Positions 1-56,387 of a stretch of DNA of 56,387 nt are shown one piece after another. Each line of letters opens with the position of its first letter. The first letter of the stretch is position 1. The DNA is from Lachnospiraceae bacterium (GTDB lineage Bacteria > Bacillota > Clostridia > Lachnospirales > Lachnospiraceae), in assembly GCA_017441265.1 (NCBI GenBank), contig JAFRYE010000012.1, positions 1 to 56,387 on the forward strand, in the 5' to 3' direction. Both the position numbers and the translations under genes were made by a program. A model generated the notes under the pieces. It saw only the letters and a list, made by a program, of their open reading frames with translations. It did not search any database and was not told where the DNA came from.

Positions 1-104
1 AGATCGTCATCCGCCTGGATATGCCGCATAACTACTATGACGATAACGGATTCTTTCACTGTAATCTGATGGATTTTCTTCTTGGAAACATAGAGCTGTT
101 CTGA
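1..104 (+). CDS. Hypothetical protein, C-terminal fragment
   Basis: Reading from base 3, an open frame of 33 codons runs to a TGA at 102-104; the start lies outside the window. The peptide is acidic and aromatic (HNYYDDNGFF near its middle, ending GNIELF). I do not recognise a family. A short hairpin follows about 8 bases after the stop, which fits a gene end. The assignment rests only on an open frame reaching the window edge and on plausible composition. Confidence 0.45.
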   Translation, partial: IVIRLDMPHNYYDDNGFFHCNLMDFLLGNIELF

Positions 105-454
105 TGCTCAGGACTGCCTTTCGCAGTCACTTTTCACACTGCTCCGGTCCCAGACCATTGGGGGCCTCGGTAGTTGTTTTTGCGCAGGAATTTCTATTGT
201 ATTATTCGAGGCAGGATTACTTAGCATTAAGGATGAATATCCTAAGCTGTTGATTGCCAGAACAAAACACGAAGAAAGTCAATATGAGGGAATAAAGGTA
301 ATTGACATAGCAAGATGGCTTTGCTCTTCGCAAAAGTGAGAAAAAATGAAGATTGCGAAGCAAAGTTGTGCCGGCTTTACGGAATGCAGGAGGTTGAATT
401 CGGATAAAACTCTTGTTGCACAAAATAGAAGCAACGCATTGGAGAGGTTCAGCC
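105..454. other. Gene-poor AT-rich stretch, probable decayed sequence
   Basis: No convincing gene in 350 bases. After the hairpin at 112-128, two short plus-strand frames read like protein but are interrupted. One frame, about 222-332, ends in TGA. A second, 315-407, encodes 30 residues ending LYGMQEVEFG. The frame switch near 330 would fit a frameshifted gene remnant. At 412-425 sits CTTGTTGCACAAAA, a 13-of-14 match to the arm of the inverted repeat at 3480-3514. This is inference from composition and frame behaviour only. Confidence 0.3.
112..135 (+). terminator. Possible weak terminator hairpin
   Basis: GACTGC (112-117) and GCAGTC (123-128) form a perfect 6-bp stem with a 5-base loop, followed by ACTTTTCAC. 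It lies just after the stop of the truncated first gene. The T-run is short, so efficiency is doubtful. Confidence 0.35.
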
Positions 455-919
455 ATGTCAAAAATAACTAAAGCAAAAAAGAGAGAGAAACGCGTAAGAG
501 TTCCTGCGGAATACACTGAGGGCGCGCTTCACTTTAAGACAGGCGAAGGCTGGAAGGCTTGCTATGACGGAGAAAGAGACCTTTATACTGCTGAAACCTT
601 TTTGGCGGGTTACTATGATCTCTATGAGATTAACGAAGAGATTTTTGAAGAACTAACGAAAGCAATGAAACGCAGAGATGCACAAGAACTGATTATCACC
701 GGTAGACACCTGTATAAAAGCGTCAGCGACCGTAATGGTTCATACGATATCGCACTCGATGGGGACTATGCTCTGCTTTGCCCGTGGGCAGATGTACAGA
801 AAACCGGCGAGTTATGGGACGAGAAACTGACAGATATGGCGGTTGCAGTGTTTGATTCCGAAAAACAGAATCGAGAGCAAAGACTGAAAAATGTGAGGGA
901 TGAAGGGGATGGTTTTTAG
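455..919 (+). CDS. Hypothetical protein, 154 aa
   Basis: Start ATG at 455 is chosen over an in-frame ATG at 413 because GGAGAGG (441-447) sits seven bases before it. The N-terminus is very basic (KITKAKKREKRVRV), followed by a mixed acidic and aromatic body (residues 20-154) with no signal peptide or membrane segment. No catalytic motif is visible and I do not recognise the family. The charge pattern suggests a soluble cytoplasmic protein, perhaps binding nucleic acid through its basic head; that is speculation. Flanking sequence is AT-rich and looks accessory. Confidence 0.6.
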   Translation: MSKITKAKKREKRVRVPAEYTEGALHFKTGEGWKACYDGERDLYTAETFLAGYYDLYEINEEIFEELTKAMKRRDAQELIITGRHLYKSVSDRNGSYDIALDGDYALLCPWADVQKTGELWDEKLTDMAVAVFDSEKQNREQRLKNVRDEGDGF

Positions 920-945
920 CATGAAGACAAATTAATGGGAAAGGC

Positions 946-1038
946 ATGAATCAAGAGAGTAATCCTAGTAAAGAAAAACAAAAGTTAAGTGCAACAACGA
1001 TTATATTTCAGCATTATGTGAAGGAGCAGCTTAGGTGA
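946..1038 (+). CDS. Possible 30-aa leader-type ORF overlapping the next gene
   Basis: ATG at 946 is preceded by GGGAAAGG (938-945 region). It runs 30 codons to a TGA at 1036-1038 that overlaps the GTG start of the amidohydrolase gene at 1035, a GTGA overlap typical of translational coupling. The peptide is polar with a short hydrophobic patch. It could be a coupling leader, the tail of a decayed gene, or chance. No family recognised. Confidence 0.3.
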   Translation: MNQESNPSKEKQKLSATTIIFQHYVKEQLR

Positions 1039-1871
1039 TAATTGACGGGCATGCACATGTTTACAATGAGAAAAATGCAGAGAAGATTGTGTCGGCATTT
1101 ACCGAATTGCATCGCATGGAACCGACGGCATCGCTTGGCCAAGGGACGGTAGCCGATCTGGTCGGAAAGATGAAGGAAAACGGAACGGATTACACAGTGC
1201 TCGCAAACTTCGGACCGAGCAGGAGCGTTGAGAAGATTAATGAATGGACACTGTCCGTGGCAGAGGAATACCCGCAATTGATCCCGTTGGTCAGCGTGTT
1301 CCCTGGAATTGCCGTGGACAAGGTGGCCGGGTGGGTTCAAAAAGGTGCCAAAGGCATTAAGATGCACAACGGGATTCAGGGGTTTGCGGCTGATGACCCG
1401 GGACTTGAGCCGGTTTATCGGTTTTGTGAAGAGAACCGTATTCCGATCACGTTTCACTGCGGCGAAACATCGCGTGTACACCTGAATGAGTACACCGAAA
1501 CGGAACGCCTTACGGAAGTTGTAAAGCAGTACCCCGGCATTCCGTTTGTGATGACGCATCTGGCAGCCGGTGATCCGGAAACCGTGTTTCGTGTGGCGGA
1601 GGAATGCCCGAACGTCATTTTCGACACTTCCATAACCATGACCGGAGAGCGGTGCATCTATCGGATTCATGACGATTTCTGGGAATCGGATGAAAATGTC
1701 GTCGACGCATTCCGAAGGATCGGCTGTCGGAGGATTTCGTTCGGTTCGGACTATCCTTTCGGTAATCCTTCCGGTGATATCCGCAGAATCCGGAGGCTTG
1801 GCCTGAGTGACAGCGAGAAGGAGTTGATTTTGGGCGGGAACAGTTACCGCCTGTACATGGCTCAGCCATGA
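1035..1871 (+). CDS. Amidohydrolase family 2 metal-dependent hydrolase
   Basis: A 278-aa TIM-barrel hydrolase of the amidohydrolase-2 (ACMSD-like) type. The metal-binding DGHAH signature is at residues 4-8. Further metal ligands are likely in ITFHCGE (around 140), VMTHLA (around 172) and FGSDYPFG (around 236), the last carrying the catalytic Asp. The start is GTG at 1035 with AGGAGC at 1022-1027. Length matches the family. The likely reaction is hydrolysis or decarboxylation of a small substrate in the cytoplasm; the substrate cannot be read from sequence. A flavin reductase-like gene follows 18 bases later, so the two may share a transcript. Confidence 0.8.
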   Translation: MIIDGHAHVYNEKNAEKIVSAFTELHRMEPTASLGQGTVADLVGKMKENGTDYTVLANFGPSRSVEKINEWTLSVAEEYPQLIPLVSVFPGIAVDKVAGWVQKGAKGIKMHNGIQGFAADDPGLEPVYRFCEENRIPITFHCGETSRVHLNEYTETERLTEVVKQYPGIPFVMTHLAAGDPETVFRVAEECPNVIFDTSITMTGERCIYRIHDDFWESDENVVDAFRRIGCRRISFGSDYPFGNPSGDIRRIRRLGLSDSEKELILGGNSYRLYMAQP

Positions 1872-1889
1872 CAGAGAAAGGAGCATAAA

Positions 1890-2441
1890 ATGAACAGAGT
1901 AAACTTTGGAGCAAAACCGTTAATGTATCCCCAGCCGGTACTTATCATCGGAACTTATGATGAAAACGGTGTAGCCAATGCAATGAACGCAGCATGGGGA
2001 ATTACAACGGATTTTAAGGAAATCACGATAAGCCTGTCAGAGCACAAGACTACGGACAACCTTAAGGTCAGGAAGGCATTTACCGTCAGTTTTGCGACCG
2101 AAGACCAGGTCGTTTCGTGTGATTATGTCGGTATTGAGTCAGGAAGAAAGGTGCCGGATAAGTTTGAGAAGGCAGGATTCCATGCGACTAAGAGCGAATT
2201 CGTGGATGCGCCTCTGATCGATGAGCTTCCGCTTGCGATGGAATGTAGAGTAAAGAGCTTTGAAGACGGGATCCTGATCGGAGAGATTGTAAATATTTCC
2301 GCAGATGAAAGCGTAGTCACTGACGGCGTTGTGGACATCAAGAAGGTGAAGCCTATCAGTTTCGATCCCTTCGGAAATGCATATTTCGGCGTCGGCGAGA
2401 AGGTTGGAAATGCATTTAAGGATGGTGCAACGCTTAAATAG
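1890..2441 (+). CDS. Flavin reductase-like FMN-binding split-barrel protein
   Basis: A 183-aa protein that reads as a flavin reductase/flavoredoxin domain across its whole length. It opens KPLMYPQPVLIIGTYD, typical of the split barrel, then has ANAMNAAWG and a TTDNL segment where FMN contacts usually lie. It ends with a PISFDPFGNAYF strand seen in flavoredoxins of anaerobes. AAAGGAGCATAAAATG gives a clear start at 1890. It probably uses FMN in a cytoplasmic redox role; the partner is unknown. It lies 18 bases downstream of the amidohydrolase. Confidence 0.85.
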   Translation: MNRVNFGAKPLMYPQPVLIIGTYDENGVANAMNAAWGITTDFKEITISLSEHKTTDNLKVRKAFTVSFATEDQVVSCDYVGIESGRKVPDKFEKAGFHATKSEFVDAPLIDELPLAMECRVKSFEDGILIGEIVNISADESVVTDGVVDIKKVKPISFDPFGNAYFGVGEKVGNAFKDGATLK

Positions 2442-2545
2442 GATTTGTTAAATTTGAAGATAATTGACTGAGGGGATAAACGGCTCTTGCATCGGTTTAT
2501 GGGCTCGGTGTCATATTTCAATCAACATATATTCAGGAGGTTGTC

Positions 2546-3388
2546 ATGGAAGCAATTAATGTATCCAAGAAATTCAGAGCCGTTTGCTATGAAATCATGG
2601 ACGGATCATACGAAAGCATTGAAAAGCTGGATGCATTCCCGGAGTATCTGCATCAGGCAATGGCCGTGAAAGCCGCCGTGGCATTTTTCGACAAGGATTA
2701 CGATAAGGCAATCCAGCTGGTAGAAGGGATCATGCCGTATTGGGATGAGTGGTACTATTCCAATGTCTGTAATGAATATATGGCAGCAATGGCATTTGCC
2801 GCAAAAGAAATCGGCCGCGAGGAAAATGTGAGGGAGATCATAAAGGCGGAGCAGGAGCGGTTGTTGGCTGCAGACAGGGAAAAATGTGAAGCCGGTAGGC
2901 ATCAAAGATATAACTATTGCAAGATTATGCTGGACTACCTGGACACCGGACGCATGCCGAAGTCAGGGAAGGAACTGGAGTATGTTGTTCCTGCTGATGC
3001 CAAGTCAAAAGAGGAATTGATTTCCTCGATGAAGCTGAAGAATGCAACGGCAAAGGACAAGATAAAGTTATACGGTGTGCTTTGCATGAAAGGATTTCCG
3101 GAAGACGCTGTCCGGGCGTACGAGGAGATCAAAGACGAACTGTTATCGGAGACTGACCGCGAAAATGCTATTATAAGGTATTTGTATTTGGGAGAAGATG
3201 AAAAAGCGTTAGAAACGATTGAATGTCTCGCGACAGCTCGGTTGTGGTCAGTTGCAGCACCCACACAGGTCAGACCGATGAACTTTTTTACGCATCCCAT
3301 GATGCATAAGTTCCTGAGGGACGAAGGCAGTCTGGCGCGAATCCGTAACGCTGCGTTTATTGATAACGGAATAGTAAAAAGAAAGTAA
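2546..3388 (+). CDS. Hypothetical helical-repeat (TPR-like) protein, 280 aa
   Basis: ATG 2546 follows AGGAGG (2536-2541). The sequence is almost wholly alpha-helical in character, with repeated pairs of amphipathic helices rich in Ala, Tyr and Glu (for example residues 35-60, 75-100 and 195-230). This resembles a degenerate TPR or SEL1-type solenoid. There is no signal peptide, membrane span or catalytic motif. It is probably a cytoplasmic scaffold or regulator. The 104 bases upstream contain no clear promoter. I do not recognise a named family. Confidence 0.65.
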   Translation: MEAINVSKKFRAVCYEIMDGSYESIEKLDAFPEYLHQAMAVKAAVAFFDKDYDKAIQLVEGIMPYWDEWYYSNVCNEYMAAMAFAAKEIGREENVREIIKAEQERLLAADREKCEAGRHQRYNYCKIMLDYLDTGRMPKSGKELEYVVPADAKSKEELISSMKLKNATAKDKIKLYGVLCMKGFPEDAVRAYEEIKDELLSETDRENAIIRYLYLGEDEKALETIECLATARLWSVAAPTQVRPMNFFTHPMMHKFLRDEGSLARIRNAAFIDNGIVKRK

Positions 3389-3479
3389 CTTGTATAGGAC
3401 GATAGACTTTCTTTGCAGAGGATTGGGCAAGAGAATCGCAATTTTCCTGCCTAAGCTTTATGCTCTAACATAACAAACC

Positions 3480-3514
3480 CTTGTTACACAAAAGAACGAA
3501 TTTTGTGTAACAAG
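3480..3514. repeat. 14-bp perfect inverted repeat
   Basis: CTTGTTACACAAAA (3480-3493) and TTTTGTGTAACAAG (3501-3514) are exact reverse complements around a 7-base loop. No T-tract follows, so a classical terminator is unlikely. It lies 32 bases before the next start codon, and a near-identical single arm lies 30 bases before the gene at 455. An operator or mRNA 5' structure is possible. Confidence 0.6.
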
Positions 3515-3545
3515 ACATATTCGGTTTTAAGGAGAAAAGACGGAA

Positions 3546-3833
3546 ATGAAGAATGTAATACTGAGTGCTGATTCCGAAAATATTTTGTACTCGGTGCCGG
3601 ATGAAGTGGCGGAAAATCTTGACAAGTATTGTCTTGAATTCTGCAACACCTGGCTTCGCGAAAGCCCTGATGCAGAGAAGTATCGAATCGGAGGCGGGGT
3701 CTGTTATACCGAAGCTGATTTTGTGGATTACCTTAATACGTATATCTTTCCTGATAAAAAGTCGGAAATGGTAAGAACCCTTGGTTGGAGCATTCCGGAG
3801 GAGTATAGGAAACTGCCGTTTTTTAATTTCTGA
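3546..3833 (+). CDS. Hypothetical small acidic protein, 95 aa
   Basis: ATG 3546 follows AAGGAG (3530-3535) at a slightly long spacing. The 95 residues are acidic and soluble, with an EFCNTWL patch mid-protein and a PEEYRKLPFFNF end. No signal peptide or catalytic signature is present. The inverted repeat at 3480-3514 lies in its leader. I have seen similar small stand-alone proteins in clostridia but cannot name the family or a function. Confidence 0.55.
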   Translation: MKNVILSADSENILYSVPDEVAENLDKYCLEFCNTWLRESPDAEKYRIGGGVCYTEADFVDYLNTYIFPDKKSEMVRTLGWSIPEEYRKLPFFNF

Positions 3834-3938
3834 CAAACAAGAACGGCACATTCAGAGACTCTTTACGAACTTCGGATTTGATAAGTCTTTCGGTCACACG
3901 GAATGTGGATTATAACAGGCGATGTTTAGGAGCCAACT

Positions 3939-4445
3939 ATGGAAGTAGCAATACGAAAATGGAAAATCGAGGATAAATCGGAGCTTGCGGACGTCTTGAA
4001 CAATAAGAATATCCTGAACAATCTGCGAGATGGAGTGCCCTATCCCTATACGGAAAATGATGCGGCGGATTTTATAAGTGCAATGCTGTCGGCAGATCAG
4101 GATAAGACATTTGTATTTGCGATAACGCTTGATGATAGGGTTATCGAGAGTGTAGGTATTTTTCGTCAGGAAAACATTCATTGCCGGACTGCGGAATTGG
4201 GATACTATATCGGCGAGCAATACTGATGCAACGGATGTATGGCAGATGCTGTGAAACAGGCATGTGATTTTGCCTTTGAAGATACTGACATCATCAGGAT
4301 CGTTGACGAGTCGTTCGCGTATAATGCCGGTTCCTGCCGCGTGCCGGAAAAGGCCGGGTTTGTTTACGAGGGGACGCTCAGGAGCAATGCCTTCAAGAAC
4401 GGGAATATCATCGATATGAAAATGTATGCGATGGTAAAGCAATAG
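3939..4445 (+). pseudogene. GNAT N-acetyltransferase broken by an in-frame stop
   Basis: Residues 1-95 (3939-4223) and 4227-4445 form one continuous reading frame of a RimJ/RimL-type GNAT acetyltransferase split only by TGA at 4224-4226. The break falls in the usual YWGNGYM segment of the acetyl-CoA-binding region. Here it reads Tyr, stop, Cys, Asn, Gly, Cys, Met, so three nearby codons look mutated by single changes (TGG to TGA, a Gly codon to TGC, a Tyr codon to TGT). Downstream, AGSCRVPEKAGF and RSNAFKNG are well preserved. Recent inactivation is the simplest reading. Confidence 0.75.
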
Positions 4446-4454
4446 AGAGGTAAC

Positions 4455-5957
4455 ATGAAAACTGTAGAAATACTGGGTGCAAATCGATTTGAAACTTATA
4501 CAAAGACGCGGGAAGGCTGCCGGGCGGTCATCGTGCAGGACGGAAAGATCCTACTTACTCACGAACTGAATTCCGGCTGGTGGCTCATGCCGGGCGGTGG
4601 GACGGAAGAAGGAGAGACTCCCGAAGAGTGCGTGATCCGTGAGGTCGAGGAGGAAACGGGGTATCGTGTCCGCCCGCTCAGACGGTTCCTTTTCATGTGC
4701 GAGTATTACGAAGAATACCGCTATTCGGGGTATTTCTTCGTCTGTGAAGTGACCGGAAAAGGGCAGATGAAACTGACCGACGCGGAAAAGCGGCGCGGAG
4801 TACAGCCGGAGTGGATCCCGTTGCAGGAAGCGCTCGCTTTATTTTCCGAACACGAGTCCTATGCCGATGTGAGCGAGGAGAAAAGAGGCTCCTATCAGCG
4901 GGAATATTTGGCGCTCAGCGAGTATATGAATCTTGCACCCGAAAGCCCCGAAAGGCAGATTTACGAGCGGTTTACGGGCATAAGCTGTGCCTGCAGAGAC
5001 GCAGCCGGAAGAGAGATCCTGAAATACGACGGAGCGGCCAATGCGGAAAATGATATTCCGGTGGACGGGGAAACGGCTTTCCCGGCCTGCTCTATCTCAA
5101 AGTTCATAACCGCACAGACCGTGATGAAGCTTGAAGAACAGGGGCTTCTTGGGATTGACGAACCGGTCAACCGCTATTTGCATCAGTGGAAGCTGCTTAC
5201 GGCGGACGGAAGGGAGAGCGATGCGACGATACGGTCGATCCTCAGTCATACCGCGGGGATCGTGGACGGGGAAGACTCATTTTACGGATTGAGGCGTGAT
5301 GATCCCGAGGTCGGTTTGTCGGATATTTTGGAGGGCAGAACCGCATATAATAAACGTCGGGCCGCGACGGAAAATGAGCCCGGAACGGAGTTTGAGTACA
5401 GTGACGCCGGCTACTGCGTGTTGCAACAGATGATCGGGGAGATCACGAATCGCCGTTTTGAAGAAGTTGTCGCGGACAATGTGTTTGAGCCGCTTCACCT
5501 GAAGCGAACCTTCTTTGCTTCGCCGCGGAATCTTGAGCTTCGGGAAAAATCGCAAACCATGGCCGCGGGATATGACAGCGAAGGAGCCATGATCCCCGGA
5601 AAATACCCGCAGATCCCGGACCTTGCGGCGTCGGGCTTATGGAGCACACCGGGCGAACTGATGGCGATCGCCGAAGAATTCATCAAGGCGGTAAACGGCC
5701 GCAGCACTTTCCTGCGCAGCGGATCGGCACGGGAGATGATCCGACCGACAGAGAATTTTTCGTGGGTAGGACTCGGCCTGTTCCTGCGAGGGGATGACAC
5801 CTGCGTATCGCAGGGCTGGGGAGAAAACGGACAGTGCATGTTGCTGATGAATCACCGAACAGGAGAGATTTCCGTCGTGATGACAAACCAAGATCCCGGG
5901 GTGGATCAGACAGAATCCGGAGTGGAAAAGCTTGCGGCATTTCAGCGGAAAAAATGA
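4455..5957 (+). CDS. Nudix hydrolase fused to a serine beta-lactamase-like domain
   Basis: A 500-aa two-domain protein. Residues 1-155 are a Nudix hydrolase with a complete box from Gly48 to Tyr70 (GX5EX7REVXEEXGY). Residues 165-500 are a class C beta-lactamase/esterase-like domain with Ser213-Ile-Ser-Lys216 (SxxK), LSHTAG near 264 and YSDAGY at 315-320 (Tyr plus Asp where Asn is usual). No signal peptide is present, so both domains are cytoplasmic, which is unusual for the penicillin-recognising fold. AGAGG precedes ATG 4455. A strong terminator follows the stop. It may act on a nucleotide-linked or activated metabolite; this is inference. Confidence 0.8.
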   Translation: MKTVEILGANRFETYTKTREGCRAVIVQDGKILLTHELNSGWWLMPGGGTEEGETPEECVIREVEEETGYRVRPLRRFLFMCEYYEEYRYSGYFFVCEVTGKGQMKLTDAEKRRGVQPEWIPLQEALALFSEHESYADVSEEKRGSYQREYLALSEYMNLAPESPERQIYERFTGISCACRDAAGREILKYDGAANAENDIPVDGETAFPACSISKFITAQTVMKLEEQGLLGIDEPVNRYLHQWKLLTADGRESDATIRSILSHTAGIVDGEDSFYGLRRDDPEVGLSDILEGRTAYNKRRAATENEPGTEFEYSDAGYCVLQQMIGEITNRRFEEVVADNVFEPLHLKRTFFASPRNLELREKSQTMAAGYDSEGAMIPGKYPQIPDLAASGLWSTPGELMAIAEEFIKAVNGRSTFLRSGSAREMIRPTENFSWVGLGLFLRGDDTCVSQGWGENGQCMLLMNHRTGEISVVMTNQDPGVDQTESGVEKLAAFQRKK

Positions 5958-5978
5958 AAAACAGCAAGATGGAAACGA

Positions 5979-6011
5979 GGAACTGACCGAGGTTCGGCCG
6001 GTTCCTTTTTT
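5979..6011 (+). terminator. Intrinsic terminator after the Nudix-beta-lactamase gene
   Basis: GGAACTGACCGA (5979-5990) pairs with TCGGCCGGTTCC (5994-6005) apart from one wobble and one mismatch, with a 3-base loop, followed by six T (6006-6011). It is 22 bases past the stop. Confidence 0.8.
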
Positions 6012-6055
6012 GTGCGGGAAACTGCCGATAAATACGATTATTTTTCACTCCTTTA

Positions 6056-6064
6056 TGATATAAT
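6056..6064 (+). promoter_or_regulatory. Extended -10 promoter for the sigma/ABC operon
   Basis: TGATATAAT gives a perfect extended -10 (TG, one base, TATAAT at 6059-6064). No good -35 is seen at 17 bases, as expected for an extended -10 promoter. It lies about 105 bases before the ECF sigma start and after the upstream terminator. I found no convincing ECF-type autoregulated promoter here. Confidence 0.55.
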
Positions 6065-6169
6065 AGATTCTTGAATTCAAAAGACGAAAAAAACTTTGAA
6101 GAAAAATGAACCTTTTCGGTAACGGCGACAATATATAAGTGAAGACGATAAAAAGGGAAAGGAGGCAAT

Positions 6170-6706
6170 ATGTCGAAAAATGAGTTTGAACAGCTGATCG
6201 AAAAGCACGGAACCGACATTTATCGGTTTTGCTATCATTTGACCGGCTGTCGGGACGATGCGGATGATCTGTATCAGGATACGATGTGCAAGGCATATGA
6301 GATCAGAATACGGATCAAAACCCCGGACGATGATCTGAAGCTGGAAAAAGAGCGAAACTACTGTCTGGGGATCGCTGTGAGATTGTATAAGAATTCTTAC
6401 CGTAAGAAAGTGAACCGCAAAGAGGAATCACTGGATAACGGGCAGGAGGAATACGACGAAAGATTTGCCTCCGGAGTTGTGACGGGAGAGGCGCTCGAAG
6501 CGGAGGAGCGGCAGGCAAGAGTCCGAAAGAGCATCCGGGAGTTGCCGTTGAAACAGAGAACCGTGATCTACCTGTTTTATTTTTCGGAGTTGTCGATCAA
6601 AGATATCGGAGCTCTTTTGAGGATTCCGACCGGAACGGTAAAAAGCCGGTTGAACAAGGCGAAGAGCGCGTTAAAAAATGAGTTGGAGGATGTTTGGTAT
6701 GAATAG
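6170..6706 (+). CDS. ECF RNA polymerase sigma factor
   Basis: A 178-aa sigma-70 family ECF factor. Region 2 spans roughly residues 7-70 (YRFCYHLTGCRDDADDLYQDTM, the usual helix that melts the -10). Region 4 spans roughly 110-170 (LPLKQRTVIYLFYF, then IKDIGALLRIPTGTVKSRLNKAK, a helix-turn-helix). AAAGGAGG sits before ATG 6170. The gene overlaps the downstream anti-sigma start by 8 bases, which is typical of co-translated sigma/anti-sigma pairs. It likely directs RNA polymerase to this operon or to envelope-stress genes when its membrane partner releases it. Confidence 0.9.
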   Translation: MSKNEFEQLIEKHGTDIYRFCYHLTGCRDDADDLYQDTMCKAYEIRIRIKTPDDDLKLEKERNYCLGIAVRLYKNSYRKKVNRKEESLDNGQEEYDERFASGVVTGEALEAEERQARVRKSIRELPLKQRTVIYLFYFSELSIKDIGALLRIPTGTVKSRLNKAKSALKNELEDVWYE

Positions 6707-7601
6707 AGAAGATGAGATGATCAGGGAAGCATTGAAGGTGGATGTCAGTCCGTCGGAGATGCTAAACAACAAAATACTGCGGACGGTCGGCCGAAAGAAA
6801 TCCGGTCACGGTATCTTGCGGGCATTGGCAACAGCGGCGGCCTGTCTTATCGTGTTCGTAGGGACCGTAACGCTTGTGGATGCGGCTTCCGGAGGGAGCC
6901 TTCTTGAGTATGTAAAAGAGAAGCTTGCGGGTACGTCCTATATCTACGGGAACGGGAGTACTACGACGCAGGAGATCGTAGAGGACGAAGACGGGAAACT
7001 GATGAAGAAGGTGACATACGTCGAAGACGGTGTGATGATGGGACACTATGTCGACTCACACACGACAGAGTATAGCCTGTATTTAAAGATCGTCCACACG
7101 GATCGCGGACGGACGATAAATAGTTTTTACTCTATGACGACGATCGCGAAGGATGATACGTCGGATGAAGAATTGTATTATTCGGTTCGCGGAAGCCATC
7201 GAACGGTGCTTTTGAACTTCAATAAGCCCGATGAGAAAGCACAGGTGTTGGAAGCGCTGAGAGCCGCAGCGGAGAAAACAGACGTAGCGGCAGTCCGAAA
7301 CGGCTATTTGGATCTGGCTGACGATCTGGAAGAAAACCGCAAAATACTTTATTCCAGTCTGCCCGGAGAATTCTGGGGGGAAGACGGATACATTGTATTT
7401 TTCGAGGATCTCACGGATCTTCCGAACGGAGAGTACGCCGTGATCGCCGATTCCGTTGTCGGCAACCAGTGTTGGATCATTGAGGCTCAGGTTACGGATA
7501 ATAATGTTGACGTACGGTCTGCGATCACCTACACGGAAGAAAACTGTGAGGAAGCGGCCGGAAGCGGAAAGACGATCTGCGATCGGAGAAAGACCAGATA
7601 A
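6699..7601 (+). CDS. Membrane anti-sigma factor-like protein
   Basis: ATG 6699 is preferred because GGAGG lies at 6685-6689 and it overlaps the sigma gene by 8 bases. The 300-aa protein has a short acidic N-terminal cytoplasmic tail (residues 1-38), one membrane span (about 40-60, ALATAAACLIVFVGTVTLV) and a large extracytoplasmic domain (65-300) with no enzyme motif. This layout, with its position right after an ECF sigma factor, marks it as the cognate anti-sigma factor. The outer domain is probably the sensor. The ligand is unknown. Confidence 0.8.
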   Translation: MNREDEMIREALKVDVSPSEMLNNKILRTVGRKKSGHGILRALATAAACLIVFVGTVTLVDAASGGSLLEYVKEKLAGTSYIYGNGSTTTQEIVEDEDGKLMKKVTYVEDGVMMGHYVDSHTTEYSLYLKIVHTDRGRTINSFYSMTTIAKDDTSDEELYYSVRGSHRTVLLNFNKPDEKAQVLEALRAAAEKTDVAAVRNGYLDLADDLEENRKILYSSLPGEFWGEDGYIVFFEDLTDLPNGEYAVIADSVVGNQCWIIEAQVTDNNVDVRSAITYTEENCEEAAGSGKTICDRRKTR

Positions 7602-7627
7602 ACGATGAATAAGAAAGGTGGGGGATT

Positions 7628-10252
7628 ATGAATAAAACGATGAAACGATGGATAGCGGTTGGAGCGGCAGCGGTTGCGGTTGTACTTGCAATCGTTTTTC
7701 TGGTGCTGCCGAAATCGAAGAACAACAAGAAAAATGAAACCGGCGAAGATGTCTTTTTGTATGACAGTGTAGTGTCCTCGTACAACTATTCGGAGCGCGC
7801 GATACTGTATCTGGACAACGACGGGATACTTCACATGATCGATACGGCCTCGGGCAAAAATGTGATCTATTGCAACCGGCCGAACTGTACGCACGCCGGA
7901 TATTCCCACAAGAATCCCAATCCGTCGTGTCCTGCTGCATTCAGCAGTTTTGGCCTGAGCGGAGTGGTTTTGCATAACAAGCATCTCTACTTCATCGGCA
8001 ATATGACGGATGAAGACGTGTTCAGAACACAGTATCTCTATGAGACGGATGCCAACGGTGAAAACCGCAGACAGGTTGCGACTCTCAATAATGTTCAGAA
8101 TGTTCCGAGTGTCTTGTACAGGGATAAGTATGCGATCGGCGTGTACAATAACAACTGCGAGATCAACGAGGACGGAATGATCGTCAGTGACAATAAGTAT
8201 GAATCCGGAATCTTTGTCATCAACCTTGAGAATTATAAAGTGCAGATGTCGGAGCGGTTGACTGGGCTGCAGGTTTATGTTTCGGATATCTTTTATGAGG
8301 ACGGAGAGGTTTATTTCGTAAGTACACATTTTGACGATTCGCTTACGGAGCCGGAGGTCCTCGAAGGCATGGAAAAAAATGAGTCCTTCGTGTATGCAAA
8401 TCTCAAATGGGATATCTATCGATACGATATAGCAGGCGGGAAAACCGAATTGCTCAAGACCATCGACAATATAAGCTTCTTTGAGATGGTCGAAGGCGAT
8501 GCTTACTATGTGGCCGGCGAGGAATACTTTGTGTTCGACAGCAAGAGCAGGGAGACCGAAAAGCTGCCGATCGATACGTCTGCCATAGCGTTTCACAAGG
8601 ATAAAGGCCTCTTGTATTTCAGCCTTACGGACGGCGACGAAACCGTGTTTTGCCGTTTGAACAACGGAGCAACGGAAGAGTTGATGAGAACGCCGAAGTG
8701 GCGTTCGGTCAGCATAGCGAACATGTGCGGGGATTCGGTGTATGTCATGTATTTCGAGACGGGCGAAGGGTATTCTCTGGGAGTATTGAGCCTCGACGAT
8801 TTTACGCACGGACGATTCAATGTGAGAAAGCTGGATAACGGCACCAGAGAAGAATCGCCCGTTACGGTCGAAGAGGAACCGGAACCGAATGCCAAGATCA
8901 TAACCTATGCGATCCCGTCGATCTGTTACGTGGATGAAAAAAATGTTCGAAAGCTTAACGCCGCGCTTCGTGAGGACGGATATGATTACCGGCTGAAGAT
9001 ACAGCAACTGAGTACCGCAGATTATATTAGGAACCTTCAAAGACAACTGGAAAACGGAACTGTGGATGTTGCTTTCGGGTGGATGTCGTCTTTCACAGAC
9101 GGAAATGATGTTGCCAAGTTCCTTGCGTCCGGAGCCGTTCTGGATCTTGGCCCGATTCTGGCCGAGGGGAAGGGAAAAGTGCTTTATGACACGTTTCCGA
9201 AGAATCTCTGGGAGGCATCGAAATTTGATGGCAAGAATTTCGTGATCCCCCGTGCAACGTCCGTTTCGGAGGGAGTTTTCGCCGTGTTTAACAGGGACTA
9301 CATCCCGGACGAGGAGATCGAGCAATGGGACGGAAGTATCGAAGGGATCTATGAGATCCTTAAGAAAACCGAGTGGGACGACAGTAAGGGATACCGCTTT
9401 CTGTACCTCCTCAGTGAAGACGGATTCGGTGATATGATCGGAGGGGATCTGGAATACGGCCTGTTCTTCGATTATGACTCGCGAACGATCGAAAACCCTC
9501 TGGAATCAGAGAAAGTTGTGGGGTATCAGAAGGTCCTCGAGCAGATGAGAAACGACGGGTATATTGCGGATGCGAACGGCTATCTGGCTTCCGAAGACCC
9601 GAATTCAGTTGCCTTGTACGATAAAGTCATTCTGAAAAATGAGGAGTCCGGCAACTATCTTGTGGCGCTGGAAGGCGGAGAGATCGGCAAACGGTTTCAG
9701 AAGGCTAATCTTGTTGTTAAGCAGGTAAAAACATATATCAGACCGAGGATCGGTGCCTGCACGGTGATCTCGAACAATACGAAAGACCTCGATGCGGTGC
9801 TGGATTTTCTGAATCTTTTGTACGGCGAAGGCAAGTACGGAAATATTCTGCTCCACGGGGAGGAAGGGGTAGATTATAAAGTTGTCGACGGTGTCGCCGT
9901 GAATATGGACGGGTCCGAGCTGGAGGAGGATTTTTTCACCAAAACATGCCTGAATCTGTTTATAAACGTGTATCTCACCGGTGCCGATAAGATTACGGAC
10001 GACCATAAGAAAGCCCTCTTTGATTTCTATAACAGCACTTCGTTGTCGCCGTTTTTGAGTTTCCAACCGGATACGGCAGAGATCGGGGGTGTCGGAACGG
10101 ATGTCATGGACTTTTTCAGGAAGGCTGCAAGTATCGACGAAAAAGTTCCGCTGGAGGAACTTGTTTCGAGTGCAAAAGAAAAACTGAAGGAGGACGGCAT
10201 CGACGCTTATCTTGAGAGTGTCAGAAGCCAGTGGGAGGAATACTGCCGATGA
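7628..10252 (+). CDS. Membrane-anchored propeller plus extracellular solute-binding protein fusion
   Basis: An 874-aa surface protein. Residues 9-27 form an uncleaved-looking membrane anchor without a lipobox cysteine. Residues 40-420 look like a beta-propeller (repeated strands with DGILHMID, KHLYFIG, DGEVYFVS). Its first blade carries a cysteine cluster, CNRPNCTH followed by a third Cys near residue 100. Residues about 425-874 read as a family-1 extracellular solute-binding domain (ITYAIPSICY, VDVAFGWMSSF, FVIPRATSVSEGVFAVFNRDY). AGGTGGGGG precedes ATG 7628. Its stop overlaps the ABC ATPase start (ATGA), so it probably serves as that transporter's outer sensor or substrate-binding part. Confidence 0.8.
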   Translation: MNKTMKRWIAVGAAAVAVVLAIVFLVLPKSKNNKKNETGEDVFLYDSVVSSYNYSERAILYLDNDGILHMIDTASGKNVIYCNRPNCTHAGYSHKNPNPSCPAAFSSFGLSGVVLHNKHLYFIGNMTDEDVFRTQYLYETDANGENRRQVATLNNVQNVPSVLYRDKYAIGVYNNNCEINEDGMIVSDNKYESGIFVINLENYKVQMSERLTGLQVYVSDIFYEDGEVYFVSTHFDDSLTEPEVLEGMEKNESFVYANLKWDIYRYDIAGGKTELLKTIDNISFFEMVEGDAYYVAGEEYFVFDSKSRETEKLPIDTSAIAFHKDKGLLYFSLTDGDETVFCRLNNGATEELMRTPKWRSVSIANMCGDSVYVMYFETGEGYSLGVLSLDDFTHGRFNVRKLDNGTREESPVTVEEEPEPNAKIITYAIPSICYVDEKNVRKLNAALREDGYDYRLKIQQLSTADYIRNLQRQLENGTVDVAFGWMSSFTDGNDVAKFLASGAVLDLGPILAEGKGKVLYDTFPKNLWEASKFDGKNFVIPRATSVSEGVFAVFNRDYIPDEEIEQWDGSIEGIYEILKKTEWDDSKGYRFLYLLSEDGFGDMIGGDLEYGLFFDYDSRTIENPLESEKVVGYQKVLEQMRNDGYIADANGYLASEDPNSVALYDKVILKNEESGNYLVALEGGEIGKRFQKANLVVKQVKTYIRPRIGACTVISNNTKDLDAVLDFLNLLYGEGKYGNILLHGEEGVDYKVVDGVAVNMDGSELEEDFFTKTCLNLFINVYLTGADKITDDHKKALFDFYNSTSLSPFLSFQPDTAEIGGVGTDVMDFFRKAASIDEKVPLEELVSSAKEKLKEDGIDAYLESVRSQWEEYCR

Positions 10253-11112
10253 TACTGAAGCTTGAGGGTCTTACCAAGATCTACAAAGACAAAACGGCAT
10301 TGGACGGTATCACGTTTTCGTTTACGCCGGGGATCTACGGTCTCCTGGGCCCCAACGGCGCCGGAAAATCCACCATGATGAACCTGATCACGGATAATCT
10401 GGTCCCCACCAAAGGGCGGGTCACGCTCGACGAAAAAACGATCACCGAACTGGGAAGCGAATACCGGAAACTGTTGGGCTATATGCCCCAGCAGCAGAAC
10501 ATATACCCGGACTTAAGCCTCCGGCGATTCCTGTATTTCATGGCGTCGCTGAAGGGCTTGACGAAGCGGGATGCGGACAGGGAGATCGGTCATTTTGCAA
10601 GGATGGTGAATCTGGAGGAGGTCCTCGGTAAGAAACTGGGGGCTTTTTCCGGTGGAATGAAGCAGCGTGCGCTTCTGGCGCAGGCGCTCCTCGGAGACCC
10701 CGGAATACTGATCCTAGACGAGCCGACGGCAGGCCTTGACCCGAAAGAGAGGATCCGGGTTCGGAATCTGATCTCGGAGGTCGCGCGCGACAAGATCGTC
10801 ATCCTTGCGACGCATGTGGTCACGGACGTGGAATTCATCGCGAAGGAGATCATCATGCTCAACGGCGGGACCATTTTGCGAAGCGGTACCCCCACCGAGC
10901 TGCTCCGGGAACTGGACGGAAGCGTGTGGAATATCCATATAACCGATGACGAGCTGGACTCGGTCAATGAGAGATACAAGGTGAGCAACATTTCCCGGGA
11001 CGAGGACGGAATTATCGCCCGGGTCATCACCGATGCGCCGGATGAGCGCTGGGCGAAAGAGGCGGTTCGGCCGAATCTCGAGGACCTGTATCTGTATCTT
11101 AACGGAGCTTAA
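10249..11112 (+). CDS. ABC transporter ATP-binding protein
   Basis: A 287-aa ATPase of the ABC-2/DrrA type. Walker A is GPNGAGKST (about residues 36-44), the Q-loop is MPQQQN, the signature is FSGGMKQR (about 130-137) and Walker B is LILDEPTAGLD (about 150-160), followed by the H-loop ATHV. The start at 10249 overlaps the upstream stop (ATGA) and follows GGGAGGAA. Only 2 bases separate it from the permease gene. It powers the transporter formed with the 11115-13220 product. Translocation direction and cargo are not evident, but ABC-2 ATPases are usually exporters. Confidence 0.92.
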   Translation: MILKLEGLTKIYKDKTALDGITFSFTPGIYGLLGPNGAGKSTMMNLITDNLVPTKGRVTLDEKTITELGSEYRKLLGYMPQQQNIYPDLSLRRFLYFMASLKGLTKRDADREIGHFARMVNLEEVLGKKLGAFSGGMKQRALLAQALLGDPGILILDEPTAGLDPKERIRVRNLISEVARDKIVILATHVVTDVEFIAKEIIMLNGGTILRSGTPTELLRELDGSVWNIHITDDELDSVNERYKVSNISRDEDGIIARVITDAPDERWAKEAVRPNLEDLYLYLNGA

Positions 11113-11114
11113 CC

Positions 11115-13220
11115 ATGGCGATATTGAAACATGAACTGGGGAAACTGCTGACGAGGCGAACGGTGCTGATCCTGTTGCTTCTGATCGTCATCAATCCGCT
11201 GCTGCAGCTGTATACGATCAAGACGCCGAACGAAGACGGATATTCGCTCGCGGATTACAGCAGGGTGTACCGGGAAGTCAGTTTCCGGGATGCCGATGAG
11301 ATTTCCGCAATTCTCGAAGAGAGGAAGAACAACGTCGCAGTATACAGCGAGTATTTTCTCTGCCGAAGGGTTTCCGAGGAGGCGGCGTCGGTGCTCGCGT
11401 ATGAGGACTATCTCGATACCGTCGAAAAGAAAGCCGGCGAGATAGCGATACTGTCCGCGTTTGCCGGCGATGACGGATATGCCTTGGAAAATGCGGAGAA
11501 AACCGGAGAGGTATATCGGAAGCTTCGGGGAATCCGCCCCGAGGTGCAGGATCCCATGCCTCTTCTGAACATCACGGACAACGAGATCACGGACTACCTG
11601 GCGGTGATCATTTTGTTCATCCTCGCGATCAATCTCATTTTCCGTGAGAAAAATGAGGATCAACTGAAACTTCTGCGAACGACAGCCAACGGCAGAAGGA
11701 AACTGATGGCGGCCAAAGTCGCCGCCATGTTTGTGGCGGTCGTGGCGGTCATCGCGGCTTTGTACGGGGCGAATGCGATCGTAAGCCGGTGCGTCTTCGG
11801 CACCATGGATCTGAGCAGTCCGCTGCAAAGCCTGTATCAGTACCGGACCAGCCCGTTTGCGATCAGTCTGGGCGGCTACCTGATCCGGTATTTTGCGGCG
11901 AAGATCTTAACCTGTTTTCTGCTTGGAACGTTCTTCATGCTGATGAGCGCGGTGTTTGGCAACATCGTTTTCGTCTTAACCGCGTCTGCGGTGCCGGTCC
12001 TGGTTGAAGGCGTGCTCCATGTGAAGATTTCCGCAACGCATTTTCTGGCGATCCTGAAGTACGCAAACGTTACGTACGGCATAAAGACCGGCGGCATGTT
12101 CTCGGACTATGTGAACCTAAATGTGTTTGGAACTCCGGTTAACTCATGGTGGCTGTATTGGATCCCGTGGCTGATCGCAACCGTTTTGGTCTCCTGGCTT
12201 GTCATCAATTATCTTGCGTCAACCCATGAGACGAAGGCCGTTTCCGTGAGGAAAATGAGCCTGCGCGTCGCCCCGGAGCGCCATACCTCCGTCTTCCTGC
12301 ACGAGTGCTACAAGATGCTCGTCCCCGGAAAATGCCTCATCATCCTGGTGCTTTTCGGCCTGTTTGTGATATGGTGGAATCCGGCCGCGAGGGTTTCGTT
12401 CGATTCCGCGGAGGAAGTCTATTACAAGGACTATATGGACAGCTTTTACGGGCCTTTGGATTCCGAGCGCCGTGGAATGATCGACGCGGAGAAGGCAAGG
12501 TTTGAGCGGCTTTCCGAGGAGATCGCCGAGGATCTTGCGCAGGGAAAGAGCGGGTACTATATCGATGTGAAATACAAAAGCGACCTGAACCGACAGGACG
12601 GCTTCAACAGGGTTATTGAGCATGTCGACTATCTGGAATCCGTGCCCGGCGGGTGGCTGTTTTTCGACAAGGGATATGATATCCTCACGGACGGGGAGAA
12701 TTCCCAAAACAGGGATATCATGCAGGCGTTTGTCTACGTCATTCTGCTGATCGCAGTGACATTCGGGATCTTCGGCCTTGATTACCGGTATTCGGAAATG
12801 CGGATCCTGCGGACGACGTACCGCGGCAGGAGACGGCTTCCGGGCATCAAATGCGTTCTGGGCGCGGCGTGCGCGCTGCTTGTGTTCGCCATGGTTTACC
12901 TGGTGCATATGCAAAACATCCTTGGGGCATACGGCGCGAAAGGACTCGACGCCCCGGCGGCGAGCATGGAGCATTTGGCACAGTTTTCGCCGAGTGTGTC
13001 GGTGCAGCAGTACCTTTGGATGATCCTGCTGATGCGGCTTATTGGCGGTCTGCTTATCATTGCGGCCGTTGCCCTGTTGTTCCGGTGGCTGAAAAACGGG
13101 ATCACGGTGATCATCGCGTGCGTTGTCATTTTCCTGCTGCCGCTCGTTCTGGTCGCCTTGGGTGCGCCGGGGGCGCAGTATGTTTTATGCAATCCGCTGC
13201 TGTTGGGCAACGTCTTCTGA
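11115..13220 (+). CDS. ABC-2 type membrane permease
   Basis: A 701-aa integral membrane protein. The first span is at residues 13-33. After a 120-residue extracytoplasmic loop, a block of spans covers about 160-390, and a second half repeats the plan (span near 400, outer loop about 420-525, then spans about 530-700). This two-halved layout resembles a fused pair of ABC-2 permease units, so one chain may replace a dimer. It starts 2 bases after the ATPase stop. A terminator closes the operon. Cargo is unknown. Confidence 0.85.
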   Translation: MAILKHELGKLLTRRTVLILLLLIVINPLLQLYTIKTPNEDGYSLADYSRVYREVSFRDADEISAILEERKNNVAVYSEYFLCRRVSEEAASVLAYEDYLDTVEKKAGEIAILSAFAGDDGYALENAEKTGEVYRKLRGIRPEVQDPMPLLNITDNEITDYLAVIILFILAINLIFREKNEDQLKLLRTTANGRRKLMAAKVAAMFVAVVAVIAALYGANAIVSRCVFGTMDLSSPLQSLYQYRTSPFAISLGGYLIRYFAAKILTCFLLGTFFMLMSAVFGNIVFVLTASAVPVLVEGVLHVKISATHFLAILKYANVTYGIKTGGMFSDYVNLNVFGTPVNSWWLYWIPWLIATVLVSWLVINYLASTHETKAVSVRKMSLRVAPERHTSVFLHECYKMLVPGKCLIILVLFGLFVIWWNPAARVSFDSAEEVYYKDYMDSFYGPLDSERRGMIDAEKARFERLSEEIAEDLAQGKSGYYIDVKYKSDLNRQDGFNRVIEHVDYLESVPGGWLFFDKGYDILTDGENSQNRDIMQAFVYVILLIAVTFGIFGLDYRYSEMRILRTTYRGRRRLPGIKCVLGAACALLVFAMVYLVHMQNILGAYGAKGLDAPAASMEHLAQFSPSVSVQQYLWMILLMRLIGGLLIIAAVALLFRWLKNGITVIIACVVIFLLPLVLVALGAPGAQYVLCNPLLLGNVF

Positions 13221-13251
13221 CAGCCGCCCCGTAAATGAAATCAAAAAGAAG

Positions 13252-13299
13252 AATCCCGCCGCATTTTCCGAACGGAGAATCGCGGCGGGAATTTGTTTG
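13252..13299 (+). terminator. Terminator of the sigma/ABC operon
   Basis: AATCCCGCCGC (13252-13262) pairs with GCGGCGGGAATT (13282-13293) with one bulge, followed by TTTGTTT on the plus strand. The loop contains a copy of the CATTTTCCG repeat (13262-13270). Confidence 0.7.
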
Positions 13300-13385
13300 C
13301 CGCAAGACGTCGCAGGCTCTTTTATAAAGGATCGAACTGTGGTATACTTAGGTAATCATTTTTCGGAGAAGAGGGGGAGCAGACC

Positions 13386-13859
13386 ATGGCAAATGAGGCC
13401 GATTACGTCTACCGCCGGAGCCGCAGCGTGGCCATTGTCACGCGCAACGGGAAAATTCTGATGGAGAGGGTTCGTTATTTCGGCCGTGTGTTCTACACGG
13501 TTCCGGGAGGCGGGATCGAGGCGGGGGAGACGCCGGAACAGGCGGCAATCCGCGAGCTGAAGGAGGAGTGCGGTCTGGACGGCACAATCATCCGGCCGCT
13601 GACGGTACAATACAAGGAAAACGGCGCTGCGGAGTACTCCTTCTGGGTGAAGGTTCCCCCGGAGCAGGAGGCGATCACGGGGTATGACCCGGAGGAGACC
13701 GACGACAATCCGCCGCTACAGGAAGTGCTCTGGATGTCGCTTTCGGAGATCAGCGAGAAGGACCGGGCGTTTCTGTGGTCCTACGGGCTGTTGTTTGTGG
13801 ATGACTTTTTTGAGGAAGTGAAGCGCTGGGGAGACGCAGTCAGTTATCCGGAGTGCTGA
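13386..13859 (+). CDS. Nudix hydrolase
   Basis: A 157-aa single-domain Nudix protein. The box is complete, GGGIEAGETPEQAAIRELKEECG at about residues 40-62, with REL and EE metal-binding residues. ATG 13386 follows a GGGGGAGCAG purine run. A TATACT at 13343-13348 is a plausible -10. It hydrolyses a nucleoside diphosphate linked to another moiety; the substrate cannot be read from sequence. It is the second Nudix domain in the window and unlike the fused one in its flanks. Confidence 0.88.
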   Translation: MANEADYVYRRSRSVAIVTRNGKILMERVRYFGRVFYTVPGGGIEAGETPEQAAIRELKEECGLDGTIIRPLTVQYKENGAAEYSFWVKVPPEQEAITGYDPEETDDNPPLQEVLWMSLSEISEKDRAFLWSYGLLFVDDFFEEVKRWGDAVSYPEC

Positions 13860-13880
13860 GTCTGATATAGGAGGAGACGG

Positions 13881-13940
13881 ATGAATATCAGTTTGGGATA
13901 TCGAAAGCGCGGATTTGACGCGTACGAAGGCAAAGGCTAA
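13881..13940 (+). CDS. Possible 19-aa peptide or truncated gene start
   Basis: AGGAGG (13870-13875) stands ideally before ATG 13881, but the frame stops after 19 codons, inside a triple tandem copy of AAAGGCT (13932-13952 region). The good ribosome site with an abrupt end at a slippage-prone repeat suggests a gene start cut off by repeat expansion or deletion. A 10-bp hairpin follows at 13954-13987. No family can be named. Confidence 0.3.
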   Translation: MNISLGYRKRGFDAYEGKG

Positions 13941-13953
13941 AGGCTAAAGGCGG

Positions 13954-13987
13954 CTTCCCGGTGGACTATTCGAGGCGCACCGGGAAG
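13954..13987. repeat. 10-bp hairpin between small ORF and membrane gene
   Basis: CTTCCCGGTG (13954-13963) and CACCGGGAAG (13978-13987) are perfect complements around a 14-base loop. No T-tract follows on either strand, so it may stabilise or attenuate rather than terminate. Confidence 0.5.
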
Positions 13988-14032
13988 ACCGACGAATGAG
14001 ACAATACTGCGAAAACAACGAAAGGCAATCCG

Positions 14033-14542
14033 ATGGAAAAGGAAAATGAATACCGGAAAATGGTGTTTCGTCGATCGATACGCTATGATATTGTTTTGCT
14101 GCTTGTGCTGATCGCGGCGGTGGGAGGAACCTGGCTGGTCGCGTCCGTCGTTTCGTTCCTCAAGACATTTTTCGTCGTACTGGCGATCCTGTTCTCCGTT
14201 CTGTTTGTCGGTTTTGTGGCGCTTTTGATCAACTACCATATCAAGGTGCGGACATGGCCGATCGCCGCAGGGACAGTCGAGGAGGTATATCTTGACGATC
14301 CGAGCGGGCAGCCGACCTCGTCGGCCCGGGTGCGGTACGAGGATAAGGACGGCAACGAGTACGTGCGCGAGTGGGGCGTGTCGTCCTACGGAGACTGGGA
14401 GGACGGCTGCGAGCAGAAGGTGGCGGAGATGCTGCAGGCCGACCGCGACAGGTTTGAGGGCGCCGGCGGACCGGTGTTTTACTCGTCGAAGAATCCGGAC
14501 AAGTGCCTGATCATGCTGGAGGATTTCACAAAGAACGGTTAG
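14033..14542 (+). CDS. DUF3592-like membrane protein, 169 aa
   Basis: Two closely spaced membrane spans (about residues 18-38 and 44-66) are followed by a soluble domain (70-169) with repeated beta strands (ARVRYEDKDGNEYVREWG) and an end motif, VFYSSKNPDKCLIMLED. This arrangement and the Y-NPxxC-like ending resemble DUF3592 proteins. The start is weakly supported by GAAAGG upstream. Function of the family is unknown; it probably sits in the cytoplasmic membrane with the soluble part on one face. It lies 8 bases before the MFS gene, so they are likely co-transcribed. Confidence 0.65.
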   Translation: MEKENEYRKMVFRRSIRYDIVLLLVLIAAVGGTWLVASVVSFLKTFFVVLAILFSVLFVGFVALLINYHIKVRTWPIAAGTVEEVYLDDPSGQPTSSARVRYEDKDGNEYVREWGVSSYGDWEDGCEQKVAEMLQADRDRFEGAGGPVFYSSKNPDKCLIMLEDFTKNG

Positions 14543-14550
14543 GAGGGTCT

Positions 14551-15741
14551 ATGGCCACACTTTTGATCGCCGTGATCTATGCGGCATTTGTCGGCTTAGG
14601 GCTTCCCGACTCGCTGTTCGGGGCCTCGTGGCCGTCCATCTACACGGAGTTCGGACTGCCGTTCTCGCTGGGAGGGCTTGTCACGGGCATCTGTTTTGTC
14701 GGAACAACGATCTCGAGCCTGATGAGCGCGAGGCTCATAAAGAGCCTTGGGACCAACAAACTCACGGCAGGATGTACTCTCTTGACGGCTGCGGCATTGT
14801 TCGGGTACAGCATGTCGGGGAGTTTCCTGTTCGTATGCATCTTTGCCGTTCCGCTGGGACTCGGCGCGGGCTCCATCGACACAGCGCTCAACAACTATGT
14901 CGCCCTGCATTACAGTGCGTCGCAGATGAGTTTTCTGCATTGCTTTTACGGCGTCGGCGTCACGGTGAGTCCGTTCATCATGACGATGGTGTTTCGGGGC
15001 GGCATGGGCTGGAGAACCGGCTACCGGATTGCGGCATTCATTCAGCTCGGACTGGCGATCCTTTTGATCGCTACGCTTCCCGTCTGGAAGAAAGTGCACG
15101 GCGGGGAGACGGCGGCGGAAGAGGAGTTTGAGACTCTGACGCTGCGGGAGGCGGCATCCATTCGGGGCGTCAAGATCATGTGGATGCTCTTCGTTTGCTC
15201 GGTGGCGATCGAGGCTTCCGCCGGCGGCTGGAGCAGTACGTTTCTGGTCGAGAGCCGGAATGCGAGCGACGAATTTGCCGCTGCGGCGGTGACGTTTTAC
15301 TATCTCGGAATGACCCTCGGGCGATTCCTCTCCGGCGTTTTTGCGCGGAATCTGCACAGCTGGAAGATCGTCAAGATCGGTCTGGTGACGCTGGGGATTG
15401 CCCTTGCGCTGCTTTTGTTCGTGCCGAACAACTATGTCACGGTCGGCGCGTTGATGCTGATCGGGATCGGCAACGGCCCGATGTTTCCGAACTTCAACTA
15501 TCTCGCGCCGGAGAACTTCGGAGAGAAGCGCTCGTCCGCGATCATCGGCACGCAGATGGCGGTGTCGAGCTTTGCGTTCCTCGCGGGTCAGGTGTGCTGC
15601 GGCCTGCTGGGGCAGGCGCTGGGAATGCGGGTGTTCCCGCTGTACCTCGTCGCATTTTACGGTCTCATGCTGATCGTGTTCAGGCGCGGGGCGAAGATTT
15701 GGAAAATGCCGAAGCTGTTCGAGCGGCAGGATCATGCGTAG
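14551..15741 (+). CDS. MFS transporter, fucose permease-like
   Basis: A 396-aa major facilitator with about 12 hydrophobic spans. GGAGGG (14541-14546) precedes ATG 14551, which rules out the longer reading from 14503. Motifs include GLPDSLFGASWPSIY at the first span, GLGAGSIDTALNNYVALHY near 110 and FLHCFYGVGVTVSP near 130, all characteristic of the FucP-like sugar-transporter branch. A central cytoplasmic loop lies near 190-205. It probably moves a sugar or similar solute with protons. The substrate is not determinable here. Confidence 0.85.
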   Translation: MATLLIAVIYAAFVGLGLPDSLFGASWPSIYTEFGLPFSLGGLVTGICFVGTTISSLMSARLIKSLGTNKLTAGCTLLTAAALFGYSMSGSFLFVCIFAVPLGLGAGSIDTALNNYVALHYSASQMSFLHCFYGVGVTVSPFIMTMVFRGGMGWRTGYRIAAFIQLGLAILLIATLPVWKKVHGGETAAEEEFETLTLREAASIRGVKIMWMLFVCSVAIEASAGGWSSTFLVESRNASDEFAAAAVTFYYLGMTLGRFLSGVFARNLHSWKIVKIGLVTLGIALALLLFVPNNYVTVGALMLIGIGNGPMFPNFNYLAPENFGEKRSSAIIGTQMAVSSFAFLAGQVCCGLLGQALGMRVFPLYLVAFYGLMLIVFRRGAKIWKMPKLFERQDHA

Positions 15742-15751
15742 GAGGAAGAAT

Positions 15752-15877
15752 ATGGCTGATACACAGGAATTTTTCATCGACAGTTGCGAGGTGCCGATCC
15801 ACGGGGACGACCATTGCTTCACGATGCATCTGAAGCAGATGGCCGATGCGCTGCGCTCATTTTTCGAACAACGATAG
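15752..15877 (+). CDS. Alpha/beta-hydrolase C-terminal stub, 41 aa
   Basis: AGGAGGAAGA stands before ATG 15752, and 41 codons follow. The segment VPIHGDDHCF with a following HLKQMADALRSFF helix resembles the last strand, catalytic His and final helix of dienelactone-type alpha/beta hydrolases. The nucleophile and acid regions are absent, so the encoded peptide cannot be an active hydrolase. It is either a decayed remnant that by chance retains a good ribosome site or a small protein derived from one. Family match is my inference from the GDDH motif. Confidence 0.45.
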   Translation: MADTQEFFIDSCEVPIHGDDHCFTMHLKQMADALRSFFEQR

Positions 15878-15898
15878 TACAGGAGGAAAGACAGGGAT

Positions 15899-17167
15899 AT
15901 GGAGACGAAGGAGAACTCGCAGGAGTTGAATACGAACACCGGAAAAACACATCGCGTCAGGAACATTTTGCTCATTGCGGCACCGTTGATCGTGGCGCTG
16001 GTCGTCCTGATCGTCGTGGTGTTCTCGGGCGGGAAAAAGCCGAAGGAGAAGACGGCCGGAAATCAGACGCAGCCGACGGGCGCCCCGGAAGAGGAAGGTG
16101 TTGTCAGATATGATTTCACCGTGACGATGCCGGATTATACGAAGCAGACCGAGACAGTCCGGGTCCCGGAAAAACGGCTTACACTGAGAGTATCGGAGCT
16201 TTCCGGCTGGACCGCGTTTTGGGACTCGACGGCCGTGACGGATGCGGAGCTCACCTTCTCCAATCTGCCTGACTGGAAGCTGGTCTTTAAGAAAGCGTCG
16301 CTGTATGATTTTGACTATTCCGTGGATATCAAACTGGTGTGCGGCGAAGAGGAGTGCTTCGGCACCGGTTGCGCAACGGGAATGCTGTATTTCACTGACT
16401 GGAACGGCGACGGGGTTCAGGAATTGAGCATTGTGTCAGATCCGATTTCCTATGTGTATGACTTACAATCCCGGAAAGGCTATCGACTGGATTCGGCAAG
16501 CGAGAACGAGTGGTTTACGCTTCTGCGGGAGAGCGAGAAGGATGTCGTGATCTACACGAAGCAGAAAGGCGAAGAGCTTCGCTACGAGAGAGGAACCTTT
16601 GTCGTGGAAAATGACGCTCTTATTTTTCGGGAAATTCCGAATCCCACCGACATCGGCAGCGCCGTATATTGCCCGGAGAGTTCCAAAGTTTTTCGCTGGT
16701 TTGATTACCTTGACGGGGATGAGGAACGGCGTCAGGAAATCCGTCTGGCGGAGGACGACGAGTTCGGGATCAGTTATGTCGCGGACGGGGAATACGGTTA
16801 TTGGTATTCCACGGAAGCCGGTTATTTCCGAAGGACCGAGAGCACGATCTACCCTTTCTGGTCACTTGGGTATAAGCGGTACACCCGTGCTCTGAATGCA
16901 TATATTGCGGATCTTGACGGAGACGGGCAACGGGAGGTGTGCCTGACCTGCCTGATATCCGGGTCTGAGGGGGAAAACGGCGAGACGGGGCTTTGGCTCG
17001 TCCGAGAGAACAAACGGTTGCAGGAGATCGGCTACGCTTTTCGCTTTGCCGAAGAAAACGGCAGATTGGTCGTGAAACGCAAGAAGGCGGGAGGCGACGG
17101 GGCGGAAGAGACATTTTCCGTCGGCCTGGATACGGACGGCAGGTTGGAGCTGTACCCGCTGAACTGA
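15899..17167 (+). CDS. Membrane-anchored protein with FG-GAP/VCBS-like motifs
   Basis: A 422-aa protein. Residues 1-22 are polar and cytoplasmic, 23-44 form a single membrane span (ILLIAAPLIVALVVLIVVVF), and 45-422 lie outside the cell. The outer part contains two aspartate-rich turns, DWNGDGVQEL (about 166) and DLDGDGQREV (about 342), like calcium-binding FG-GAP/VCBS repeats. AGGAGGAAAG precedes ATG 15899. No enzymatic motif is evident. It is probably a surface sensor or binding protein. A weak 5-bp hairpin with a T-rich tail follows the stop near 17190. Confidence 0.65.
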   Translation: METKENSQELNTNTGKTHRVRNILLIAAPLIVALVVLIVVVFSGGKKPKEKTAGNQTQPTGAPEEEGVVRYDFTVTMPDYTKQTETVRVPEKRLTLRVSELSGWTAFWDSTAVTDAELTFSNLPDWKLVFKKASLYDFDYSVDIKLVCGEEECFGTGCATGMLYFTDWNGDGVQELSIVSDPISYVYDLQSRKGYRLDSASENEWFTLLRESEKDVVIYTKQKGEELRYERGTFVVENDALIFREIPNPTDIGSAVYCPESSKVFRWFDYLDGDEERRQEIRLAEDDEFGISYVADGEYGYWYSTEAGYFRRTESTIYPFWSLGYKRYTRALNAYIADLDGDGQREVCLTCLISGSEGENGETGLWLVRENKRLQEIGYAFRFAEENGRLVVKRKKAGGDGAEETFSVGLDTDGRLELYPLN

Positions 17168-17250
17168 GTTTTGCCGTCGGGACTCCACGATGCGTGGGTG
17201 GTTTTCGCTTTCCCTGCGTGATAGCATGAAGCCAAAAGGAGGCGAAAGCT

Positions 17251-17877
17251 ATGGATAAGTATGTTACGGGAGCTGTGATCCGCAGACTCCGGGAGAGCAA
17301 GAAAATGACGCAGGAGGAGCTTGCGGACAGGCTCTTTGTCAGCGGCAAAGCCGTGAGCAAGTGGGAGACGGGGCAGGGATTTCCGGATATCAGCCTGCTG
17401 GAGCCCCTGGCGAAGGCGCTTGACATCTCAGTGATCGAGCTGTTGTCCGGAGAGGACGTCCGAAACCGGAATCATTCGTCGAATATCGCCAAAGGCAGTT
17501 TCTACGTCTGTCCGGTCTGCGGCAATGTGATCCGGACGATCGGCGAGGCGGTGATCAGCTGTTGCGGGATCACGCTGCCGGCGCTCACAGCGGACGAGGC
17601 GGATGAGGATCATTTTCCGAAGACGGAGATCGTTGAGGATGAGTACTATGTGACGGTCGATCATCCGATGACCAAGGACCATTACATCTCATTTTTAGCG
17701 GCGGTGTCGGATCAGGGCGTTCAGTTTGTCAAACTGTACCCGGAGAGCGCCGCGGAAGCGCGGTTTTCGATCCGCCATGTGAGCGAGCTGTACGCATATT
17801 GCAACCGGCACGGGCTTTTCTCCGTAAAACCCCGCATCCGTAAAAAGACGGCGGGTTTGTGTAGGGAACGTTTATAA
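17251..17877 (+). CDS. XRE-family regulator fused to a complete desulfoferrodoxin domain
   Basis: A 208-aa protein. Residues 5-65 are an XRE helix-turn-helix (MTQEELADRLFVSGKAVSKWE). Residues 85-190 read as desulfoferrodoxin. A centre-I-like Cys4 site is formed by Cys87, Cys90, Cys104 and Cys105. A centre-II-like superoxide reductase site has His121, His138, His144, Cys184 and His187, in the family's order (HFP, DHPM, DHY, CNRHG). All iron ligands appear intact, so DNA binding may respond to superoxide, iron or redox state. AAAGGAGG precedes ATG 17251. The last 10 codons overlap a GC-rich hairpin that may be the gene's terminator. Confidence 0.85.
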   Translation: MDKYVTGAVIRRLRESKKMTQEELADRLFVSGKAVSKWETGQGFPDISLLEPLAKALDISVIELLSGEDVRNRNHSSNIAKGSFYVCPVCGNVIRTIGEAVISCCGITLPALTADEADEDHFPKTEIVEDEYYVTVDHPMTKDHYISFLAAVSDQGVQFVKLYPESAAEARFSIRHVSELYAYCNRHGLFSVKPRIRKKTAGLCRERL

Positions 17878-17905
17878 ACGATCACGGTATATTTTTTGCG
17901 ACGCC

Positions 17906-17923
17906 GGCATAGTATTGTATGCC
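17906..17923. promoter_or_regulatory. Palindrome upstream of the CD3324-like gene
   Basis: GGCATA (17906-17911) and TATGCC (17918-17923) are perfect complements with a 6-base centre. The element lies about 10 bases before the AAAGGAGG site of the next gene, a suitable place for an operator or 5' hairpin. Confidence 0.35.
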
Positions 17924-17953
17924 TTGTAAGAGAAAGGAGGCGGATGCGATACT

Positions 17954-18700
17954 ATGAAATACAGAAACGCTAAAGATGTTTTTCCGGAGAAACTGCTGCG
18001 GCAGATCCAGAAGTATGTCGCGGGAGAAACCATCTACATTCCGGCCGGTGCAGAGAAGAAGGATTGGGGGGAGACTTCGGGATATCAGCAGTATATCCGT
18101 GAGCGCAATGCCGCAATCCGGAACGCATTTCAGAACGGAGAGACGATCGAAGCGCTGATGGAGGAGTATTCGCTTTCTTACGATACGATCAAACGAATTG
18201 TTTACAGTAAGAAGGAGGTTACTATGCTGAAGTACAGTGCAACACTGGATTCCGCAATGGAATACGGCAAGGAAGAGAAGATGGACGCATGGGTTCATCT
18301 GTATTTGAACGAGGAGGGACGGAACATCCCGTTCTCGGACGGTTTGAAGCTGTTCGACCGTTATTTTATCAGTCCGGCGCAGTTCCCGATCAACTTGTTT
18401 CATCGGTGCGCAGGTCCCGAGGAGGACATGAAGTACCGCATCGACAAGGACTGGTGGGAGCATAAGATCACAGAGCTTAAGAAGGCCGTTCAGGCGGGTG
18501 CAGAGATGCCGCCGATGATCGTTCACTATGTGGACGGTGAGTTCGAGCTCAATGACGGCAATCACCGCCACAAGGTTTATGAGGATCTCGGAATCGAGAA
18601 AGCCTGGGTCATCCTCTGGATCACCGAGGAGGCAGAGCTTGCGGACTTCATGAGCAAGTACGGCGACTATGTGAAGGATTGCACGGTCATCCGCAGATAG
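17954..18700 (+). CDS. CD3324-like HTH protein fused to a ParB/sulfiredoxin-like domain
   Basis: A 248-aa protein. Residues 1-89 resemble the small CD3324 family of Mor-like DNA-binding proteins (KYRNAKDVFPEKLLRQIQKY, IYIPAG, an HTH-like LMEEYSLSYDTIKRIVYSKK). Residues 91-248 form a second unit with DGNHRHKVYEDLG near 196-208, typical of ParB/sulfiredoxin-fold nucleotide-binding proteins. Between them, at 18213-18218, lies AAGGAGG, with an in-frame ATG at 18224, so the second unit could also be made alone. It looks like two adjacent genes whose separating stop was lost. AAAGGAGG at 17933-17940 serves the first start at long spacing. Confidence 0.75.
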   Translation: MKYRNAKDVFPEKLLRQIQKYVAGETIYIPAGAEKKDWGETSGYQQYIRERNAAIRNAFQNGETIEALMEEYSLSYDTIKRIVYSKKEVTMLKYSATLDSAMEYGKEEKMDAWVHLYLNEEGRNIPFSDGLKLFDRYFISPAQFPINLFHRCAGPEEDMKYRIDKDWWEHKITELKKAVQAGAEMPPMIVHYVDGEFELNDGNHRHKVYEDLGIEKAWVILWITEEAELADFMSKYGDYVKDCTVIRR

Positions 18701-18710
18701 GAGAAATCAG

Positions 18711-19220
18711 ATGAGACTGTTTATGATAAGCGGAGCCTGCGGCTCCGGCAAATCGACGATGAAGGATGCCCTTTCGGAGATCATGGATCCCGAGAGATAC
18801 GCTTGTATCGACTGCGATGAGACAGGGTTCAACTGGTGGGATTACGCTGGGACGGATCATGAATCCAAGTACCATGACGACTGCATAGCGGAGGCTGTGA
18901 GAAGAGCCGCGGGGCGGGATCTGATCTTCGTCTCCTGCACGAACCCGTTGGATTTTATCGGGAAACACGTGCTTCCGGACGGGGTGGATTCGACGGTGTT
19001 TATCATCCTGAATCCCACGGATGAAACCATCCGGGCGCGGCTTCGCGCCAGACCGGCGGAGCGCGGTTTTACATCGGATGAGAAGATCGAACCGCACATC
19101 GGATACAACCAGTGGTTTCGCAGAAACCGCGGAAAATTTCCGCTGGTCATCGACAACACAAACCAGACGGTCGGGGAGACCGCGAAGATCATCGAGGAGT
19201 TTGTGAAGCGATTTGCGTAG
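18711..19220 (+). CDS. P-loop nucleoside/nucleotide kinase-like ATPase
   Basis: A 169-aa protein with Walker A GACGSGKST at residues 8-16. It also has a DCDETGFNWW segment near 34, a hydrophobic strand LIFVSCTNP near 71 as in AAA-type kinases, and an arginine-rich lid region RARLRARPAERGF near 106. Length and order fit small adenylate-kinase-like or AAA_18 proteins. AGGAGAAATCAG precedes ATG 18711. It lies 10 bases after the CD3324-like/ParB-like fusion and ends at a strong terminator. Substrate is unknown. Confidence 0.75.
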   Translation: MRLFMISGACGSGKSTMKDALSEIMDPERYACIDCDETGFNWWDYAGTDHESKYHDDCIAEAVRRAAGRDLIFVSCTNPLDFIGKHVLPDGVDSTVFIILNPTDETIRARLRARPAERGFTSDEKIEPHIGYNQWFRRNRGKFPLVIDNTNQTVGETAKIIEEFVKRFA

Positions 19221-19241
19221 AGCAAAGAAGATTTTTCGGTG

Positions 19242-19277
19242 GACATCGGAGATGCCGTTTTCGGCATTTCCGATGTC
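19242..19277. terminator. Bidirectional terminator between convergent genes
   Basis: GACATCGGAGATGCCG (19242-19257) pairs with CGGCATTTCCGATGTC (19262-19277), 16 bp with one wobble, with a 4-base loop. T-rich sequence lies on the plus-strand exit. It separates the plus-strand kinase from the minus-strand metallopeptidase-like gene. Confidence 0.8.
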
Positions 19278-19303
19278 TTCTTCGTTTGTAACAGGGAAAA
19301 TGA

Positions 19304-19936
19304 TCATTCCCAGCGGACGCATTGTACCGTGGGATCGTCCATGAGCTGCAGGCGAACTTGCGGGACATCCATTCCGCAGGCTTTCATGTTCTCTTTCGCG
19401 GTAAGAAGATAAGTTTCCGCATTTTCCGACGAAACCTCTGCATCGCACGCGACAATGTCCGACGGACGGAGCTTAAATCCCAGTTCCGCCGCCACGTCTT
19501 CGAAGCTGCGCTGCTTTTCCAGAACCTCCAGCACGCTTCGGAACTGGAAGTAGCCGTAGATCAACACCTGCATGATGACGTCCGTGTGCCAGATCCTCTC
19601 GTAAAATCCGGTGAAGGACTCGCCCTCCGGCACGGGGGAAGGTATTTGATCGAGAATCTCGCTCACCATCGACTTCAGTTCGGCAAGCCGCCGGGTCTCG
19701 CCCGCGTACAGATAGTAGGCGACGGCGAATTCATTAACAAACATTTCCTCCTGCACATCCGAGAGATGAAGGTCGCTTTGGCTGACAAAGCAATGCCCCA
19801 GCTCATGGATAAGGTTGTACCGGTGGAAGTACAGGTCAAACCGGCGCTGCACATCCGGTCCGAAAAGCTGACGGAACCCGGCTTGCTGCTCCTCGGTTCC
19901 GGACTCGAATCTGCCGGATTGTATCACAAAACTCAT
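19304..19936 (-). CDS. Putative HELGH zinc metallopeptidase-like protein, 210 aa
   Basis: The sequence LIHELGHCF near residues 43-51 is an HExxH zinc site. A possible third ligand is the Glu in NEFAVAYYLY, about 20 residues on, a pattern like ImmA/IrrE peptidases. The rest is helical and soluble, with no signal peptide. TCGGAGGT before ATG 19936 gives a clear start. It may be a cytoplasmic protease, but the family is only tentatively assigned from the motif. A GNAT gene lies 21 bases upstream on the same strand, probably co-transcribed. Confidence 0.6.
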   Translation of the reverse strand: MSFVIQSGRFESGTEEQQAGFRQLFGPDVQRRFDLYFHRYNLIHELGHCFVSQSDLHLSDVQEEMFVNEFAVAYYLYAGETRRLAELKSMVSEILDQIPSPVPEGESFTGFYERIWHTDVIMQVLIYGYFQFRSVLEVLEKQRSFEDVAAELGFKLRPSDIVACDAEVSSENAETYLLTAKENMKACGMDVPQVRLQLMDDPTVQCVRWE

Positions 19937-19957
19937 AGTATTTTTACCTCCGAAATG

Positions 19958-20407
19958 TTATAGATCCAGTTGAAGAACGATCTCCTCGTCGTTCATTTCA
20001 CCCGTGTCACGGAAACCGGCCTTGCGGTACAAAGACAACGCACCGGTGTTGGTCGGCTTGGTCGACAGGCGGATGTTGTTCGCCCCGTGCTCTTTGAAAT
20101 ATCGGATGACTTCCTGCAGGGCGGCGGTCCCGCAGCCCTGCCCCTGTGAGGCCTCGCCGATCATGAATCTCCAAAGCCAGTAGCGGTCGTTCGGGTCCTC
20201 GTAATCCTCGTCGAAAGCGAACATGGCGAAGCCGATCATTTTCCCGTCGCAGTATATGGCAAACGGCCGGGCGACGGTCTCATTTTCCTTCGCCTCATTC
20301 CAGGAGAACTCGTTGGATGCGATGTATTGCATCTGGTCGTCCGAAACCTTGAGGTCAAAACACTGTTGCAGGTTCGCTTCCGTAAGTTCCGCAAGTTCGA
20401 TCTTCAT
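19958..20407 (-). CDS. GNAT family N-acetyltransferase (spermidine acetyltransferase-like)
   Basis: A 149-aa GNAT. The acetyl-CoA pyrophosphate-binding motif is SQGQGCGTAAL near residues 86-96, preceded by the WLWRFMIG strand. The C-terminal NTGALSLYRKAGFRDTGE is the usual motif B. The order resembles BltD/SpeG-like diamine acetyltransferases, which move an acetyl group from acetyl-CoA to an amine in the cytoplasm. GGGAGG precedes ATG 20407. The acceptor is not certain. Confidence 0.85.
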   Translation of the reverse strand: MKIELAELTEANLQQCFDLKVSDDQMQYIASNEFSWNEAKENETVARPFAIYCDGKMIGFAMFAFDEDYEDPNDRYWLWRFMIGEASQGQGCGTAALQEVIRYFKEHGANNIRLSTKPTNTGALSLYRKAGFRDTGEMNDEEIVLQLDL

Positions 20408-20461
20408 AACTGCCTCCCGTCATAATGCTATGTTCGGTCCGGTAAGAAAAGGCCTTGGCCG

Positions 20462-21310
20462 TCATCGTATCAGATTCCTGAGAAGCTTTGCCTTGTTTTT
20501 CCGGAAAATGATATAGCTGTTGATCACCGGCGTGCGGAAATCGAGCAGCCGAACTTCCCGGAGTTTGCCCTCGCGGATGTAGGTGTCCGCCATATCCTGC
20601 GGGAGGAATGTATAGTTTTCGCGGCCGATCAGGTACGGCACGATCTTCATGCAGTCGTCGATCTCGAGCTCGAACTGGTGAAACCGGGGGAAGAGCTTGC
20701 GGATGTACTGGCCGACGTCCTGAAGGGCGAAGTTACACATGAGATACGGCTCGTTGATCAGCTCCTGCTGCAGGATGCCGTCGGGGTGCTTTTTGTTGTT
20801 GATGTCCGTGACGAGCGTCAGGGCATCCTGGCGGAAGATCTCGCACGAATAGCTGACCTTGTTGAGCGGAAGGTAGGTGAACACGACGTCCAGCAGGTCG
20901 CTCTGAAGCTGGTCAATCAGATGGTTTGACAGGCCGATGGAGATCTTCAGCGAGTCGGTGGGGTGACTTTGGCGGTATTCCATGATCAGCGGCGCAAGAT
21001 GCCCTTCGTAGATGGAGTCCGTGCTGCCGATGCGAAGGTGGTTGTCGAAGCGGCGCGCGTTCGTGATCTCGGCGAGGGACGTCTGGGTCAGCTCGATGAC
21101 CTGCTCCGCATAGAGCCGGAAGCGCTCGCCGTCGGGAGTCAACTCTACGGTCTTGTTGGTGCGGTGGAAGAGCTTGAGTTTCAGCTCCCGCTCCAGCTCG
21201 TTGATGCGGTTCGTCACGGTGGACTGGGCGACGAACAGCTGGTTGGCGGTGCGCGTGAAATTGCGGGTTGAGGCGAGCGTTAAAAACGTGTTCAGACTTT
21301 CGATATCCAT
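20462..21310 (-). CDS. LysR-family transcriptional regulator
   Basis: A 282-aa LysR protein. The winged helix-turn-helix is at residues 1-62 (LNTFLTLASTRNFTRTANQLFVAQSTVTNRINELE) and the effector-binding periplasmic-binding-like domain at about 90-282. Length is slightly short for the family. It is transcribed divergently from the Re-citrate-synthase-like gene at 21435, with a 124-base AT-rich intergenic region. This is the classic arrangement in which a LysR protein controls the neighbour and itself. The effector is unknown, perhaps a metabolite of the enzyme. Confidence 0.9.
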   Translation of the reverse strand: MDIESLNTFLTLASTRNFTRTANQLFVAQSTVTNRINELERELKLKLFHRTNKTVELTPDGERFRLYAEQVIELTQTSLAEITNARRFDNHLRIGSTDSIYEGHLAPLIMEYRQSHPTDSLKISIGLSNHLIDQLQSDLLDVVFTYLPLNKVSYSCEIFRQDALTLVTDINNKKHPDGILQQELINEPYLMCNFALQDVGQYIRKLFPRFHQFELEIDDCMKIVPYLIGRENYTFLPQDMADTYIREGKLREVRLLDFRTPVINSYIIFRKNKAKLLRNLIR

Positions 21311-21375
21311 GGTTTTGCCTCCTGCGACGATCTATCTATTCGGAAAGTGAATCATTACAATCACAATTATTCATT

Positions 21376-21404
21376 TTACAAATTATAACACGTCTGCGTA
21401 TACT
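21376..21404 (+). promoter_or_regulatory. Promoter of the citrate-synthase-like gene
   Basis: TTACAA (21376-21381) and TATACT (21399-21404) are separated by 17 bases. The region is AT-rich and lies between divergent genes. Sequence upstream (21340-21375) contains ATTCATT-type symmetric pieces that could be LysR sites, but no exact T-N11-A operator is assigned. Confidence 0.6.
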
Positions 21405-21434
21405 TGTAAAAGATTTTTTGAGGAGGACGAGAGT

Positions 21435-22802
21435 ATGCGAGACATATCCCTCAGCAGCAAGACGTACAAGTTGGAGCAGGACCCGTATTCGTATCAATTG
21501 CAGGACGTGGAGAAGCCGGAGTTGTTCCGGGAAATGTTCCCCTACACCGAGACGCCGAAGATCGCGTTCAACTACCGCCGCGTTCCGGAGCAGATGGTGG
21601 AGGACATTTTCATCACGGACACGTCATTTCGCGACGGACAGCAGTCGCGGGCGCCGTACACCACCGAGCAGATGGTACACATCTACAAGCTTCTGAACAA
21701 GCTGGGCGGTCCGAACGGGATGATTCGTCAGACGGAGTTTTTCGTGTATTCGGACAAGGATCGGAAGGCCATCGAGCGCTGCATGGAGCTGGGGCTTCCG
21801 TTCCCGGAGATCACGACATGGATCCGGGCAAACAAGAAGGATTTCGAGCTGGTGAAGTCTATCGGCGTCAAGGAGACCGGAATTCTGGTCAGCTGCTCGG
21901 ACTACCATATATTCGAGAAGATGGGGCTGACCCGCAAGGAGGCCCTCGACAAATACCTCGGGATCGTTTCGGACTGCATCGAGGCGGGACTGCGGCCGAG
22001 ATGTCATTTTGAGGATATCACGCGGGCGGACTTCTACGGTTTCGTTGTGCCCTTTGCCAACAAGCTGATGGACCTCTCGGCGGAGAGCGGTGTTCCGATC
22101 AAGATCCGGGCGTGCGACACGATGGGTTACGGCGTTCCGTACCCCGGCGCTGCGCTTCCCCGCAGCGTCTCAGGAATCATCTACGGGCTGCAGCATTACT
22201 CCGACGTTCCGTCGGAAATGATCGAATGGCACGGCCACAACGATTTCTATAAGGGCGTCGTGAACGCGACAACGGCGTGGATGTACGGCGCCGGCGGAGT
22301 CAACTGCTCTTTACTTGGAATCGGCGAGCGGACGGGCAATGTGCCGCTGGAGGCGATGGTCTTTGAGTACGCCTCGCTGCGCGGACACCTGAACGGCATG
22401 AACACGCAGGTGATCACGGAGATCGCGGAGTACATTCAGCGCGAGACGAACTACGAGATCCCGCCGATGACGCCGTTTGTGGGCGCCAACTTCAACCTGA
22501 CTCGCGCGGGGATCCACGCGGACGGAATGATGAAAAACCCGGAGATTTACAACATTTTCGACACGGGAGCGCTGTTGAACCGTCCGCCCAAGGTGTCGAT
22601 CTCGAACACGTCCGGCGTGGCCGGCGTTGCGTTCTGGGTCAACGAGCATCGGAAAATGAAGGGCGAAGAACCGCTTCCCAAAACCGATCCCGTCATCAAA
22701 TCCATATACGACTGGGTTATGTCGGAGTATGACGGCGGCCGCATCACGGTCATCAGTGAGGATGAGCTTGCCGCGAAGTACAACACCCTGAGCCGCATTT
22801 GA
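21435..22802 (+). CDS. HMG-lyase/isopropylmalate-synthase family enzyme, probably Re-citrate synthase
   Basis: A 455-aa DRE-TIM-barrel enzyme. The substrate and metal motif is TDTSFRDGQQSR (near residue 61), with ITTWIRA near 126 and the metal-binding EWHGHNDFYK near 263. A GIGERTGN loop lies near 296 and AGIHADGMMKNPEIYNIFD near 358. This order and length match the clostridial Re-citrate synthases and relatives annotated as homocitrate or 2-isopropylmalate synthases, rather than full leuA with its regulatory tail. It likely joins acetyl-CoA and oxaloacetate in an anaerobe without a normal citrate synthase. The alternative is homocitrate synthase. GGAGG precedes ATG 21435. Confidence 0.75.
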   Translation: MRDISLSSKTYKLEQDPYSYQLQDVEKPELFREMFPYTETPKIAFNYRRVPEQMVEDIFITDTSFRDGQQSRAPYTTEQMVHIYKLLNKLGGPNGMIRQTEFFVYSDKDRKAIERCMELGLPFPEITTWIRANKKDFELVKSIGVKETGILVSCSDYHIFEKMGLTRKEALDKYLGIVSDCIEAGLRPRCHFEDITRADFYGFVVPFANKLMDLSAESGVPIKIRACDTMGYGVPYPGAALPRSVSGIIYGLQHYSDVPSEMIEWHGHNDFYKGVVNATTAWMYGAGGVNCSLLGIGERTGNVPLEAMVFEYASLRGHLNGMNTQVITEIAEYIQRETNYEIPPMTPFVGANFNLTRAGIHADGMMKNPEIYNIFDTGALLNRPPKVSISNTSGVAGVAFWVNEHRKMKGEEPLPKTDPVIKSIYDWVMSEYDGGRITVISEDELAAKYNTLSRI

Positions 22803-22816
22803 CACAAATGATTGCG

Positions 22817-22851
22817 AACACGGAGCGACGAAACGTCTCTCCGTGTTTTTT
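22817..22851 (+). terminator. Intrinsic terminator after the citrate-synthase-like gene
   Basis: AACACGGAG (22817-22825) pairs perfectly with CTCCGTGTT (22839-22847), followed by a run of T to 22851. Confidence 0.85.
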
Positions 22852-22930
22852 GCCTGAAAGGTAGAAAAAAGCGCGGTTTTCAGGTACAATGGAAATGATA
22901 GGCAATCGATACGGGAGGCGCGGATCAGGC

Positions 22931-23818
22931 ATGCACTTAGTGGAGGCAAAAGGAATACTCACGGGCAGCGGCGGTCGGTTCGGAATGAACATCTACCGCG
23001 GCTGCACCCACGGCTGCATCTACTGCGACAGCCGGAGCCTGTGCTACCGGTTCACGCATCCGTTTGAGGATGTCGAAGTTAAGAAAAATGCGCCGGAGCT
23101 TCTGGCGGCAGCGCTCCGCACGAAGAAGCGAAAGGGCATGATCGGCACGGGGTCGATGTCCGATCCGTACATGCATTGTGAGGAAGACCTGCAGCTGACG
23201 AGGCGGTGCCTCGAGGTTATCCGGCAAGCCGGCTTCGGGGTGGCGATCCAGACGAAATCGGACCGGATCCTGCGGGATATCGATCTTCTTGAGGAGATAA
23301 ACCGTGAGGCCAAATGCGTGGTGCAGATGACCCTCACGACCTACGACGACGATCTGTGCCGCATCATCGAGCCGAACGTCTGCAATACCAAACGCCGCAT
23401 CGAGGTGCTAGCGGAAATGCAAAAGCACGGCATTCCGACGATCGTGTGGCTGACGCCGATCCTGCCCTACATCAACGATACGGCGGAAAATGTCGGAGCC
23501 ATCTTGGACGAGTGCGTCCGCGTCGGCGTGAAGGGCATCCTCTCGTTCGGCATGGGGCTGACGCTGCGGGACGGCGACCGGGAGTACTACTATGCGGCGC
23601 TGGAGAAGCATTTTCCGGGGCTTAAGGAGCGCTACATCCGCGAGTACGGCAACGCTTACGAGCTGCCGAGTCCGAACAAGGCGGAGCTGACGGCGCTTCT
23701 TCGCGGCACCTGTGAAAAGCACGGGATCCTGTGGCGCGAGGATGAGTGCTTTGCGTACATGAGTGAACTGCCTGATCACTACGAACAGATGAGCATTTTT
23801 GACTTCGGTGTGGAATAG
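22931..23818 (+). CDS. Radical SAM protein, SplB-like
   Basis: A 295-aa radical SAM enzyme. The CX3CX2C cluster-binding motif CTHGCIYC is near residues 24-31, with YRGCTHGCIYCDSRSLCY around it, as in the spore photoproduct lyase-like subfamily. A TGSMSDPYM segment near 68 and VWLTPILPYINDT near 175 are also typical. A reading from 22889 is less likely because its ATG overlaps a TACAAT -10 (22884-22889). GGGAGG near 22913 serves ATG 22931. True DNA-repair lyase activity is unproven. The C-terminal residues recall the stand-alone Rv2578c-like proteins. Confidence 0.8.
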   Translation: MHLVEAKGILTGSGGRFGMNIYRGCTHGCIYCDSRSLCYRFTHPFEDVEVKKNAPELLAAALRTKKRKGMIGTGSMSDPYMHCEEDLQLTRRCLEVIRQAGFGVAIQTKSDRILRDIDLLEEINREAKCVVQMTLTTYDDDLCRIIEPNVCNTKRRIEVLAEMQKHGIPTIVWLTPILPYINDTAENVGAILDECVRVGVKGILSFGMGLTLRDGDREYYYAALEKHFPGLKERYIREYGNAYELPSPNKAELTALLRGTCEKHGILWREDECFAYMSELPDHYEQMSIFDFGVE

Positions 23819-23883
23819 TTTCGGAAACACGTGTTGCGGTGCACCGTTCGGTAAGACCGGACGTAATTTCGGAGGAACTGCCG

Positions 23884-24972
23884 ATGAAGAATAAGAAGTT
23901 GCTGCGAAAAATGATGACGATCGCGGCGGTCGTGATGCTCACCGCCGGACTTTGCGGCTGCGAGCGGCAGGAGGCCGCATCGAATCGTCGTGAGCGGGAT
24001 CCTTCGGCAAATGAGACGTCTGTCCCGGAAGCGGGAAAGCCTTCCGAGACGGTAACGCCCACGACAGCGGTGACGCCGGAGCCGGCCGGAACGGCGGGCA
24101 AGCGGACGAAACCCGCGGACGAGTTGCCGGTCCACCGCGTCGGCGGTTTAGAGAGGGCGAACGACGGGGAAATGGCGTTTGTCTGGCTCGGCCATTCGTC
24201 GTTTTTGCTGCAGATGGGCAGCGTGAACATCCTGTGCGACCCGGTCTTCACCGACCGCTCGTCACCGGTCAGCTGGGCAGGGCCGAAGCGGTTTTCGGAG
24301 GTGCCGATGACGGCGGAAAACACTCCGGAAATCGACGTTTTGTTTCTTTCACATGACCATTACGACCACATGGACCAGGAGACGATCCTGGCAATTGACG
24401 GCAAGGTCGGCGCGTATGTGGTCCCCGACGGCGCGGAGACGATCCTGGCCGGCTGGGGGATCGACCCGGACAAGGTGTATGCGATCTCACCGTGGGTCAG
24501 CGTCTCCCTGTGCGGCGTAAAATTCACCATGACGCCGGCGCAGCATTCCGGCGGGCGGACCGTCACCGCGGTGACGCTCTGCGGAGGTGTGGTCGTCGAT
24601 GACGGGGCGCACCGGGTGTTTTACACCGGAGACGGCGGCTACGGAAGTCATTTTACGGAGATTTATGAAAGACTCGGCGCGGTCGATCTGCTGATCGCGG
24701 AGTGCGGGCAGTACAATGAAAACTGGCAGCGGGTGCACATGTTCCCGGAGCAGAGCGCACAGGTCGCTGTCGATCTGCACGCGAAGTGGATGATCCCGGT
24801 GCACTGGGGCGCGTTCGTTCTGTCAACGCACGCGTGGGACGAGCCGCCGGCGCGGTGTGTGATCGCGGCGGAAGCGCTCGGCGTGAGCATCGCGACTCCG
24901 GAGATCGGTCAGCCCGTGAAGTTTGCGGAGATCGCGTCGCACACGAACCGTTGGTGGGAAGCTTACAAATAG
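23884..24972 (+). CDS. Metallo-beta-lactamase-fold lipoprotein
   Basis: A 362-aa exported hydrolase. The signal peptide has a lipobox ending in LCGC (Cys near residue 25). A low-complexity Pro/Thr linker (about 30-80) follows. The domain (about 95-362) shows WLGHSSFLL, then LFLSHDHYDHMD, the HxHxDH zinc motif, and further His residues in AQHSGGRT and PVHWGAF. The order matches the UlaG/NAPE-PLD-like branch. GGAGG before ATG 23884 fixes the start. It is probably membrane-tethered outside the cell. The substrate is unknown. It precedes the PfkB kinase gene by 16 bases. Confidence 0.8.
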   Translation: MKNKKLLRKMMTIAAVVMLTAGLCGCERQEAASNRRERDPSANETSVPEAGKPSETVTPTTAVTPEPAGTAGKRTKPADELPVHRVGGLERANDGEMAFVWLGHSSFLLQMGSVNILCDPVFTDRSSPVSWAGPKRFSEVPMTAENTPEIDVLFLSHDHYDHMDQETILAIDGKVGAYVVPDGAETILAGWGIDPDKVYAISPWVSVSLCGVKFTMTPAQHSGGRTVTAVTLCGGVVVDDGAHRVFYTGDGGYGSHFTEIYERLGAVDLLIAECGQYNENWQRVHMFPEQSAQVAVDLHAKWMIPVHWGAFVLSTHAWDEPPARCVIAAEALGVSIATPEIGQPVKFAEIASHTNRWWEAYK

Positions 24973-24988
24973 GATCGGAGGTCGGAAA

Positions 24989-25891
24989 ATGAAACCTGCG
25001 GATGCATATCTGTTCGGACAGATCCTCGGCACGCACTCGTTTTTGCTGGAGGACGGATTTCTGCAGCCGGACGAGTATTCGGAGATCACGGAGCAGTATT
25101 TTCTGCCGGGCGGCGAGACCGGAACGGCGGCTACGGTGCTCGCTTCGCTCGGCGTGAACGTGCGGATGGACGGCACGTGGATCGGCACGGAAGTCGCGCC
25201 GATGCTTAAGGATTTTTGCGCTGACAAGACGGTTGATCTGTCGGCGATAACGTGGGTAGAGGACGCCCCGGGCGTCATGGATTACGTTGTGATCGCGGGG
25301 CTTGTGCGCTCTCCGATGGGGCGCTTTAAGACGCTGTTTTCGTCGGGAAAGCGATGGTGGAGCGTCCCCAAGAGCGAGGACATCGTCGGCTGCAGGGCGG
25401 CCGCGGTGGACCCGTTCTTCGGGGCGGAGTCGGATCTGGTCGCCGGGATATGCAAGGAGAACGGAATTCCGTACGTCACGATCGACAGCCCTCACACCTC
25501 GTATCTGCACCGCAACGCGGCGGTCAACGTCGTCTCAAAGGAGTGCACGTCGCAGCACTATGCGGGGATGGCTCCGGAGGCGGTGATGGAACTGATGCAG
25601 GCGGAGTCGGACGGACTCACGATACTCACGCAGGGCGGCGGAGAGATGCTCTACGGGCGCCGCGGCGAGCCGACGAAGCGGATGAGACCGTTCCCTGTGG
25701 AAGTGAGAAGCACTCTCGGCGCGGGCGACACCTTTAAGGCAGGCTGCGTGTACGGACTGCTTGAGGGCTACAGCGACGAGGATCTGGTGCGGTTTGCAAG
25801 CGCCTGCTCGGCGATCGCGATCTCGCGGTTTCCGCTGCCGAAAAAACCGCCGAAACTTGAGGAAGTACAGAGACTGATCAAAGGAGAATGA
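24989..25891 (+). CDS. PfkB-family carbohydrate kinase
   Basis: A 300-aa sugar kinase. An N-terminal glycine-rich sugar-binding segment, GGETGTAATVLASLGVNV (near residue 38), is followed by the C-terminal PfkB signature TLGAGDTFKAGCVYGLLEG (near 243) with the catalytic Asp in GAGD. GGAGG precedes ATG 24989. The start codon itself lies inside a CGGAAAATG copy of the dispersed repeat. It phosphorylates a sugar or sugar-like molecule using ATP in the cytoplasm. The downstream deacetylase starts 2 bases after its stop, so the two are translationally close. Confidence 0.88.
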   Translation: MKPADAYLFGQILGTHSFLLEDGFLQPDEYSEITEQYFLPGGETGTAATVLASLGVNVRMDGTWIGTEVAPMLKDFCADKTVDLSAITWVEDAPGVMDYVVIAGLVRSPMGRFKTLFSSGKRWWSVPKSEDIVGCRAAAVDPFFGAESDLVAGICKENGIPYVTIDSPHTSYLHRNAAVNVVSKECTSQHYAGMAPEAVMELMQAESDGLTILTQGGGEMLYGRRGEPTKRMRPFPVEVRSTLGAGDTFKAGCVYGLLEGYSDEDLVRFASACSAIAISRFPLPKKPPKLEEVQRLIKGE

Positions 25892-25893
25892 CA

Positions 25894-26607
25894 ATGACAA
25901 ACAAAGATATCCATGCGGTTTTAACGATCGACGACATCGCTTCGCGCAACACGCCTGCGATCGTCGATTATTTGAATGAAAAGGGAATCACGGCGCTGAT
26001 GTTCGCCGTCGGCGAAAACGTTGAAAAGTATTACGACAACGCGATTTACGCGCTGCAAAAGGGGATGATCGTCGGAAACCACAGCTACTCGCATCCGGTA
26101 TTTTCCGAGATAACGATCGAGGAGGCGAAGGAGGAGATCGCGAAAAATGAGGTCGTCCTCGACAAGCTGTACCGCGACGCCGGCGTAGAGCGCAGATACC
26201 GCCCGTTCCGATTCCCGTATGGCAACAAGGGCGGTGCCAACAAGGAGGCTCTGCAGCGGTATTTCCGCGAGAACGGTTTTTCGAAGCTCCGCGACGATGC
26301 GATCCCGTACGAGTACTGGCACCGGACCGGGCTCGACCGCGATATCGACACGCTTTGGACGTTTGACTTTGCGGAGTACAACATCCGCCCGAACTCCGGC
26401 TTCACGCTCGACGACGTGTGGAAGCGCGTGTTCGACCAAAATCCCGGAATGGGAGCGCCGCTCTTCGTCGACGGCGGACGACACATCCTGCTCCTGCACG
26501 CGCACGACGAGACCGACGAGATGGTGCCGCAGTATTACCGCCTGTTCATCGATTGTCTGCTCGAAAACGGAGTGATATTTGACGTGCCGGAGTTCTTCGA
26601 AGCGTAA
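25894..26607 (+). CDS. Polysaccharide deacetylase (NodB-like)
   Basis: A 237-aa carbohydrate esterase 4-type protein. The metal-binding TIDD (near residue 11) and HSYSHP (near 67), with RPFRFPYG (near 107) as the third NodB motif, are all present. No signal peptide is visible, so it would act in the cytoplasm unless exported otherwise. ATG 25894 is chosen over 25888 because AAGGAG (25881-25886) then has seven-base spacing. It is expected to remove N-acetyl or related groups from a sugar polymer or small glycoside. Its neighbour is a sugar kinase. Confidence 0.83.
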   Translation: MTNKDIHAVLTIDDIASRNTPAIVDYLNEKGITALMFAVGENVEKYYDNAIYALQKGMIVGNHSYSHPVFSEITIEEAKEEIAKNEVVLDKLYRDAGVERRYRPFRFPYGNKGGANKEALQRYFRENGFSKLRDDAIPYEYWHRTGLDRDIDTLWTFDFAEYNIRPNSGFTLDDVWKRVFDQNPGMGAPLFVDGGRHILLLHAHDETDEMVPQYYRLFIDCLLENGVIFDVPEFFEA

Positions 26608-26635
26608 AAATCATGCGCGGCAGAGTAGTTCATGC

Positions 26636-26664
26636 TTGAAAAAAGGCGCGTGTTCCCGTATACT
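26636..26664 (+). promoter_or_regulatory. Sigma-A promoter for the DUF1294 gene
   Basis: TTGAAA (26636-26641) and TATACT (26659-26664) have an exact 17-base spacer, about 30 bases before the start codon at 26694. Confidence 0.8.
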
Positions 26665-26693
26665 TTATCGTGTTGAAGTGCGGAGGTGGTAAC

Positions 26694-26969
26694 ATGCGGC
26701 TGTTCTGGATATATCTTGCGGTGATCAATGTCGCGGCGTTCGTCGTGTACGGAGTGGATAAGCGCAAGGCGAAGACCGGAGCCTGGAGGATCCGCGAGTC
26801 GGTGCTTCTGTTCCTGGCGGCGGCCGGCGGAAGTGTCGGAGCGATGCTCGGGATGCTTGTGTTCCGGCATAAGACGAAGAAGACGTCGTTCAAGGTGCGG
26901 ATCGCGGTGATCCTGGTGTTGCAGGCGGTCGCGATCGCGGCCTGGTTTTATACGCATAAACCCGTGTGA
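26694..26969 (+). CDS. DUF1294 family membrane protein
   Basis: A 91-aa membrane protein. Three hydrophobic spans surround YGVDKRKAKTGAWRIRE (about residues 18-34) and the GGSVGAMLGMLVFRHKTKK turn (about 46-64), the signature of DUF1294. GGAGGTGG precedes ATG 26694, with its own promoter upstream. The protein probably lies in the cytoplasmic membrane. Function of the family is unknown. Confidence 0.85.
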   Translation: MRLFWIYLAVINVAAFVVYGVDKRKAKTGAWRIRESVLLFLAAAGGSVGAMLGMLVFRHKTKKTSFKVRIAVILVLQAVAIAAWFYTHKPV

Positions 26970-27071
26970 GAGCAGGGCTTTTGCGGGGAAAACGGATTGT
27001 GAGGTTTCATTTTCCGAAGGATGAATATCGGGTTCCTGCGGGAATCTTGGGATAGAAAGGTGGCAAATACT

Positions 27072-27632
27072 ATGAAATATACGATGAAGATCGCCGGCTT
27101 GAAGAGGGACCTTCCTCTGTGCAAGATCACGGACGATCTGTACATTGCGGCATTTATCTGCTTCGGCGATGCGGAGGTGACGGTCGCGTGCGCGAAGGCG
27201 CTGCTGAAGGCCGTTCCGGCGGACAGTTATGACTATATGCTGACGGCGGAGGCGAAGAGCATTCCGATCATCCACGAGATGGCGCGTCAGTCCAAGGCGA
27301 AGAAGTATTTTATCGCTCGCAAGGGACCGAAGGTGTATATGCCCGATCCGCTGCGTGTCTCCGACCGTTCGATCACGACGAAGGGCGAGCAGGCGCTCTA
27401 CCTCGGCCGCGACGATGCGGAACTGATCCGCGGCAAGCGCATCCTTCTGGTGGACGACGTGATCTCCACGGGCGGCTCGCTCCGCGCCATGGAGGAGCTT
27501 GTCAAGATGGCGGGAGGTATTGTGACCGGCCGCGCTGCGGTGCTCGCGGAGGGCGATGCGGCCAAGAGAGACGATATCATTTTCCTGGCGCCGCTTCCGG
27601 TGTTCAACGCTGACGGAACCCCGAAGGAGTGA
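27072..27632 (+). CDS. Type I phosphoribosyltransferase (adenine PRT-like)
   Basis: A 186-aa transferase. The PRPP-binding signature ILLVDDVISTGGSL is near residues 129-142. The flexible-loop region follows YFIARKG near 84. The fold and length match adenine/xanthine phosphoribosyltransferases. AAAGGTGG before ATG 27072 fixes the start. It is expected to join a purine base to PRPP in the salvage pathway. Base specificity is uncertain because the hood region is not diagnostic. Confidence 0.85.
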   Translation: MKYTMKIAGLKRDLPLCKITDDLYIAAFICFGDAEVTVACAKALLKAVPADSYDYMLTAEAKSIPIIHEMARQSKAKKYFIARKGPKVYMPDPLRVSDRSITTKGEQALYLGRDDAELIRGKRILLVDDVISTGGSLRAMEELVKMAGGIVTGRAAVLAEGDAAKRDDIIFLAPLPVFNADGTPKE

Positions 27633-27656
27633 CGGGTTCGTTCGGACTATAGGAAA

Positions 27657-28658
27657 GTGAGGACGGAAGACGTGAAGAGTTTCCGCAGAGATATCTGGGA
27701 GAGCGGCGAGTACACGTACGCTGCCGCTTATGGGTTTGTTCCGAACGTGAGAGCGTTCCTCCACGAGGAGGACGACGCTGCACGCGACGCCTTGCTGGTT
27801 GCGCCGGGCGGCGGTTATTGCATGCTCGCGGGCCACGAGGGTGAGCAGGTGGCAAGAGCGTTTTATGAGCAGGGGATGAATGTCTTCGTGCTTACGTACA
27901 CGACGGACATCACGTTTTCGGTGCCGCTTAAGAAGCAGCCGCTCTGCGACATCGCGCGTGCGGTCCGCTATCTCCGCGCTAACGGTGAAGAGTTCCGGAT
28001 CGCGGGCAGAAAGCTGGTAGTCTGCGGCTCTTCCGCTGGCGGGCATGTGGCAGGCAGCGTGGCCGTGCACTGGGACGACGTACCGGAGACGAACCCGTCG
28101 TACGCGGCATTTTCCGCGAGACCGGACGCCGCGATACTCTCTTACCCGGTGATCACGACCGGCGAGTTCACCCACGAGTCCTCGATCGGGGCGCTGTTGG
28201 GGCCGAACCCCACGGAGGAGGAACTGGAGTATTATTCGCTTGAGAAAAATGTGACCGAAGACACGCCGCCCACCTTGTTGTGGCAGACGGCGACGGATAT
28301 GCTGGTGCCTGTGGAGAACAGTTATCTCTTCGCGCTGGCGCTGCGAAAAAAGGGCGTGACGTTCGCGCACTATGTGTTCCCGTCGGGCTTCCACGGACTC
28401 GGCGCCTGCAAGGGACTCGACTGGCAGGGGTTCGGGGACGGAAGCTACGTGATGGAACAGGTGAATCTCGCCGTGGCGGCCGTGAAGGAAGGCCGCGGCG
28501 TGAATGTGTCGGAGCGCCGTGTGGCCGAGCTGCGGGCGCAGTTCCCGGACAAAGAGGACGATGACCGGCCGCCGTTCGAGTTCAAGTTCGACGAGACGCT
28601 CAAGGATGACGTCGGTGTGTGGACCGACCTCGCGAAAGTGTTTATCAACCGCTTGTAG
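27657..28658 (+). CDS. Alpha/beta-hydrolase (acetyl esterase-like)
   Basis: A 333-aa hydrolase with VAPGGGYCMLAGHEGEQVAR near residue 47 (oxyanion hole) and CGSSAGGHVAG near 123 (nucleophile elbow GxSxG). The catalytic Asp is likely in LLWQTATDMLVPVEN and the His in GFHGLG near 250, in the right order. GTG 27657 is used, with GGAAAG upstream; GTG 27672 is an alternative. No signal peptide. It probably removes acetyl or short acyl groups from small or carbohydrate esters. Confidence 0.82.
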   Translation: MRTEDVKSFRRDIWESGEYTYAAAYGFVPNVRAFLHEEDDAARDALLVAPGGGYCMLAGHEGEQVARAFYEQGMNVFVLTYTTDITFSVPLKKQPLCDIARAVRYLRANGEEFRIAGRKLVVCGSSAGGHVAGSVAVHWDDVPETNPSYAAFSARPDAAILSYPVITTGEFTHESSIGALLGPNPTEEELEYYSLEKNVTEDTPPTLLWQTATDMLVPVENSYLFALALRKKGVTFAHYVFPSGFHGLGACKGLDWQGFGDGSYVMEQVNLAVAAVKEGRGVNVSERRVAELRAQFPDKEDDDRPPFEFKFDETLKDDVGVWTDLAKVFINRL

Positions 28659-28704
28659 GGGGAAAATAAGGATCGGAGACAGCAGGGCAGCCTGCGGGGA
28701 AGCT

Positions 28705-30207
28705 ATGAGTCAATCAACGGACAACAATAAGCCGGCGTCGCTGGCGAAAAACATATCTTACAATGCGCTGATCAGTATCATTTCGTATCTGTTCAGCGCA
28801 TTCGGATTGTTTTACGTCAGTCGCGTTCTGCAACCGGAAGTGTACGGTCGTGTCGAGTATGCGGACACGGTCGTACGCTATTTTGTGTTGTTCGCAGGAC
28901 TCGGAATGCCCGTGTACGCGCTGCGCGCCTGCGCAAGATGCCGCGACGACAAAGAGCGCTTAAACCGCGTGTATTCGGAATTGTTTACCCTCGGACTTGT
29001 GCTGGCTCTGATCGGCAGCGCCGTGCTTACGGTGCTGTGCTTCACCGTCCCTTTGTTCATATCGTACCGGTCGCTTTTGCTGATCTTCGGCACGACGATG
29101 CTTTGGAAGGCGGTGGGCTGCGAATGGCTTTACAAGGGCCTGGAGCGATACCGGTACTTAGCGATCGTTACGCTTGTCACGAGGGTGATCTCCTTTGTGT
29201 GGATCATCCTGGCGATCCATTCTCCGGAGGATGTGAATTACTATGCGGTTTTGTCGATGATCTCCATCTGCGGGGTCGGTGTGATCAATTACTGTCTTCT
29301 CGGGAAGCTGGTTGACCATCCGTTCCAGCTGCGTTTCAACTGGGACCACATGAAACCGCTTCTGATATTCTTTGCGATGTCCTGCATGTCGCAAATTTAC
29401 GGCGGCCTTGACGTTGTCATGATCCGCGCGTTCAAGGGAGATTACGAGACCGGTCTGTACGGGTTGATCCACAAGGGAAAAATCCTGCTGGCATTTTTCG
29501 GAAGCGTCATCGTCTCTGCGGTTCTTCCCCGCGTTACCGCTGCATGGAATCGCCGGGAGCAGGACCGTTTCCGCTCTATCGTGAAAAGTTCCATCAATCT
29601 CTGCTGCCTGATCAATCTTTCGGTGATGGTATTTTGCGTGATCTATGCGCGGGACTGCGTCCTTCTGATGGGCGGAGAAAAGTATCTGGCGGCGGTCGAT
29701 ACGTTCCGGCTGACGGCGATCTCGGTGGCGCCGATCGGACTCAGCAACATTTTGAGCGGTCTTGTTATGATACCGACCGGCAAGGAGTTGAAGCTTCTCC
29801 TTGTCGACATCGTCGGAGCGGTTGTCAATCTGGTGCTCAATTTCTATGCGATCCCGAAGTATTCGTTTGACGGCGCGGCGATGACGACGCTGTTCACGGA
29901 GGCTTTGGTGATGCTGTTGTGTCTGTATTTCAACTCGAAGATCGCGGGCTTCCGCATTCGGGATATGTTCCCGAACTTCCGGATCCCGCTCGCCTGTGCG
30001 ATCGCGGCCGTACCGGCATGGTTCGTCCGAAACGTCGGGTCTAAGGTGTTGTACCGTCTGACGATCGGGGCGATCGTGTTCTTCGGAGTGTACGGGATTG
30101 CCGCATATTTGATGAAGGAGTCGACTGTCCGCGAAGGCGTGAAGATCGTCTTCGAAAGACTGTTGGGAAAGAAAAAGCGGGGGGAGCAGGCCGGCGATGA
30201 ACGATAA
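28705..30207 (+). CDS. Oligosaccharide flippase (Wzx/PST family)
   Basis: A 500-aa membrane protein with about 12-14 hydrophobic spans from residue 15 (NISYNALISIISYLFSAFGLFY). It contains the usual RVLQPEVYGRVEYADT block (about 40-55), typical of Wzx-like exporters of lipid-linked sugar units. GGGGAAGCT precedes ATG 28705. It overlaps the GT2 gene by 11 bases, so the pair likely builds and flips an envelope polysaccharide or teichoic-acid-like unit. Confidence 0.88.
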   Translation: MSQSTDNNKPASLAKNISYNALISIISYLFSAFGLFYVSRVLQPEVYGRVEYADTVVRYFVLFAGLGMPVYALRACARCRDDKERLNRVYSELFTLGLVLALIGSAVLTVLCFTVPLFISYRSLLLIFGTTMLWKAVGCEWLYKGLERYRYLAIVTLVTRVISFVWIILAIHSPEDVNYYAVLSMISICGVGVINYCLLGKLVDHPFQLRFNWDHMKPLLIFFAMSCMSQIYGGLDVVMIRAFKGDYETGLYGLIHKGKILLAFFGSVIVSAVLPRVTAAWNRREQDRFRSIVKSSINLCCLINLSVMVFCVIYARDCVLLMGGEKYLAAVDTFRLTAISVAPIGLSNILSGLVMIPTGKELKLLLVDIVGAVVNLVLNFYAIPKYSFDGAAMTTLFTEALVMLLCLYFNSKIAGFRIRDMFPNFRIPLACAIAAVPAWFVRNVGSKVLYRLTIGAIVFFGVYGIAAYLMKESTVREGVKIVFERLLGKKKRGEQAGDER

Positions 30208-31246
30208 GACAACACAACCGAAACCGCAAAGCGACCGGATCAGTGTCATCGTCCCCGTATACAATGTCGAGAGATGGGTTACGGAGGCGGTGGACAGCCT
30301 TCTTGAGCAAACGTACGGCAACATCGAAGTCGTGTTGGTTGACGACGGTTCGACGGACGGCAGCGGGCGGATCTGCGACAGGTATTCAGATTACGACAGC
30401 AGGGTGCGCGTGTTTCACACTGCCAATAACGGATTGAGCGCGGCGCGAAACTTTGGTTTGTCAAAGATCACCGGGGAGTATGTCTTCTTTATGGACGCCG
30501 ACGATTTCATCGCTCCGGATGTGCTTATGCTTTTGTACGAAAGGGCACTCTCGGAAAATGCCGATCTTACAGTGTGCGATATGCGTCTCATCGACGAGAT
30601 CGGAACGGAGATCGGACAGCTAAACTGCAAGGGAATACTCGCGAAATCGGGACGCTGCGACGGAGAGGAGTTTCTCCGGGAATTGATGAGCAACCGGCTC
30701 TCGGTCTGCGCGTGTCTTCGCCTGTACAGGCGAGCCGTCGCTGAGGCGATTCATTTTCCGGAGGGGCGGTATTTTGAGGATGTGGCCGTCGTGGGGACTT
30801 TGGCTGCGAACGCGAAGGTTGTGGCGTATGAGCCGGGAGCAGTGTATGTTCGCAGGTGCCGCGAGGGAAGCATTACGGCAAATCTGGACTTGGAGAAAAT
30901 CCGGGATATCCGGCGCGCGGTGCTTCAGTGCGCCCGCGATGCAAAGGCGGCGTTTCCGCACATGAACGGCGAGGTTCGCTGGTGGGTGTTGAACCGCCAT
31001 ATCGCGATCGCGAAAAATCTTGCGATGGTTCCCGATGACCAACAAAACGCCGAATACCGCGCTTATCGAAGCAAAATCTGCTGCCTGATCCGAAATCATA
31101 TGCCGGAGTACCGGGCACGTTCCCTGCGGGTGGCGCTAACGGCGGAGATCGTGTGCAGAGCGCCTGCGCTTTGCAGGACGTACGGGCGCGTGAAACGGTA
31201 TTTTCCGAGGGTGAGCGCGGTTCGGAGACTCTTCGGAATGCCGTAA
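30197..31246 (+). CDS. Family 2 glycosyltransferase
   Basis: A 349-aa GT2 enzyme. The nucleotide-sugar fold starts SVIVPVYNVERWVTEAVDSLLEQTY (residues 16-40), then VDDGSTDGSG near 50. The DxD motif is MDADD (near 98), and GLSAARNFGL lies near 80. It overlaps the flippase by 11 bases, starting at ATG 30197. It adds a sugar from a nucleotide donor at the inner face of the membrane, probably to the lipid-linked chain moved by the flippase. A terminator follows. Confidence 0.9.
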   Translation: MNDKTTQPKPQSDRISVIVPVYNVERWVTEAVDSLLEQTYGNIEVVLVDDGSTDGSGRICDRYSDYDSRVRVFHTANNGLSAARNFGLSKITGEYVFFMDADDFIAPDVLMLLYERALSENADLTVCDMRLIDEIGTEIGQLNCKGILAKSGRCDGEEFLRELMSNRLSVCACLRLYRRAVAEAIHFPEGRYFEDVAVVGTLAANAKVVAYEPGAVYVRRCREGSITANLDLEKIRDIRRAVLQCARDAKAAFPHMNGEVRWWVLNRHIAIAKNLAMVPDDQQNAEYRAYRSKICCLIRNHMPEYRARSLRVALTAEIVCRAPALCRTYGRVKRYFPRVSAVRRLFGMP

Positions 31247-31269
31247 TGGAGATGTGATAATTAAGTCAA

Positions 31270-31311
31270 AAACGCAAATCGGTTCGACTCGGAGCCGGTT
31301 TGCGTTTTTTT
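31270..31311 (+). terminator. Terminator after the flippase/GT2 pair
   Basis: AAACGCAAATCGG (31270-31282) pairs with CCGGTTTGCGTTT (31295-31307) with one wobble, then T to 31311. Confidence 0.85.
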
Positions 31312-31366
31312 ATCCGCGAACCGGTAGGTTTTTTACTCATTTTTCGTCGTAAAATGTCCGCTGTTG

Positions 31367-31395
31367 TTGACTTTTCGGTGGCATGGTAGTATCAT
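31367..31395 (+). promoter_or_regulatory. Promoter of the MBG surface-protein gene
   Basis: TTGACT (31367-31372) and TATCAT (31390-31395) are separated by exactly 17 bases. Transcription would begin near 31402, giving a leader of about 147 bases. Confidence 0.75.
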
Positions 31396-31548
31396 AAGAC
31401 TGTTGTAGTATGACTTTGGGGAAACTATGCTCTTTTTGAAGAGATAATCCTATTGTTCGCGGCTTGTCCGCTTTGAATACGATACTAAAATACGATACTA
31501 AAATGCCGAAACCGCGGCGGCGGCCGGCAAGAGGACACGGAGGGTTTT
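31396..31548 (+). other. Long 5' leader with a 13-base tandem duplication
   Basis: No gene is seen in 31247-31548. After the terminator and promoter, the leader carries two exact copies of ATACGATACTAAA (31477-31489 and 31490-31502), a small CTCT/AGAG hairpin near 31428 and a GC-rich stretch before GGAGGG. No known riboswitch core is recognisable. Confidence 0.6.
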
Positions 31549-34500
31549 ATGAGAGACCGGAAAATCGGAAGAAGAATTGTTGCAGTGCTGATCGCACTGT
31601 GCCTGATTCTTACGGAAGGACATCTGTCGGAGATCGGCAAAGTGTTTGAAGGGATGTCTTCGGGAATGAAGGCGGTTGCAGCCGGGGCGAATTGGGGTAC
31701 GGATTACCTGTACTACTTTGCCAAGATCGGGGGCACGTATTATCGTCTTTCCCGCGGCTCCATTGCGACGGCAAAGACGGTAGGCCAGTATCTTGCAGAG
31801 AACAATATTACTATTACGGGACATACTTACGAGATTCCCACAGGTGAGTATGAGATCCTGGAAACGTTCGATTTTTCGTCGTTTGTTATCAATCTGAACG
31901 GGAAGAAATACGTCTGCGGTTTTGAAGCGCTCAAGGCGAATCCGCAAGGCTATGACGGATACTACACCTACACTGCGGATGTGGTCAATGCGGTGAAGAA
32001 TAAGATCGGCGGCACGAGCGGAATGTGGGGCCTTTACGGGGGTGTAGAACAGTATAGTGTTCCCAATACGACCGACAGTTTCCACCAGGACTTTCTCGTA
32101 ACACTTTACGATTGTTTCGAACAGCCGCTGTTCGGATTCCTGGAGATCGGAACCGAGGAGAACTACTATCGGTTGCATAAACAGACAATCCTGGCGAAAG
32201 ATGTTACCAAGGTTTCCATGGGACATATTCTGAATCCGGAAACCTTCACCTATGCCTGCATTCCGGAAACGTATGACTTCAGTCATTTTGAGAATAATAC
32301 CAAGTACAACGTTACCCGCGACGGGATTACGTATGTATACCGCCCGGACGACTATGTTCCGACGGTTGAGGAAGCTATGAACGGCACGTTCCAGCCGTAC
32401 TACACGATCGCGGAACTCGGAGTGAGTGCCGAGACCCGCATGCACAAGCATCCGGAGTGGTATGGGGAAGACGCAGGCTGGCTTGACGGAACCGCAGAGG
32501 AGTGGAACGCCTCTCAGGATACGACAGCATATCACTGGAATTTCAGAGCAACGCTCCACAGTTATCCGATGGTTCGCATTGTCGCGAACAGCGGGTCTGC
32601 CGTGTACGACGGAACGGAGCAGAGCCTGACGGGATACAAAGTATATCTCGGTGATGATGAGACCGGTGAACTCGAAGTTCAGTTCAAGAAGGTTTCGGCT
32701 TCCGGATCCGGTACCGCAAGAGGCGAATATGACGTCACTGTTACCGGAACAAAAGTGGGGGCTACGGTTGAGACGCAGGACGGACAGAAGTTTACGGTGA
32801 AGGCGATCGAGACCGGAACGCTTACCGTCGGGAATCCGACGGTGACCGTTACGGCGACCGACGCTACGAAGGAATACGGAGATGCCGATCCCGCAACGTT
32901 CGGCTGGACCGCAAGCGGACTGCTGGACGGCGATGACGAGAGCGTTCTCACGGTAACGGTTTCCCGTGAGGAAGGCGAGGATGCCGGCGACTATGTGCTT
33001 ACCCCGAGCGGTGATGCCGTGCAGAACGGTTACAATGTTGTCTATGAGACCGGTACGTTTACGATCACGAAGGCAACGGTAACGGTGAAACCCGATAACA
33101 AGACAAAGAGTTTCGGAGATCCGGATCCCATACTCACGGCGTCCGTGTCAGGTTTGAAGAATAACGATGCGGCATCCGTGATCAGTTATACCCTTTCCCG
33201 TGTGGTGGGGGAGAATGTCGGCTCGTACGCGATTACCGCAAGCGGCGCTGCCGTTCAGGGCAATTACAACGTGACCTTCGCCGAGGGAACATTTGAAATC
33301 GTTCCGCAGGGCAATATTGTGGTGGTTGCGATTACCGGCAAGAACGGTACGTTGACTTACAACGGTTCGGCGCAGACATTTTCCGGATATGAAGTGGTTT
33401 CCATCTCCAATCCGCTCTATAAGGAAGAAGATATCGTATATTCCGGAGCTGCTGAGGCTTCGGGAAAGAATGTCGGCGAGTATGATATGGGACTCGATGA
33501 GAGCATGTTCTCGAACACCAATCCCAATTTCACGAATGTTCGTTTCGATGTCGTCGACGGTTCGCTGACCATTAAGGCAGCGGAGATCACGGTGACGGCC
33601 GATGACGCAAGTAAGACCTACGGCGCCGGAGATCCCGAGCTTACGGCTACGGTTACGGGACTTCAGGGCAACGACTCCGCCGATGATATTCAATACGACG
33701 TGACACGAGAGGATGGCAGTAACGTCGGTACGTACACGATCACTCCGTCCGGAGATGAAGTGCAGGGCAACTACATCGTGAAGTATGCTACGGGAACGTT
33801 TACGATCAACCCCAGAGGAGGCATCACCGTAACGATCACCGGGCACACCGGAACCGAGACTTACGACGGACAGGAGCACAGCGTTTCCGGCTACGATATC
33901 GCGATCTCCGATCGGATTTATTCGGTAGACTATGTTGCCTTCAACGGAACCGACTCCGTTTCGGCGAAGGACAGCGGAGTATGGCCGATGCGGCTGTCGG
34001 CAACGGATTTTGAGAATACCAACGGGAATTTTACGGACGTTAATTTTGTGATCAATGACGGCGCTCTGACGATCCTTCAGGCGAAGGCGACGGTCACGGC
34101 GGATGAAGCGACAAAGGTGTACGGCGAGGATGATCCCGAATTGACGGCGACGGTGACCGGTGTGATCGAGGGCGATGACATTTCCCTGATCGTTTATACG
34201 CTGGCGCGCAAAGAGGGCAATGAAGTCGGCGAGTACACGATCACGCCGAGCGGCGAGAAATCTCAGGGCAACTACGATGTTCAGTTTGAGACCGGTGTGT
34301 TTACGATCGAGCATGCAACTCTGACGGTGAAGGCGGATGACCTGACGAAAGAGTACGGAGATGCCGATCCCGAATATACGGCAACCCTGACCGGCCTTCA
34401 GTATGACGACACGGAAGAGAGTATTGATTTCCGTTACAATATCGGCCGCGAGGAAGGCGAGAATGCCGGTTCTTACGAACTGCAGGTGTTCGGAGCCGAG

Positions 34501-37224
34501 GTGCTGCAGAATTACATCGTCGTGTATGAGTCGGGCGAGTTCACGATCATGCCGGCTACTGTGACGATCACGGCCGACGCCAAGTCGAAAGTTTACGGCG
34601 AGGACGATCCGGAACTCACGGCGACGGTAACGGGTCTTAAGAACGGCGACACCGAGTCGGCGTTGAAGTATTCGATCTCCCGCGCCGAGGGTGAGAATGT
34701 CGGCGAGTACGCGATCACACCGTCCGGCGAGGAGACTCAGGGCAACTATGTTGTGGAGTATACGGCAGACAATCTTACGATCGCTCCGCTCACGGGAGTT
34801 ACGGTGACGATCACCGGTAAATCGAGCACGGTGATCTACGACGGAACCGAGCACAGCGTGGAAGGCTACGCTGTTTCGATCTCCGACCCGCTGTATACGG
34901 TTGACGATTTCGCATTTTCCGGCACGGCAGCGGTTACGGCTTCGGATGCCGGAACGACGGCGATGGGACTTACGCCGCAGCAGTTTACGAATACAAATGA
35001 TAATTTCGCGGATGTTACGTTCGTTGTGACGGACGGTACGCTCACGATCGTTCGCGGCTCCGTGACGGTTACGGTCGACGCGAAGACGAAAGTCTACGGC
35101 GACAACGATCCGGGGTACACCGTGACGATCACGGGACTTGCGGACGGCGATACCGAATCGTCGATCAACTACAGCATCGTGCGTGAGACCGGCGAGAATG
35201 TCGGTGCTTACAAGATTACCGCAAGCGGCGATGCCGTACAGGGCAACTACGACGTGACCTTCGTTTCGGCGCTTCTGACGATCACGAAGGCGACGGTTAC
35301 GATCAGCGCGGTGGATACGAAGAAAGAGTACGCCGAGGAGGATCCGGAGCTCATGGTTGAGTTCGAAGGTCTTGTGGCCGGCGACGGCCCGGATGCGATC
35401 GCGTTCAAGATCGAGCGCGAGGCCGGTGAGAATGTCGGTGTTTACACGATCTTGGTGACTGCCGAGACGGACCAGGGCAACTACAACGTCATTACCAAGA
35501 ACGCCGCATTCACGATCGGATCGTACGACGGCATTATCGTCTCGATCGGAGGACACAGCGACATCGTGACGTACGACGGCAAGGAGCACGTTGTGACGGG
35601 CTATGACGTGGCAAGCTCCGATCCGCTGTTCACGGCGGATGATATCGCTTTTAGCGGTACCGCGGAGATGAAGGCTGTCAACGCCGGTGAGACGGCGATG
35701 GGCCTTTCGGAAAATGATTTTACGAATACCAATCCGAACTTCTCGGATGTTAAGTTTATCGTTTCGGACGGCTTGCTGATTATCAACCGCGCAGGTGCGA
35801 CGGTGACGGCGACCGCAACGGAGAAGACCTACGGCGAGAGCGATCCGGAATTCACGGCGACCACGGACGGCCTGTTCGGCGACGATACGGTTTCGTACAC
35901 GTTGAGCCGCGAGGCGGGTGAAGACGCCGGAACGTACAAGGTAACGCCGGAAGGCGAGGAGATCCAGGGCAACTATGTTGTCTACTATGTGGCCGGCGAG
36001 TTCAAGATCAATCCCAGAAGCATTACCGTAACGGCGGATGATCTGAGCAAGGTTTACGGCGATGAGGATCCGGAACTCACGGTAACCATCGAGGGAATGG
36101 CAGGTGAAGTGACCACGACGCTCGAGGAGGTGGCTAAGGCAATCCGCAGCCTGGCTTCCGCAGGCATCGCGGACCTGATGCTTCTAATCCCGGGTACGAT
36201 GCGTCCGTTCGGATTCAGATCCGCATCGGTGAAGAACTACAAGGCAACGGACGGCAAAGACACGATCCGCTATTCGGTGGAGCGCACCGGCGGCGAGGAT
36301 GTCGGAACATACTCCGTGACGGTCAGCGGAGATCAGATGCAGGGCAATTATCAGGTAGAGTTTGTCAGCGGTACATTTACCGTTGAGCGCCGCGACGTTA
36401 CGGTTACGGCGGAGAACCTCACGAAGACGTACGGGGACTCCGATCCGGAACTCACGGTGAAGGTCGACGGGCTTGTCGGCGATGACAAACTGGAATATAC
36501 GGTGAAGCGCGAGGCCGGCGAGAACGTCGGTACGTACAAGGTGACCGTGAGCGGCCCTGCAACGCAGGGCAACTACAATGTCACATTTGTCGAAGGAACT
36601 TTCGCGGTCAACTCTTCGTCCGACATGACGCTGATCGACGTGACACCGAAGACGGTGGTTTACGACGGTTCCGGGCACGGCCCGATCATCGAGGCGTCGG
36701 TGACGGACGGCACCGTGGTGGAATACAGTACGGACGGCGGTAAGACCTGGATGACGCAGGCTCCCGTTATGAGCAACGTCGGCACTTACGATGTTCTGGT
36801 TCGCGCTACGAACGACAACTTCACGACGGCGCAGATCTCGGCCACGGTTACGATCGAGCCGAAGGAAGTCACCGTGAAGGTTACGGACGAGAAGAAGTAC
36901 GTCGGTGACGAGGATCCGAAGTGGACAGTAGAAGTTGACGGAGTGATCGCTCCCGAAACGTTGACGTTCACGGTTGAGCGTGTTGAAGGTGAGACTGCCG
37001 GTGAGTACGCCGTGACGGTGTCCGGAGAGGAACTCCAGGGCAATTACAAGGTGACGTATGTGGCCGGTAAGCTGACGATCGTCGAGGAGGAGAACGAGGA
37101 TCCGGAAATCCCGTCCCCGAAGACGGACGACATGAGAATGTACGTTTTCCTGATGGCGTTGATCCTTTCGGCAATAACTGCGTATGCGGCTGCAAGAAAG
37201 CGCCGTGAAGAGGCTGCAGAGTAA
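31549..37224 (+). CDS. Large MBG-domain repeat surface protein, 1891 aa
   Basis: Residues 1-45 are a signal peptide (basic start, hydrophobic VLIALCLILT). About 46-340 form a non-repeated domain with two similar halves (YYRL segments near 63 and 209). From about 430, twelve MBG-type repeats follow, each with a T-K-YGD-DP start and a GNY-V end. Interleaved are about five copies of a second domain (ITG-YDG-EH-GY, then FTNTN). The tail PSPKTDD, a hydrophobic stretch and RKRREE resemble a cell-wall sorting signal with Asp in place of Gly. GGAGGG precedes ATG 31549. It is probably a long wall-linked stalk or adhesin. Confidence 0.85.
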   Translation: MRDRKIGRRIVAVLIALCLILTEGHLSEIGKVFEGMSSGMKAVAAGANWGTDYLYYFAKIGGTYYRLSRGSIATAKTVGQYLAENNITITGHTYEIPTGEYEILETFDFSSFVINLNGKKYVCGFEALKANPQGYDGYYTYTADVVNAVKNKIGGTSGMWGLYGGVEQYSVPNTTDSFHQDFLVTLYDCFEQPLFGFLEIGTEENYYRLHKQTILAKDVTKVSMGHILNPETFTYACIPETYDFSHFENNTKYNVTRDGITYVYRPDDYVPTVEEAMNGTFQPYYTIAELGVSAETRMHKHPEWYGEDAGWLDGTAEEWNASQDTTAYHWNFRATLHSYPMVRIVANSGSAVYDGTEQSLTGYKVYLGDDETGELEVQFKKVSASGSGTARGEYDVTVTGTKVGATVETQDGQKFTVKAIETGTLTVGNPTVTVTATDATKEYGDADPATFGWTASGLLDGDDESVLTVTVSREEGEDAGDYVLTPSGDAVQNGYNVVYETGTFTITKATVTVKPDNKTKSFGDPDPILTASVSGLKNNDAASVISYTLSRVVGENVGSYAITASGAAVQGNYNVTFAEGTFEIVPQGNIVVVAITGKNGTLTYNGSAQTFSGYEVVSISNPLYKEEDIVYSGAAEASGKNVGEYDMGLDESMFSNTNPNFTNVRFDVVDGSLTIKAAEITVTADDASKTYGAGDPELTATVTGLQGNDSADDIQYDVTREDGSNVGTYTITPSGDEVQGNYIVKYATGTFTINPRGGITVTITGHTGTETYDGQEHSVSGYDIAISDRIYSVDYVAFNGTDSVSAKDSGVWPMRLSATDFENTNGNFTDVNFVINDGALTILQAKATVTADEATKVYGEDDPELTATVTGVIEGDDISLIVYTLARKEGNEVGEYTITPSGEKSQGNYDVQFETGVFTIEHATLTVKADDLTKEYGDADPEYTATLTGLQYDDTEESIDFRYNIGREEGENAGSYELQVFGAEVLQNYIVVYESGEFTIMPATVTITADAKSKVYGEDDPELTATVTGLKNGDTESALKYSISRAEGENVGEYAITPSGEETQGNYVVEYTADNLTIAPLTGVTVTITGKSSTVIYDGTEHSVEGYAVSISDPLYTVDDFAFSGTAAVTASDAGTTAMGLTPQQFTNTNDNFADVTFVVTDGTLTIVRGSVTVTVDAKTKVYGDNDPGYTVTITGLADGDTESSINYSIVRETGENVGAYKITASGDAVQGNYDVTFVSALLTITKATVTISAVDTKKEYAEEDPELMVEFEGLVAGDGPDAIAFKIEREAGENVGVYTILVTAETDQGNYNVITKNAAFTIGSYDGIIVSIGGHSDIVTYDGKEHVVTGYDVASSDPLFTADDIAFSGTAEMKAVNAGETAMGLSENDFTNTNPNFSDVKFIVSDGLLIINRAGATVTATATEKTYGESDPEFTATTDGLFGDDTVSYTLSREAGEDAGTYKVTPEGEEIQGNYVVYYVAGEFKINPRSITVTADDLSKVYGDEDPELTVTIEGMAGEVTTTLEEVAKAIRSLASAGIADLMLLIPGTMRPFGFRSASVKNYKATDGKDTIRYSVERTGGEDVGTYSVTVSGDQMQGNYQVEFVSGTFTVERRDVTVTAENLTKTYGDSDPELTVKVDGLVGDDKLEYTVKREAGENVGTYKVTVSGPATQGNYNVTFVEGTFAVNSSSDMTLIDVTPKTVVYDGSGHGPIIEASVTDGTVVEYSTDGGKTWMTQAPVMSNVGTYDVLVRATNDNFTTAQISATVTIEPKEVTVKVTDEKKYVGDEDPKWTVEVDGVIAPETLTFTVERVEGETAGEYAVTVSGEELQGNYKVTYVAGKLTIVEEENEDPEIPSPKTDDMRMYVFLMALILSAITAYAAARKRREEAAE
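32835..37080 (+). repeat. MBG tandem-repeat coding region
   Basis: Twelve repeats of about 70 residues with two-domain alternation, about 4.2 kb in all. Repeat ten carries an extra segment of about 45 residues (36091-36240), absent from the others. Repeats are diverged in sequence, so this is old domain expansion rather than recent slippage. Confidence 0.75.
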
Positions 37225-37238
37225 TTGAAGTATAACGG

Positions 37239-37265
37239 AACGCGGCAGCGATGAGCTGCCGCGTT
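37239..37265 (+). other. 11-bp hairpin after the surface-protein gene
   Basis: AACGCGGCAGC (37239-37249) and GCTGCCGCGTT (37255-37265) pair exactly with a 5-base loop. Only two T follow, so it may be a partial terminator or a 3'-end stabiliser that lets downstream genes be transcribed at lower levels. Confidence 0.6.
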
Positions 37266-37278
37266 GTGGAGGAAGGCC

Positions 37279-37419
37279 ATGATTGATTTTGATGAAGAGC
37301 TGAAGAAGTATGTACCCAGCATGGAGATCAGCGAGGCGGAGGAAGCGGTGATGAGCCGTGAGATCACGGACGCTGCCGATGTGATCGAGAAGATCCTGCA
37401 GGAGAAGAAGGAACTGTAA
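37279..37419 (+). CDS. Small acidic helical protein, 46 aa
   Basis: GGAGGAAGG (37268-37276) stands directly before ATG 37279. The 46 residues are almost entirely charged and helix-forming (DFDEELKKYVPSMEISEAEE, then EKILQEKK). No membrane span or cysteine. The ribosome site is strong and it lies 24 bases before the TPR gene, so it is probably a real co-transcribed small gene. Function unknown. Confidence 0.6.
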   Translation: MIDFDEELKKYVPSMEISEAEEAVMSREITDAADVIEKILQEKKEL

Positions 37420-37443
37420 TCCGGCCGTGCTTGGGAGGTACAT

Positions 37444-38880
37444 ATGATCTGTCCGAAATGCGGCGCGAACATGATCCAGGCCAAAGGGGTCTGCGCCAAA
37501 TGCGGTTACGACATCGAAGTCAACCGCCAAACCAGGAAGTATTCCTGCTATTTCTACAACCGGGCGCTCGAGTGCGCGAACAACCGCGATCTCTCCGGTG
37601 CCGCCGAGTTGTTGCAGCGAGCGCTCAAAGTCAGCAAGAAGAACGTTGACGCCCGCAACCTGCTGGGCCTTGTGTACTACGAGATGGGCGATCCGATCTC
37701 CGCGATCCAGGAGTGGATCATCAGCAAGAGCTTTCTCGAGGAAAATAACCCCGCAGTCCGCTATCTGGAGACGCTCCACGCCAATCCCGCCAAACTCGAC
37801 AATCTGAACCTGGCGATCCGCAAATACAACGGGGCTGTGGACGCAGTTGCCCACGACGGCGACGATCTGGCAATCCTGCAGTTAAAGAAGGCTGTGAGCC
37901 TCAATCCGAATTACATCCGAGCCTGGCAGATGCTGGCGCTCATTTACATGAAGTACGGCCAGATGGACAAGGCGAGGGCCTGCCTGCGCAAGACGCTGGC
38001 GATCGACGCAACCAACACCGTGTCCAACCGGTATCTTCGCGAGATCCGAGCGATGAACCGTGCGAACCGCAGGATCCGTATCTCGGAGACGGAGCCGGAG
38101 GATTCGGAAAATGAAGTCGTCACCACAAAGACCTACGCCTCGTACCTCGAGGAGCAGGATCATATCGACTACCGGGCTTTGATCTCGTTGCTGGTGGGCA
38201 TCTTCATCGGGATCATGGTCGTGTATTTCCTGGTGGTGCCGGGCGTGAAGACCGGCATGCGCGAGGAGTTCAAGCAGGGCACGCAGGCCGAGTACGCGGA
38301 GCAGATGTCGCAGTATCTGGCCGAGATCGACAAACTGGAGAAGGAGACGCAGTCGCTCCGCAACAAGATCGATCTGCAGGAGGCGGACCTCGAGGCGAGC
38401 ACCACGGAGCTCGAGGATCTGCGAAACAAGGCCGGCGGCATCAACATGTTCAACATGACCGCCTACTATCTGAAACTCAAGAGCGGCGGCGAGGCGACGA
38501 AGGATGAGCTCTTCATCCTGCAGAAGCGGATCCGCGCGGTTTCGGAGGAGGAGTTGAAGAACGCCTCGGCGAAGCAGATCTACGACCGCGTTCTGGCCGA
38601 TTTTCCGGATGTTCTGACCGTCACGATGACGAGCTCCGAACTGTACGAGCACGGTAAGGCGTTGTACGACAAGGAGCAGTATACTGCGGCGCTGGAGTAT
38701 TTTACGTACTCCTACGAGAAGTCCGCGGATAACGAGAAGAATATGTATTACCTAGCGAGAACGTATCATCTGACGAGCAACAAGGAAGCCGCTCTGAAGT
38801 GTTACAATGAGTATCTGGAGCGCTTCCCGGAGGGCGAGTTCCACAAGTCCGTCGAGAGTTACATAAAGCAATTGCAGTAA
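37444..38880 (+). CDS. Zinc-ribbon, TPR and coiled-coil membrane protein
   Basis: A 478-aa protein. Residues 1-22 form a zinc ribbon with Cys3, Cys6, Cys17 and Cys20. TPR-like helices run about 36-200 (SGAAELLQRALKVSKKNVDA is one repeat). One membrane span lies at about 246-265. An outer coiled coil spans about 275-335 (LEKETQSLRNKIDLQEADLE). A further TPR block runs about 370-478 and contains YTAALEYFTYSYEKSADNEK. GGGAGG precedes ATG 37444. This arrangement places TPR domains on both faces of the membrane and suggests a scaffold for an envelope complex, which is inference. Confidence 0.75.
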   Translation: MICPKCGANMIQAKGVCAKCGYDIEVNRQTRKYSCYFYNRALECANNRDLSGAAELLQRALKVSKKNVDARNLLGLVYYEMGDPISAIQEWIISKSFLEENNPAVRYLETLHANPAKLDNLNLAIRKYNGAVDAVAHDGDDLAILQLKKAVSLNPNYIRAWQMLALIYMKYGQMDKARACLRKTLAIDATNTVSNRYLREIRAMNRANRRIRISETEPEDSENEVVTTKTYASYLEEQDHIDYRALISLLVGIFIGIMVVYFLVVPGVKTGMREEFKQGTQAEYAEQMSQYLAEIDKLEKETQSLRNKIDLQEADLEASTTELEDLRNKAGGINMFNMTAYYLKLKSGGEATKDELFILQKRIRAVSEEELKNASAKQIYDRVLADFPDVLTVTMTSSELYEHGKALYDKEQYTAALEYFTYSYEKSADNEKNMYYLARTYHLTSNKEAALKCYNEYLERFPEGEFHKSVESYIKQLQ

Positions 38881-38886
38881 ACAAAT

Positions 38887-38921
38887 ACGCCGGCACGGGG
38901 CGATCCGTACCGGCGTTTCTT
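38887..38921. terminator. Bidirectional terminator between convergent genes
   Basis: ACGCCGGCACGG (38887-38898) pairs with CCGTACCGGCGT (38905-38916) with one mismatch and a 6-base loop, followed by TTCTT on the plus strand. The next gene, on the minus strand, ends at 38938. Confidence 0.7.
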
Positions 38922-38937
38922 ATGTGTTTACGATCGA

Positions 38938-40920
38938 TCAAACCCAGGGGTTGCGCCTGCCGTACATGAGTCGGTTGAGCGCGTAGAGGATCGAGTTGTG
39001 GGATTCGCGGAGCAACACCGGAAGCAGGCTGCTGCATCCGCGGCAGTGCAGACACATCGCTCCGACTTCGGAACCGTCCTCGCGCCTCGTAAAAAACGGA
39101 ATGTGGTCTTTGAAGACGAACTGTTTGAGTTTGCGGCGCTCGTCGAAGACGTACTCGTCCTTCACCAGATTGTCCGGCGTGGTGAGAGCGAAATCCCAGA
39201 CTACACCGTTGTCCACCTCGCAGAGATTACGGTAGCGGAAGGCTTTGTCGTAGCGGGCGACGATCTTGCACCAGGCCGTGAGAAGCACCGTGTCCGTGAT
39301 GCGGGCCGGCTTTCCCTCGCCCTCCTGGCGATGGCATACCGCCTCGAGCCAGGTCGTGTTGGATTGATAGATGTGAAGCACGAAATTCAAAAACTGGCGA
39401 AGCCGCGGGCGCGTCCAGTAGGCGCAATGCGGCGAGATGGTCTCCTCCAAGAATTCCGCGGACGCGGTGCCGGTGCAGGCGAAATCGACGCCGTCCACCG
39501 GGAGATTGCACAGATCCCCGTACACAAGAACATCGCTGTCGCACAAGAAGCAGCGGTCGATGTTCTTCTTCGTCATCAGCCCGTACAGCGCAAAATGCCG
39601 CTCGAAGCAGGCGCGGTCAAAGTCCCGTGTCTCCTCGGGGCCGATGGGTGTGTAGATCTTGCGGAATACGGAGATGTCCTCCTCGTTGAGCGTCGAGCCG
39701 TCGAACCAGTTGGAGACGAAACCGCGGTTGCACTCCGCGCCGATCAGGACCACGTTTTTAAAGCCGCAGGAGCGCCCTGCGCGCTGCAGGGCATCGTAGG
39801 CGTAATCGTCGTCACCGCTGTGACAGAAAACGACGGGACAGGCCTCTGAGAGGTCGCGGTCGAGCACCGGATACACGGCGCGCTCGTTTGCGGAAAATGT
39901 CAGGAACAGCAAAAGCGGATAGCATCCGGAGATCAGCCGAAGCGTGGGCATCGGATCGGTGGCCGTAAAGCAGAGACTGAACAAAAAGCCGATCAGGACG
40001 ATGAGCACGTCGGTCTGCAGGCGGTCTTCGCTGCGGATCGGCATTTTCCAATTGATCTGCAGGATGCGGCGGATGCGGCGGAGCATCAGCACCACCGTGG
40101 CGAGCTGCGCGGCCGCGAAGATCCACAGGATGAGGTCGAACTTGAGAAACACTTCGACCGGAACGAGGATCCGCAGGAAAATGACGGCCGTGTCGGCGAG
40201 GTAGTACGCCACATGACCCATGTAGTTCTCGTCCGGGAAGAGCCGGCGATACGTTGCGGCGGAGTCGATGGCGGGATGATACTCATAGATCCGCGAGATC
40301 AGGCCGGTCTGGTAGAGAAGACAGAAGACAAGCACGCACACCGTGCAGAGGCGGATGGCGTGCAGATCGTTTCGCTGCCACAGGCGCGAGATCAGATAGA
40401 TCGGAATGATGACCGCGGCTGCGGGCGAGACCAAAACGGCGTAGACCGCCACCGTGAGGCTCGCAAGCGTGTAGCGGAGCGGCACGCGGCGGATACGCAA
40501 AGACGCCAGCACAAGCGTGGAAAATAAAACCGTCAGCAGCAGACCCGAGGGCTGCAGCACGAACAGGATATCGATTCCGAAGAAGGTTGCGTAGACCAGA
40601 AACGCGACGCGGCGGCGAATGCCGGCGACCGCGACGGCGCAGAGGTACAGAACGGCCGAGAGAATGAGACCTCCGATAAAGTAGACGGAGTAGCCAAGCG
40701 TCGGAAGCGAGAGAGCGGCAAGTGTATCGTTGAGTTTCGTGTAATCCTCTGTCATGGACCGGAACACACCGAGATCATGAAGCTTCGAATAGAAGACGAG
40801 ATAAAACAGGACGCCGCAGACGAGAAGCTTGCAGAGTGCGACAATAAGAATTCGCCGGTTGCCGGCGAAAAATGCGCGAAGCTTTGCAAAATGCGATTGT
40901 CCGTCGGCTGCCTGATTCAT
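38938..40920 (-). CDS. Polytopic membrane protein with a glycosyltransferase-like C-terminal domain
   Basis: A 660-aa protein. Residues 25-340 contain about ten hydrophobic spans. Residues 360-660 form a soluble domain with LCDSDVLVYGDLCNLP near 473, a DxD-like metal site, plus WTRPRLRQFLNFVLHIY and a CLHCRGCSS cluster near the end. The combination suggests a membrane-bound sugar transferase. The soluble part resembles no single family that I can name. The gene has its own TTTACA-17-TAAAAT promoter at 40952-40980. Envelope polysaccharide assembly is a reasonable but unproven role. Confidence 0.65.
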   Translation of the reverse strand: MNQAADGQSHFAKLRAFFAGNRRILIVALCKLLVCGVLFYLVFYSKLHDLGVFRSMTEDYTKLNDTLAALSLPTLGYSVYFIGGLILSAVLYLCAVAVAGIRRRVAFLVYATFFGIDILFVLQPSGLLLTVLFSTLVLASLRIRRVPLRYTLASLTVAVYAVLVSPAAAVIIPIYLISRLWQRNDLHAIRLCTVCVLVFCLLYQTGLISRIYEYHPAIDSAATYRRLFPDENYMGHVAYYLADTAVIFLRILVPVEVFLKFDLILWIFAAAQLATVVLMLRRIRRILQINWKMPIRSEDRLQTDVLIVLIGFLFSLCFTATDPMPTLRLISGCYPLLLFLTFSANERAVYPVLDRDLSEACPVVFCHSGDDDYAYDALQRAGRSCGFKNVVLIGAECNRGFVSNWFDGSTLNEEDISVFRKIYTPIGPEETRDFDRACFERHFALYGLMTKKNIDRCFLCDSDVLVYGDLCNLPVDGVDFACTGTASAEFLEETISPHCAYWTRPRLRQFLNFVLHIYQSNTTWLEAVCHRQEGEGKPARITDTVLLTAWCKIVARYDKAFRYRNLCEVDNGVVWDFALTTPDNLVKDEYVFDERRKLKQFVFKDHIPFFTRREDGSEVGAMCLHCRGCSSLLPVLLRESHNSILYALNRLMYGRRNPWV

Positions 40921-40951
40921 GGGTGCTCCTCAAAAATACGATGCTTTTGCT

Positions 40952-40980
40952 ATTTTACCCTGTTTCCCGCATTTTGTAAA
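40952..40980 (-). promoter_or_regulatory. Sigma-A promoter for the membrane glycosyltransferase-like gene
   Basis: On the minus strand, TTTACA (40975-40980) and TAAAAT (40952-40957) have an exact 17-base spacer, about 30 bases before the start codon. Confidence 0.75.
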
Positions 40981-41010
40981 GGCTTTCGGGGGTGAGTGTG
41001 AAAGCAGGAA

Positions 41011-41039
41011 TTGCATTTTCCGGACGCGTGTGATATAAT
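41011..41039 (+). promoter_or_regulatory. Sigma-A promoter overlapping a CATTTTCCG repeat
   Basis: TTGCAT (41011-41016) and TATAAT (41034-41039) are separated by 17 bases. The -35 and the start of the spacer make up TTGCATTTTCCG, a copy of the dispersed repeat. The same 12 bases occur at the clpB promoter. Confidence 0.85.
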
Positions 41040-41098
41040 CAAGACACTACTTCTGCCGACACGGTGTTTTTGCGCCGGCGGCGTGGACTGAGGTACGC

Positions 41099-41482
41099 AT
41101 GAGAGAGGGAATGAGGAGAAGTGCACACAGAAGATTTCTTTTGGTGTCTGCGACTGCGTGGATGCTTATCTTACTTGCGGCTTTCTGCCTCAGAACATCG
41201 GTTGCCTGTGCGGCACCCGGAATGCCTGCGGTAATCTCTGCGGAGAATGACACATGGGAGAACGGTTCGTCGAATACGACTTCGGAGCCGGTGACGGAGA
41301 AGCCCGCGAAGACGAATACGTCGGAGAGCGGTGAAGACCGTGAGAAGGACATCGAAAAGAAGAAGCATCTCGCGGCCGAGCAGTACGCCCTCGGAGTGAT
41401 CCTTGCGGGAAGCATCACGATCGGAATCCTGATCGTCATGTACTTCTATTGGTCGAAGCGAGCGAACACCCGCGACCGATAA
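41099..41482 (+). CDS. Small exported protein with two membrane segments
   Basis: A 127-aa protein. Residues 12-38 look like a signal peptide or first span (FLLVSATAWMLILLAAFCLRT, then ACAAPG). Residues 45-90 are acidic and Ser/Thr-rich. A second span is near 96-117 (LGVILAGSITIGILIVMYFYW), followed by a short basic tail. It resembles a surface-exposed, C-terminally anchored protein without a sorting motif. Its strong promoter is at 41011-41039. Function unknown; ATG 41111 is an alternative start. Confidence 0.6.
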   Translation: MREGMRRSAHRRFLLVSATAWMLILLAAFCLRTSVACAAPGMPAVISAENDTWENGSSNTTSEPVTEKPAKTNTSESGEDREKDIEKKKHLAAEQYALGVILAGSITIGILIVMYFYWSKRANTRDR

Positions 41483-41509
41483 GAACGGAATACGGAATGC
41501 GACATTTGA

Positions 41510-41533
41510 GGACGCCCCAAGGCGTCCTTTTTT
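41510..41533 (+). terminator. Intrinsic terminator
   Basis: GGACGCC (41510-41516) pairs exactly with GGCGTCC (41521-41527) with a 4-base loop, then six T. It ends the small exported-protein transcript. Confidence 0.85.
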
Positions 41534-41552
41534 GTGCCGGAAAAAGCGAAAT

Positions 41553-41676
41553 AAAAAGGGAACTGCTACCGCCAGGCTCTCGTGAAAGCCCATCGGTAGC
41601 AGTCCCCTGCGCGTAATATAAAGAGGAAAAGAAAACCTTCAAAATTCATGCGATCCGTGTCCGAATCGCTCCTTTA
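41553..41676 (-). ncRNA. Candidate small RNA, about 125 nt
   Basis: On the minus strand a perfect TTGCAT-17-TATAAT promoter (41683-41711) is followed, about 70 bases after the expected start, by a strong terminator. In it, GGGACTGCTACCG pairs with CGGTAGCAGTTCCC (a 13-bp stem with one bulge, 41558-41606) and runs into TTTTT (41553-41557). An inner GGCT/AGCC stem extends the hairpin. No reading frame with a credible ribosome site lies between them. This suggests an independent small RNA of about 125 bases. I do not recognise an Rfam family. A 68-codon frame across it lacks a good start. Confidence 0.55.
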
Positions 41677-41682
41677 GAAAGC

Positions 41683-41711
41683 ATTATAGCAAAGGAAAAC
41701 GTGTAATGCAA
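41683..41711 (-). promoter_or_regulatory. Promoter of the candidate small RNA
   Basis: On the minus strand TTGCAT (41706-41711) and TATAAT (41683-41688) have an exact 17-base spacer. No coding gene follows within its range. Confidence 0.75.
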
Positions 41712-41722
41712 ATACAAAATTC

Positions 41723-41751
41723 TTGACATTTTTTACTTGTTTGAGCATTAT
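41723..41751 (+). promoter_or_regulatory. Possible antisense promoter
   Basis: TTGACA (41723-41728) and CATTAT (41746-41751) have a 17-base spacer. A CATTTTCCG repeat starts near the expected transcription start (41757). A transcript would run antisense to the DUF6472 and PBP genes. The -10 is poor in its first base. Confidence 0.35.
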
Positions 41752-41773
41752 TTTTACATTTTCCGAAAAAAGC

Positions 41774-41995
41774 CTACATCTGCTTGCGAACAACGAGATA
41801 TTCGTCGCCGTTTCGGAAAAACGGACACGCGAAAGTTTTTCCCTGCAGAAAATGAACCATTTCATCTTCGTCGAGATCTTTGCTGCAGGTGTAGCATTCG
41901 TAGTCTTCGTCGTACTCGTAGTACAGACAGTAATCGCAGTTGGTCGGTCCGGACGACTTCGCGGAAGCCGCCCGGCCGTTTTTGTTCTGTGTCAT
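41774..41995 (-). CDS. DUF6472 family cysteine-rich small protein
   Basis: A 73-aa protein with the pattern CDYCLYYEYDEDYECYTC near residues 20-37, acidic residues DLDEDEM, and CPFFRNGDEYLVVRKQM at the end. This matches the small DUF6472 family. Five cysteines (positions near 20, 23, 34, 37 and 57) suggest metal binding. GAGGT precedes the ATG. It lies 21 bases downstream of the PBP gene on the same strand, so it is probably its operon partner. Confidence 0.8.
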   Translation of the reverse strand: MTQNKNGRAASAKSSGPTNCDYCLYYEYDEDYECYTCSKDLDEDEMVHFLQGKTFACPFFRNGDEYLVVRKQM

Positions 41996-42016
41996 GAGAA
42001 ATACCTCATCGGAAAA

Positions 42017-44809
42017 TCAACCCGCGTCCGGATCGGTCGTGGTCTCCGTGGTTCTGCCACCGCCGTCCGGTGTAGTTCCGCCGCCTTCGCCGCCGTCCGG
42101 TGTGGTTCCGCCCCAGCCGGTGTGGATGGTGCAGACACCGCCGGTCTCGTGGAAGACATATTTGGTGTCGGCTGTTCCGCCGTTCTGGAGCGCAAGCTCG
42201 GATTCGACTTTGCGCAGGTATACACGGGTTACAATGTTCGGACAGTAGGCGGATGCCGGTTTACCGCTGTCCGCGCAAACCTGAATGCGCTGGTGGCAGG
42301 TGCAGGAGCAGACCGGCACGGTGCCGAGCGCGAAACATTCTTCCTTGATGCAGTTGCCGCCGGCGTAGGCGTCGCACAGACCGTCCACGGCGAGGTTTCC
42401 GCATTTGGAGCAGATCCTGGCTTTGACGATCTCTGCAGGCTTCGGATAGAACTGCTCTCTCATGGAAGAGCGGTCCTTCGCCGTCGGAAGTCCCTTCAAC
42501 TCGTGGACATCCTCCATGATGAAGCGCCACAGTTTACGGTAGTAGTTTGTGTTCTCCTGCGGGAAGTTGTTGTCGTAACCGGACCAGATTGCCGCCGTGT
42601 AGAACGGAGTGTAACCGGCGAACCAAAGGTCGAGATTATCGTGAACAGTACCGGTTTTGCCGGCGACCGGAACGATCATACGGGTGAATTTGCTTGTGGA
42701 ACCGGTACCTTTCTCCGTGGTGTCGATCATGGCATCCGTGAGGAGCCATGCCGTCGAGGACATCATAACCTGCGTGGTCTCGGGCTGGTTGTCAAGCAGG
42801 ATCTTTCCGTCGTGATCGTAAACCATTGTGTAGTAGCGAGGCTTGGTGTAGATACCGTTGTTGCCGATGGCCGCGTAAGCCGCCGTCATCTCAAGCACCG
42901 AGCAACCGACGGTCAGACCGCCGAGGGCGATGGAGACGTTGAAGTCCGAGTAGCCGTCGGACGGATCCGTGTCGATCTTGGAAAAGCCGAGGCGCTGCAG
43001 ATAGGTGATACCGACCTGCGGCGTGACGACCTGCATACACTGGCAGGCAATGATGTTAAGGGAGTCGTAAATACCGTTTCGGATGGAGCAAAGGCCGCGG
43101 TAGCCGTTCGTATACCAGTTGGTAACCTTCGTCTCGGTGTTCGGATAGACGTAGTAGCAGTCGTCGAAAACACTGGCGAGAGTGAAGCCTGCGGCGTCAA
43201 TCGCCGGAAGGAAGGAAGCGACGACCTTGAACGTGGAACCGGCCTGACGGTATGTGCCGCTGGCGCGGTTCAGGACACGGTTTCCGACCTTCGGGCCGCG
43301 TCCGCCGTACTGGGCGATGACCTTGCCGGTACTCTGTTCCATGATGACCATGGCGCATTGCGGCTGCAGCGTGAACGTGCGGTAAGCCTCATCCACACGG
43401 TAGTCGCTTTCCGTGAGACCGAATTCCTCTTCGAACGCCGCCTTCTTCGCTTCGACAAATTCGTCGATCATCGTGTTGAACGTCTCGGGATCGATCGTGT
43501 AGACGCTGATGCCGGTCCGGCCTTTATCGTCGTGCTGGAAGATCTTTTTGGTGTCGCGGAAATCGGCGTAATACTTTATAAGGTCGTTGACGTGGAAATG
43601 CTTGGTGTGCTTGCCGTCTTTGCTGACGAGGGACATCGCATAACTCTTGTTCAGCTCGTAATAGGAGCCGGCCTTGCCTGCAACCTTCGACTCACCCTGA
43701 CCCATGAGCGGCGGGAAATAGGACTCGTCCGTAAAATACTTGTCCATGATCTCCTGAGCCTTGAGATCCTGCGTCGTGTAGATGGTCAGACCGCCGCGGT
43801 AGAGCAGGTTGCTGGCTTCGGTCTCGGAGTAGCCTTTTTTGATGAGGTCGGCCTGCAGCTGATCAATCAGCGCATCGACGAAATAGGAGTACTTCGCCTG
43901 CTCGGTTGTGCTGCGGATCTCGGCATGGCGATGAATGCGAAGATAGACGTCGTCGGTGTCCGCAACGGCCTCTTCGTATTCTTCCTGACTGCAGAAATTG
44001 TTCTTGAGCATGTTGTCAAGACACGCCTGACGACGCTCACGGTTGTCGGCCTCGCAGGATTCGTTGCGGAGCGGGTTCATGTACTGCGGGCTGTATGCGA
44101 TGGGAGCGAGCACGGCGCCTTCGGAAAGCGTCAGATCCTCCACATCCTTCCCGTAGTATCTCTGCGCCGCGTCGGCGATGCCGGTGGAGCCGTTTCCGAG
44201 GTTGATGGAGTTGAGATAGTACTCCAGGATATCGTTCTTGGAGATGCGCTCCTCCAGGTGAACGGCAAGGTACTGCTCCTGAACCTTACGGACGATCATG
44301 TCGACCTTACTCTTCTCTTTACCGCCGGAGAAGACCTGGTTCTTGAGAAGCTGCTGGGTGATCGTACTTGCACCGTAGCTGAGGTCCGCCTCCTTGATCA
44401 CGGAGTAAGCCGCACGGATGATACCTCTGGGGTCGATACCGTTATGCTCGTAGAAACGCTCGTCCTCCATTGCGACGAAGCAGTTCCGGATGTGCTCCGG
44501 GATCTGGTCGATGGAAGCGTAGATCTGGTTCGTGCCGGAGCCGACCAGCTCGACGATCGGAGTGCCGTCCGCGGAGTAGACTTTCGATGAGAACAACTCG
44601 GGATGCACATCGATGGAGTCGATAGACGGAGCCGTGTCGCACAACGCCTGAAAGGCCCCGTACGCCGAGAAACATCCGACGACGAGAACCAGCACAAGAG
44701 CAACCAGCACGAATCTGAACAACCAGATCCGCAGCAGGTTGAAAAAGCGTCCGACGGGAGATTTCAACTCCTTTTGCTTTCGGATTATGTTGTAGTGACT
44801 GTAATTCAT
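42017..44809 (-). CDS. Bifunctional class A penicillin-binding protein with a cysteine-rich tail
   Basis: A 930-aa class A PBP. Residues 1-26 are cytoplasmic and 27-48 form the membrane anchor. The GT51 glycosyltransferase (about 90-270) has EDERFYEH, GASTITQQLLKNQ and YYLNSINLGNG. The transpeptidase (about 430-790) has the STFK nucleophile motif, SLN and KTGT. The tail beyond about 810 has 11 cysteines (KCGNLAVDGLC, CSCTCHQR), then Gly/Thr-rich TTPDGG repeats. ATG 44809 (start of NYSHYN) is preferred because GGAAAGGAC precedes it. It polymerises and cross-links peptidoglycan outside the membrane. Confidence 0.93.
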   Translation of the reverse strand: MNYSHYNIIRKQKELKSPVGRFFNLLRIWLFRFVLVALVLVLVVGCFSAYGAFQALCDTAPSIDSIDVHPELFSSKVYSADGTPIVELVGSGTNQIYASIDQIPEHIRNCFVAMEDERFYEHNGIDPRGIIRAAYSVIKEADLSYGASTITQQLLKNQVFSGGKEKSKVDMIVRKVQEQYLAVHLEERISKNDILEYYLNSINLGNGSTGIADAAQRYYGKDVEDLTLSEGAVLAPIAYSPQYMNPLRNESCEADNRERRQACLDNMLKNNFCSQEEYEEAVADTDDVYLRIHRHAEIRSTTEQAKYSYFVDALIDQLQADLIKKGYSETEASNLLYRGGLTIYTTQDLKAQEIMDKYFTDESYFPPLMGQGESKVAGKAGSYYELNKSYAMSLVSKDGKHTKHFHVNDLIKYYADFRDTKKIFQHDDKGRTGISVYTIDPETFNTMIDEFVEAKKAAFEEEFGLTESDYRVDEAYRTFTLQPQCAMVIMEQSTGKVIAQYGGRGPKVGNRVLNRASGTYRQAGSTFKVVASFLPAIDAAGFTLASVFDDCYYVYPNTETKVTNWYTNGYRGLCSIRNGIYDSLNIIACQCMQVVTPQVGITYLQRLGFSKIDTDPSDGYSDFNVSIALGGLTVGCSVLEMTAAYAAIGNNGIYTKPRYYTMVYDHDGKILLDNQPETTQVMMSSTAWLLTDAMIDTTEKGTGSTSKFTRMIVPVAGKTGTVHDNLDLWFAGYTPFYTAAIWSGYDNNFPQENTNYYRKLWRFIMEDVHELKGLPTAKDRSSMREQFYPKPAEIVKARICSKCGNLAVDGLCDAYAGGNCIKEECFALGTVPVCSCTCHQRIQVCADSGKPASAYCPNIVTRVYLRKVESELALQNGGTADTKYVFHETGGVCTIHTGWGGTTPDGGEGGGTTPDGGGRTTETTTDPDAG

Positions 44810-44882
44810 GTGGAAAATAAGTCCTTTCCCGATTGGTTCGACCTGCCGCCCCACGCGGCGGCCGCAAAATCGTACACCCTAT

Positions 44883-44911
44883 AGTATAGCAGAAAACCCC
44901 GAAAAAGTAAA
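44883..44911 (-). promoter_or_regulatory. Promoter of the PBP gene
   Basis: On the minus strand TTTACT (44906-44911) and TATACT (44883-44888) have a 17-base spacer, about 75 bases before the start codon. Confidence 0.65.
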
Positions 44912-44933
44912 CCGAGCCGCGGAAAATGACCGC

Positions 44934-45584
44934 TCACGGCAGCAGGATCGTTCCCTCGACATCACGGTACCATGTGAGGTCCTCCATCTCGGGATCGATC
45001 TTCCCGCGGGAGAGGTCCAAAACGGAGGTGCGGACGGCTGCGGCGTCCTCCGGAGGGATCAGAAGGCGGTATGTCACGGACTCCGCATAATCCACGGAGA
45101 GCGTCGGATAGGCGTGCTCTGCGACGAAGCTTCCGATCCTGCCGGCGTCGGTGTAGTCGGCGCGGATCGTGACAGGGATCCCCTGTCTGCGGAAACCCGT
45201 GACGCAGGCCTCGATCCCGGCCTGCACGGCGCTCTGATAGGCTCGTACGAGTCCGCCGGTCCCGAGTAAAATGCCTCCGAAATACCGCGTGACCACGACG
45301 CAGACGTCGTGCAGCTCCGCTCCGAGGAGCACGTCGAGCATCGGCCGTCCTGCGGTGTGCGGCGGTTCGCCGTCGTCGCTGCACCGCGTGATCTCGCTTC
45401 GGTTGCCGATCACGAAGGCGGAACAGTTGTGCCGCGCCTGGCGATGAAGCCGGCGCCGCTCGTCAATAAAAGCCGCGGCCGACTCCTCGTCGGTCACGGG
45501 CGCGAGGGCGGCGATAAAGCGGGATCGTTTCACCTCGATCTCGGCTTCTCCGCCGGTGTGAATGTATCGTATCGGAGTGCTCAT
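44934..45584 (-). CDS. yigZ: YigZ/IMPACT family protein
   Basis: A 216-aa UPF0029 protein. The signature DDGEPPHTAGRPMLDVLL (near residue 76) and VVVTRYFGGILLGTGGLVRAYQ (near 99) identify the IMPACT/YigZ family, followed by the C-terminal ferredoxin-like domain. The start at 45584 is used because the longer reading would need TTG. Related proteins are linked to ribosome or stress functions, but the bacterial role is not settled. It lies 125 bases upstream of the PBP gene on the same strand, separated by the PBP promoter. Confidence 0.88.
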   Translation of the reverse strand: MSTPIRYIHTGGEAEIEVKRSRFIAALAPVTDEESAAAFIDERRRLHRQARHNCSAFVIGNRSEITRCSDDGEPPHTAGRPMLDVLLGAELHDVCVVVTRYFGGILLGTGGLVRAYQSAVQAGIEACVTGFRRQGIPVTIRADYTDAGRIGSFVAEHAYPTLSVDYAESVTYRLLIPPEDAAAVRTSVLDLSRGKIDPEMEDLTWYRDVEGTILLP

Positions 45585-45690
45585 ATCGGTGTCTTTCCTT
45601 GACAAAAGAGGGACTTGCGGTTAAACTTAGCGTGAGATTGCGTCAGCGCATTTTCCGAAGAAGAAAACGCCACTGCACCGCTTTGCGGGG

Positions 45691-45864
45691 TCATCGGATC
45701 TGATTGGTGTCCTCGTCGTACCGGTATCCGGCGGCACGGAGTTTCTCGGAGAGTTCGTCCTCGGAGATATCCTCCTCGTCGCACAGTTTTGCGAGGGAAT
45801 CGTAACAGTCGCGAAGTTTGAGGTTTAAGTAGCTGACGAGCATCGCCGGTTCCTGCGGCAACAT
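45691..45864 (-). CDS. DUF4250 domain protein
   Basis: A 57-aa protein reading LPQEPAMLVSYLNLKLRD, then SLAKLCDEEDIS and GYRYDEDTNQIR, the pattern of DUF4250, a small clostridial family. The start at 45864 gives the family length; a longer frame adds a non-conserved lead. AAGGCAGGT is the nearest purine-rich site. It is soluble and acidic. Function unknown. Confidence 0.82.
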   Translation of the reverse strand: MLPQEPAMLVSYLNLKLRDCYDSLAKLCDEEDISEDELSEKLRAAGYRYDEDTNQIR

Positions 45865-45990
45865 AGCATTTACCTGCCTTTTACGGGTGTTCGGCGCCGT
45901 TGCGCCGACGTCTGTATTGTAGCATGGAACCGGGGACAAAACAAGATTGGATCGCGCACGGTGGGAGTGCGCTTAGAAAGGAATCACTGT

Positions 45991-46269
45991 ATGAGAAAAT
46001 ATCCGCTCGTTGTCCTGAGCCTGACGCTGTTGCTGTTCCTGGCGTCGCTTGTGTGTACGTTTATCGGAGCGTTTTCGGGGAAGGAGGCATTCTTCCGGAC
46101 CGGGATCGCGGGGCTGATCCTTGTGCCGATGATCGGCTGGATCATGGTTGCCGTCTACAACCGCGTGCACAGAGAGGACCATGTCTGGGAGGAGATCGTG
46201 AAGAAGGGAAAAACCGACGGTTCTGCTGCAGGCGAGGCGAAGGAAGAGGATGCCGGACAGCAGGAGTGA
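45991..46269 (+). CDS. Small two-span membrane protein
   Basis: A 92-aa membrane protein. AAAGGAATC precedes ATG 45991. Spans lie near residues 5-27 (LVVLSLTLLLFLASLVCTFIG) and 36-56 (FRTGIAGLILVPMIGWIMVAVY), followed by a charged C-terminal tail rich in Lys and Glu. No family name is recognised. It lies 35 bases upstream of the DUF4015 gene and may be co-transcribed with it. Confidence 0.7.
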   Translation: MRKYPLVVLSLTLLLFLASLVCTFIGAFSGKEAFFRTGIAGLILVPMIGWIMVAVYNRVHREDHVWEEIVKKGKTDGSAAGEAKEEDAGQQE

Positions 46270-46304
46270 CCCAGGCTGCTGAGAACGCAGAATAGGAGTT
46301 TATT

Positions 46305-47636
46305 ATGAAAGATACGAAGCGGTATGCGAAGGCTTCGGGGCGTCGCCGCTCGGGGACGCGCAGAGCCAGAAGACAGAGGCAGCTGATCTGCATTTTCGCA
46401 TGCCTGATTCTGTGCTCGCTTGCGGGTTATCTGGGGTTTAGGCACATAGCCAAGACCGAGAAGCCGGTCGTCATTTTACCGACGCCGACCCCGTCGATCG
46501 CCGTCCGCAAGATGGACGCCGCGAGCGTGGAGGCGGCGCTTCCGTACGGGCTGTACACGGAGAGCTACACGTCCTCGCTGTCCGAGGATGATCTGTGGAT
46601 GGAGGATTTCGTCGACACCCGCACACCGACCAATGTCAAGGGTATCTATCTCACGGCGGAAGTGTTGAACAAGAAGTTTGACGATGTCGCGGCGCTTCTC
46701 GATGAGTCCGAGATCAACACGGTGATCTTCGATATCAAAAACGATAAGGGCTATCTCACCGTCAAGATGGATTCGCCGCTTCTAAAGGAGAAGGGCGAGA
46801 CGTTGTTGTTCATGTCCAACCTTCCTGCACTGATCGCGAAACTGAAGGCGCACAACATCTACTGTATTGCCCGGATCGTTTGCTTCCGCGACAATTTCAC
46901 GCCGGTGAAGACCCCGGAGTTCGGCGTTCATATGAAGTCCGGCGGGCTCATGAAAGACAAAGAAGGCTTCTATTGGCTGAACCCGTTCAACAAGGATCTC
47001 TGGGAGTTCCTGACGGAGATCGGGCGCGAGGCCGCCAAAGCCGGATTTGACGAGATCAACTTCGACTATTGCCGTTTCTCGACGGACAGCAAAGTGAAAG
47101 ATGCCGACTTCGGCAGTGAGCTCACAGCAGAGAACAAGGAGGCGGCGATCACAGGCTTCGTCAAATACGCCTGCGAGCAACTGAAACCGCTCGGCGTGTA
47201 CGTTTCCGTCGACGTTTTCGGTGTTGTCTTAAGCAGCGCGAACGACGCTTCGGCGGTCGGACAGAACTACGCCGAGATGTCCAAATATCTCGATTACATC
47301 TGCCCGATGGTGTATCCGTCCCATTACGGCAAAGGCTATTACAACCTGGATATCCCGGACAAGCATCCGTACGAACTGATCTACAACGCCATGCTCGATT
47401 CCAAAAAATCGCTTGCGTCGAACAAGGCGAAGGGACGTTGCGCGGACGTGCGGCCGTGGCTTCAGGCATTTACTGCCACATGGGTGAGCGGTCACATCAA
47501 TTACGGCGCGAAAGAGCTCAAAGATCAGATCAGAGCAACGTACGACGCCGGGTATACCGGTTGGCTTTTGTGGAACGCCGCGCCGAACAGCGTGTATTCC
47601 GCGTTCCGCGAAGCGTTTGAGCCCGAGGGTCAATAA
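46305..47636 (+). CDS. DUF4015 putative glycoside hydrolase-like protein, membrane anchored
   Basis: A 443-aa protein. A strongly basic start (residues 1-26) and one span (about 27-46) precede an outer TIM-barrel domain (about 90-443) with NVKGIYLTAEVLNKK, NTVIFDIKNDKGYL, FDEINFDYCRF and DYICPMVYPSHYGKGYY. These match the DUF4015 family, proposed as glycoside hydrolases. Acidic residues in the FDEINFDY segment may be catalytic. It probably acts on wall or surface polysaccharide. It ends at a convergent terminator. Confidence 0.85.
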   Translation: MKDTKRYAKASGRRRSGTRRARRQRQLICIFACLILCSLAGYLGFRHIAKTEKPVVILPTPTPSIAVRKMDAASVEAALPYGLYTESYTSSLSEDDLWMEDFVDTRTPTNVKGIYLTAEVLNKKFDDVAALLDESEINTVIFDIKNDKGYLTVKMDSPLLKEKGETLLFMSNLPALIAKLKAHNIYCIARIVCFRDNFTPVKTPEFGVHMKSGGLMKDKEGFYWLNPFNKDLWEFLTEIGREAAKAGFDEINFDYCRFSTDSKVKDADFGSELTAENKEAAITGFVKYACEQLKPLGVYVSVDVFGVVLSSANDASAVGQNYAEMSKYLDYICPMVYPSHYGKGYYNLDIPDKHPYELIYNAMLDSKKSLASNKAKGRCADVRPWLQAFTATWVSGHINYGAKELKDQIRATYDAGYTGWLLWNAAPNSVYSAFREAFEPEGQ

Positions 47637-47671
47637 GGGCTTTGCGCCGCAAGGTTGACAATCGAAATAAT

Positions 47672-47720
47672 AACGGCAGACCGTCAGTGCTATAAGAACT
47701 TGACGGTCTGCCGTTTTTCG
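47672..47720. terminator. Strong bidirectional terminator
   Basis: AACGGCAGACCGTCA (47672-47686) and TGACGGTCTGCCGTT (47701-47715) pair perfectly (15 bp, 14-base loop), followed by TTT. It separates convergent genes. Confidence 0.9.
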
Positions 47721-47737
47721 TATCGATAAAGGATTGA

Positions 47738-48730
47738 TCAGTCGGCGAAGCCGTTCATCCATTCGAGCATGATGGACTCCGCGCGCGCACGTCGATCCTC
47801 ATTGAAAGATACGTCGAGACTGTAAAGAACATTATTTTCCTGCCACAATGCGGTGGCAGTCAGCAGATCGGGGTGTTCGTCGCTCGTCGTGTACAGAACG
47901 CTGAATTCGCGACCCGCCACGGTTCTTGTCTCCGATGACAGAGCAACCGACCGGAGGTAGGCGAACGTCGGGCTTTCCGAAGACGAAGCCTCAGTGTCGA
48001 TCTCAGCCGTGCTGCGCGTCCAAACTCCGTCGATCCCGCCTGCGCGGATCAGTTTGATGAGCGAAAGAGTGTATGTCGGAGGTTCCGCCGCGTTCGGATC
48101 GTCGTTCGAAGGAATTCCCATGGACACAACGCCGATTCTCCTCGGATTCCCGGTGAGCGAAGGCATGTTGATCGAACCGGTAAATCCGATGTAATCAATC
48201 GCCTCGTCGATCGAGTCAAACAATTTCTCATACACGCCGGGATTGTCGGTGTAGACCAGATGGTTATCGACGAAACCGTCGTCGATGGAAATGGAATTGG
48301 TTTCCGGATCATAGTTAAATGCGGAGATACTCAGCGGAATATCGAGACCGTCCTTCTGCATTTGCCAGTATTGCCTCATATATTCCGTGCTGTTCACGAC
48401 ATCGCCGGTGATAGCGGAGAACGGGACGCGAATGTCGCCGGGGAGATCGTACCGGGCAGTCTTCATTCCGTCAGGGTCATTGGTAATATGCAAAATGCCT
48501 CCGATCCGGGCAAACAGTCCCGTGGCGTAGGCTACGCTGCAGAGCGCTAAAGCCATGCAGGCCGCCAGGATGATGACCAGACGTTTCCGTCCTTTCCGGT
48601 GTACGGCTTTCACATCATAGAGCTTCGGTGAATTTTGATCGTCAGACGATGCCGAACGAAGCTGCGCGACTTCCAAGATCATCTTCTCGTCTGCCTGTCC
48701 GATAGCGTCCAGCAATTGCTCTCGATTCAT
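47738..48730 (-). CDS. Membrane anti-sigma factor-like protein
   Basis: A 330-aa protein. A cytoplasmic N-terminus (residues 1-48) is followed by one span (about 50-69, LVIILAACMALALCSVAYAT) and a large extracytoplasmic region (70-330). It starts at ATG 48730, overlapping the sigma stop by four bases (ATGA). The layout mirrors the 6699-7601 product but shares little sequence with it. It probably holds the 48727-49284 sigma factor at the membrane until a signal arrives outside the cell. Confidence 0.8.
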   Translation of the reverse strand: MNREQLLDAIGQADEKMILEVAQLRSASSDDQNSPKLYDVKAVHRKGRKRLVIILAACMALALCSVAYATGLFARIGGILHITNDPDGMKTARYDLPGDIRVPFSAITGDVVNSTEYMRQYWQMQKDGLDIPLSISAFNYDPETNSISIDDGFVDNHLVYTDNPGVYEKLFDSIDEAIDYIGFTGSINMPSLTGNPRRIGVVSMGIPSNDDPNAAEPPTYTLSLIKLIRAGGIDGVWTRSTAEIDTEASSSESPTFAYLRSVALSSETRTVAGREFSVLYTTSDEHPDLLTATALWQENNVLYSLDVSFNEDRRARAESIMLEWMNGFAD

Positions 48731-49284
48731 AATAAACCCTCCTTCTTCAGGAACTTCTTGAGTTTGCGGCGTGTGCGGTGAAGCATACTCTTGGCTTTCG
48801 ATTCGCTCATTCCGCAGTAGGACGCCGTGTCCTTCAGGGAGTCAAAGTAGAAATATCTTCCGAGGAACAGATGCCGTGCATCCGGCGGCAGAGCCTTAAG
48901 AAACCGTGAGATGGCCTCCGAAAGTCTTGCAGCGTCGGCTTCCGATTCCGCCCCGTCCGTATCGGCGATGACATCGCCCAACTCTTCGAACGAAACCGCG
49001 TATTCCGCTCCGATTCTCTTTTGGCGCTGCCGGTAACGAAGGCGGTCAATCGCTTTTTCCCTGGCGATCTTCGCAAGATACGCGGGCAGATTGACCGGGT
49101 CGTGTTCGGGAATGGAGTTCCATGCGGCGTAGTACGTATCGTTCACACATTCTTCCGCATCCTGCTCATCCCCCAAAATCTGCAGCGCGGTTTTCATCAG
49201 GTATGGCTGATACCGCCGCATGGTCTCCCGAAGCGCTTCTTCGTCCCGATTTCGGTATAACATTACGATTTCCGAGTCTGTCAT
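48727..49284 (-). CDS. ECF RNA polymerase sigma factor
   Basis: A 185-aa ECF sigma factor. Region 2 includes DEEALRETMRRYQPYLMKTA and GDEQDAEECVNDTYYAAWN. Region 4 runs LPPDARHLFLGRYFYFDSLKDTASYCGMSESKAKSMLHRTRRKLKK. GGGAGGAACCT precedes ATG 49284. It is unlike the sigma factor at 6170, so there are two separate stress or signal systems in this window. A likely ECF-type promoter (GCAACC, 16 bases, CGGT) stands upstream, suggesting autoregulation. Confidence 0.9.
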   Translation of the reverse strand: MTDSEIVMLYRNRDEEALRETMRRYQPYLMKTALQILGDEQDAEECVNDTYYAAWNSIPEHDPVNLPAYLAKIAREKAIDRLRYRQRQKRIGAEYAVSFEELGDVIADTDGAESEADAARLSEAISRFLKALPPDARHLFLGRYFYFDSLKDTASYCGMSESKAKSMLHRTRRKLKKFLKKEGLL

Positions 49285-49326
49285 AGGTTCCTCCCAAAGC
49301 ATTTTTCTATCCCCTACACCCTAAGA

Positions 49327-49352
49327 ACCGTCAAAGGAGGAGAGACGGTTGC
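49327..49352 (-). promoter_or_regulatory. Possible ECF-type autoregulated promoter
   Basis: On the minus strand GCAACC (49347-49352) and CGGT (49327-49330) are arranged as an ECF -35 (AAC core) and -10, with 16 bases between AACC and CGGT. The two elements lie inside an inverted repeat AACCGTC/GACGGTT. A sigma-A extended -10 (TGGTATAAT, complement of 49395-49400 and neighbours) lies farther upstream. Confidence 0.5.
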
Positions 49353-49514
49353 ATTTGCCGAAGAAAATTTTAAAAAAGTTGATCTTCATGCGTTATTATA
49401 CCACACAAAAAATCGCGGCCGCATATTTTGCAACCGCAATTTTTGATTTTGTCATCCTTCGTATGTCCCGAGGAAAATCGGCAGACAGCCGGGCCGACAA
49501 CTTATTCTTCCCGA

Positions 49515-50981
49515 TCAGGGTTTATGATTTCGGAACAAATCGTAAAATGACTCGGCGTAAGCGACATTGTCCTTCTCCAGAACAATCGGGGTGTATACGT
49601 ATTCCGTTGTCGTTCCTCCTCCGCGCCAAGGTGACCGATCTTTTATCTTGACGCAATTCCCGTATTGGTCGTACTTCCATTCAATCACACCATCCCCAAA
49701 CGAAGGCCATTCTTCCCGGATTACCCGTCCCTGATCATCAAACGTCACGAGATGCGTAATTACTTCCCGACCATCATCGTCAATCTCGACAGTCTTGGTC
49801 TCCACGTCGTTCTTGTCGCATTCCCGGAAACCTGTCAGCTTACGTTGTACCCCTTCCCTTGTACTGTACCTGTTTTGCCTATACCCTCCTGAGGGCAATT
49901 CCTCATACTCATATTCAATGGATTCGAGCACCTTCCCTGTATCTTCATGCACATAGTGTTCCCTCAGTAAGCGTCCCTGCGCATCCCAATATCTGACCGG
50001 ATATACCCAAGCCGGATCAACCGAGTAGATGACGCTGTAATCACCGCTACGATCAGTTTGTTTCCTTGATCCGTCATCAAAATATACAATACCGACAACT
50101 TGCTCGCGCGTTCCGTCGTTCCGGACATTAAATTGCGTTACGATTCGTCCCTGTTCGTCATACTCCTCCACCGCTTTAAGGACTCCGTTCCGTTCTGCCG
50201 CTGCCCGTATCGTCGGCCAGTCATCATTGTCCGTGCATTTTTCCCCCGCACCTTTTAAGTCAGCCTCTTTGTAGAATTGCGACCTCCTGTCCTCGCTGTA
50301 TTCCCACCATTCCACTTGCCCGACATATCCATCGTCATACCAGACATTGGCAATGTATTCGTATTTTCCGTCAGCAGAAGGTTCATAGAATCTCCCAAGT
50401 GACTTAACGAACCTGTCTTCCTCGAATCTCCATTCGCAGGAGCTGATTACGTCCCCATTCCCGGAATATACCCGGCATTCTTTTTGATAAATCCTTCCGT
50501 CTTCATATGCGCGCAGACTTGTTTCTGTCGTTTGGTGAGTCACTTCATCGTACTCGATTGTTGTTTCCTTTAACCACCAATCGGGATATCCGAAGACAAA
50601 CATCTCTTTCTTCACACAGCGGCCGTACTCATCATACGTGTATTCGCCCGCAAGAACAGAATCCTTGTACTCCGCTGTTCGCTGCCATACTAAAACGCTG
50701 CCCTCCGGCACCTCCGGGAGCTCGTACTCAATCTTGATCTCGGCCTCGTTTTTGTTCTCGCCCGGGCCTTCGCTTTTATTCTCGCCCTCGCTTTCGCTTT
50801 TGCTTTTGCTCTCGCTCTCGATCGTATTCTTGTTCTCACTCTCGATCGTATTCTTGTTCTCACTCTCGATTGTGTTCTCTTTCCCTGCCTTGTCTCTTTG
50901 CGACAATGCGAAAACGAGACCACCCACCGCACCGACCAACACGACGGCCGTCACAATCAGTAAGATTCTCTGTCGTTTCAT
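49515..50981 (-). CDS. Membrane-anchored protein with YD/RHS-like repeats
   Basis: A 488-aa protein from ATG 50981, preceded by GGAAAGGAAAAGA; an in-frame GTG at 51059 would add 26 residues. One span lies near residues 6-26. A repeated, highly charged NTIESENK linker (about 35-60) follows, then an outer domain with YDEYGRCVK, YDEQGRIV and FDDQGRVI units, typical of YD/RHS-like sugar-binding repeats. No toxin tip or peptidase is visible. It is probably an extracellular binding or sensor protein. Confidence 0.7.
   Translation of the reverse strand: MKRQRILLIVTAVVLVGAVGGLVFALSQRDKAGKENTIESENKNTIESENKNTIESESKSKSESEGENKSEGPGENKNEAEIKIEYELPEVPEGSVLVWQRTAEYKDSVLAGEYTYDEYGRCVKKEMFVFGYPDWWLKETTIEYDEVTHQTTETSLRAYEDGRIYQKECRVYSGNGDVISSCEWRFEEDRFVKSLGRFYEPSADGKYEYIANVWYDDGYVGQVEWWEYSEDRRSQFYKEADLKGAGEKCTDNDDWPTIRAAAERNGVLKAVEEYDEQGRIVTQFNVRNDGTREQVVGIVYFDDGSRKQTDRSGDYSVIYSVDPAWVYPVRYWDAQGRLLREHYVHEDTGKVLESIEYEYEELPSGGYRQNRYSTREGVQRKLTGFRECDKNDVETKTVEIDDDGREVITHLVTFDDQGRVIREEWPSFGDGVIEWKYDQYGNCVKIKDRSPWRGGGTTTEYVYTPIVLEKDNVAYAESFYDLFRNHKP
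50815..50880. repeat. 24-bp in-frame tandem repeat
   Basis: Two exact copies of a 24-base unit (50815-50838 and 50839-50862) and a diverged partial third (50863-50880) encode repeats of NTIESENK near the start of the YD-like protein. Copy number probably varies between strains. Confidence 0.8.
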
Positions 50982-51185
50982 TCTTTTCCTTTCCGGGCTT
51001 GTCCCCTTGCCTACTCGCCCCACTTGAGGCGATGAAGCTCCCCCTTTTTCAGTCGTCACAGATCATCCCGCCGGCAGGGTTCTCTGTGCGCTACCAATCC
51101 TTTGTGGGTTTAACATAAAACCGAAACCTAAAATACATTTTAAAAATTCCTGAAAAAATCCACATGTTTTCCACACATTTTCCGA

Positions 51186-51212
51186 AATAAAAGCGCGGGA
51201 TTGCTCCCGCGC
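51186..51212 (-). terminator. Intrinsic terminator of the corA-like gene
   Basis: On the minus strand GCGCGGGA (51205-51212) pairs with TCCCGCGC (51193-51200) with a 4-base loop, then TTTTAT. It starts 13 bases after the CorA stop. A CATTTTCCG repeat begins 10 bases beyond. Confidence 0.82.
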
Positions 51213-51224
51213 CGAAGGTTTTTG

Positions 51225-52148
51225 TCAAAACCATTTTTTCTTTTTGAGAATGATGAGACATGTCACGACAATTGTGAGGCACACGACTCCGACAATCGGG
51301 TACGCGTAGGGCGAGTCGAGCTCGGGCATGTGCGTAAAATTCATCCCGTACCACCCGGTGATGAGCGTGAGCGGCGTGAAGATCGTTGCAATGATCGTGA
51401 GGAAGGACATGTTTCGGTTTTGCTTGACCTCGAGTTGGGAATGATAGAGGTCGCGCACCTGCATCGTGTGCTCGCGAAGGGCGGTCACGTTGGACTGCAG
51501 ACGCTCGGCGCGCTCGATGAAAAGACGGAAGAAGCGGAGGTTTTTGGAGGAGAAGAAAGCGTTCTCATTTTCCTCAAGCTCCTGACCGAGATCGATCAAC
51601 TGCTCGTAGTGGGTGCGAAGGTCGAGCAGTTCGCTGCGGATGTCCACCAGGCGCTCCATGATGCCGGTGAGATCGCCCGCCAGGATGCGATCCTCCATCG
51701 AGTCCATCTCTTTTTCGTACTTCTCCAGCGTGATCAGGTCGCCGGTGACGATGCCCTCCAAAAAGTCGTAGAGGAAGCGCTCGAGGGAAGGGAACTTCCA
51801 GCGCTTGCTGGCCTGGATGCGCGAGAGGATCGACTGCGCCGTGCCGTCATCGTCGAGAATGACGATGCCCCTCTCGTCGATGGCGAAGAGGAAGGTGTGC
51901 GGAGGACTCTCGATGCTCGTGAAATCCGGGATCGCAAAGCAACCGGTCAGCGAATCGTAGTTCACCTGGATGGCGGTGACGTCTTCGACTTCGGTCTCGG
52001 CCTCGAGATCGAGGTCGATTCCCATGTCGAAGAGATCCTTCTTTTCTTCGAACTCTTCGAGGGAAATGTTGGCTACGTAAGGAATCTTGCGGTTATCGAT
52101 ATCTTCGGCGCTGCACTCGGTCAGCGTATTTTTGATCTGGTAGTACAT
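51225..52148 (-). CDS. corA: CorA-family magnesium/metal transporter
   Basis: A 307-aa membrane protein. The GMN selectivity motif is in YGMNF near residue 270, followed by MPELDSPYAYP. Two C-terminal spans (about 245-265 and 280-302) follow a long cytoplasmic helical domain. Start ATG 52148 is chosen because AAAGGAC lies seven bases before it. CorA proteins form pentamers that admit magnesium, cobalt or nickel. A minus-strand terminator follows the gene. Confidence 0.92.
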   Translation of the reverse strand: MYYQIKNTLTECSAEDIDNRKIPYVANISLEEFEEKKDLFDMGIDLDLEAETEVEDVTAIQVNYDSLTGCFAIPDFTSIESPPHTFLFAIDERGIVILDDDGTAQSILSRIQASKRWKFPSLERFLYDFLEGIVTGDLITLEKYEKEMDSMEDRILAGDLTGIMERLVDIRSELLDLRTHYEQLIDLGQELEENENAFFSSKNLRFFRLFIERAERLQSNVTALREHTMQVRDLYHSQLEVKQNRNMSFLTIIATIFTPLTLITGWYGMNFTHMPELDSPYAYPIVGVVCLTIVVTCLIILKKKKWF

Positions 52149-52225
52149 AGGGCGTCCTTTCTGCCGCAAGGCGGTTGATAGGGCTATTATACCCTCGAAG
52201 GCGGCTTATTTGCAATCCAAACGAC

Positions 52226-52262
52226 AAAAAAAGCACTCGGAACAACGGTGTGTCCCGAGTGC
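52226..52262 (-). terminator. Intrinsic terminator of the lipoprotein gene
   Basis: GCACTCGG (52233-52240) and CCGAGTGC (52255-52262) pair exactly. On the minus strand the second arm runs into seven T (complement of 52226-52232). It ends the gene that stops at 52276. Confidence 0.88.
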
Positions 52263-52275
52263 GGTAAGATCATAT

Positions 52276-53631
52276 TCAGTCAAAGCTGGCAACGTAGCAT
52301 GAAACAAGGCTGTCGCCGAACAGAAGATACTCTCCGTAGAAATCGTGGGTTTCGAAACCGTAGAGTTTGTCCTCGTAGGAGACGAAGAACAGTTTGAGCC
52401 CCGAACCGGAAACCAGTTCTTTCTCGCTCCAGCGGATCGTCAAAACCTCATCGTCCGCCTGAACCGTCTTTTCTCCCGAAGGTGCGTCGGTGAGATCCAC
52501 ATGGAAATCTTCCTCCGTTACCGTCTTGGTTCCGTTCACGCCTGCGCCGGCTTCTTTTACATATACGGTGCCGTCGCCTCCGAAGAGACCGCGCCCGAGA
52601 ACGTAACCGCTCAAAACATTCTCTAAAGCATGATAGGAAGTCAACACGGCGTCGGAAGAGCCGGTTTCGAAAAATGCGGCCTGATCATACGTAACTCCGC
52701 CTCCTCCGAAACTGTAGTCGGTTGTATGGGCAAAGAGTGCGGCGTCGTCGGTATCAACGTCCAGTCTGATGTTGGCTTTGATGATGCAGTTGACTCCGGT
52801 GCCTGATTTGACGAGAGAGGAATACAGATAGGCTTCGGGAGCATCGGGATCAACGAGCCAATACGGGGTGTTCGTGATCACATATTCCGGCATTCCCTTC
52901 TTGGCGCCGCTCGTGAACGAGTACGACAGAAGCGTGCTGTAACTGTCGTGGCGGTTGTCAACAAGCTTGCGGCAGAACACGGAATAGTCGTAGCATTCGA
53001 TCGTTGAATCGGTGCCTCTGTAGACAAAACCGCCGGCGGCGTCGTCCATCGGGGAGACGATCAACGGGTGACCGTATACTGCCGATTCGTAAATCTCAAC
53101 CGTGGTTTCCTCATCGACGGTGATCGTCGCAAGAAGACCGCCCTTATAACGAATTCCCTCCCTGCACTCGGCGCGCAGTTCCTCCAGATACTTATTGTAA
53201 TGATCCATCAGGATTTCCATGTCTTCGTTCAGGTAGGCCTGCGGATCGAAACCTTCGATCGGCTCGATCACCATCGGAGTGACCGGACCCGTGACCGGTG
53301 CGTCCGTCGGTCCGGGATTTTCCGTGGGCGATGGCTCCTCAGTCGGCTCTGCCGTGGGAGCGGTCGAAACCGTCGGCACGGCTGTCGGAGCAACGGTAGG
53401 AGCTTCCTTAGCCGTCGGCGCGACGGTAGGCGTCGCAGTCGGTGCGGTCGTCGGCGTTGACGTTGCAGGTGCTGCCGTTGGAGTTACGGTTGCTGCTGCC
53501 GGCAGCGGCTTGGTCGGCGTGGGCTCCGAGGTGTTATTGTTCGTCTTGCATCCGGTCAGGCTCGCAACGGTGAGTATGATCAGAAGCGAAACCGTGAGGA
53601 TCAGGATAGTTACGCGCTTGGTGTGGGACAT
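52276..53631 (-). CDS. Pro-Thr-rich lipoprotein
   Basis: A 451-aa surface lipoprotein. A signal peptide with lipobox LTGC (Cys near residue 28) is followed by a linker of about 85 residues rich in Pro, Thr, Ala and Glu (APTATPTVAPTA repeats). A globular domain (about 125-451) contains LRAECREG, YESAVYGHPL and VYRGTD segments. These resemble the second half of the protein at 53762 (LRAAFKSE, YEVAAYGRPA). The two genes are therefore diverged paralogues. It ends at a terminator and lies downstream of the GTTACA box array at 53715-53754. Function unknown. Confidence 0.75.
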   Translation of the reverse strand: MSHTKRVTILILTVSLLIILTVASLTGCKTNNNTSEPTPTKPLPAAATVTPTAAPATSTPTTAPTATPTVAPTAKEAPTVAPTAVPTVSTAPTAEPTEEPSPTENPGPTDAPVTGPVTPMVIEPIEGFDPQAYLNEDMEILMDHYNKYLEELRAECREGIRYKGGLLATITVDEETTVEIYESAVYGHPLIVSPMDDAAGGFVYRGTDSTIECYDYSVFCRKLVDNRHDSYSTLLSYSFTSGAKKGMPEYVITNTPYWLVDPDAPEAYLYSSLVKSGTGVNCIIKANIRLDVDTDDAALFAHTTDYSFGGGGVTYDQAAFFETGSSDAVLTSYHALENVLSGYVLGRGLFGGDGTVYVKEAGAGVNGTKTVTEEDFHVDLTDAPSGEKTVQADDEVLTIRWSEKELVSGSGLKLFFVSYEDKLYGFETHDFYGEYLLFGDSLVSCYVASFD

Positions 53632-53693
53632 GAAAGTTTCCTCCGAACAGATACCGCGGCTTTGTCCGCGGGTTTTGCACTTGTTTTGTACAC

Positions 53694-53754
53694 GCTTAGG
53701 GTAACAAAAAAGTTGTTACAAAACAAGTGTCAAAGTCGTTACATTTGTGTTACA
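53694..53754 (-). promoter_or_regulatory. Promoter region with 11-base-spaced GTTACA boxes
   Basis: On the plus strand GTTACA-like boxes lie at 53715, 53727 (GTGTCA), 53738 and 53749, about 11 bases apart. On the minus strand TTGTAA (complement of 53716-53721) could serve as the -35 for a weak -10 (CTAAGC, complement of 53694-53699) with a 16-base spacer. The spacing is that of PhoP/PhoB-type response-regulator sites. Inverted repeats CACTTGTTTTGTA (53678-53690) and TACAAAACAAGTG (53717-53729) frame the region. Confidence 0.55.
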
Positions 53755-53761
53755 TCGCGCG

Positions 53762-55519
53762 TCAGGGCTCGAGCGCGGCAACGATCGGAACAAAGCAGTC
53801 CCCGACGATCAGGAATTCAGCCGTCAGCGCGTGCTCTGAGGAGGCATTTGCCGTAAGGACCGTGATACCGTCGGTGAGGCTTAACTTCTTCCAGTCAACC
53901 TTCACGGATCCTCTGGTGAGCGTGCCTTCGCCGGCTGCGGAGAGACCGTTCCAGCGAGTGATATCGCTGTCGGAGATCTCGGCGTAGTTTTTGCCGTCGG
54001 GGCCGATCAGCTTCTCATCGGTGCGGTAGCCGTTGTTGGAGATCACGGTAACGTAACTGTCGGAAAGGATAGCTTCGGGCTTGCTGTTTGCATAGTAAGC
54101 GGTATTGTCCGTCGCGATGTAGCCGTTTACGTCGGTCGAGTTGACGCTTACTTTTGTGACGACGGTCTGTCCGTCTTTCTTCGGAACGCTCAGGTCCCGG
54201 AAAGGATTCAGGTCCGCAAGATAGTAGAAATTACTGTCGCCGCGGAAACTGTCCAGTGTATAAATGTTGCAGAGGATCTCCGCGCCGTCATCGGTGCGAA
54301 CGTCGATCGGATACTCTTCGGTCGCAATAGGCTCACCGTCCACCTTTGTTACGGCGATGAGGCTGTGGCGGAAGCATTCCTTGGTCGTGTCGATGCCGGT
54401 GATGGTCTTGGTGTCCGGATCAAAGGCTGCCGGACGTCCGTAAGCGGCAACTTCGTAGACGTCAACCGTGGTGCATTCGTCTACGGAAAATGACGTAAAC
54501 AGGGATGTCTTTTGTACCGGCTCACTCTTGAATGCCGCGCGAAGTTCTGCGAGGTACTGTTCGGTCCGGTTGCTGATGACAGCCTGGTCTTTTTCAAGCA
54601 TATCGTTTATCTGAGTCGAAATGATGTTGCGGAGGATCCAGTCGATGGCAGTCTTCGATACATATACCGAGGCGATGGCCGAATCCGAAACCCTCGGGTC
54701 TCCGCCCCAGTAAATGAGATAGGAATATCCTTTGAAACGCAGGAACGAACCGGGAACGCTCTCGCCGTCACTGAGGTCGACGACTTCGAGATCGTCGCCG
54801 ATCACTGCAGAAACCTGCGAGAATGTCATCGACGAATCGAGTCCGTTACCGAGATTTTTCTTTGCCCGATTGGGATACTGATAATTGCTGACTCCGACAA
54901 CCAGGGTTTTCGCAGCGCGATCGACGGTTGCGGGGTCGGCGTTCTCATCGTAGGTGCTGTAGCCGTTGCGGCTGAACATGAAGGAGACTTCGGGACTGAA
55001 ACGGATCAGGTCGGAAGCTCCGACATAGTAAAACTCCGCTGCGCCGGGAGCGTATTCATACTCCTTGTTGATCAGCGCGATCGTTTCCCCGATCGACATA
55101 TTGAGATACTGCGTGACATCGCCGTAATCGATGACCTGCTTCTCAATCGGGCTCTCGGTCGGAGCGGGAGACGGCGCTGCGGTCGGCTCCGGCGTAGGTT
55201 CCTCGGTGGGAACTGCCGTGGGCTCTTCCGTGGGCGCTTCCGTGGGAATTGCAGTGGGCTCCTCGGTGGGCTTTTCGGTCGGAACCGCAGTGGGCTCAGG
55301 GGTCGGAACCGCCGTGGGCTCCGCCGTCGGCATTACGGAAGGATACGCAGTCGGTGCAGCAGAGGGCGAAACGCTCGCCGTGGCATTTTCCGAGGAATTT
55401 GTCGTTGCATTTTTGCTGTCGCATCCTGCGAACAGGACGGCGGCGAGGAGCAGGATGACGACCAGTAAGATGTAGTTGATGGCGTCGAGCTCGTTGTTTG
55501 CGGCCTTTGTAGTCTTCAT
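53762..55519 (-). CDS. Pro-Thr-rich lipoprotein with an N-terminal helical segment
   Basis: A 585-aa lipoprotein. Residues 1-33 form a signal peptide with lipobox LFAGC (Cys near 33). A long linker (about 40-130) repeats PTEEPTAVPTE-like units. A first domain (about 135-290) is followed by one (about 310-585) resembling the main domain of the gene at 52276. The DNA upstream of the two genes is also similar, so the pair probably arose by duplication with regulation included. It is likely exposed on the cell surface. Function unknown. Confidence 0.75.
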   Translation of the reverse strand: MKTTKAANNELDAINYILLVVILLLAAVLFAGCDSKNATTNSSENATASVSPSAAPTAYPSVMPTAEPTAVPTPEPTAVPTEKPTEEPTAIPTEAPTEEPTAVPTEEPTPEPTAAPSPAPTESPIEKQVIDYGDVTQYLNMSIGETIALINKEYEYAPGAAEFYYVGASDLIRFSPEVSFMFSRNGYSTYDENADPATVDRAAKTLVVGVSNYQYPNRAKKNLGNGLDSSMTFSQVSAVIGDDLEVVDLSDGESVPGSFLRFKGYSYLIYWGGDPRVSDSAIASVYVSKTAIDWILRNIISTQINDMLEKDQAVISNRTEQYLAELRAAFKSEPVQKTSLFTSFSVDECTTVDVYEVAAYGRPAAFDPDTKTITGIDTTKECFRHSLIAVTKVDGEPIATEEYPIDVRTDDGAEILCNIYTLDSFRGDSNFYYLADLNPFRDLSVPKKDGQTVVTKVSVNSTDVNGYIATDNTAYYANSKPEAILSDSYVTVISNNGYRTDEKLIGPDGKNYAEISDSDITRWNGLSAAGEGTLTRGSVKVDWKKLSLTDGITVLTANASSEHALTAEFLIVGDCFVPIVAALEP

Positions 55520-55563
55520 GGGGAATCTCCTTCCGGTTTGTCGTTCATTTTACGAACCTGTTG

Positions 55564-55645
55564 ATGATAGCATAACAAAAAGATGTTACAAAGTAAGATG
55601 CAATCCTGTTACATTTCGATTACGATCTGTTACGTTTGTGTTACA
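55564..55645 (-). promoter_or_regulatory. Promoter region with GTTACA boxes upstream of the second lipoprotein
   Basis: Plus-strand boxes are GTTACA at 55585, 55608 and 55640, GTTACG at 55629 and ATTACG at 55619. Most intervals are 10-11 bases or about twice that. On the minus strand TTGTAA (complement of 55586-55591) and TATCAT (complement of 55564-55569) make a promoter with 16-base spacing, the box acting as -35. It lies between the divergent lipoprotein and clpB genes. Confidence 0.6.
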
Positions 55646-55661
55646 TCCTCGGAAAAAGTGC

Positions 55662-55690
55662 TTGCATTTTCCGCGAAACAGTGGTATTGT
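55662..55690 (+). promoter_or_regulatory. clpB promoter overlapping a CATTTTCCG repeat
   Basis: TTGCAT (55662-55667) and TATTGT (55685-55690) are separated by 17 bases. The -35 and following bases are TTGCATTTTCCG, identical to the promoter at 41011. No CIRCE or CtsR site is evident. Confidence 0.65.
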
Positions 55691-55800
55691 TATAAGTGTA
55701 ATAGAACAGACAAACAAAGAGACGGACGAGCCGGGGAACGCGGAACCGACAGGCTCTCGGAATTCGAAAGCCCTGCAGCAGGGCGGTGAGGAGGAGTGTT

Positions 55801-56387
55801 ATGAACATCAACAAATTTACGCAGAAATCGACGGAAGCCGTTCAGGCGGCGGAGAAATTGTGTTACGAATACGGAAATCCGGAGATGCGGCCGGAACATT
55901 TGCTGTACGCGATGCTTGAGGACCGGGAGGGCCTGATCCCGAAGCTTCTTGCGAAGATGGGCATCGTCACGGAAGTGTTTGAGGCGCAGGTGCGAGGGCT
56001 TTTGGAGCGGATGCCGAAGGTGCAGGGCGCGAATCTCGTCGTTTCGCAGGATCTGAACAAGGCGCTTATGTACGCAGAGGATGAGGCGAAGGCGATGGGC
56101 GACTCGTATGTGAGCGTCGAGCATCTTTTCCTGAGCCTTCTGAAGAACAGCGGGCGCGACCTTGCGGGCGTGCTTCGGAGTTTCGGCATCGACCGCGACC
56201 GTTTCCTCGCGGTGCTTGCGGAGGTTCGCGGCAACAAGGCCGTGACCACGGACAACCCCGAGGCGACATACGACACGCTCGCCAAATACGGCTACGACCT
56301 CGTGGAGCGTGCGAAGGCGCAGAAACTTGATCCTGTCATCGGGCGTGATGCGGAGATCCGCAACGTCGTCCGGATCCTTTCCCGCAA
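55801..56387 (+). CDS. clpB: ClpB chaperone, N-terminal part (cut by window end)
   Basis: The frame from ATG 55801 is open for 195 codons to the window edge. Residues 1-145 form the double Clp N-domain (NINKFTQKSTEAVQAAEKL, RPEHLLYAML, SVEHLFLSLL). Then ALKYG-like TLAKYGYDLVERAKAQKLDPVIGRDAEIRNVVRILSR marks the start of the first AAA+ module. GAGGAGG precedes the start. ClpB is an AAA+ disaggregase that rescues aggregated protein with DnaK; it is usually heat-induced. ClpC is less likely because of the N-domain and VIGRD context. Confidence 0.9.
   Translation, partial: MNINKFTQKSTEAVQAAEKLCYEYGNPEMRPEHLLYAMLEDREGLIPKLLAKMGIVTEVFEAQVRGLLERMPKVQGANLVVSQDLNKALMYAEDEAKAMGDSYVSVEHLFLSLLKNSGRDLAGVLRSFGIDRDRFLAVLAEVRGNKAVTTDNPEATYDTLAKYGYDLVERAKAQKLDPVIGRDAEIRNVVRILSR

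Follow-up and report, generated by a model that had tools for sequence, protein, structure and literature searches.

The 'self' DNA tags of transformable bacteria have so far been described in two Gram-negative families, and a limited search of the open-access literature found no Gram-positive lineage with sequence-tagged transformation. In Neisseria, the DUS is present in 943-3236 copies in the genomes named in the source and has eight dialects, distributed in accordance with the core-genome tree (PMC3630211); published uptake sequences are described as unpolar and unevenly spaced, with a higher-than-expected frequency in non-coding DNA (PMC1939737). Outside Neisseria and Haemophilus, almost all competent species are said to take up DNA regardless of its sequence (PMC12040237), and DNA binding by the Legionella pilin FimT looked non-sequence-specific (PMC8897410). 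Within the Bacillota, the authors of a study on the naturally competent Veillonella parvula, suspecting that uptake was biased, searched two genomes for DUS; no sequence of at least 10 bp was present at least 100 times, over 800 9-mers reached at least 100 copies, and the available text of that study reports no DUS (PMC5397411).

The DNA analyzed here belongs to a Lachnospiraceae bacterium (GCA_017441265.1, contig JAFRYE010000012.1, positions 1 to 56,387, forward strand; this entire stretch of 56,387 nucleotides is termed the window), a member of an uncultured, ruminant-associated Lachnospiraceae genus (Bacillota) with a genome of 2.585 Mb. All 36 of 36 PilB matches with at least 52% identity were titled MAG, and no transformation experiment was found for this genus; 22 genomes of the genus formed the comparison set, and 15 other Lachnospiraceae genera served as family reference. 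The window contains 46 copies of the core GGAAAATG/CATTTTCC, in 23:23 orientation; 32 of these (15:17) carry an extra C/G and form the word CGGAAAATG, which in 100 dinucleotide-preserving shuffles reached a mean of 0.86 and a maximum of 3 copies. This recount reproduced the figures of a first-pass annotation of the window exactly, and the near variants with five A (GAAAAATG/CATTTTTC), estimated there at about 20, numbered 22 (14:8). The enrichment of the core, previously put at about thirty times, is confirmed relative to base composition (46 observed, 1.49 expected), but falls to approximately 9-13-fold against order-3 Markov models (413-511 kb of the genome) and to approximately 8-10-fold against synonymous-codon shuffles of genes. 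The proposal of a genome-wide tag was borne out by 1042 genomic copies of CGGAAAATG (531:511; about one per 2.5 kb) vs. 9 (4 + 5) of the reversed-word control, and by its occurrence in relatives; the over-representation of CGGAAAATG is real and genome-wide.

Nine of the 46 core sites in the window are intergenic according to our own gene calls, matching the earlier count of about nine. The intergenic CGGAAAATG copy at 13262..13270 (-) lies, as read by eye, in a hairpin loop, the hairpin being GC-rich and succeeded by a T-rich run, in agreement with the terminator loop annotated there; by the same reading, the copies at 41014..41022 (-) and 55665..55673 (-) are located upstream of TATAAT and TATTGT, respectively, in putative promoters. 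Further intergenic copies occupy 27008..27016 (-), 41757..41765 (-), 44920..44928 (+), 45649..45657 (-) and 51176..51184 (-), together with a core copy without the leading C at 19295..19302 (+). The copy at 24983..24991 (+) coincides with a start codon, as previously noted; its core, from 24984, overlaps an ATG behind GGAGG (read by eye). Other CGGAAAATG copies are found in forward orientation at 4051..4059, 5044..5052, 5368..5376, 12326..12334, 14054..14062, 30552..30560, 35708..35716, 38105..38113, 39891..39899 and 54484..54492, and in reverse orientation at 11636..11644, 17112..17120, 17611..17619, 28108..28116, 30752..30760, 33377..33385, 34913..34921 and 55384..55392. The core without the leading C recurs at 2821..2828, 11486..11493, 12250..12257, 14041..14048, 15701..15708, 16606..16613 and 40176..40183 (all +), and at 13127..13134, 20237..20244, 20281..20288, 27578..27585, 40042..40049 and 51566..51573 (all -).

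Twenty of the 22 genus genomes show enrichment of the word or of a sister form. Counts of CGGAAAATG range from 728 to 1060 in ten clade-A genomes and from 212 to 435 in seven clade-B genomes; the CGGAAAATG:GGCAAATGC ratio is 3.0-9.2 in clade A vs. 1.1-1.5 in clade B, without overlap, apart from G007, whose ratio of 0.91 is B-like although this genome is labelled A in the pilus-protein tree. Since GGCAAATGC also exceeds its control 3.0-6.7-fold in clade A, the dialect difference between clades A and B is one of proportion, whereas G012 differs in kind: AAATGCGGC occurs there 463 times vs. 33 for its control, and 26-80 times in the other 21 genomes, vs. 23-96 for the controls. The form groups agree with the pilus-protein tree, which includes 17 of the 22 genomes. 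Two genomes, G006 and G018, show no clear enrichment; their CGGAAAATG counts (63 and 73, with controls of 23 and 15) fall within the 1.4-5.9-fold range of the 15 other family genera, their GGCAAATGC counts are 49 and 36 (controls 40 and 84), and no other dispersed word appeared in the approximately 130 kb examined of each. As a side observation from the comparison with the Pasteurellaceae USS, the G012 word AAATGCGGC resembles AAGTGCGGT, a resemblance taken as chance.

At individual positions the word comes and goes among relatives. The cores of the copies at 23484..23492 (+) and 23609..23617 (-) each recur in 5 of 6 aligned relatives, and that at 19420..19428 (-) recurs in G003, the sole relative aligned there; the core at 20502..20510 (+) is found in 4 of 11 aligned relatives (G005, G008, G010, and G011), with GGTAAATG at this site (20503) in the two clade-B genomes G001 and G017, and that at 22650..22658 (+) is found in none of 14, with GTAAAATG in G008. 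Sites of the host genome were retained in clade A in 23 of 86 cases vs. a fraction of 0.247 for same-composition words, and in clade B in 3 of 29 vs. 0.173; retention was high only in the other direction (23 of 48 vs. 0.241). Judged from these alignments, site retention between species is modest and turnover strong. Prophage DNA of G005 (60 kb) contains 4 core copies, the chance level according to a local Markov model (4.4) and far below the 20.4 expected at host density (Poisson P 1.2e-5, Fisher 2.5e-4); this comparison concerns one genome and prophage DNA with unmapped ends and lower G+C content (0.49).

Several explanations other than DNA uptake can be weighed against these patterns. Codon-pair, amino-acid, or base-composition bias is an exceedingly improbable source of the word, as is the spread of a longer mobile repeat. 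The Glu-Asn reading phase does account for 81 of 120 sense core copies; yet antisense copies are almost as frequent, and the genes contain 120 sense and 104 antisense copies vs. 19.4 and 9.0 in synonymous shuffles, so that codon usage is insufficient and explains about one eighth to a tenth of the coding copies (28.4 expected vs. 224), in line with the view that no protein motif underlies the word. The enrichment of CGGAAAATG over matched Markov models (511 kb) is moreover higher between genes (24.5-fold) than inside them (11.1-fold), and against a mobile repeat, the flanks are not conserved, with clear bias at only one base on either side of the 8-base core. Enrichment of one-base variants of CGGAAAATG falls mainly on positions 1, 3, and 9, where it reaches 10.1-fold; it is weak (1.8-3.2) for position 4 and for a single letter at each of positions 2 and 5, and absent for positions 6-8; insertions and deletions are not tolerated. 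This variant pattern, the absence of indels, and the bare flanks fit a protein reader and not a mobile repeat. Chi sites are short, asymmetric, frequent, and lineage-specific, traits that the word shares; however, the word is very unlikely to be a recombination hotspot of the Chi type or a motif polarized with replication (Chi, KOPS), given the nearly equal sense and antisense counts in genes and the lack of polarity already argued from the window, which extends across contigs (orientation heterogeneity chi2 10.05 on 18 df) and strands (186 copies on the G-rich strand vs. 156 on the other, p 0.12), with replication polarity judged from the strand composition of contigs and not from a closed genome.

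An origin through an orphan methyltransferase, whose action combined with biased mismatch repair would create and keep the word and whose replacement would change it, is rather unlikely, despite its precedent in cyanobacterial HIP1. Like the word, HIP words are very frequent and are swapped for alternates in some lineages; they track methyltransferases, and their one-base deviations concentrate at the first and last letters (PMC4390886), just as CGGAAAATG is often altered at positions 1 and 9. HIP1 is, however, a palindrome tied to methyltransferases, and CGGAAAATG is by its sequence asymmetric; the forms within the genus share letters and shift in proportion and are not replaced whole; and the one methyltransferase family searched, PF01555 (N6/N4), is not conserved, with two weaker matches and none over the cut-off in the host genome, and matches passing the cut-off in only 8 of the 22 genomes, vs. 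20 of 22 for enrichment of the word or its sister form. A site of chromosome architecture or of a nucleoid protein, recognized within the cell by a conserved protein with sequence specificity, would accommodate an unpolar, genome-wide word that is commoner between genes and at background level in prophage DNA, but is also unlikely: the spacing of copies is random and exponential rather than regular (CV 0.97), site turnover between species is strong, and form shifts within one genus, together with two relatives lacking clear enrichment, would be unexpected for a housekeeping protein. We are not aware of any candidate protein that has some 1000 rigid sites of nine bases. Among the alternatives listed in the first-pass annotation, an uptake-type sequence fits best, considering the clade-wise form shift, the chance level in the prophage, the random spacing, and the pilus and competence genes; a methyltransferase origin is weakened, with PF01555 as the sole family searched.

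The genes that DNA uptake would require are widespread in the genus: ComEC was found in 19 of 19 genomes searched, ComEA and type II/IV ATPases in all 22, and DprA in 20 of 22. The host genome has a type IV pilus operon encoding, in this order, PilV-like, PilX-like, FimT-like, and PilW-like pilins, names assigned from order, size, and prepilin motif; this set resembles the FimT/ComGD-type tip complex of competence pili, and the FimT-like pilin is basic (globular pI 9.5). G006 and G018 retain ComEC, ComEA, DprA, and the pilus operon without clear word enrichment; the machinery alone therefore does not predict the word. Like the Neisseria DUS, CGGAAAATG belongs to the asymmetric words of approximately ten bases with around a thousand to thousands of copies, in and between genes, with dialects and a type IV pilus. 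The DUS is read by the minor pilin ComP, whereas the host here is a member of the Bacillota with a different word and a candidate reader only; two of the forms in the genus differ in proportion and not wholly, and, in contrast to Neisseria terminators, there is no surplus of closely spaced inverted pairs (11 neighbors within less than 60 bp vs. 12 expected, 8 of the 11 in opposite orientation). Terminator-type inverted pairs are common in known DUS and USS cases, but not defining. With the Pasteurellaceae USS (Hin, Apl), the word shares a 9-base core, a family with two dialects, non-coding enrichment, and a predicted minor-pilin reader (PMC12616744, PMC1939737); the Hin-USS has additional AT-rich blocks downstream (PMC1939737), whereas here bias is confined to the bases adjoining the core. 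Genome-wide excess, balanced orientation, an abundance beyond what codon or amino-acid usage explains, greater density in non-coding DNA, phylogeny-following dialects, scarcity in prophage DNA (one genome), and a type IV pilus with ComEA, ComEC, and DprA are all features of DUS and USS that recur here; the frequent terminator-forming inverted pairs do not, as such pairs are no commoner than expected.

On these grounds, CGGAAAATG is probably the DNA uptake sequence of this genus in the dialect of the host's own clade. With slightly less assurance, we favor the wider reading that a self-recognition uptake sequence evolved independently in the Bacillota, that its form shifts between clades of one genus with the type IV pilus tip as reader, and that two sister species lost or never had the word and kept the machinery. 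The genomic context leads us to infer natural transformation in these organisms, recognition of the word by the pilus, and the identity of the pilin responsible. Cells of this uncultured genus would take up free DNA via retractable type IV pili, whose tip complex of minor pilins would bind word-bearing DNA; the best candidate for the reader is the FimT-like pilin, which is basic, together with its PilV-, PilX-, and PilW-like partners, for which a sequence preference is proposed, unlike Legionella FimT. Imported DNA would travel by way of ComEA and ComEC, and DprA, presumably along with RecA, would assist its recombination. It is proposed that the word accumulates through the more frequent import and recombination of fragments that bear it, so that the word and its near variants would build up in any permissive sequence, on both strands and at no fixed positions, and that the favored form shifts as reader preference drifts between clades.

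If this interpretation is correct, the genus would represent a third, Gram-positive case and indicate that sequence-tagged transformation evolves repeatedly; its clade-shifting word would provide a new way to test whether the word is driven by a reader that prefers self DNA. An uncultured, ruminant-associated group would then swap genes by natural transformation, and the word would be a marker for the genomes and mobile elements that belong to this exchange group.

The 9-base word CGGAAAATG (CATTTTCCG on the other strand) recurs far above expectation in the window, which is contig 22 of the 79 that make up the 2.585 Mb assembly, and genome-wide. A recount agreed with the first-pass annotation, which had reported 46 copies of the 8-base core (GGAAAATG/CATTTTCC), split 23:23 between the two orientations, with 32 extending to the full word; 100 dinucleotide-preserving shuffles of the window yielded a mean of 0.86 and a maximum of 3 full words, versus the 32 real ones. 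Across the assembly, CGGAAAATG was counted 531 + 511 times, and the control, the same letters read backwards, 4 + 5 times; since this control is too low (9 copies genome-wide, against an order-3 Markov expectation of 13.2 in 413 kb alone, where 173 copies of CGGAAAATG were found), folds over control are too high. Within 511 kb of the assembly, about one fifth of the genome and a non-random sample consisting mostly of the first 20 kb of contigs, CGGAAAATG was the top 9-mer (209 copies); the runner-up (144) overlaps it. The GATC-containing words CGATCTCC (22 copies) and GACGATC (46 copies) likewise rank among the window's most frequent words, though they stand out less than the main one, and the 10-mer AGGGCAACTA has seven copies between 33764 and 36566, within the gene (31549–37224) of a 1891-aa protein with 13 MBG_2 stretches of the YGX type. 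An apparent transporter cluster comprises a solute-binding-like gene (7628–10252; below the Pfam cut-off), an ABC ATPase gene (10249–11112) and an ABC-2 membrane gene (11115–13220).

Explanations of the word by codon usage, composition or repeats fail. Gene calls on 413 kb of the genome (91.5% coding), made with a simple in-house caller that misread parts of another genome (G002), placed 120 cores in sense and 104 in antisense orientation within genes, 63 between genes and 3 across gene edges; 30 within-gene shuffles of synonymous codons gave means of only 19.4 sense and 9.0 antisense cores. For CGGAAAATG itself, 63 sense and 56 antisense copies in genes compare with 7.9 and 4.1 after synonymous shuffling, and Markov models fitted separately to coding and intergenic sequence (511 kb) gave enrichments of 11.1-fold and 24.5-fold; the core read backwards scored 0.6 and 0.4 under the same models. 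The over-representation noted at first pass thus persists well above both synonymous-shuffle and coding Markov expectations, and codon or composition bias is insufficient to produce it. Words with a single change remained enriched when the change fell at position 1 (5.2–10.1), position 3 (3.3–7.3) or position 9 (A 6.1, C 2.8), and more weakly at position 4 (1.8–3.2), with A at position 2 (2.6) or with C at position 5 (2.3); changes at positions 6, 7 and 8 left no enrichment, and one A more or fewer abolished it. Outside the nine letters of the word a clear bias, against G, was seen at the next base only; without conserved flanks, a longer mobile repeat is ruled out. Tolerance and flanks together show the pattern of a short site recognised by a protein rather than that of a dispersed element.

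The arrangement of the word speaks against several known functions of short dispersed motifs. The first-pass argument that balanced orientation disfavors a polar Chi or KOPS role held over 19 contig blocks (511 kb): heterogeneity among blocks was low (chi2 10.05, 18 df), the G-rich strand of each block carried 186 copies versus 156 on the other strand (p 0.12), and a polar motif was rejected on this strand balance. Spacing in these blocks was exponential (CV 0.97), with no word-free island in the form of a gap above 8.2 kb, the largest gap lying at a block end, and close inverted pairs, as expected of inverted-pair terminators, were not in excess. Balance, exponential spacing and the lack of excess pairs together make Chi-, KOPS- and terminator-type roles unlikely.

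Among relatives, the word is concentrated in the host's uncultured genus: its 22 genomes contain 63–1060 copies of CGGAAAATG (controls 1–34), compared with 37–240 (controls 8–76; 1.4–5.9-fold) in 15 genomes from the family's other genera, and 0.2–3.8-fold of control in 24 from the order's other families. Lists of 8-mers from partial sequences of the 22 genomes and one of another genus, resting on 7–20 kb each for G002, G003, G007, G013, G014 and G020, indicated that the favored form varies by clade: CGGAAAATG(A/C) in clade A, to which the host genome belongs; (T/C)G(G/A)(C/A/T)AAATG(C/T), its core letters set by the search pattern, in clade B, most clearly in G001; and GGnAAATGCGGC in G012. 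Whole-genome counts gave 728–1060 copies of CGGAAAATG and 88–266 of the sister form GGCAAATGC in ten clade-A genomes (ratio 3.0–9.2), and 212–435 and 191–311 in seven clade-B genomes (ratio 1.1–1.5). In G007 the counts were 453 and 496; G012 has 253 and 265, and adds 463 copies of AAATGCGGC (control 33), a word with 26–80 copies (controls 23–96) in each of the other 21 genomes. Since GGCAAATGC exceeds its control in clade A (3.0–6.7) as well as in clade B (2.9–5.0), the two dialects differ in proportion, not presence, and this enrichment in clade A slightly lowers the odds that the word is an uptake sequence, and equally those of a new, independent case in Bacillota. A FastTree analysis of PilB from 16 genomes and PilC from 12 (17 genomes in all), with G002 and G007 labelled A by their CGGAAAATG counts, separated clade-A labels from the rest and united five clade-B genomes, and likewise G006, G016 and G018, each with support of 1.00. 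G016, labelled in this tree as a genome without the word, has 96 copies of CGGAAAATG and 215 of GGCAAATGC (control 41), which overturns that label. In G006 (CGGAAAATG 63, control 23; GGCAAATGC 49, control 40) and G018 (73, control 15; 36, control 84), the counts do not rise above those of other genera; a hidden dialect was rejected, as no other dispersed word was found in about 130 kb of each and the top words were local tandem or palindromic repeats. In G018, REP- or MITE-like palindromic repeats occur in pairs around CCTATGAAA and AGAATCTCG, in the stretches L026 (~4059–7160), L027 (~16245–16480) and L029 (~16375–16474).

Individual sites turn over among these genomes. In a small sample of alignments to the host genome, which favor conserved genes, clade-A relatives kept 23 of 86 host sites (same-composition words 0.247), and the host kept 23 of 48 of theirs (0.241); against clade B, 3 of 29 host sites were kept (0.173), and 3 of 7 in the reverse direction (0.120). 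The window sites at 23485 and 23609 are common to five of six aligned relatives, the site at 22651 occurs in none of 14, and the site at 20503 reads GGTAAATG in two clade-B genomes. Sites thus come and go, as expected for a word maintained by drive rather than by a fixed local function.

In prophage DNA of one relative, the word is at background level. The phage portal PF04860 matched one of the 22 genus genomes, clade-A G005, in two places; the two regions in which the portal is accompanied by further phage-like genes (contig C8, 60001–100000, stretches L196 and L197; contig C9, 1–20000, L198) contain few copies. These 60 kb around the portals, prophage DNA with unmapped ends, hold 4 cores versus 4.4 expected from a local Markov model and 20.4 if cores were as dense as in the 129 kb read elsewhere in G005 (Poisson P 1.2e-5, Fisher 2.5e-4). 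In Neisseriaceae, mobile islands are marked by under-represented uptake sequences (described in PMC7371117). The relaxase PF03432 was matched in four of 22 genomes (G006, G018, G008 and, weakly, G016), that is, in 3/3 low-word genomes versus 1/19 others (Fisher p 0.0026); self-tagged uptake may go together with a scarcity of conjugative elements, but as these three form one clade the association is confounded by phylogeny, and relaxase absence is given little weight as support.

The genus encodes pilus and competence genes. ComEC was present in all 19 genomes searched, ComEA in 22 of 22 (21 above cut-off; the host protein combines SLBB and helix-hairpin-helix domains), and DprA in 20 of 22, the search results for G009 and G016 lacking it. 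ComEC is in two pieces in G016 (contig C63, 24535–25331) and G017 (contig C57, 53707–54488, with stops), by assembly frameshift or decay. Type II/IV secretion ATPases occurred in 22 of 22 genomes, with a long PilB-type match (E <1e-130) in 17 and partial or missing ones in the others. The host's pilus genes are pilB, pilT, pilC, two major-type pilins, PilD-like, pilM and PilN/O-like, followed in order by PilV-like, PilX-like, FimT-like and PilW-like genes; pilins were named by order, prepilin motif and size, Pfam giving only N_methyl for the five pilins submitted to it, and the PilD and PilN/O names are provisional. G012 has an extra gene for a 371-aa ATPase between pilB and pilT (L126, 10824–11939). 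The host PilB matches 15 MAG loci (Lachnospiraceae bacterium or Lachnoclostridium sp.) at 79–93% identity over nearly full length; several of these MAGs come, by record titles only, from rumen, omasum, reticulum or horse faeces. Among the 14 genomes (of 16 looked at) in which the FimT-like pilin was found, its globular part has a pI of 7.9–9.9 in 13 and of 6.1 in G005. For the PilV-like pilin, values were mixed within clades (A: host 5.5, four others 7.9–9.4; B: 5.3–5.8 in four genomes, G017 8.9), and its charge was dropped as a dialect mark. The same operon occurs in G006 and G018, genomes without clear word enrichment, so possessing it does not account for the word; the putative reader would have to have changed. 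No comparable word turned up in pilus loci of other Lachnospiraceae and Clostridia (mostly ~22 kb each), which excludes little, since loci of this length in the genus itself hold only 1–8 cores.

The main rival is a word tied to a methyltransferase, as HIP1 is in cyanobacteria, where it is likewise frequent and accompanied by alternates; HIP1, however, is a palindrome (PMC4390886), and methyltransferases of PF01555, the one family searched here, lack conservation across the genus. The word of this genus is rigid, commoner in non-coding DNA, unpolar and clade-shifting, at uptake-sequence density, and on this genomic pattern it is probably a DNA uptake sequence. The genomic picture resembles that of Neisseria/Haemophilus-type uptake sequences except that terminator-type inverted pairs are not in excess. 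Clade-wise forms have counterparts in the eight DUS dialects of Neisseriaceae (PMC3630211) and the two USS types of Pasteurellaceae (PMC12616744).

According to a 2025 paper, uptake is sequence-independent in almost every competent species except Neisseria and Haemophilus (PMC12040237), and a 2025 review describes DNA of whatever origin as generally recognised by bacteria, with Neisseria given as an exception (PMC12236230). Among the top-ranked papers from searches of the open-access literature, none reported transformation in this genus or an uptake sequence in Bacillota; for Veillonella parvula, a member of this phylum, the authors suspected uptake bias, screened for DUS and report none of at least 10 bp (PMC5397411). 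The pilus tip, as candidate reader, would prefer DNA bearing the word, which would become more frequent as fragments with it are imported and recombined again and again, along the lines of the molecular-drive argument for uptake-sequence accumulation (PMC1939737). With slightly less confidence than in the uptake function itself, we lean towards an uptake sequence that may have evolved independently in Bacillota, read at the pilus tip and shifting in form by clade, and that would have been lost from, or never present in, two sister species.
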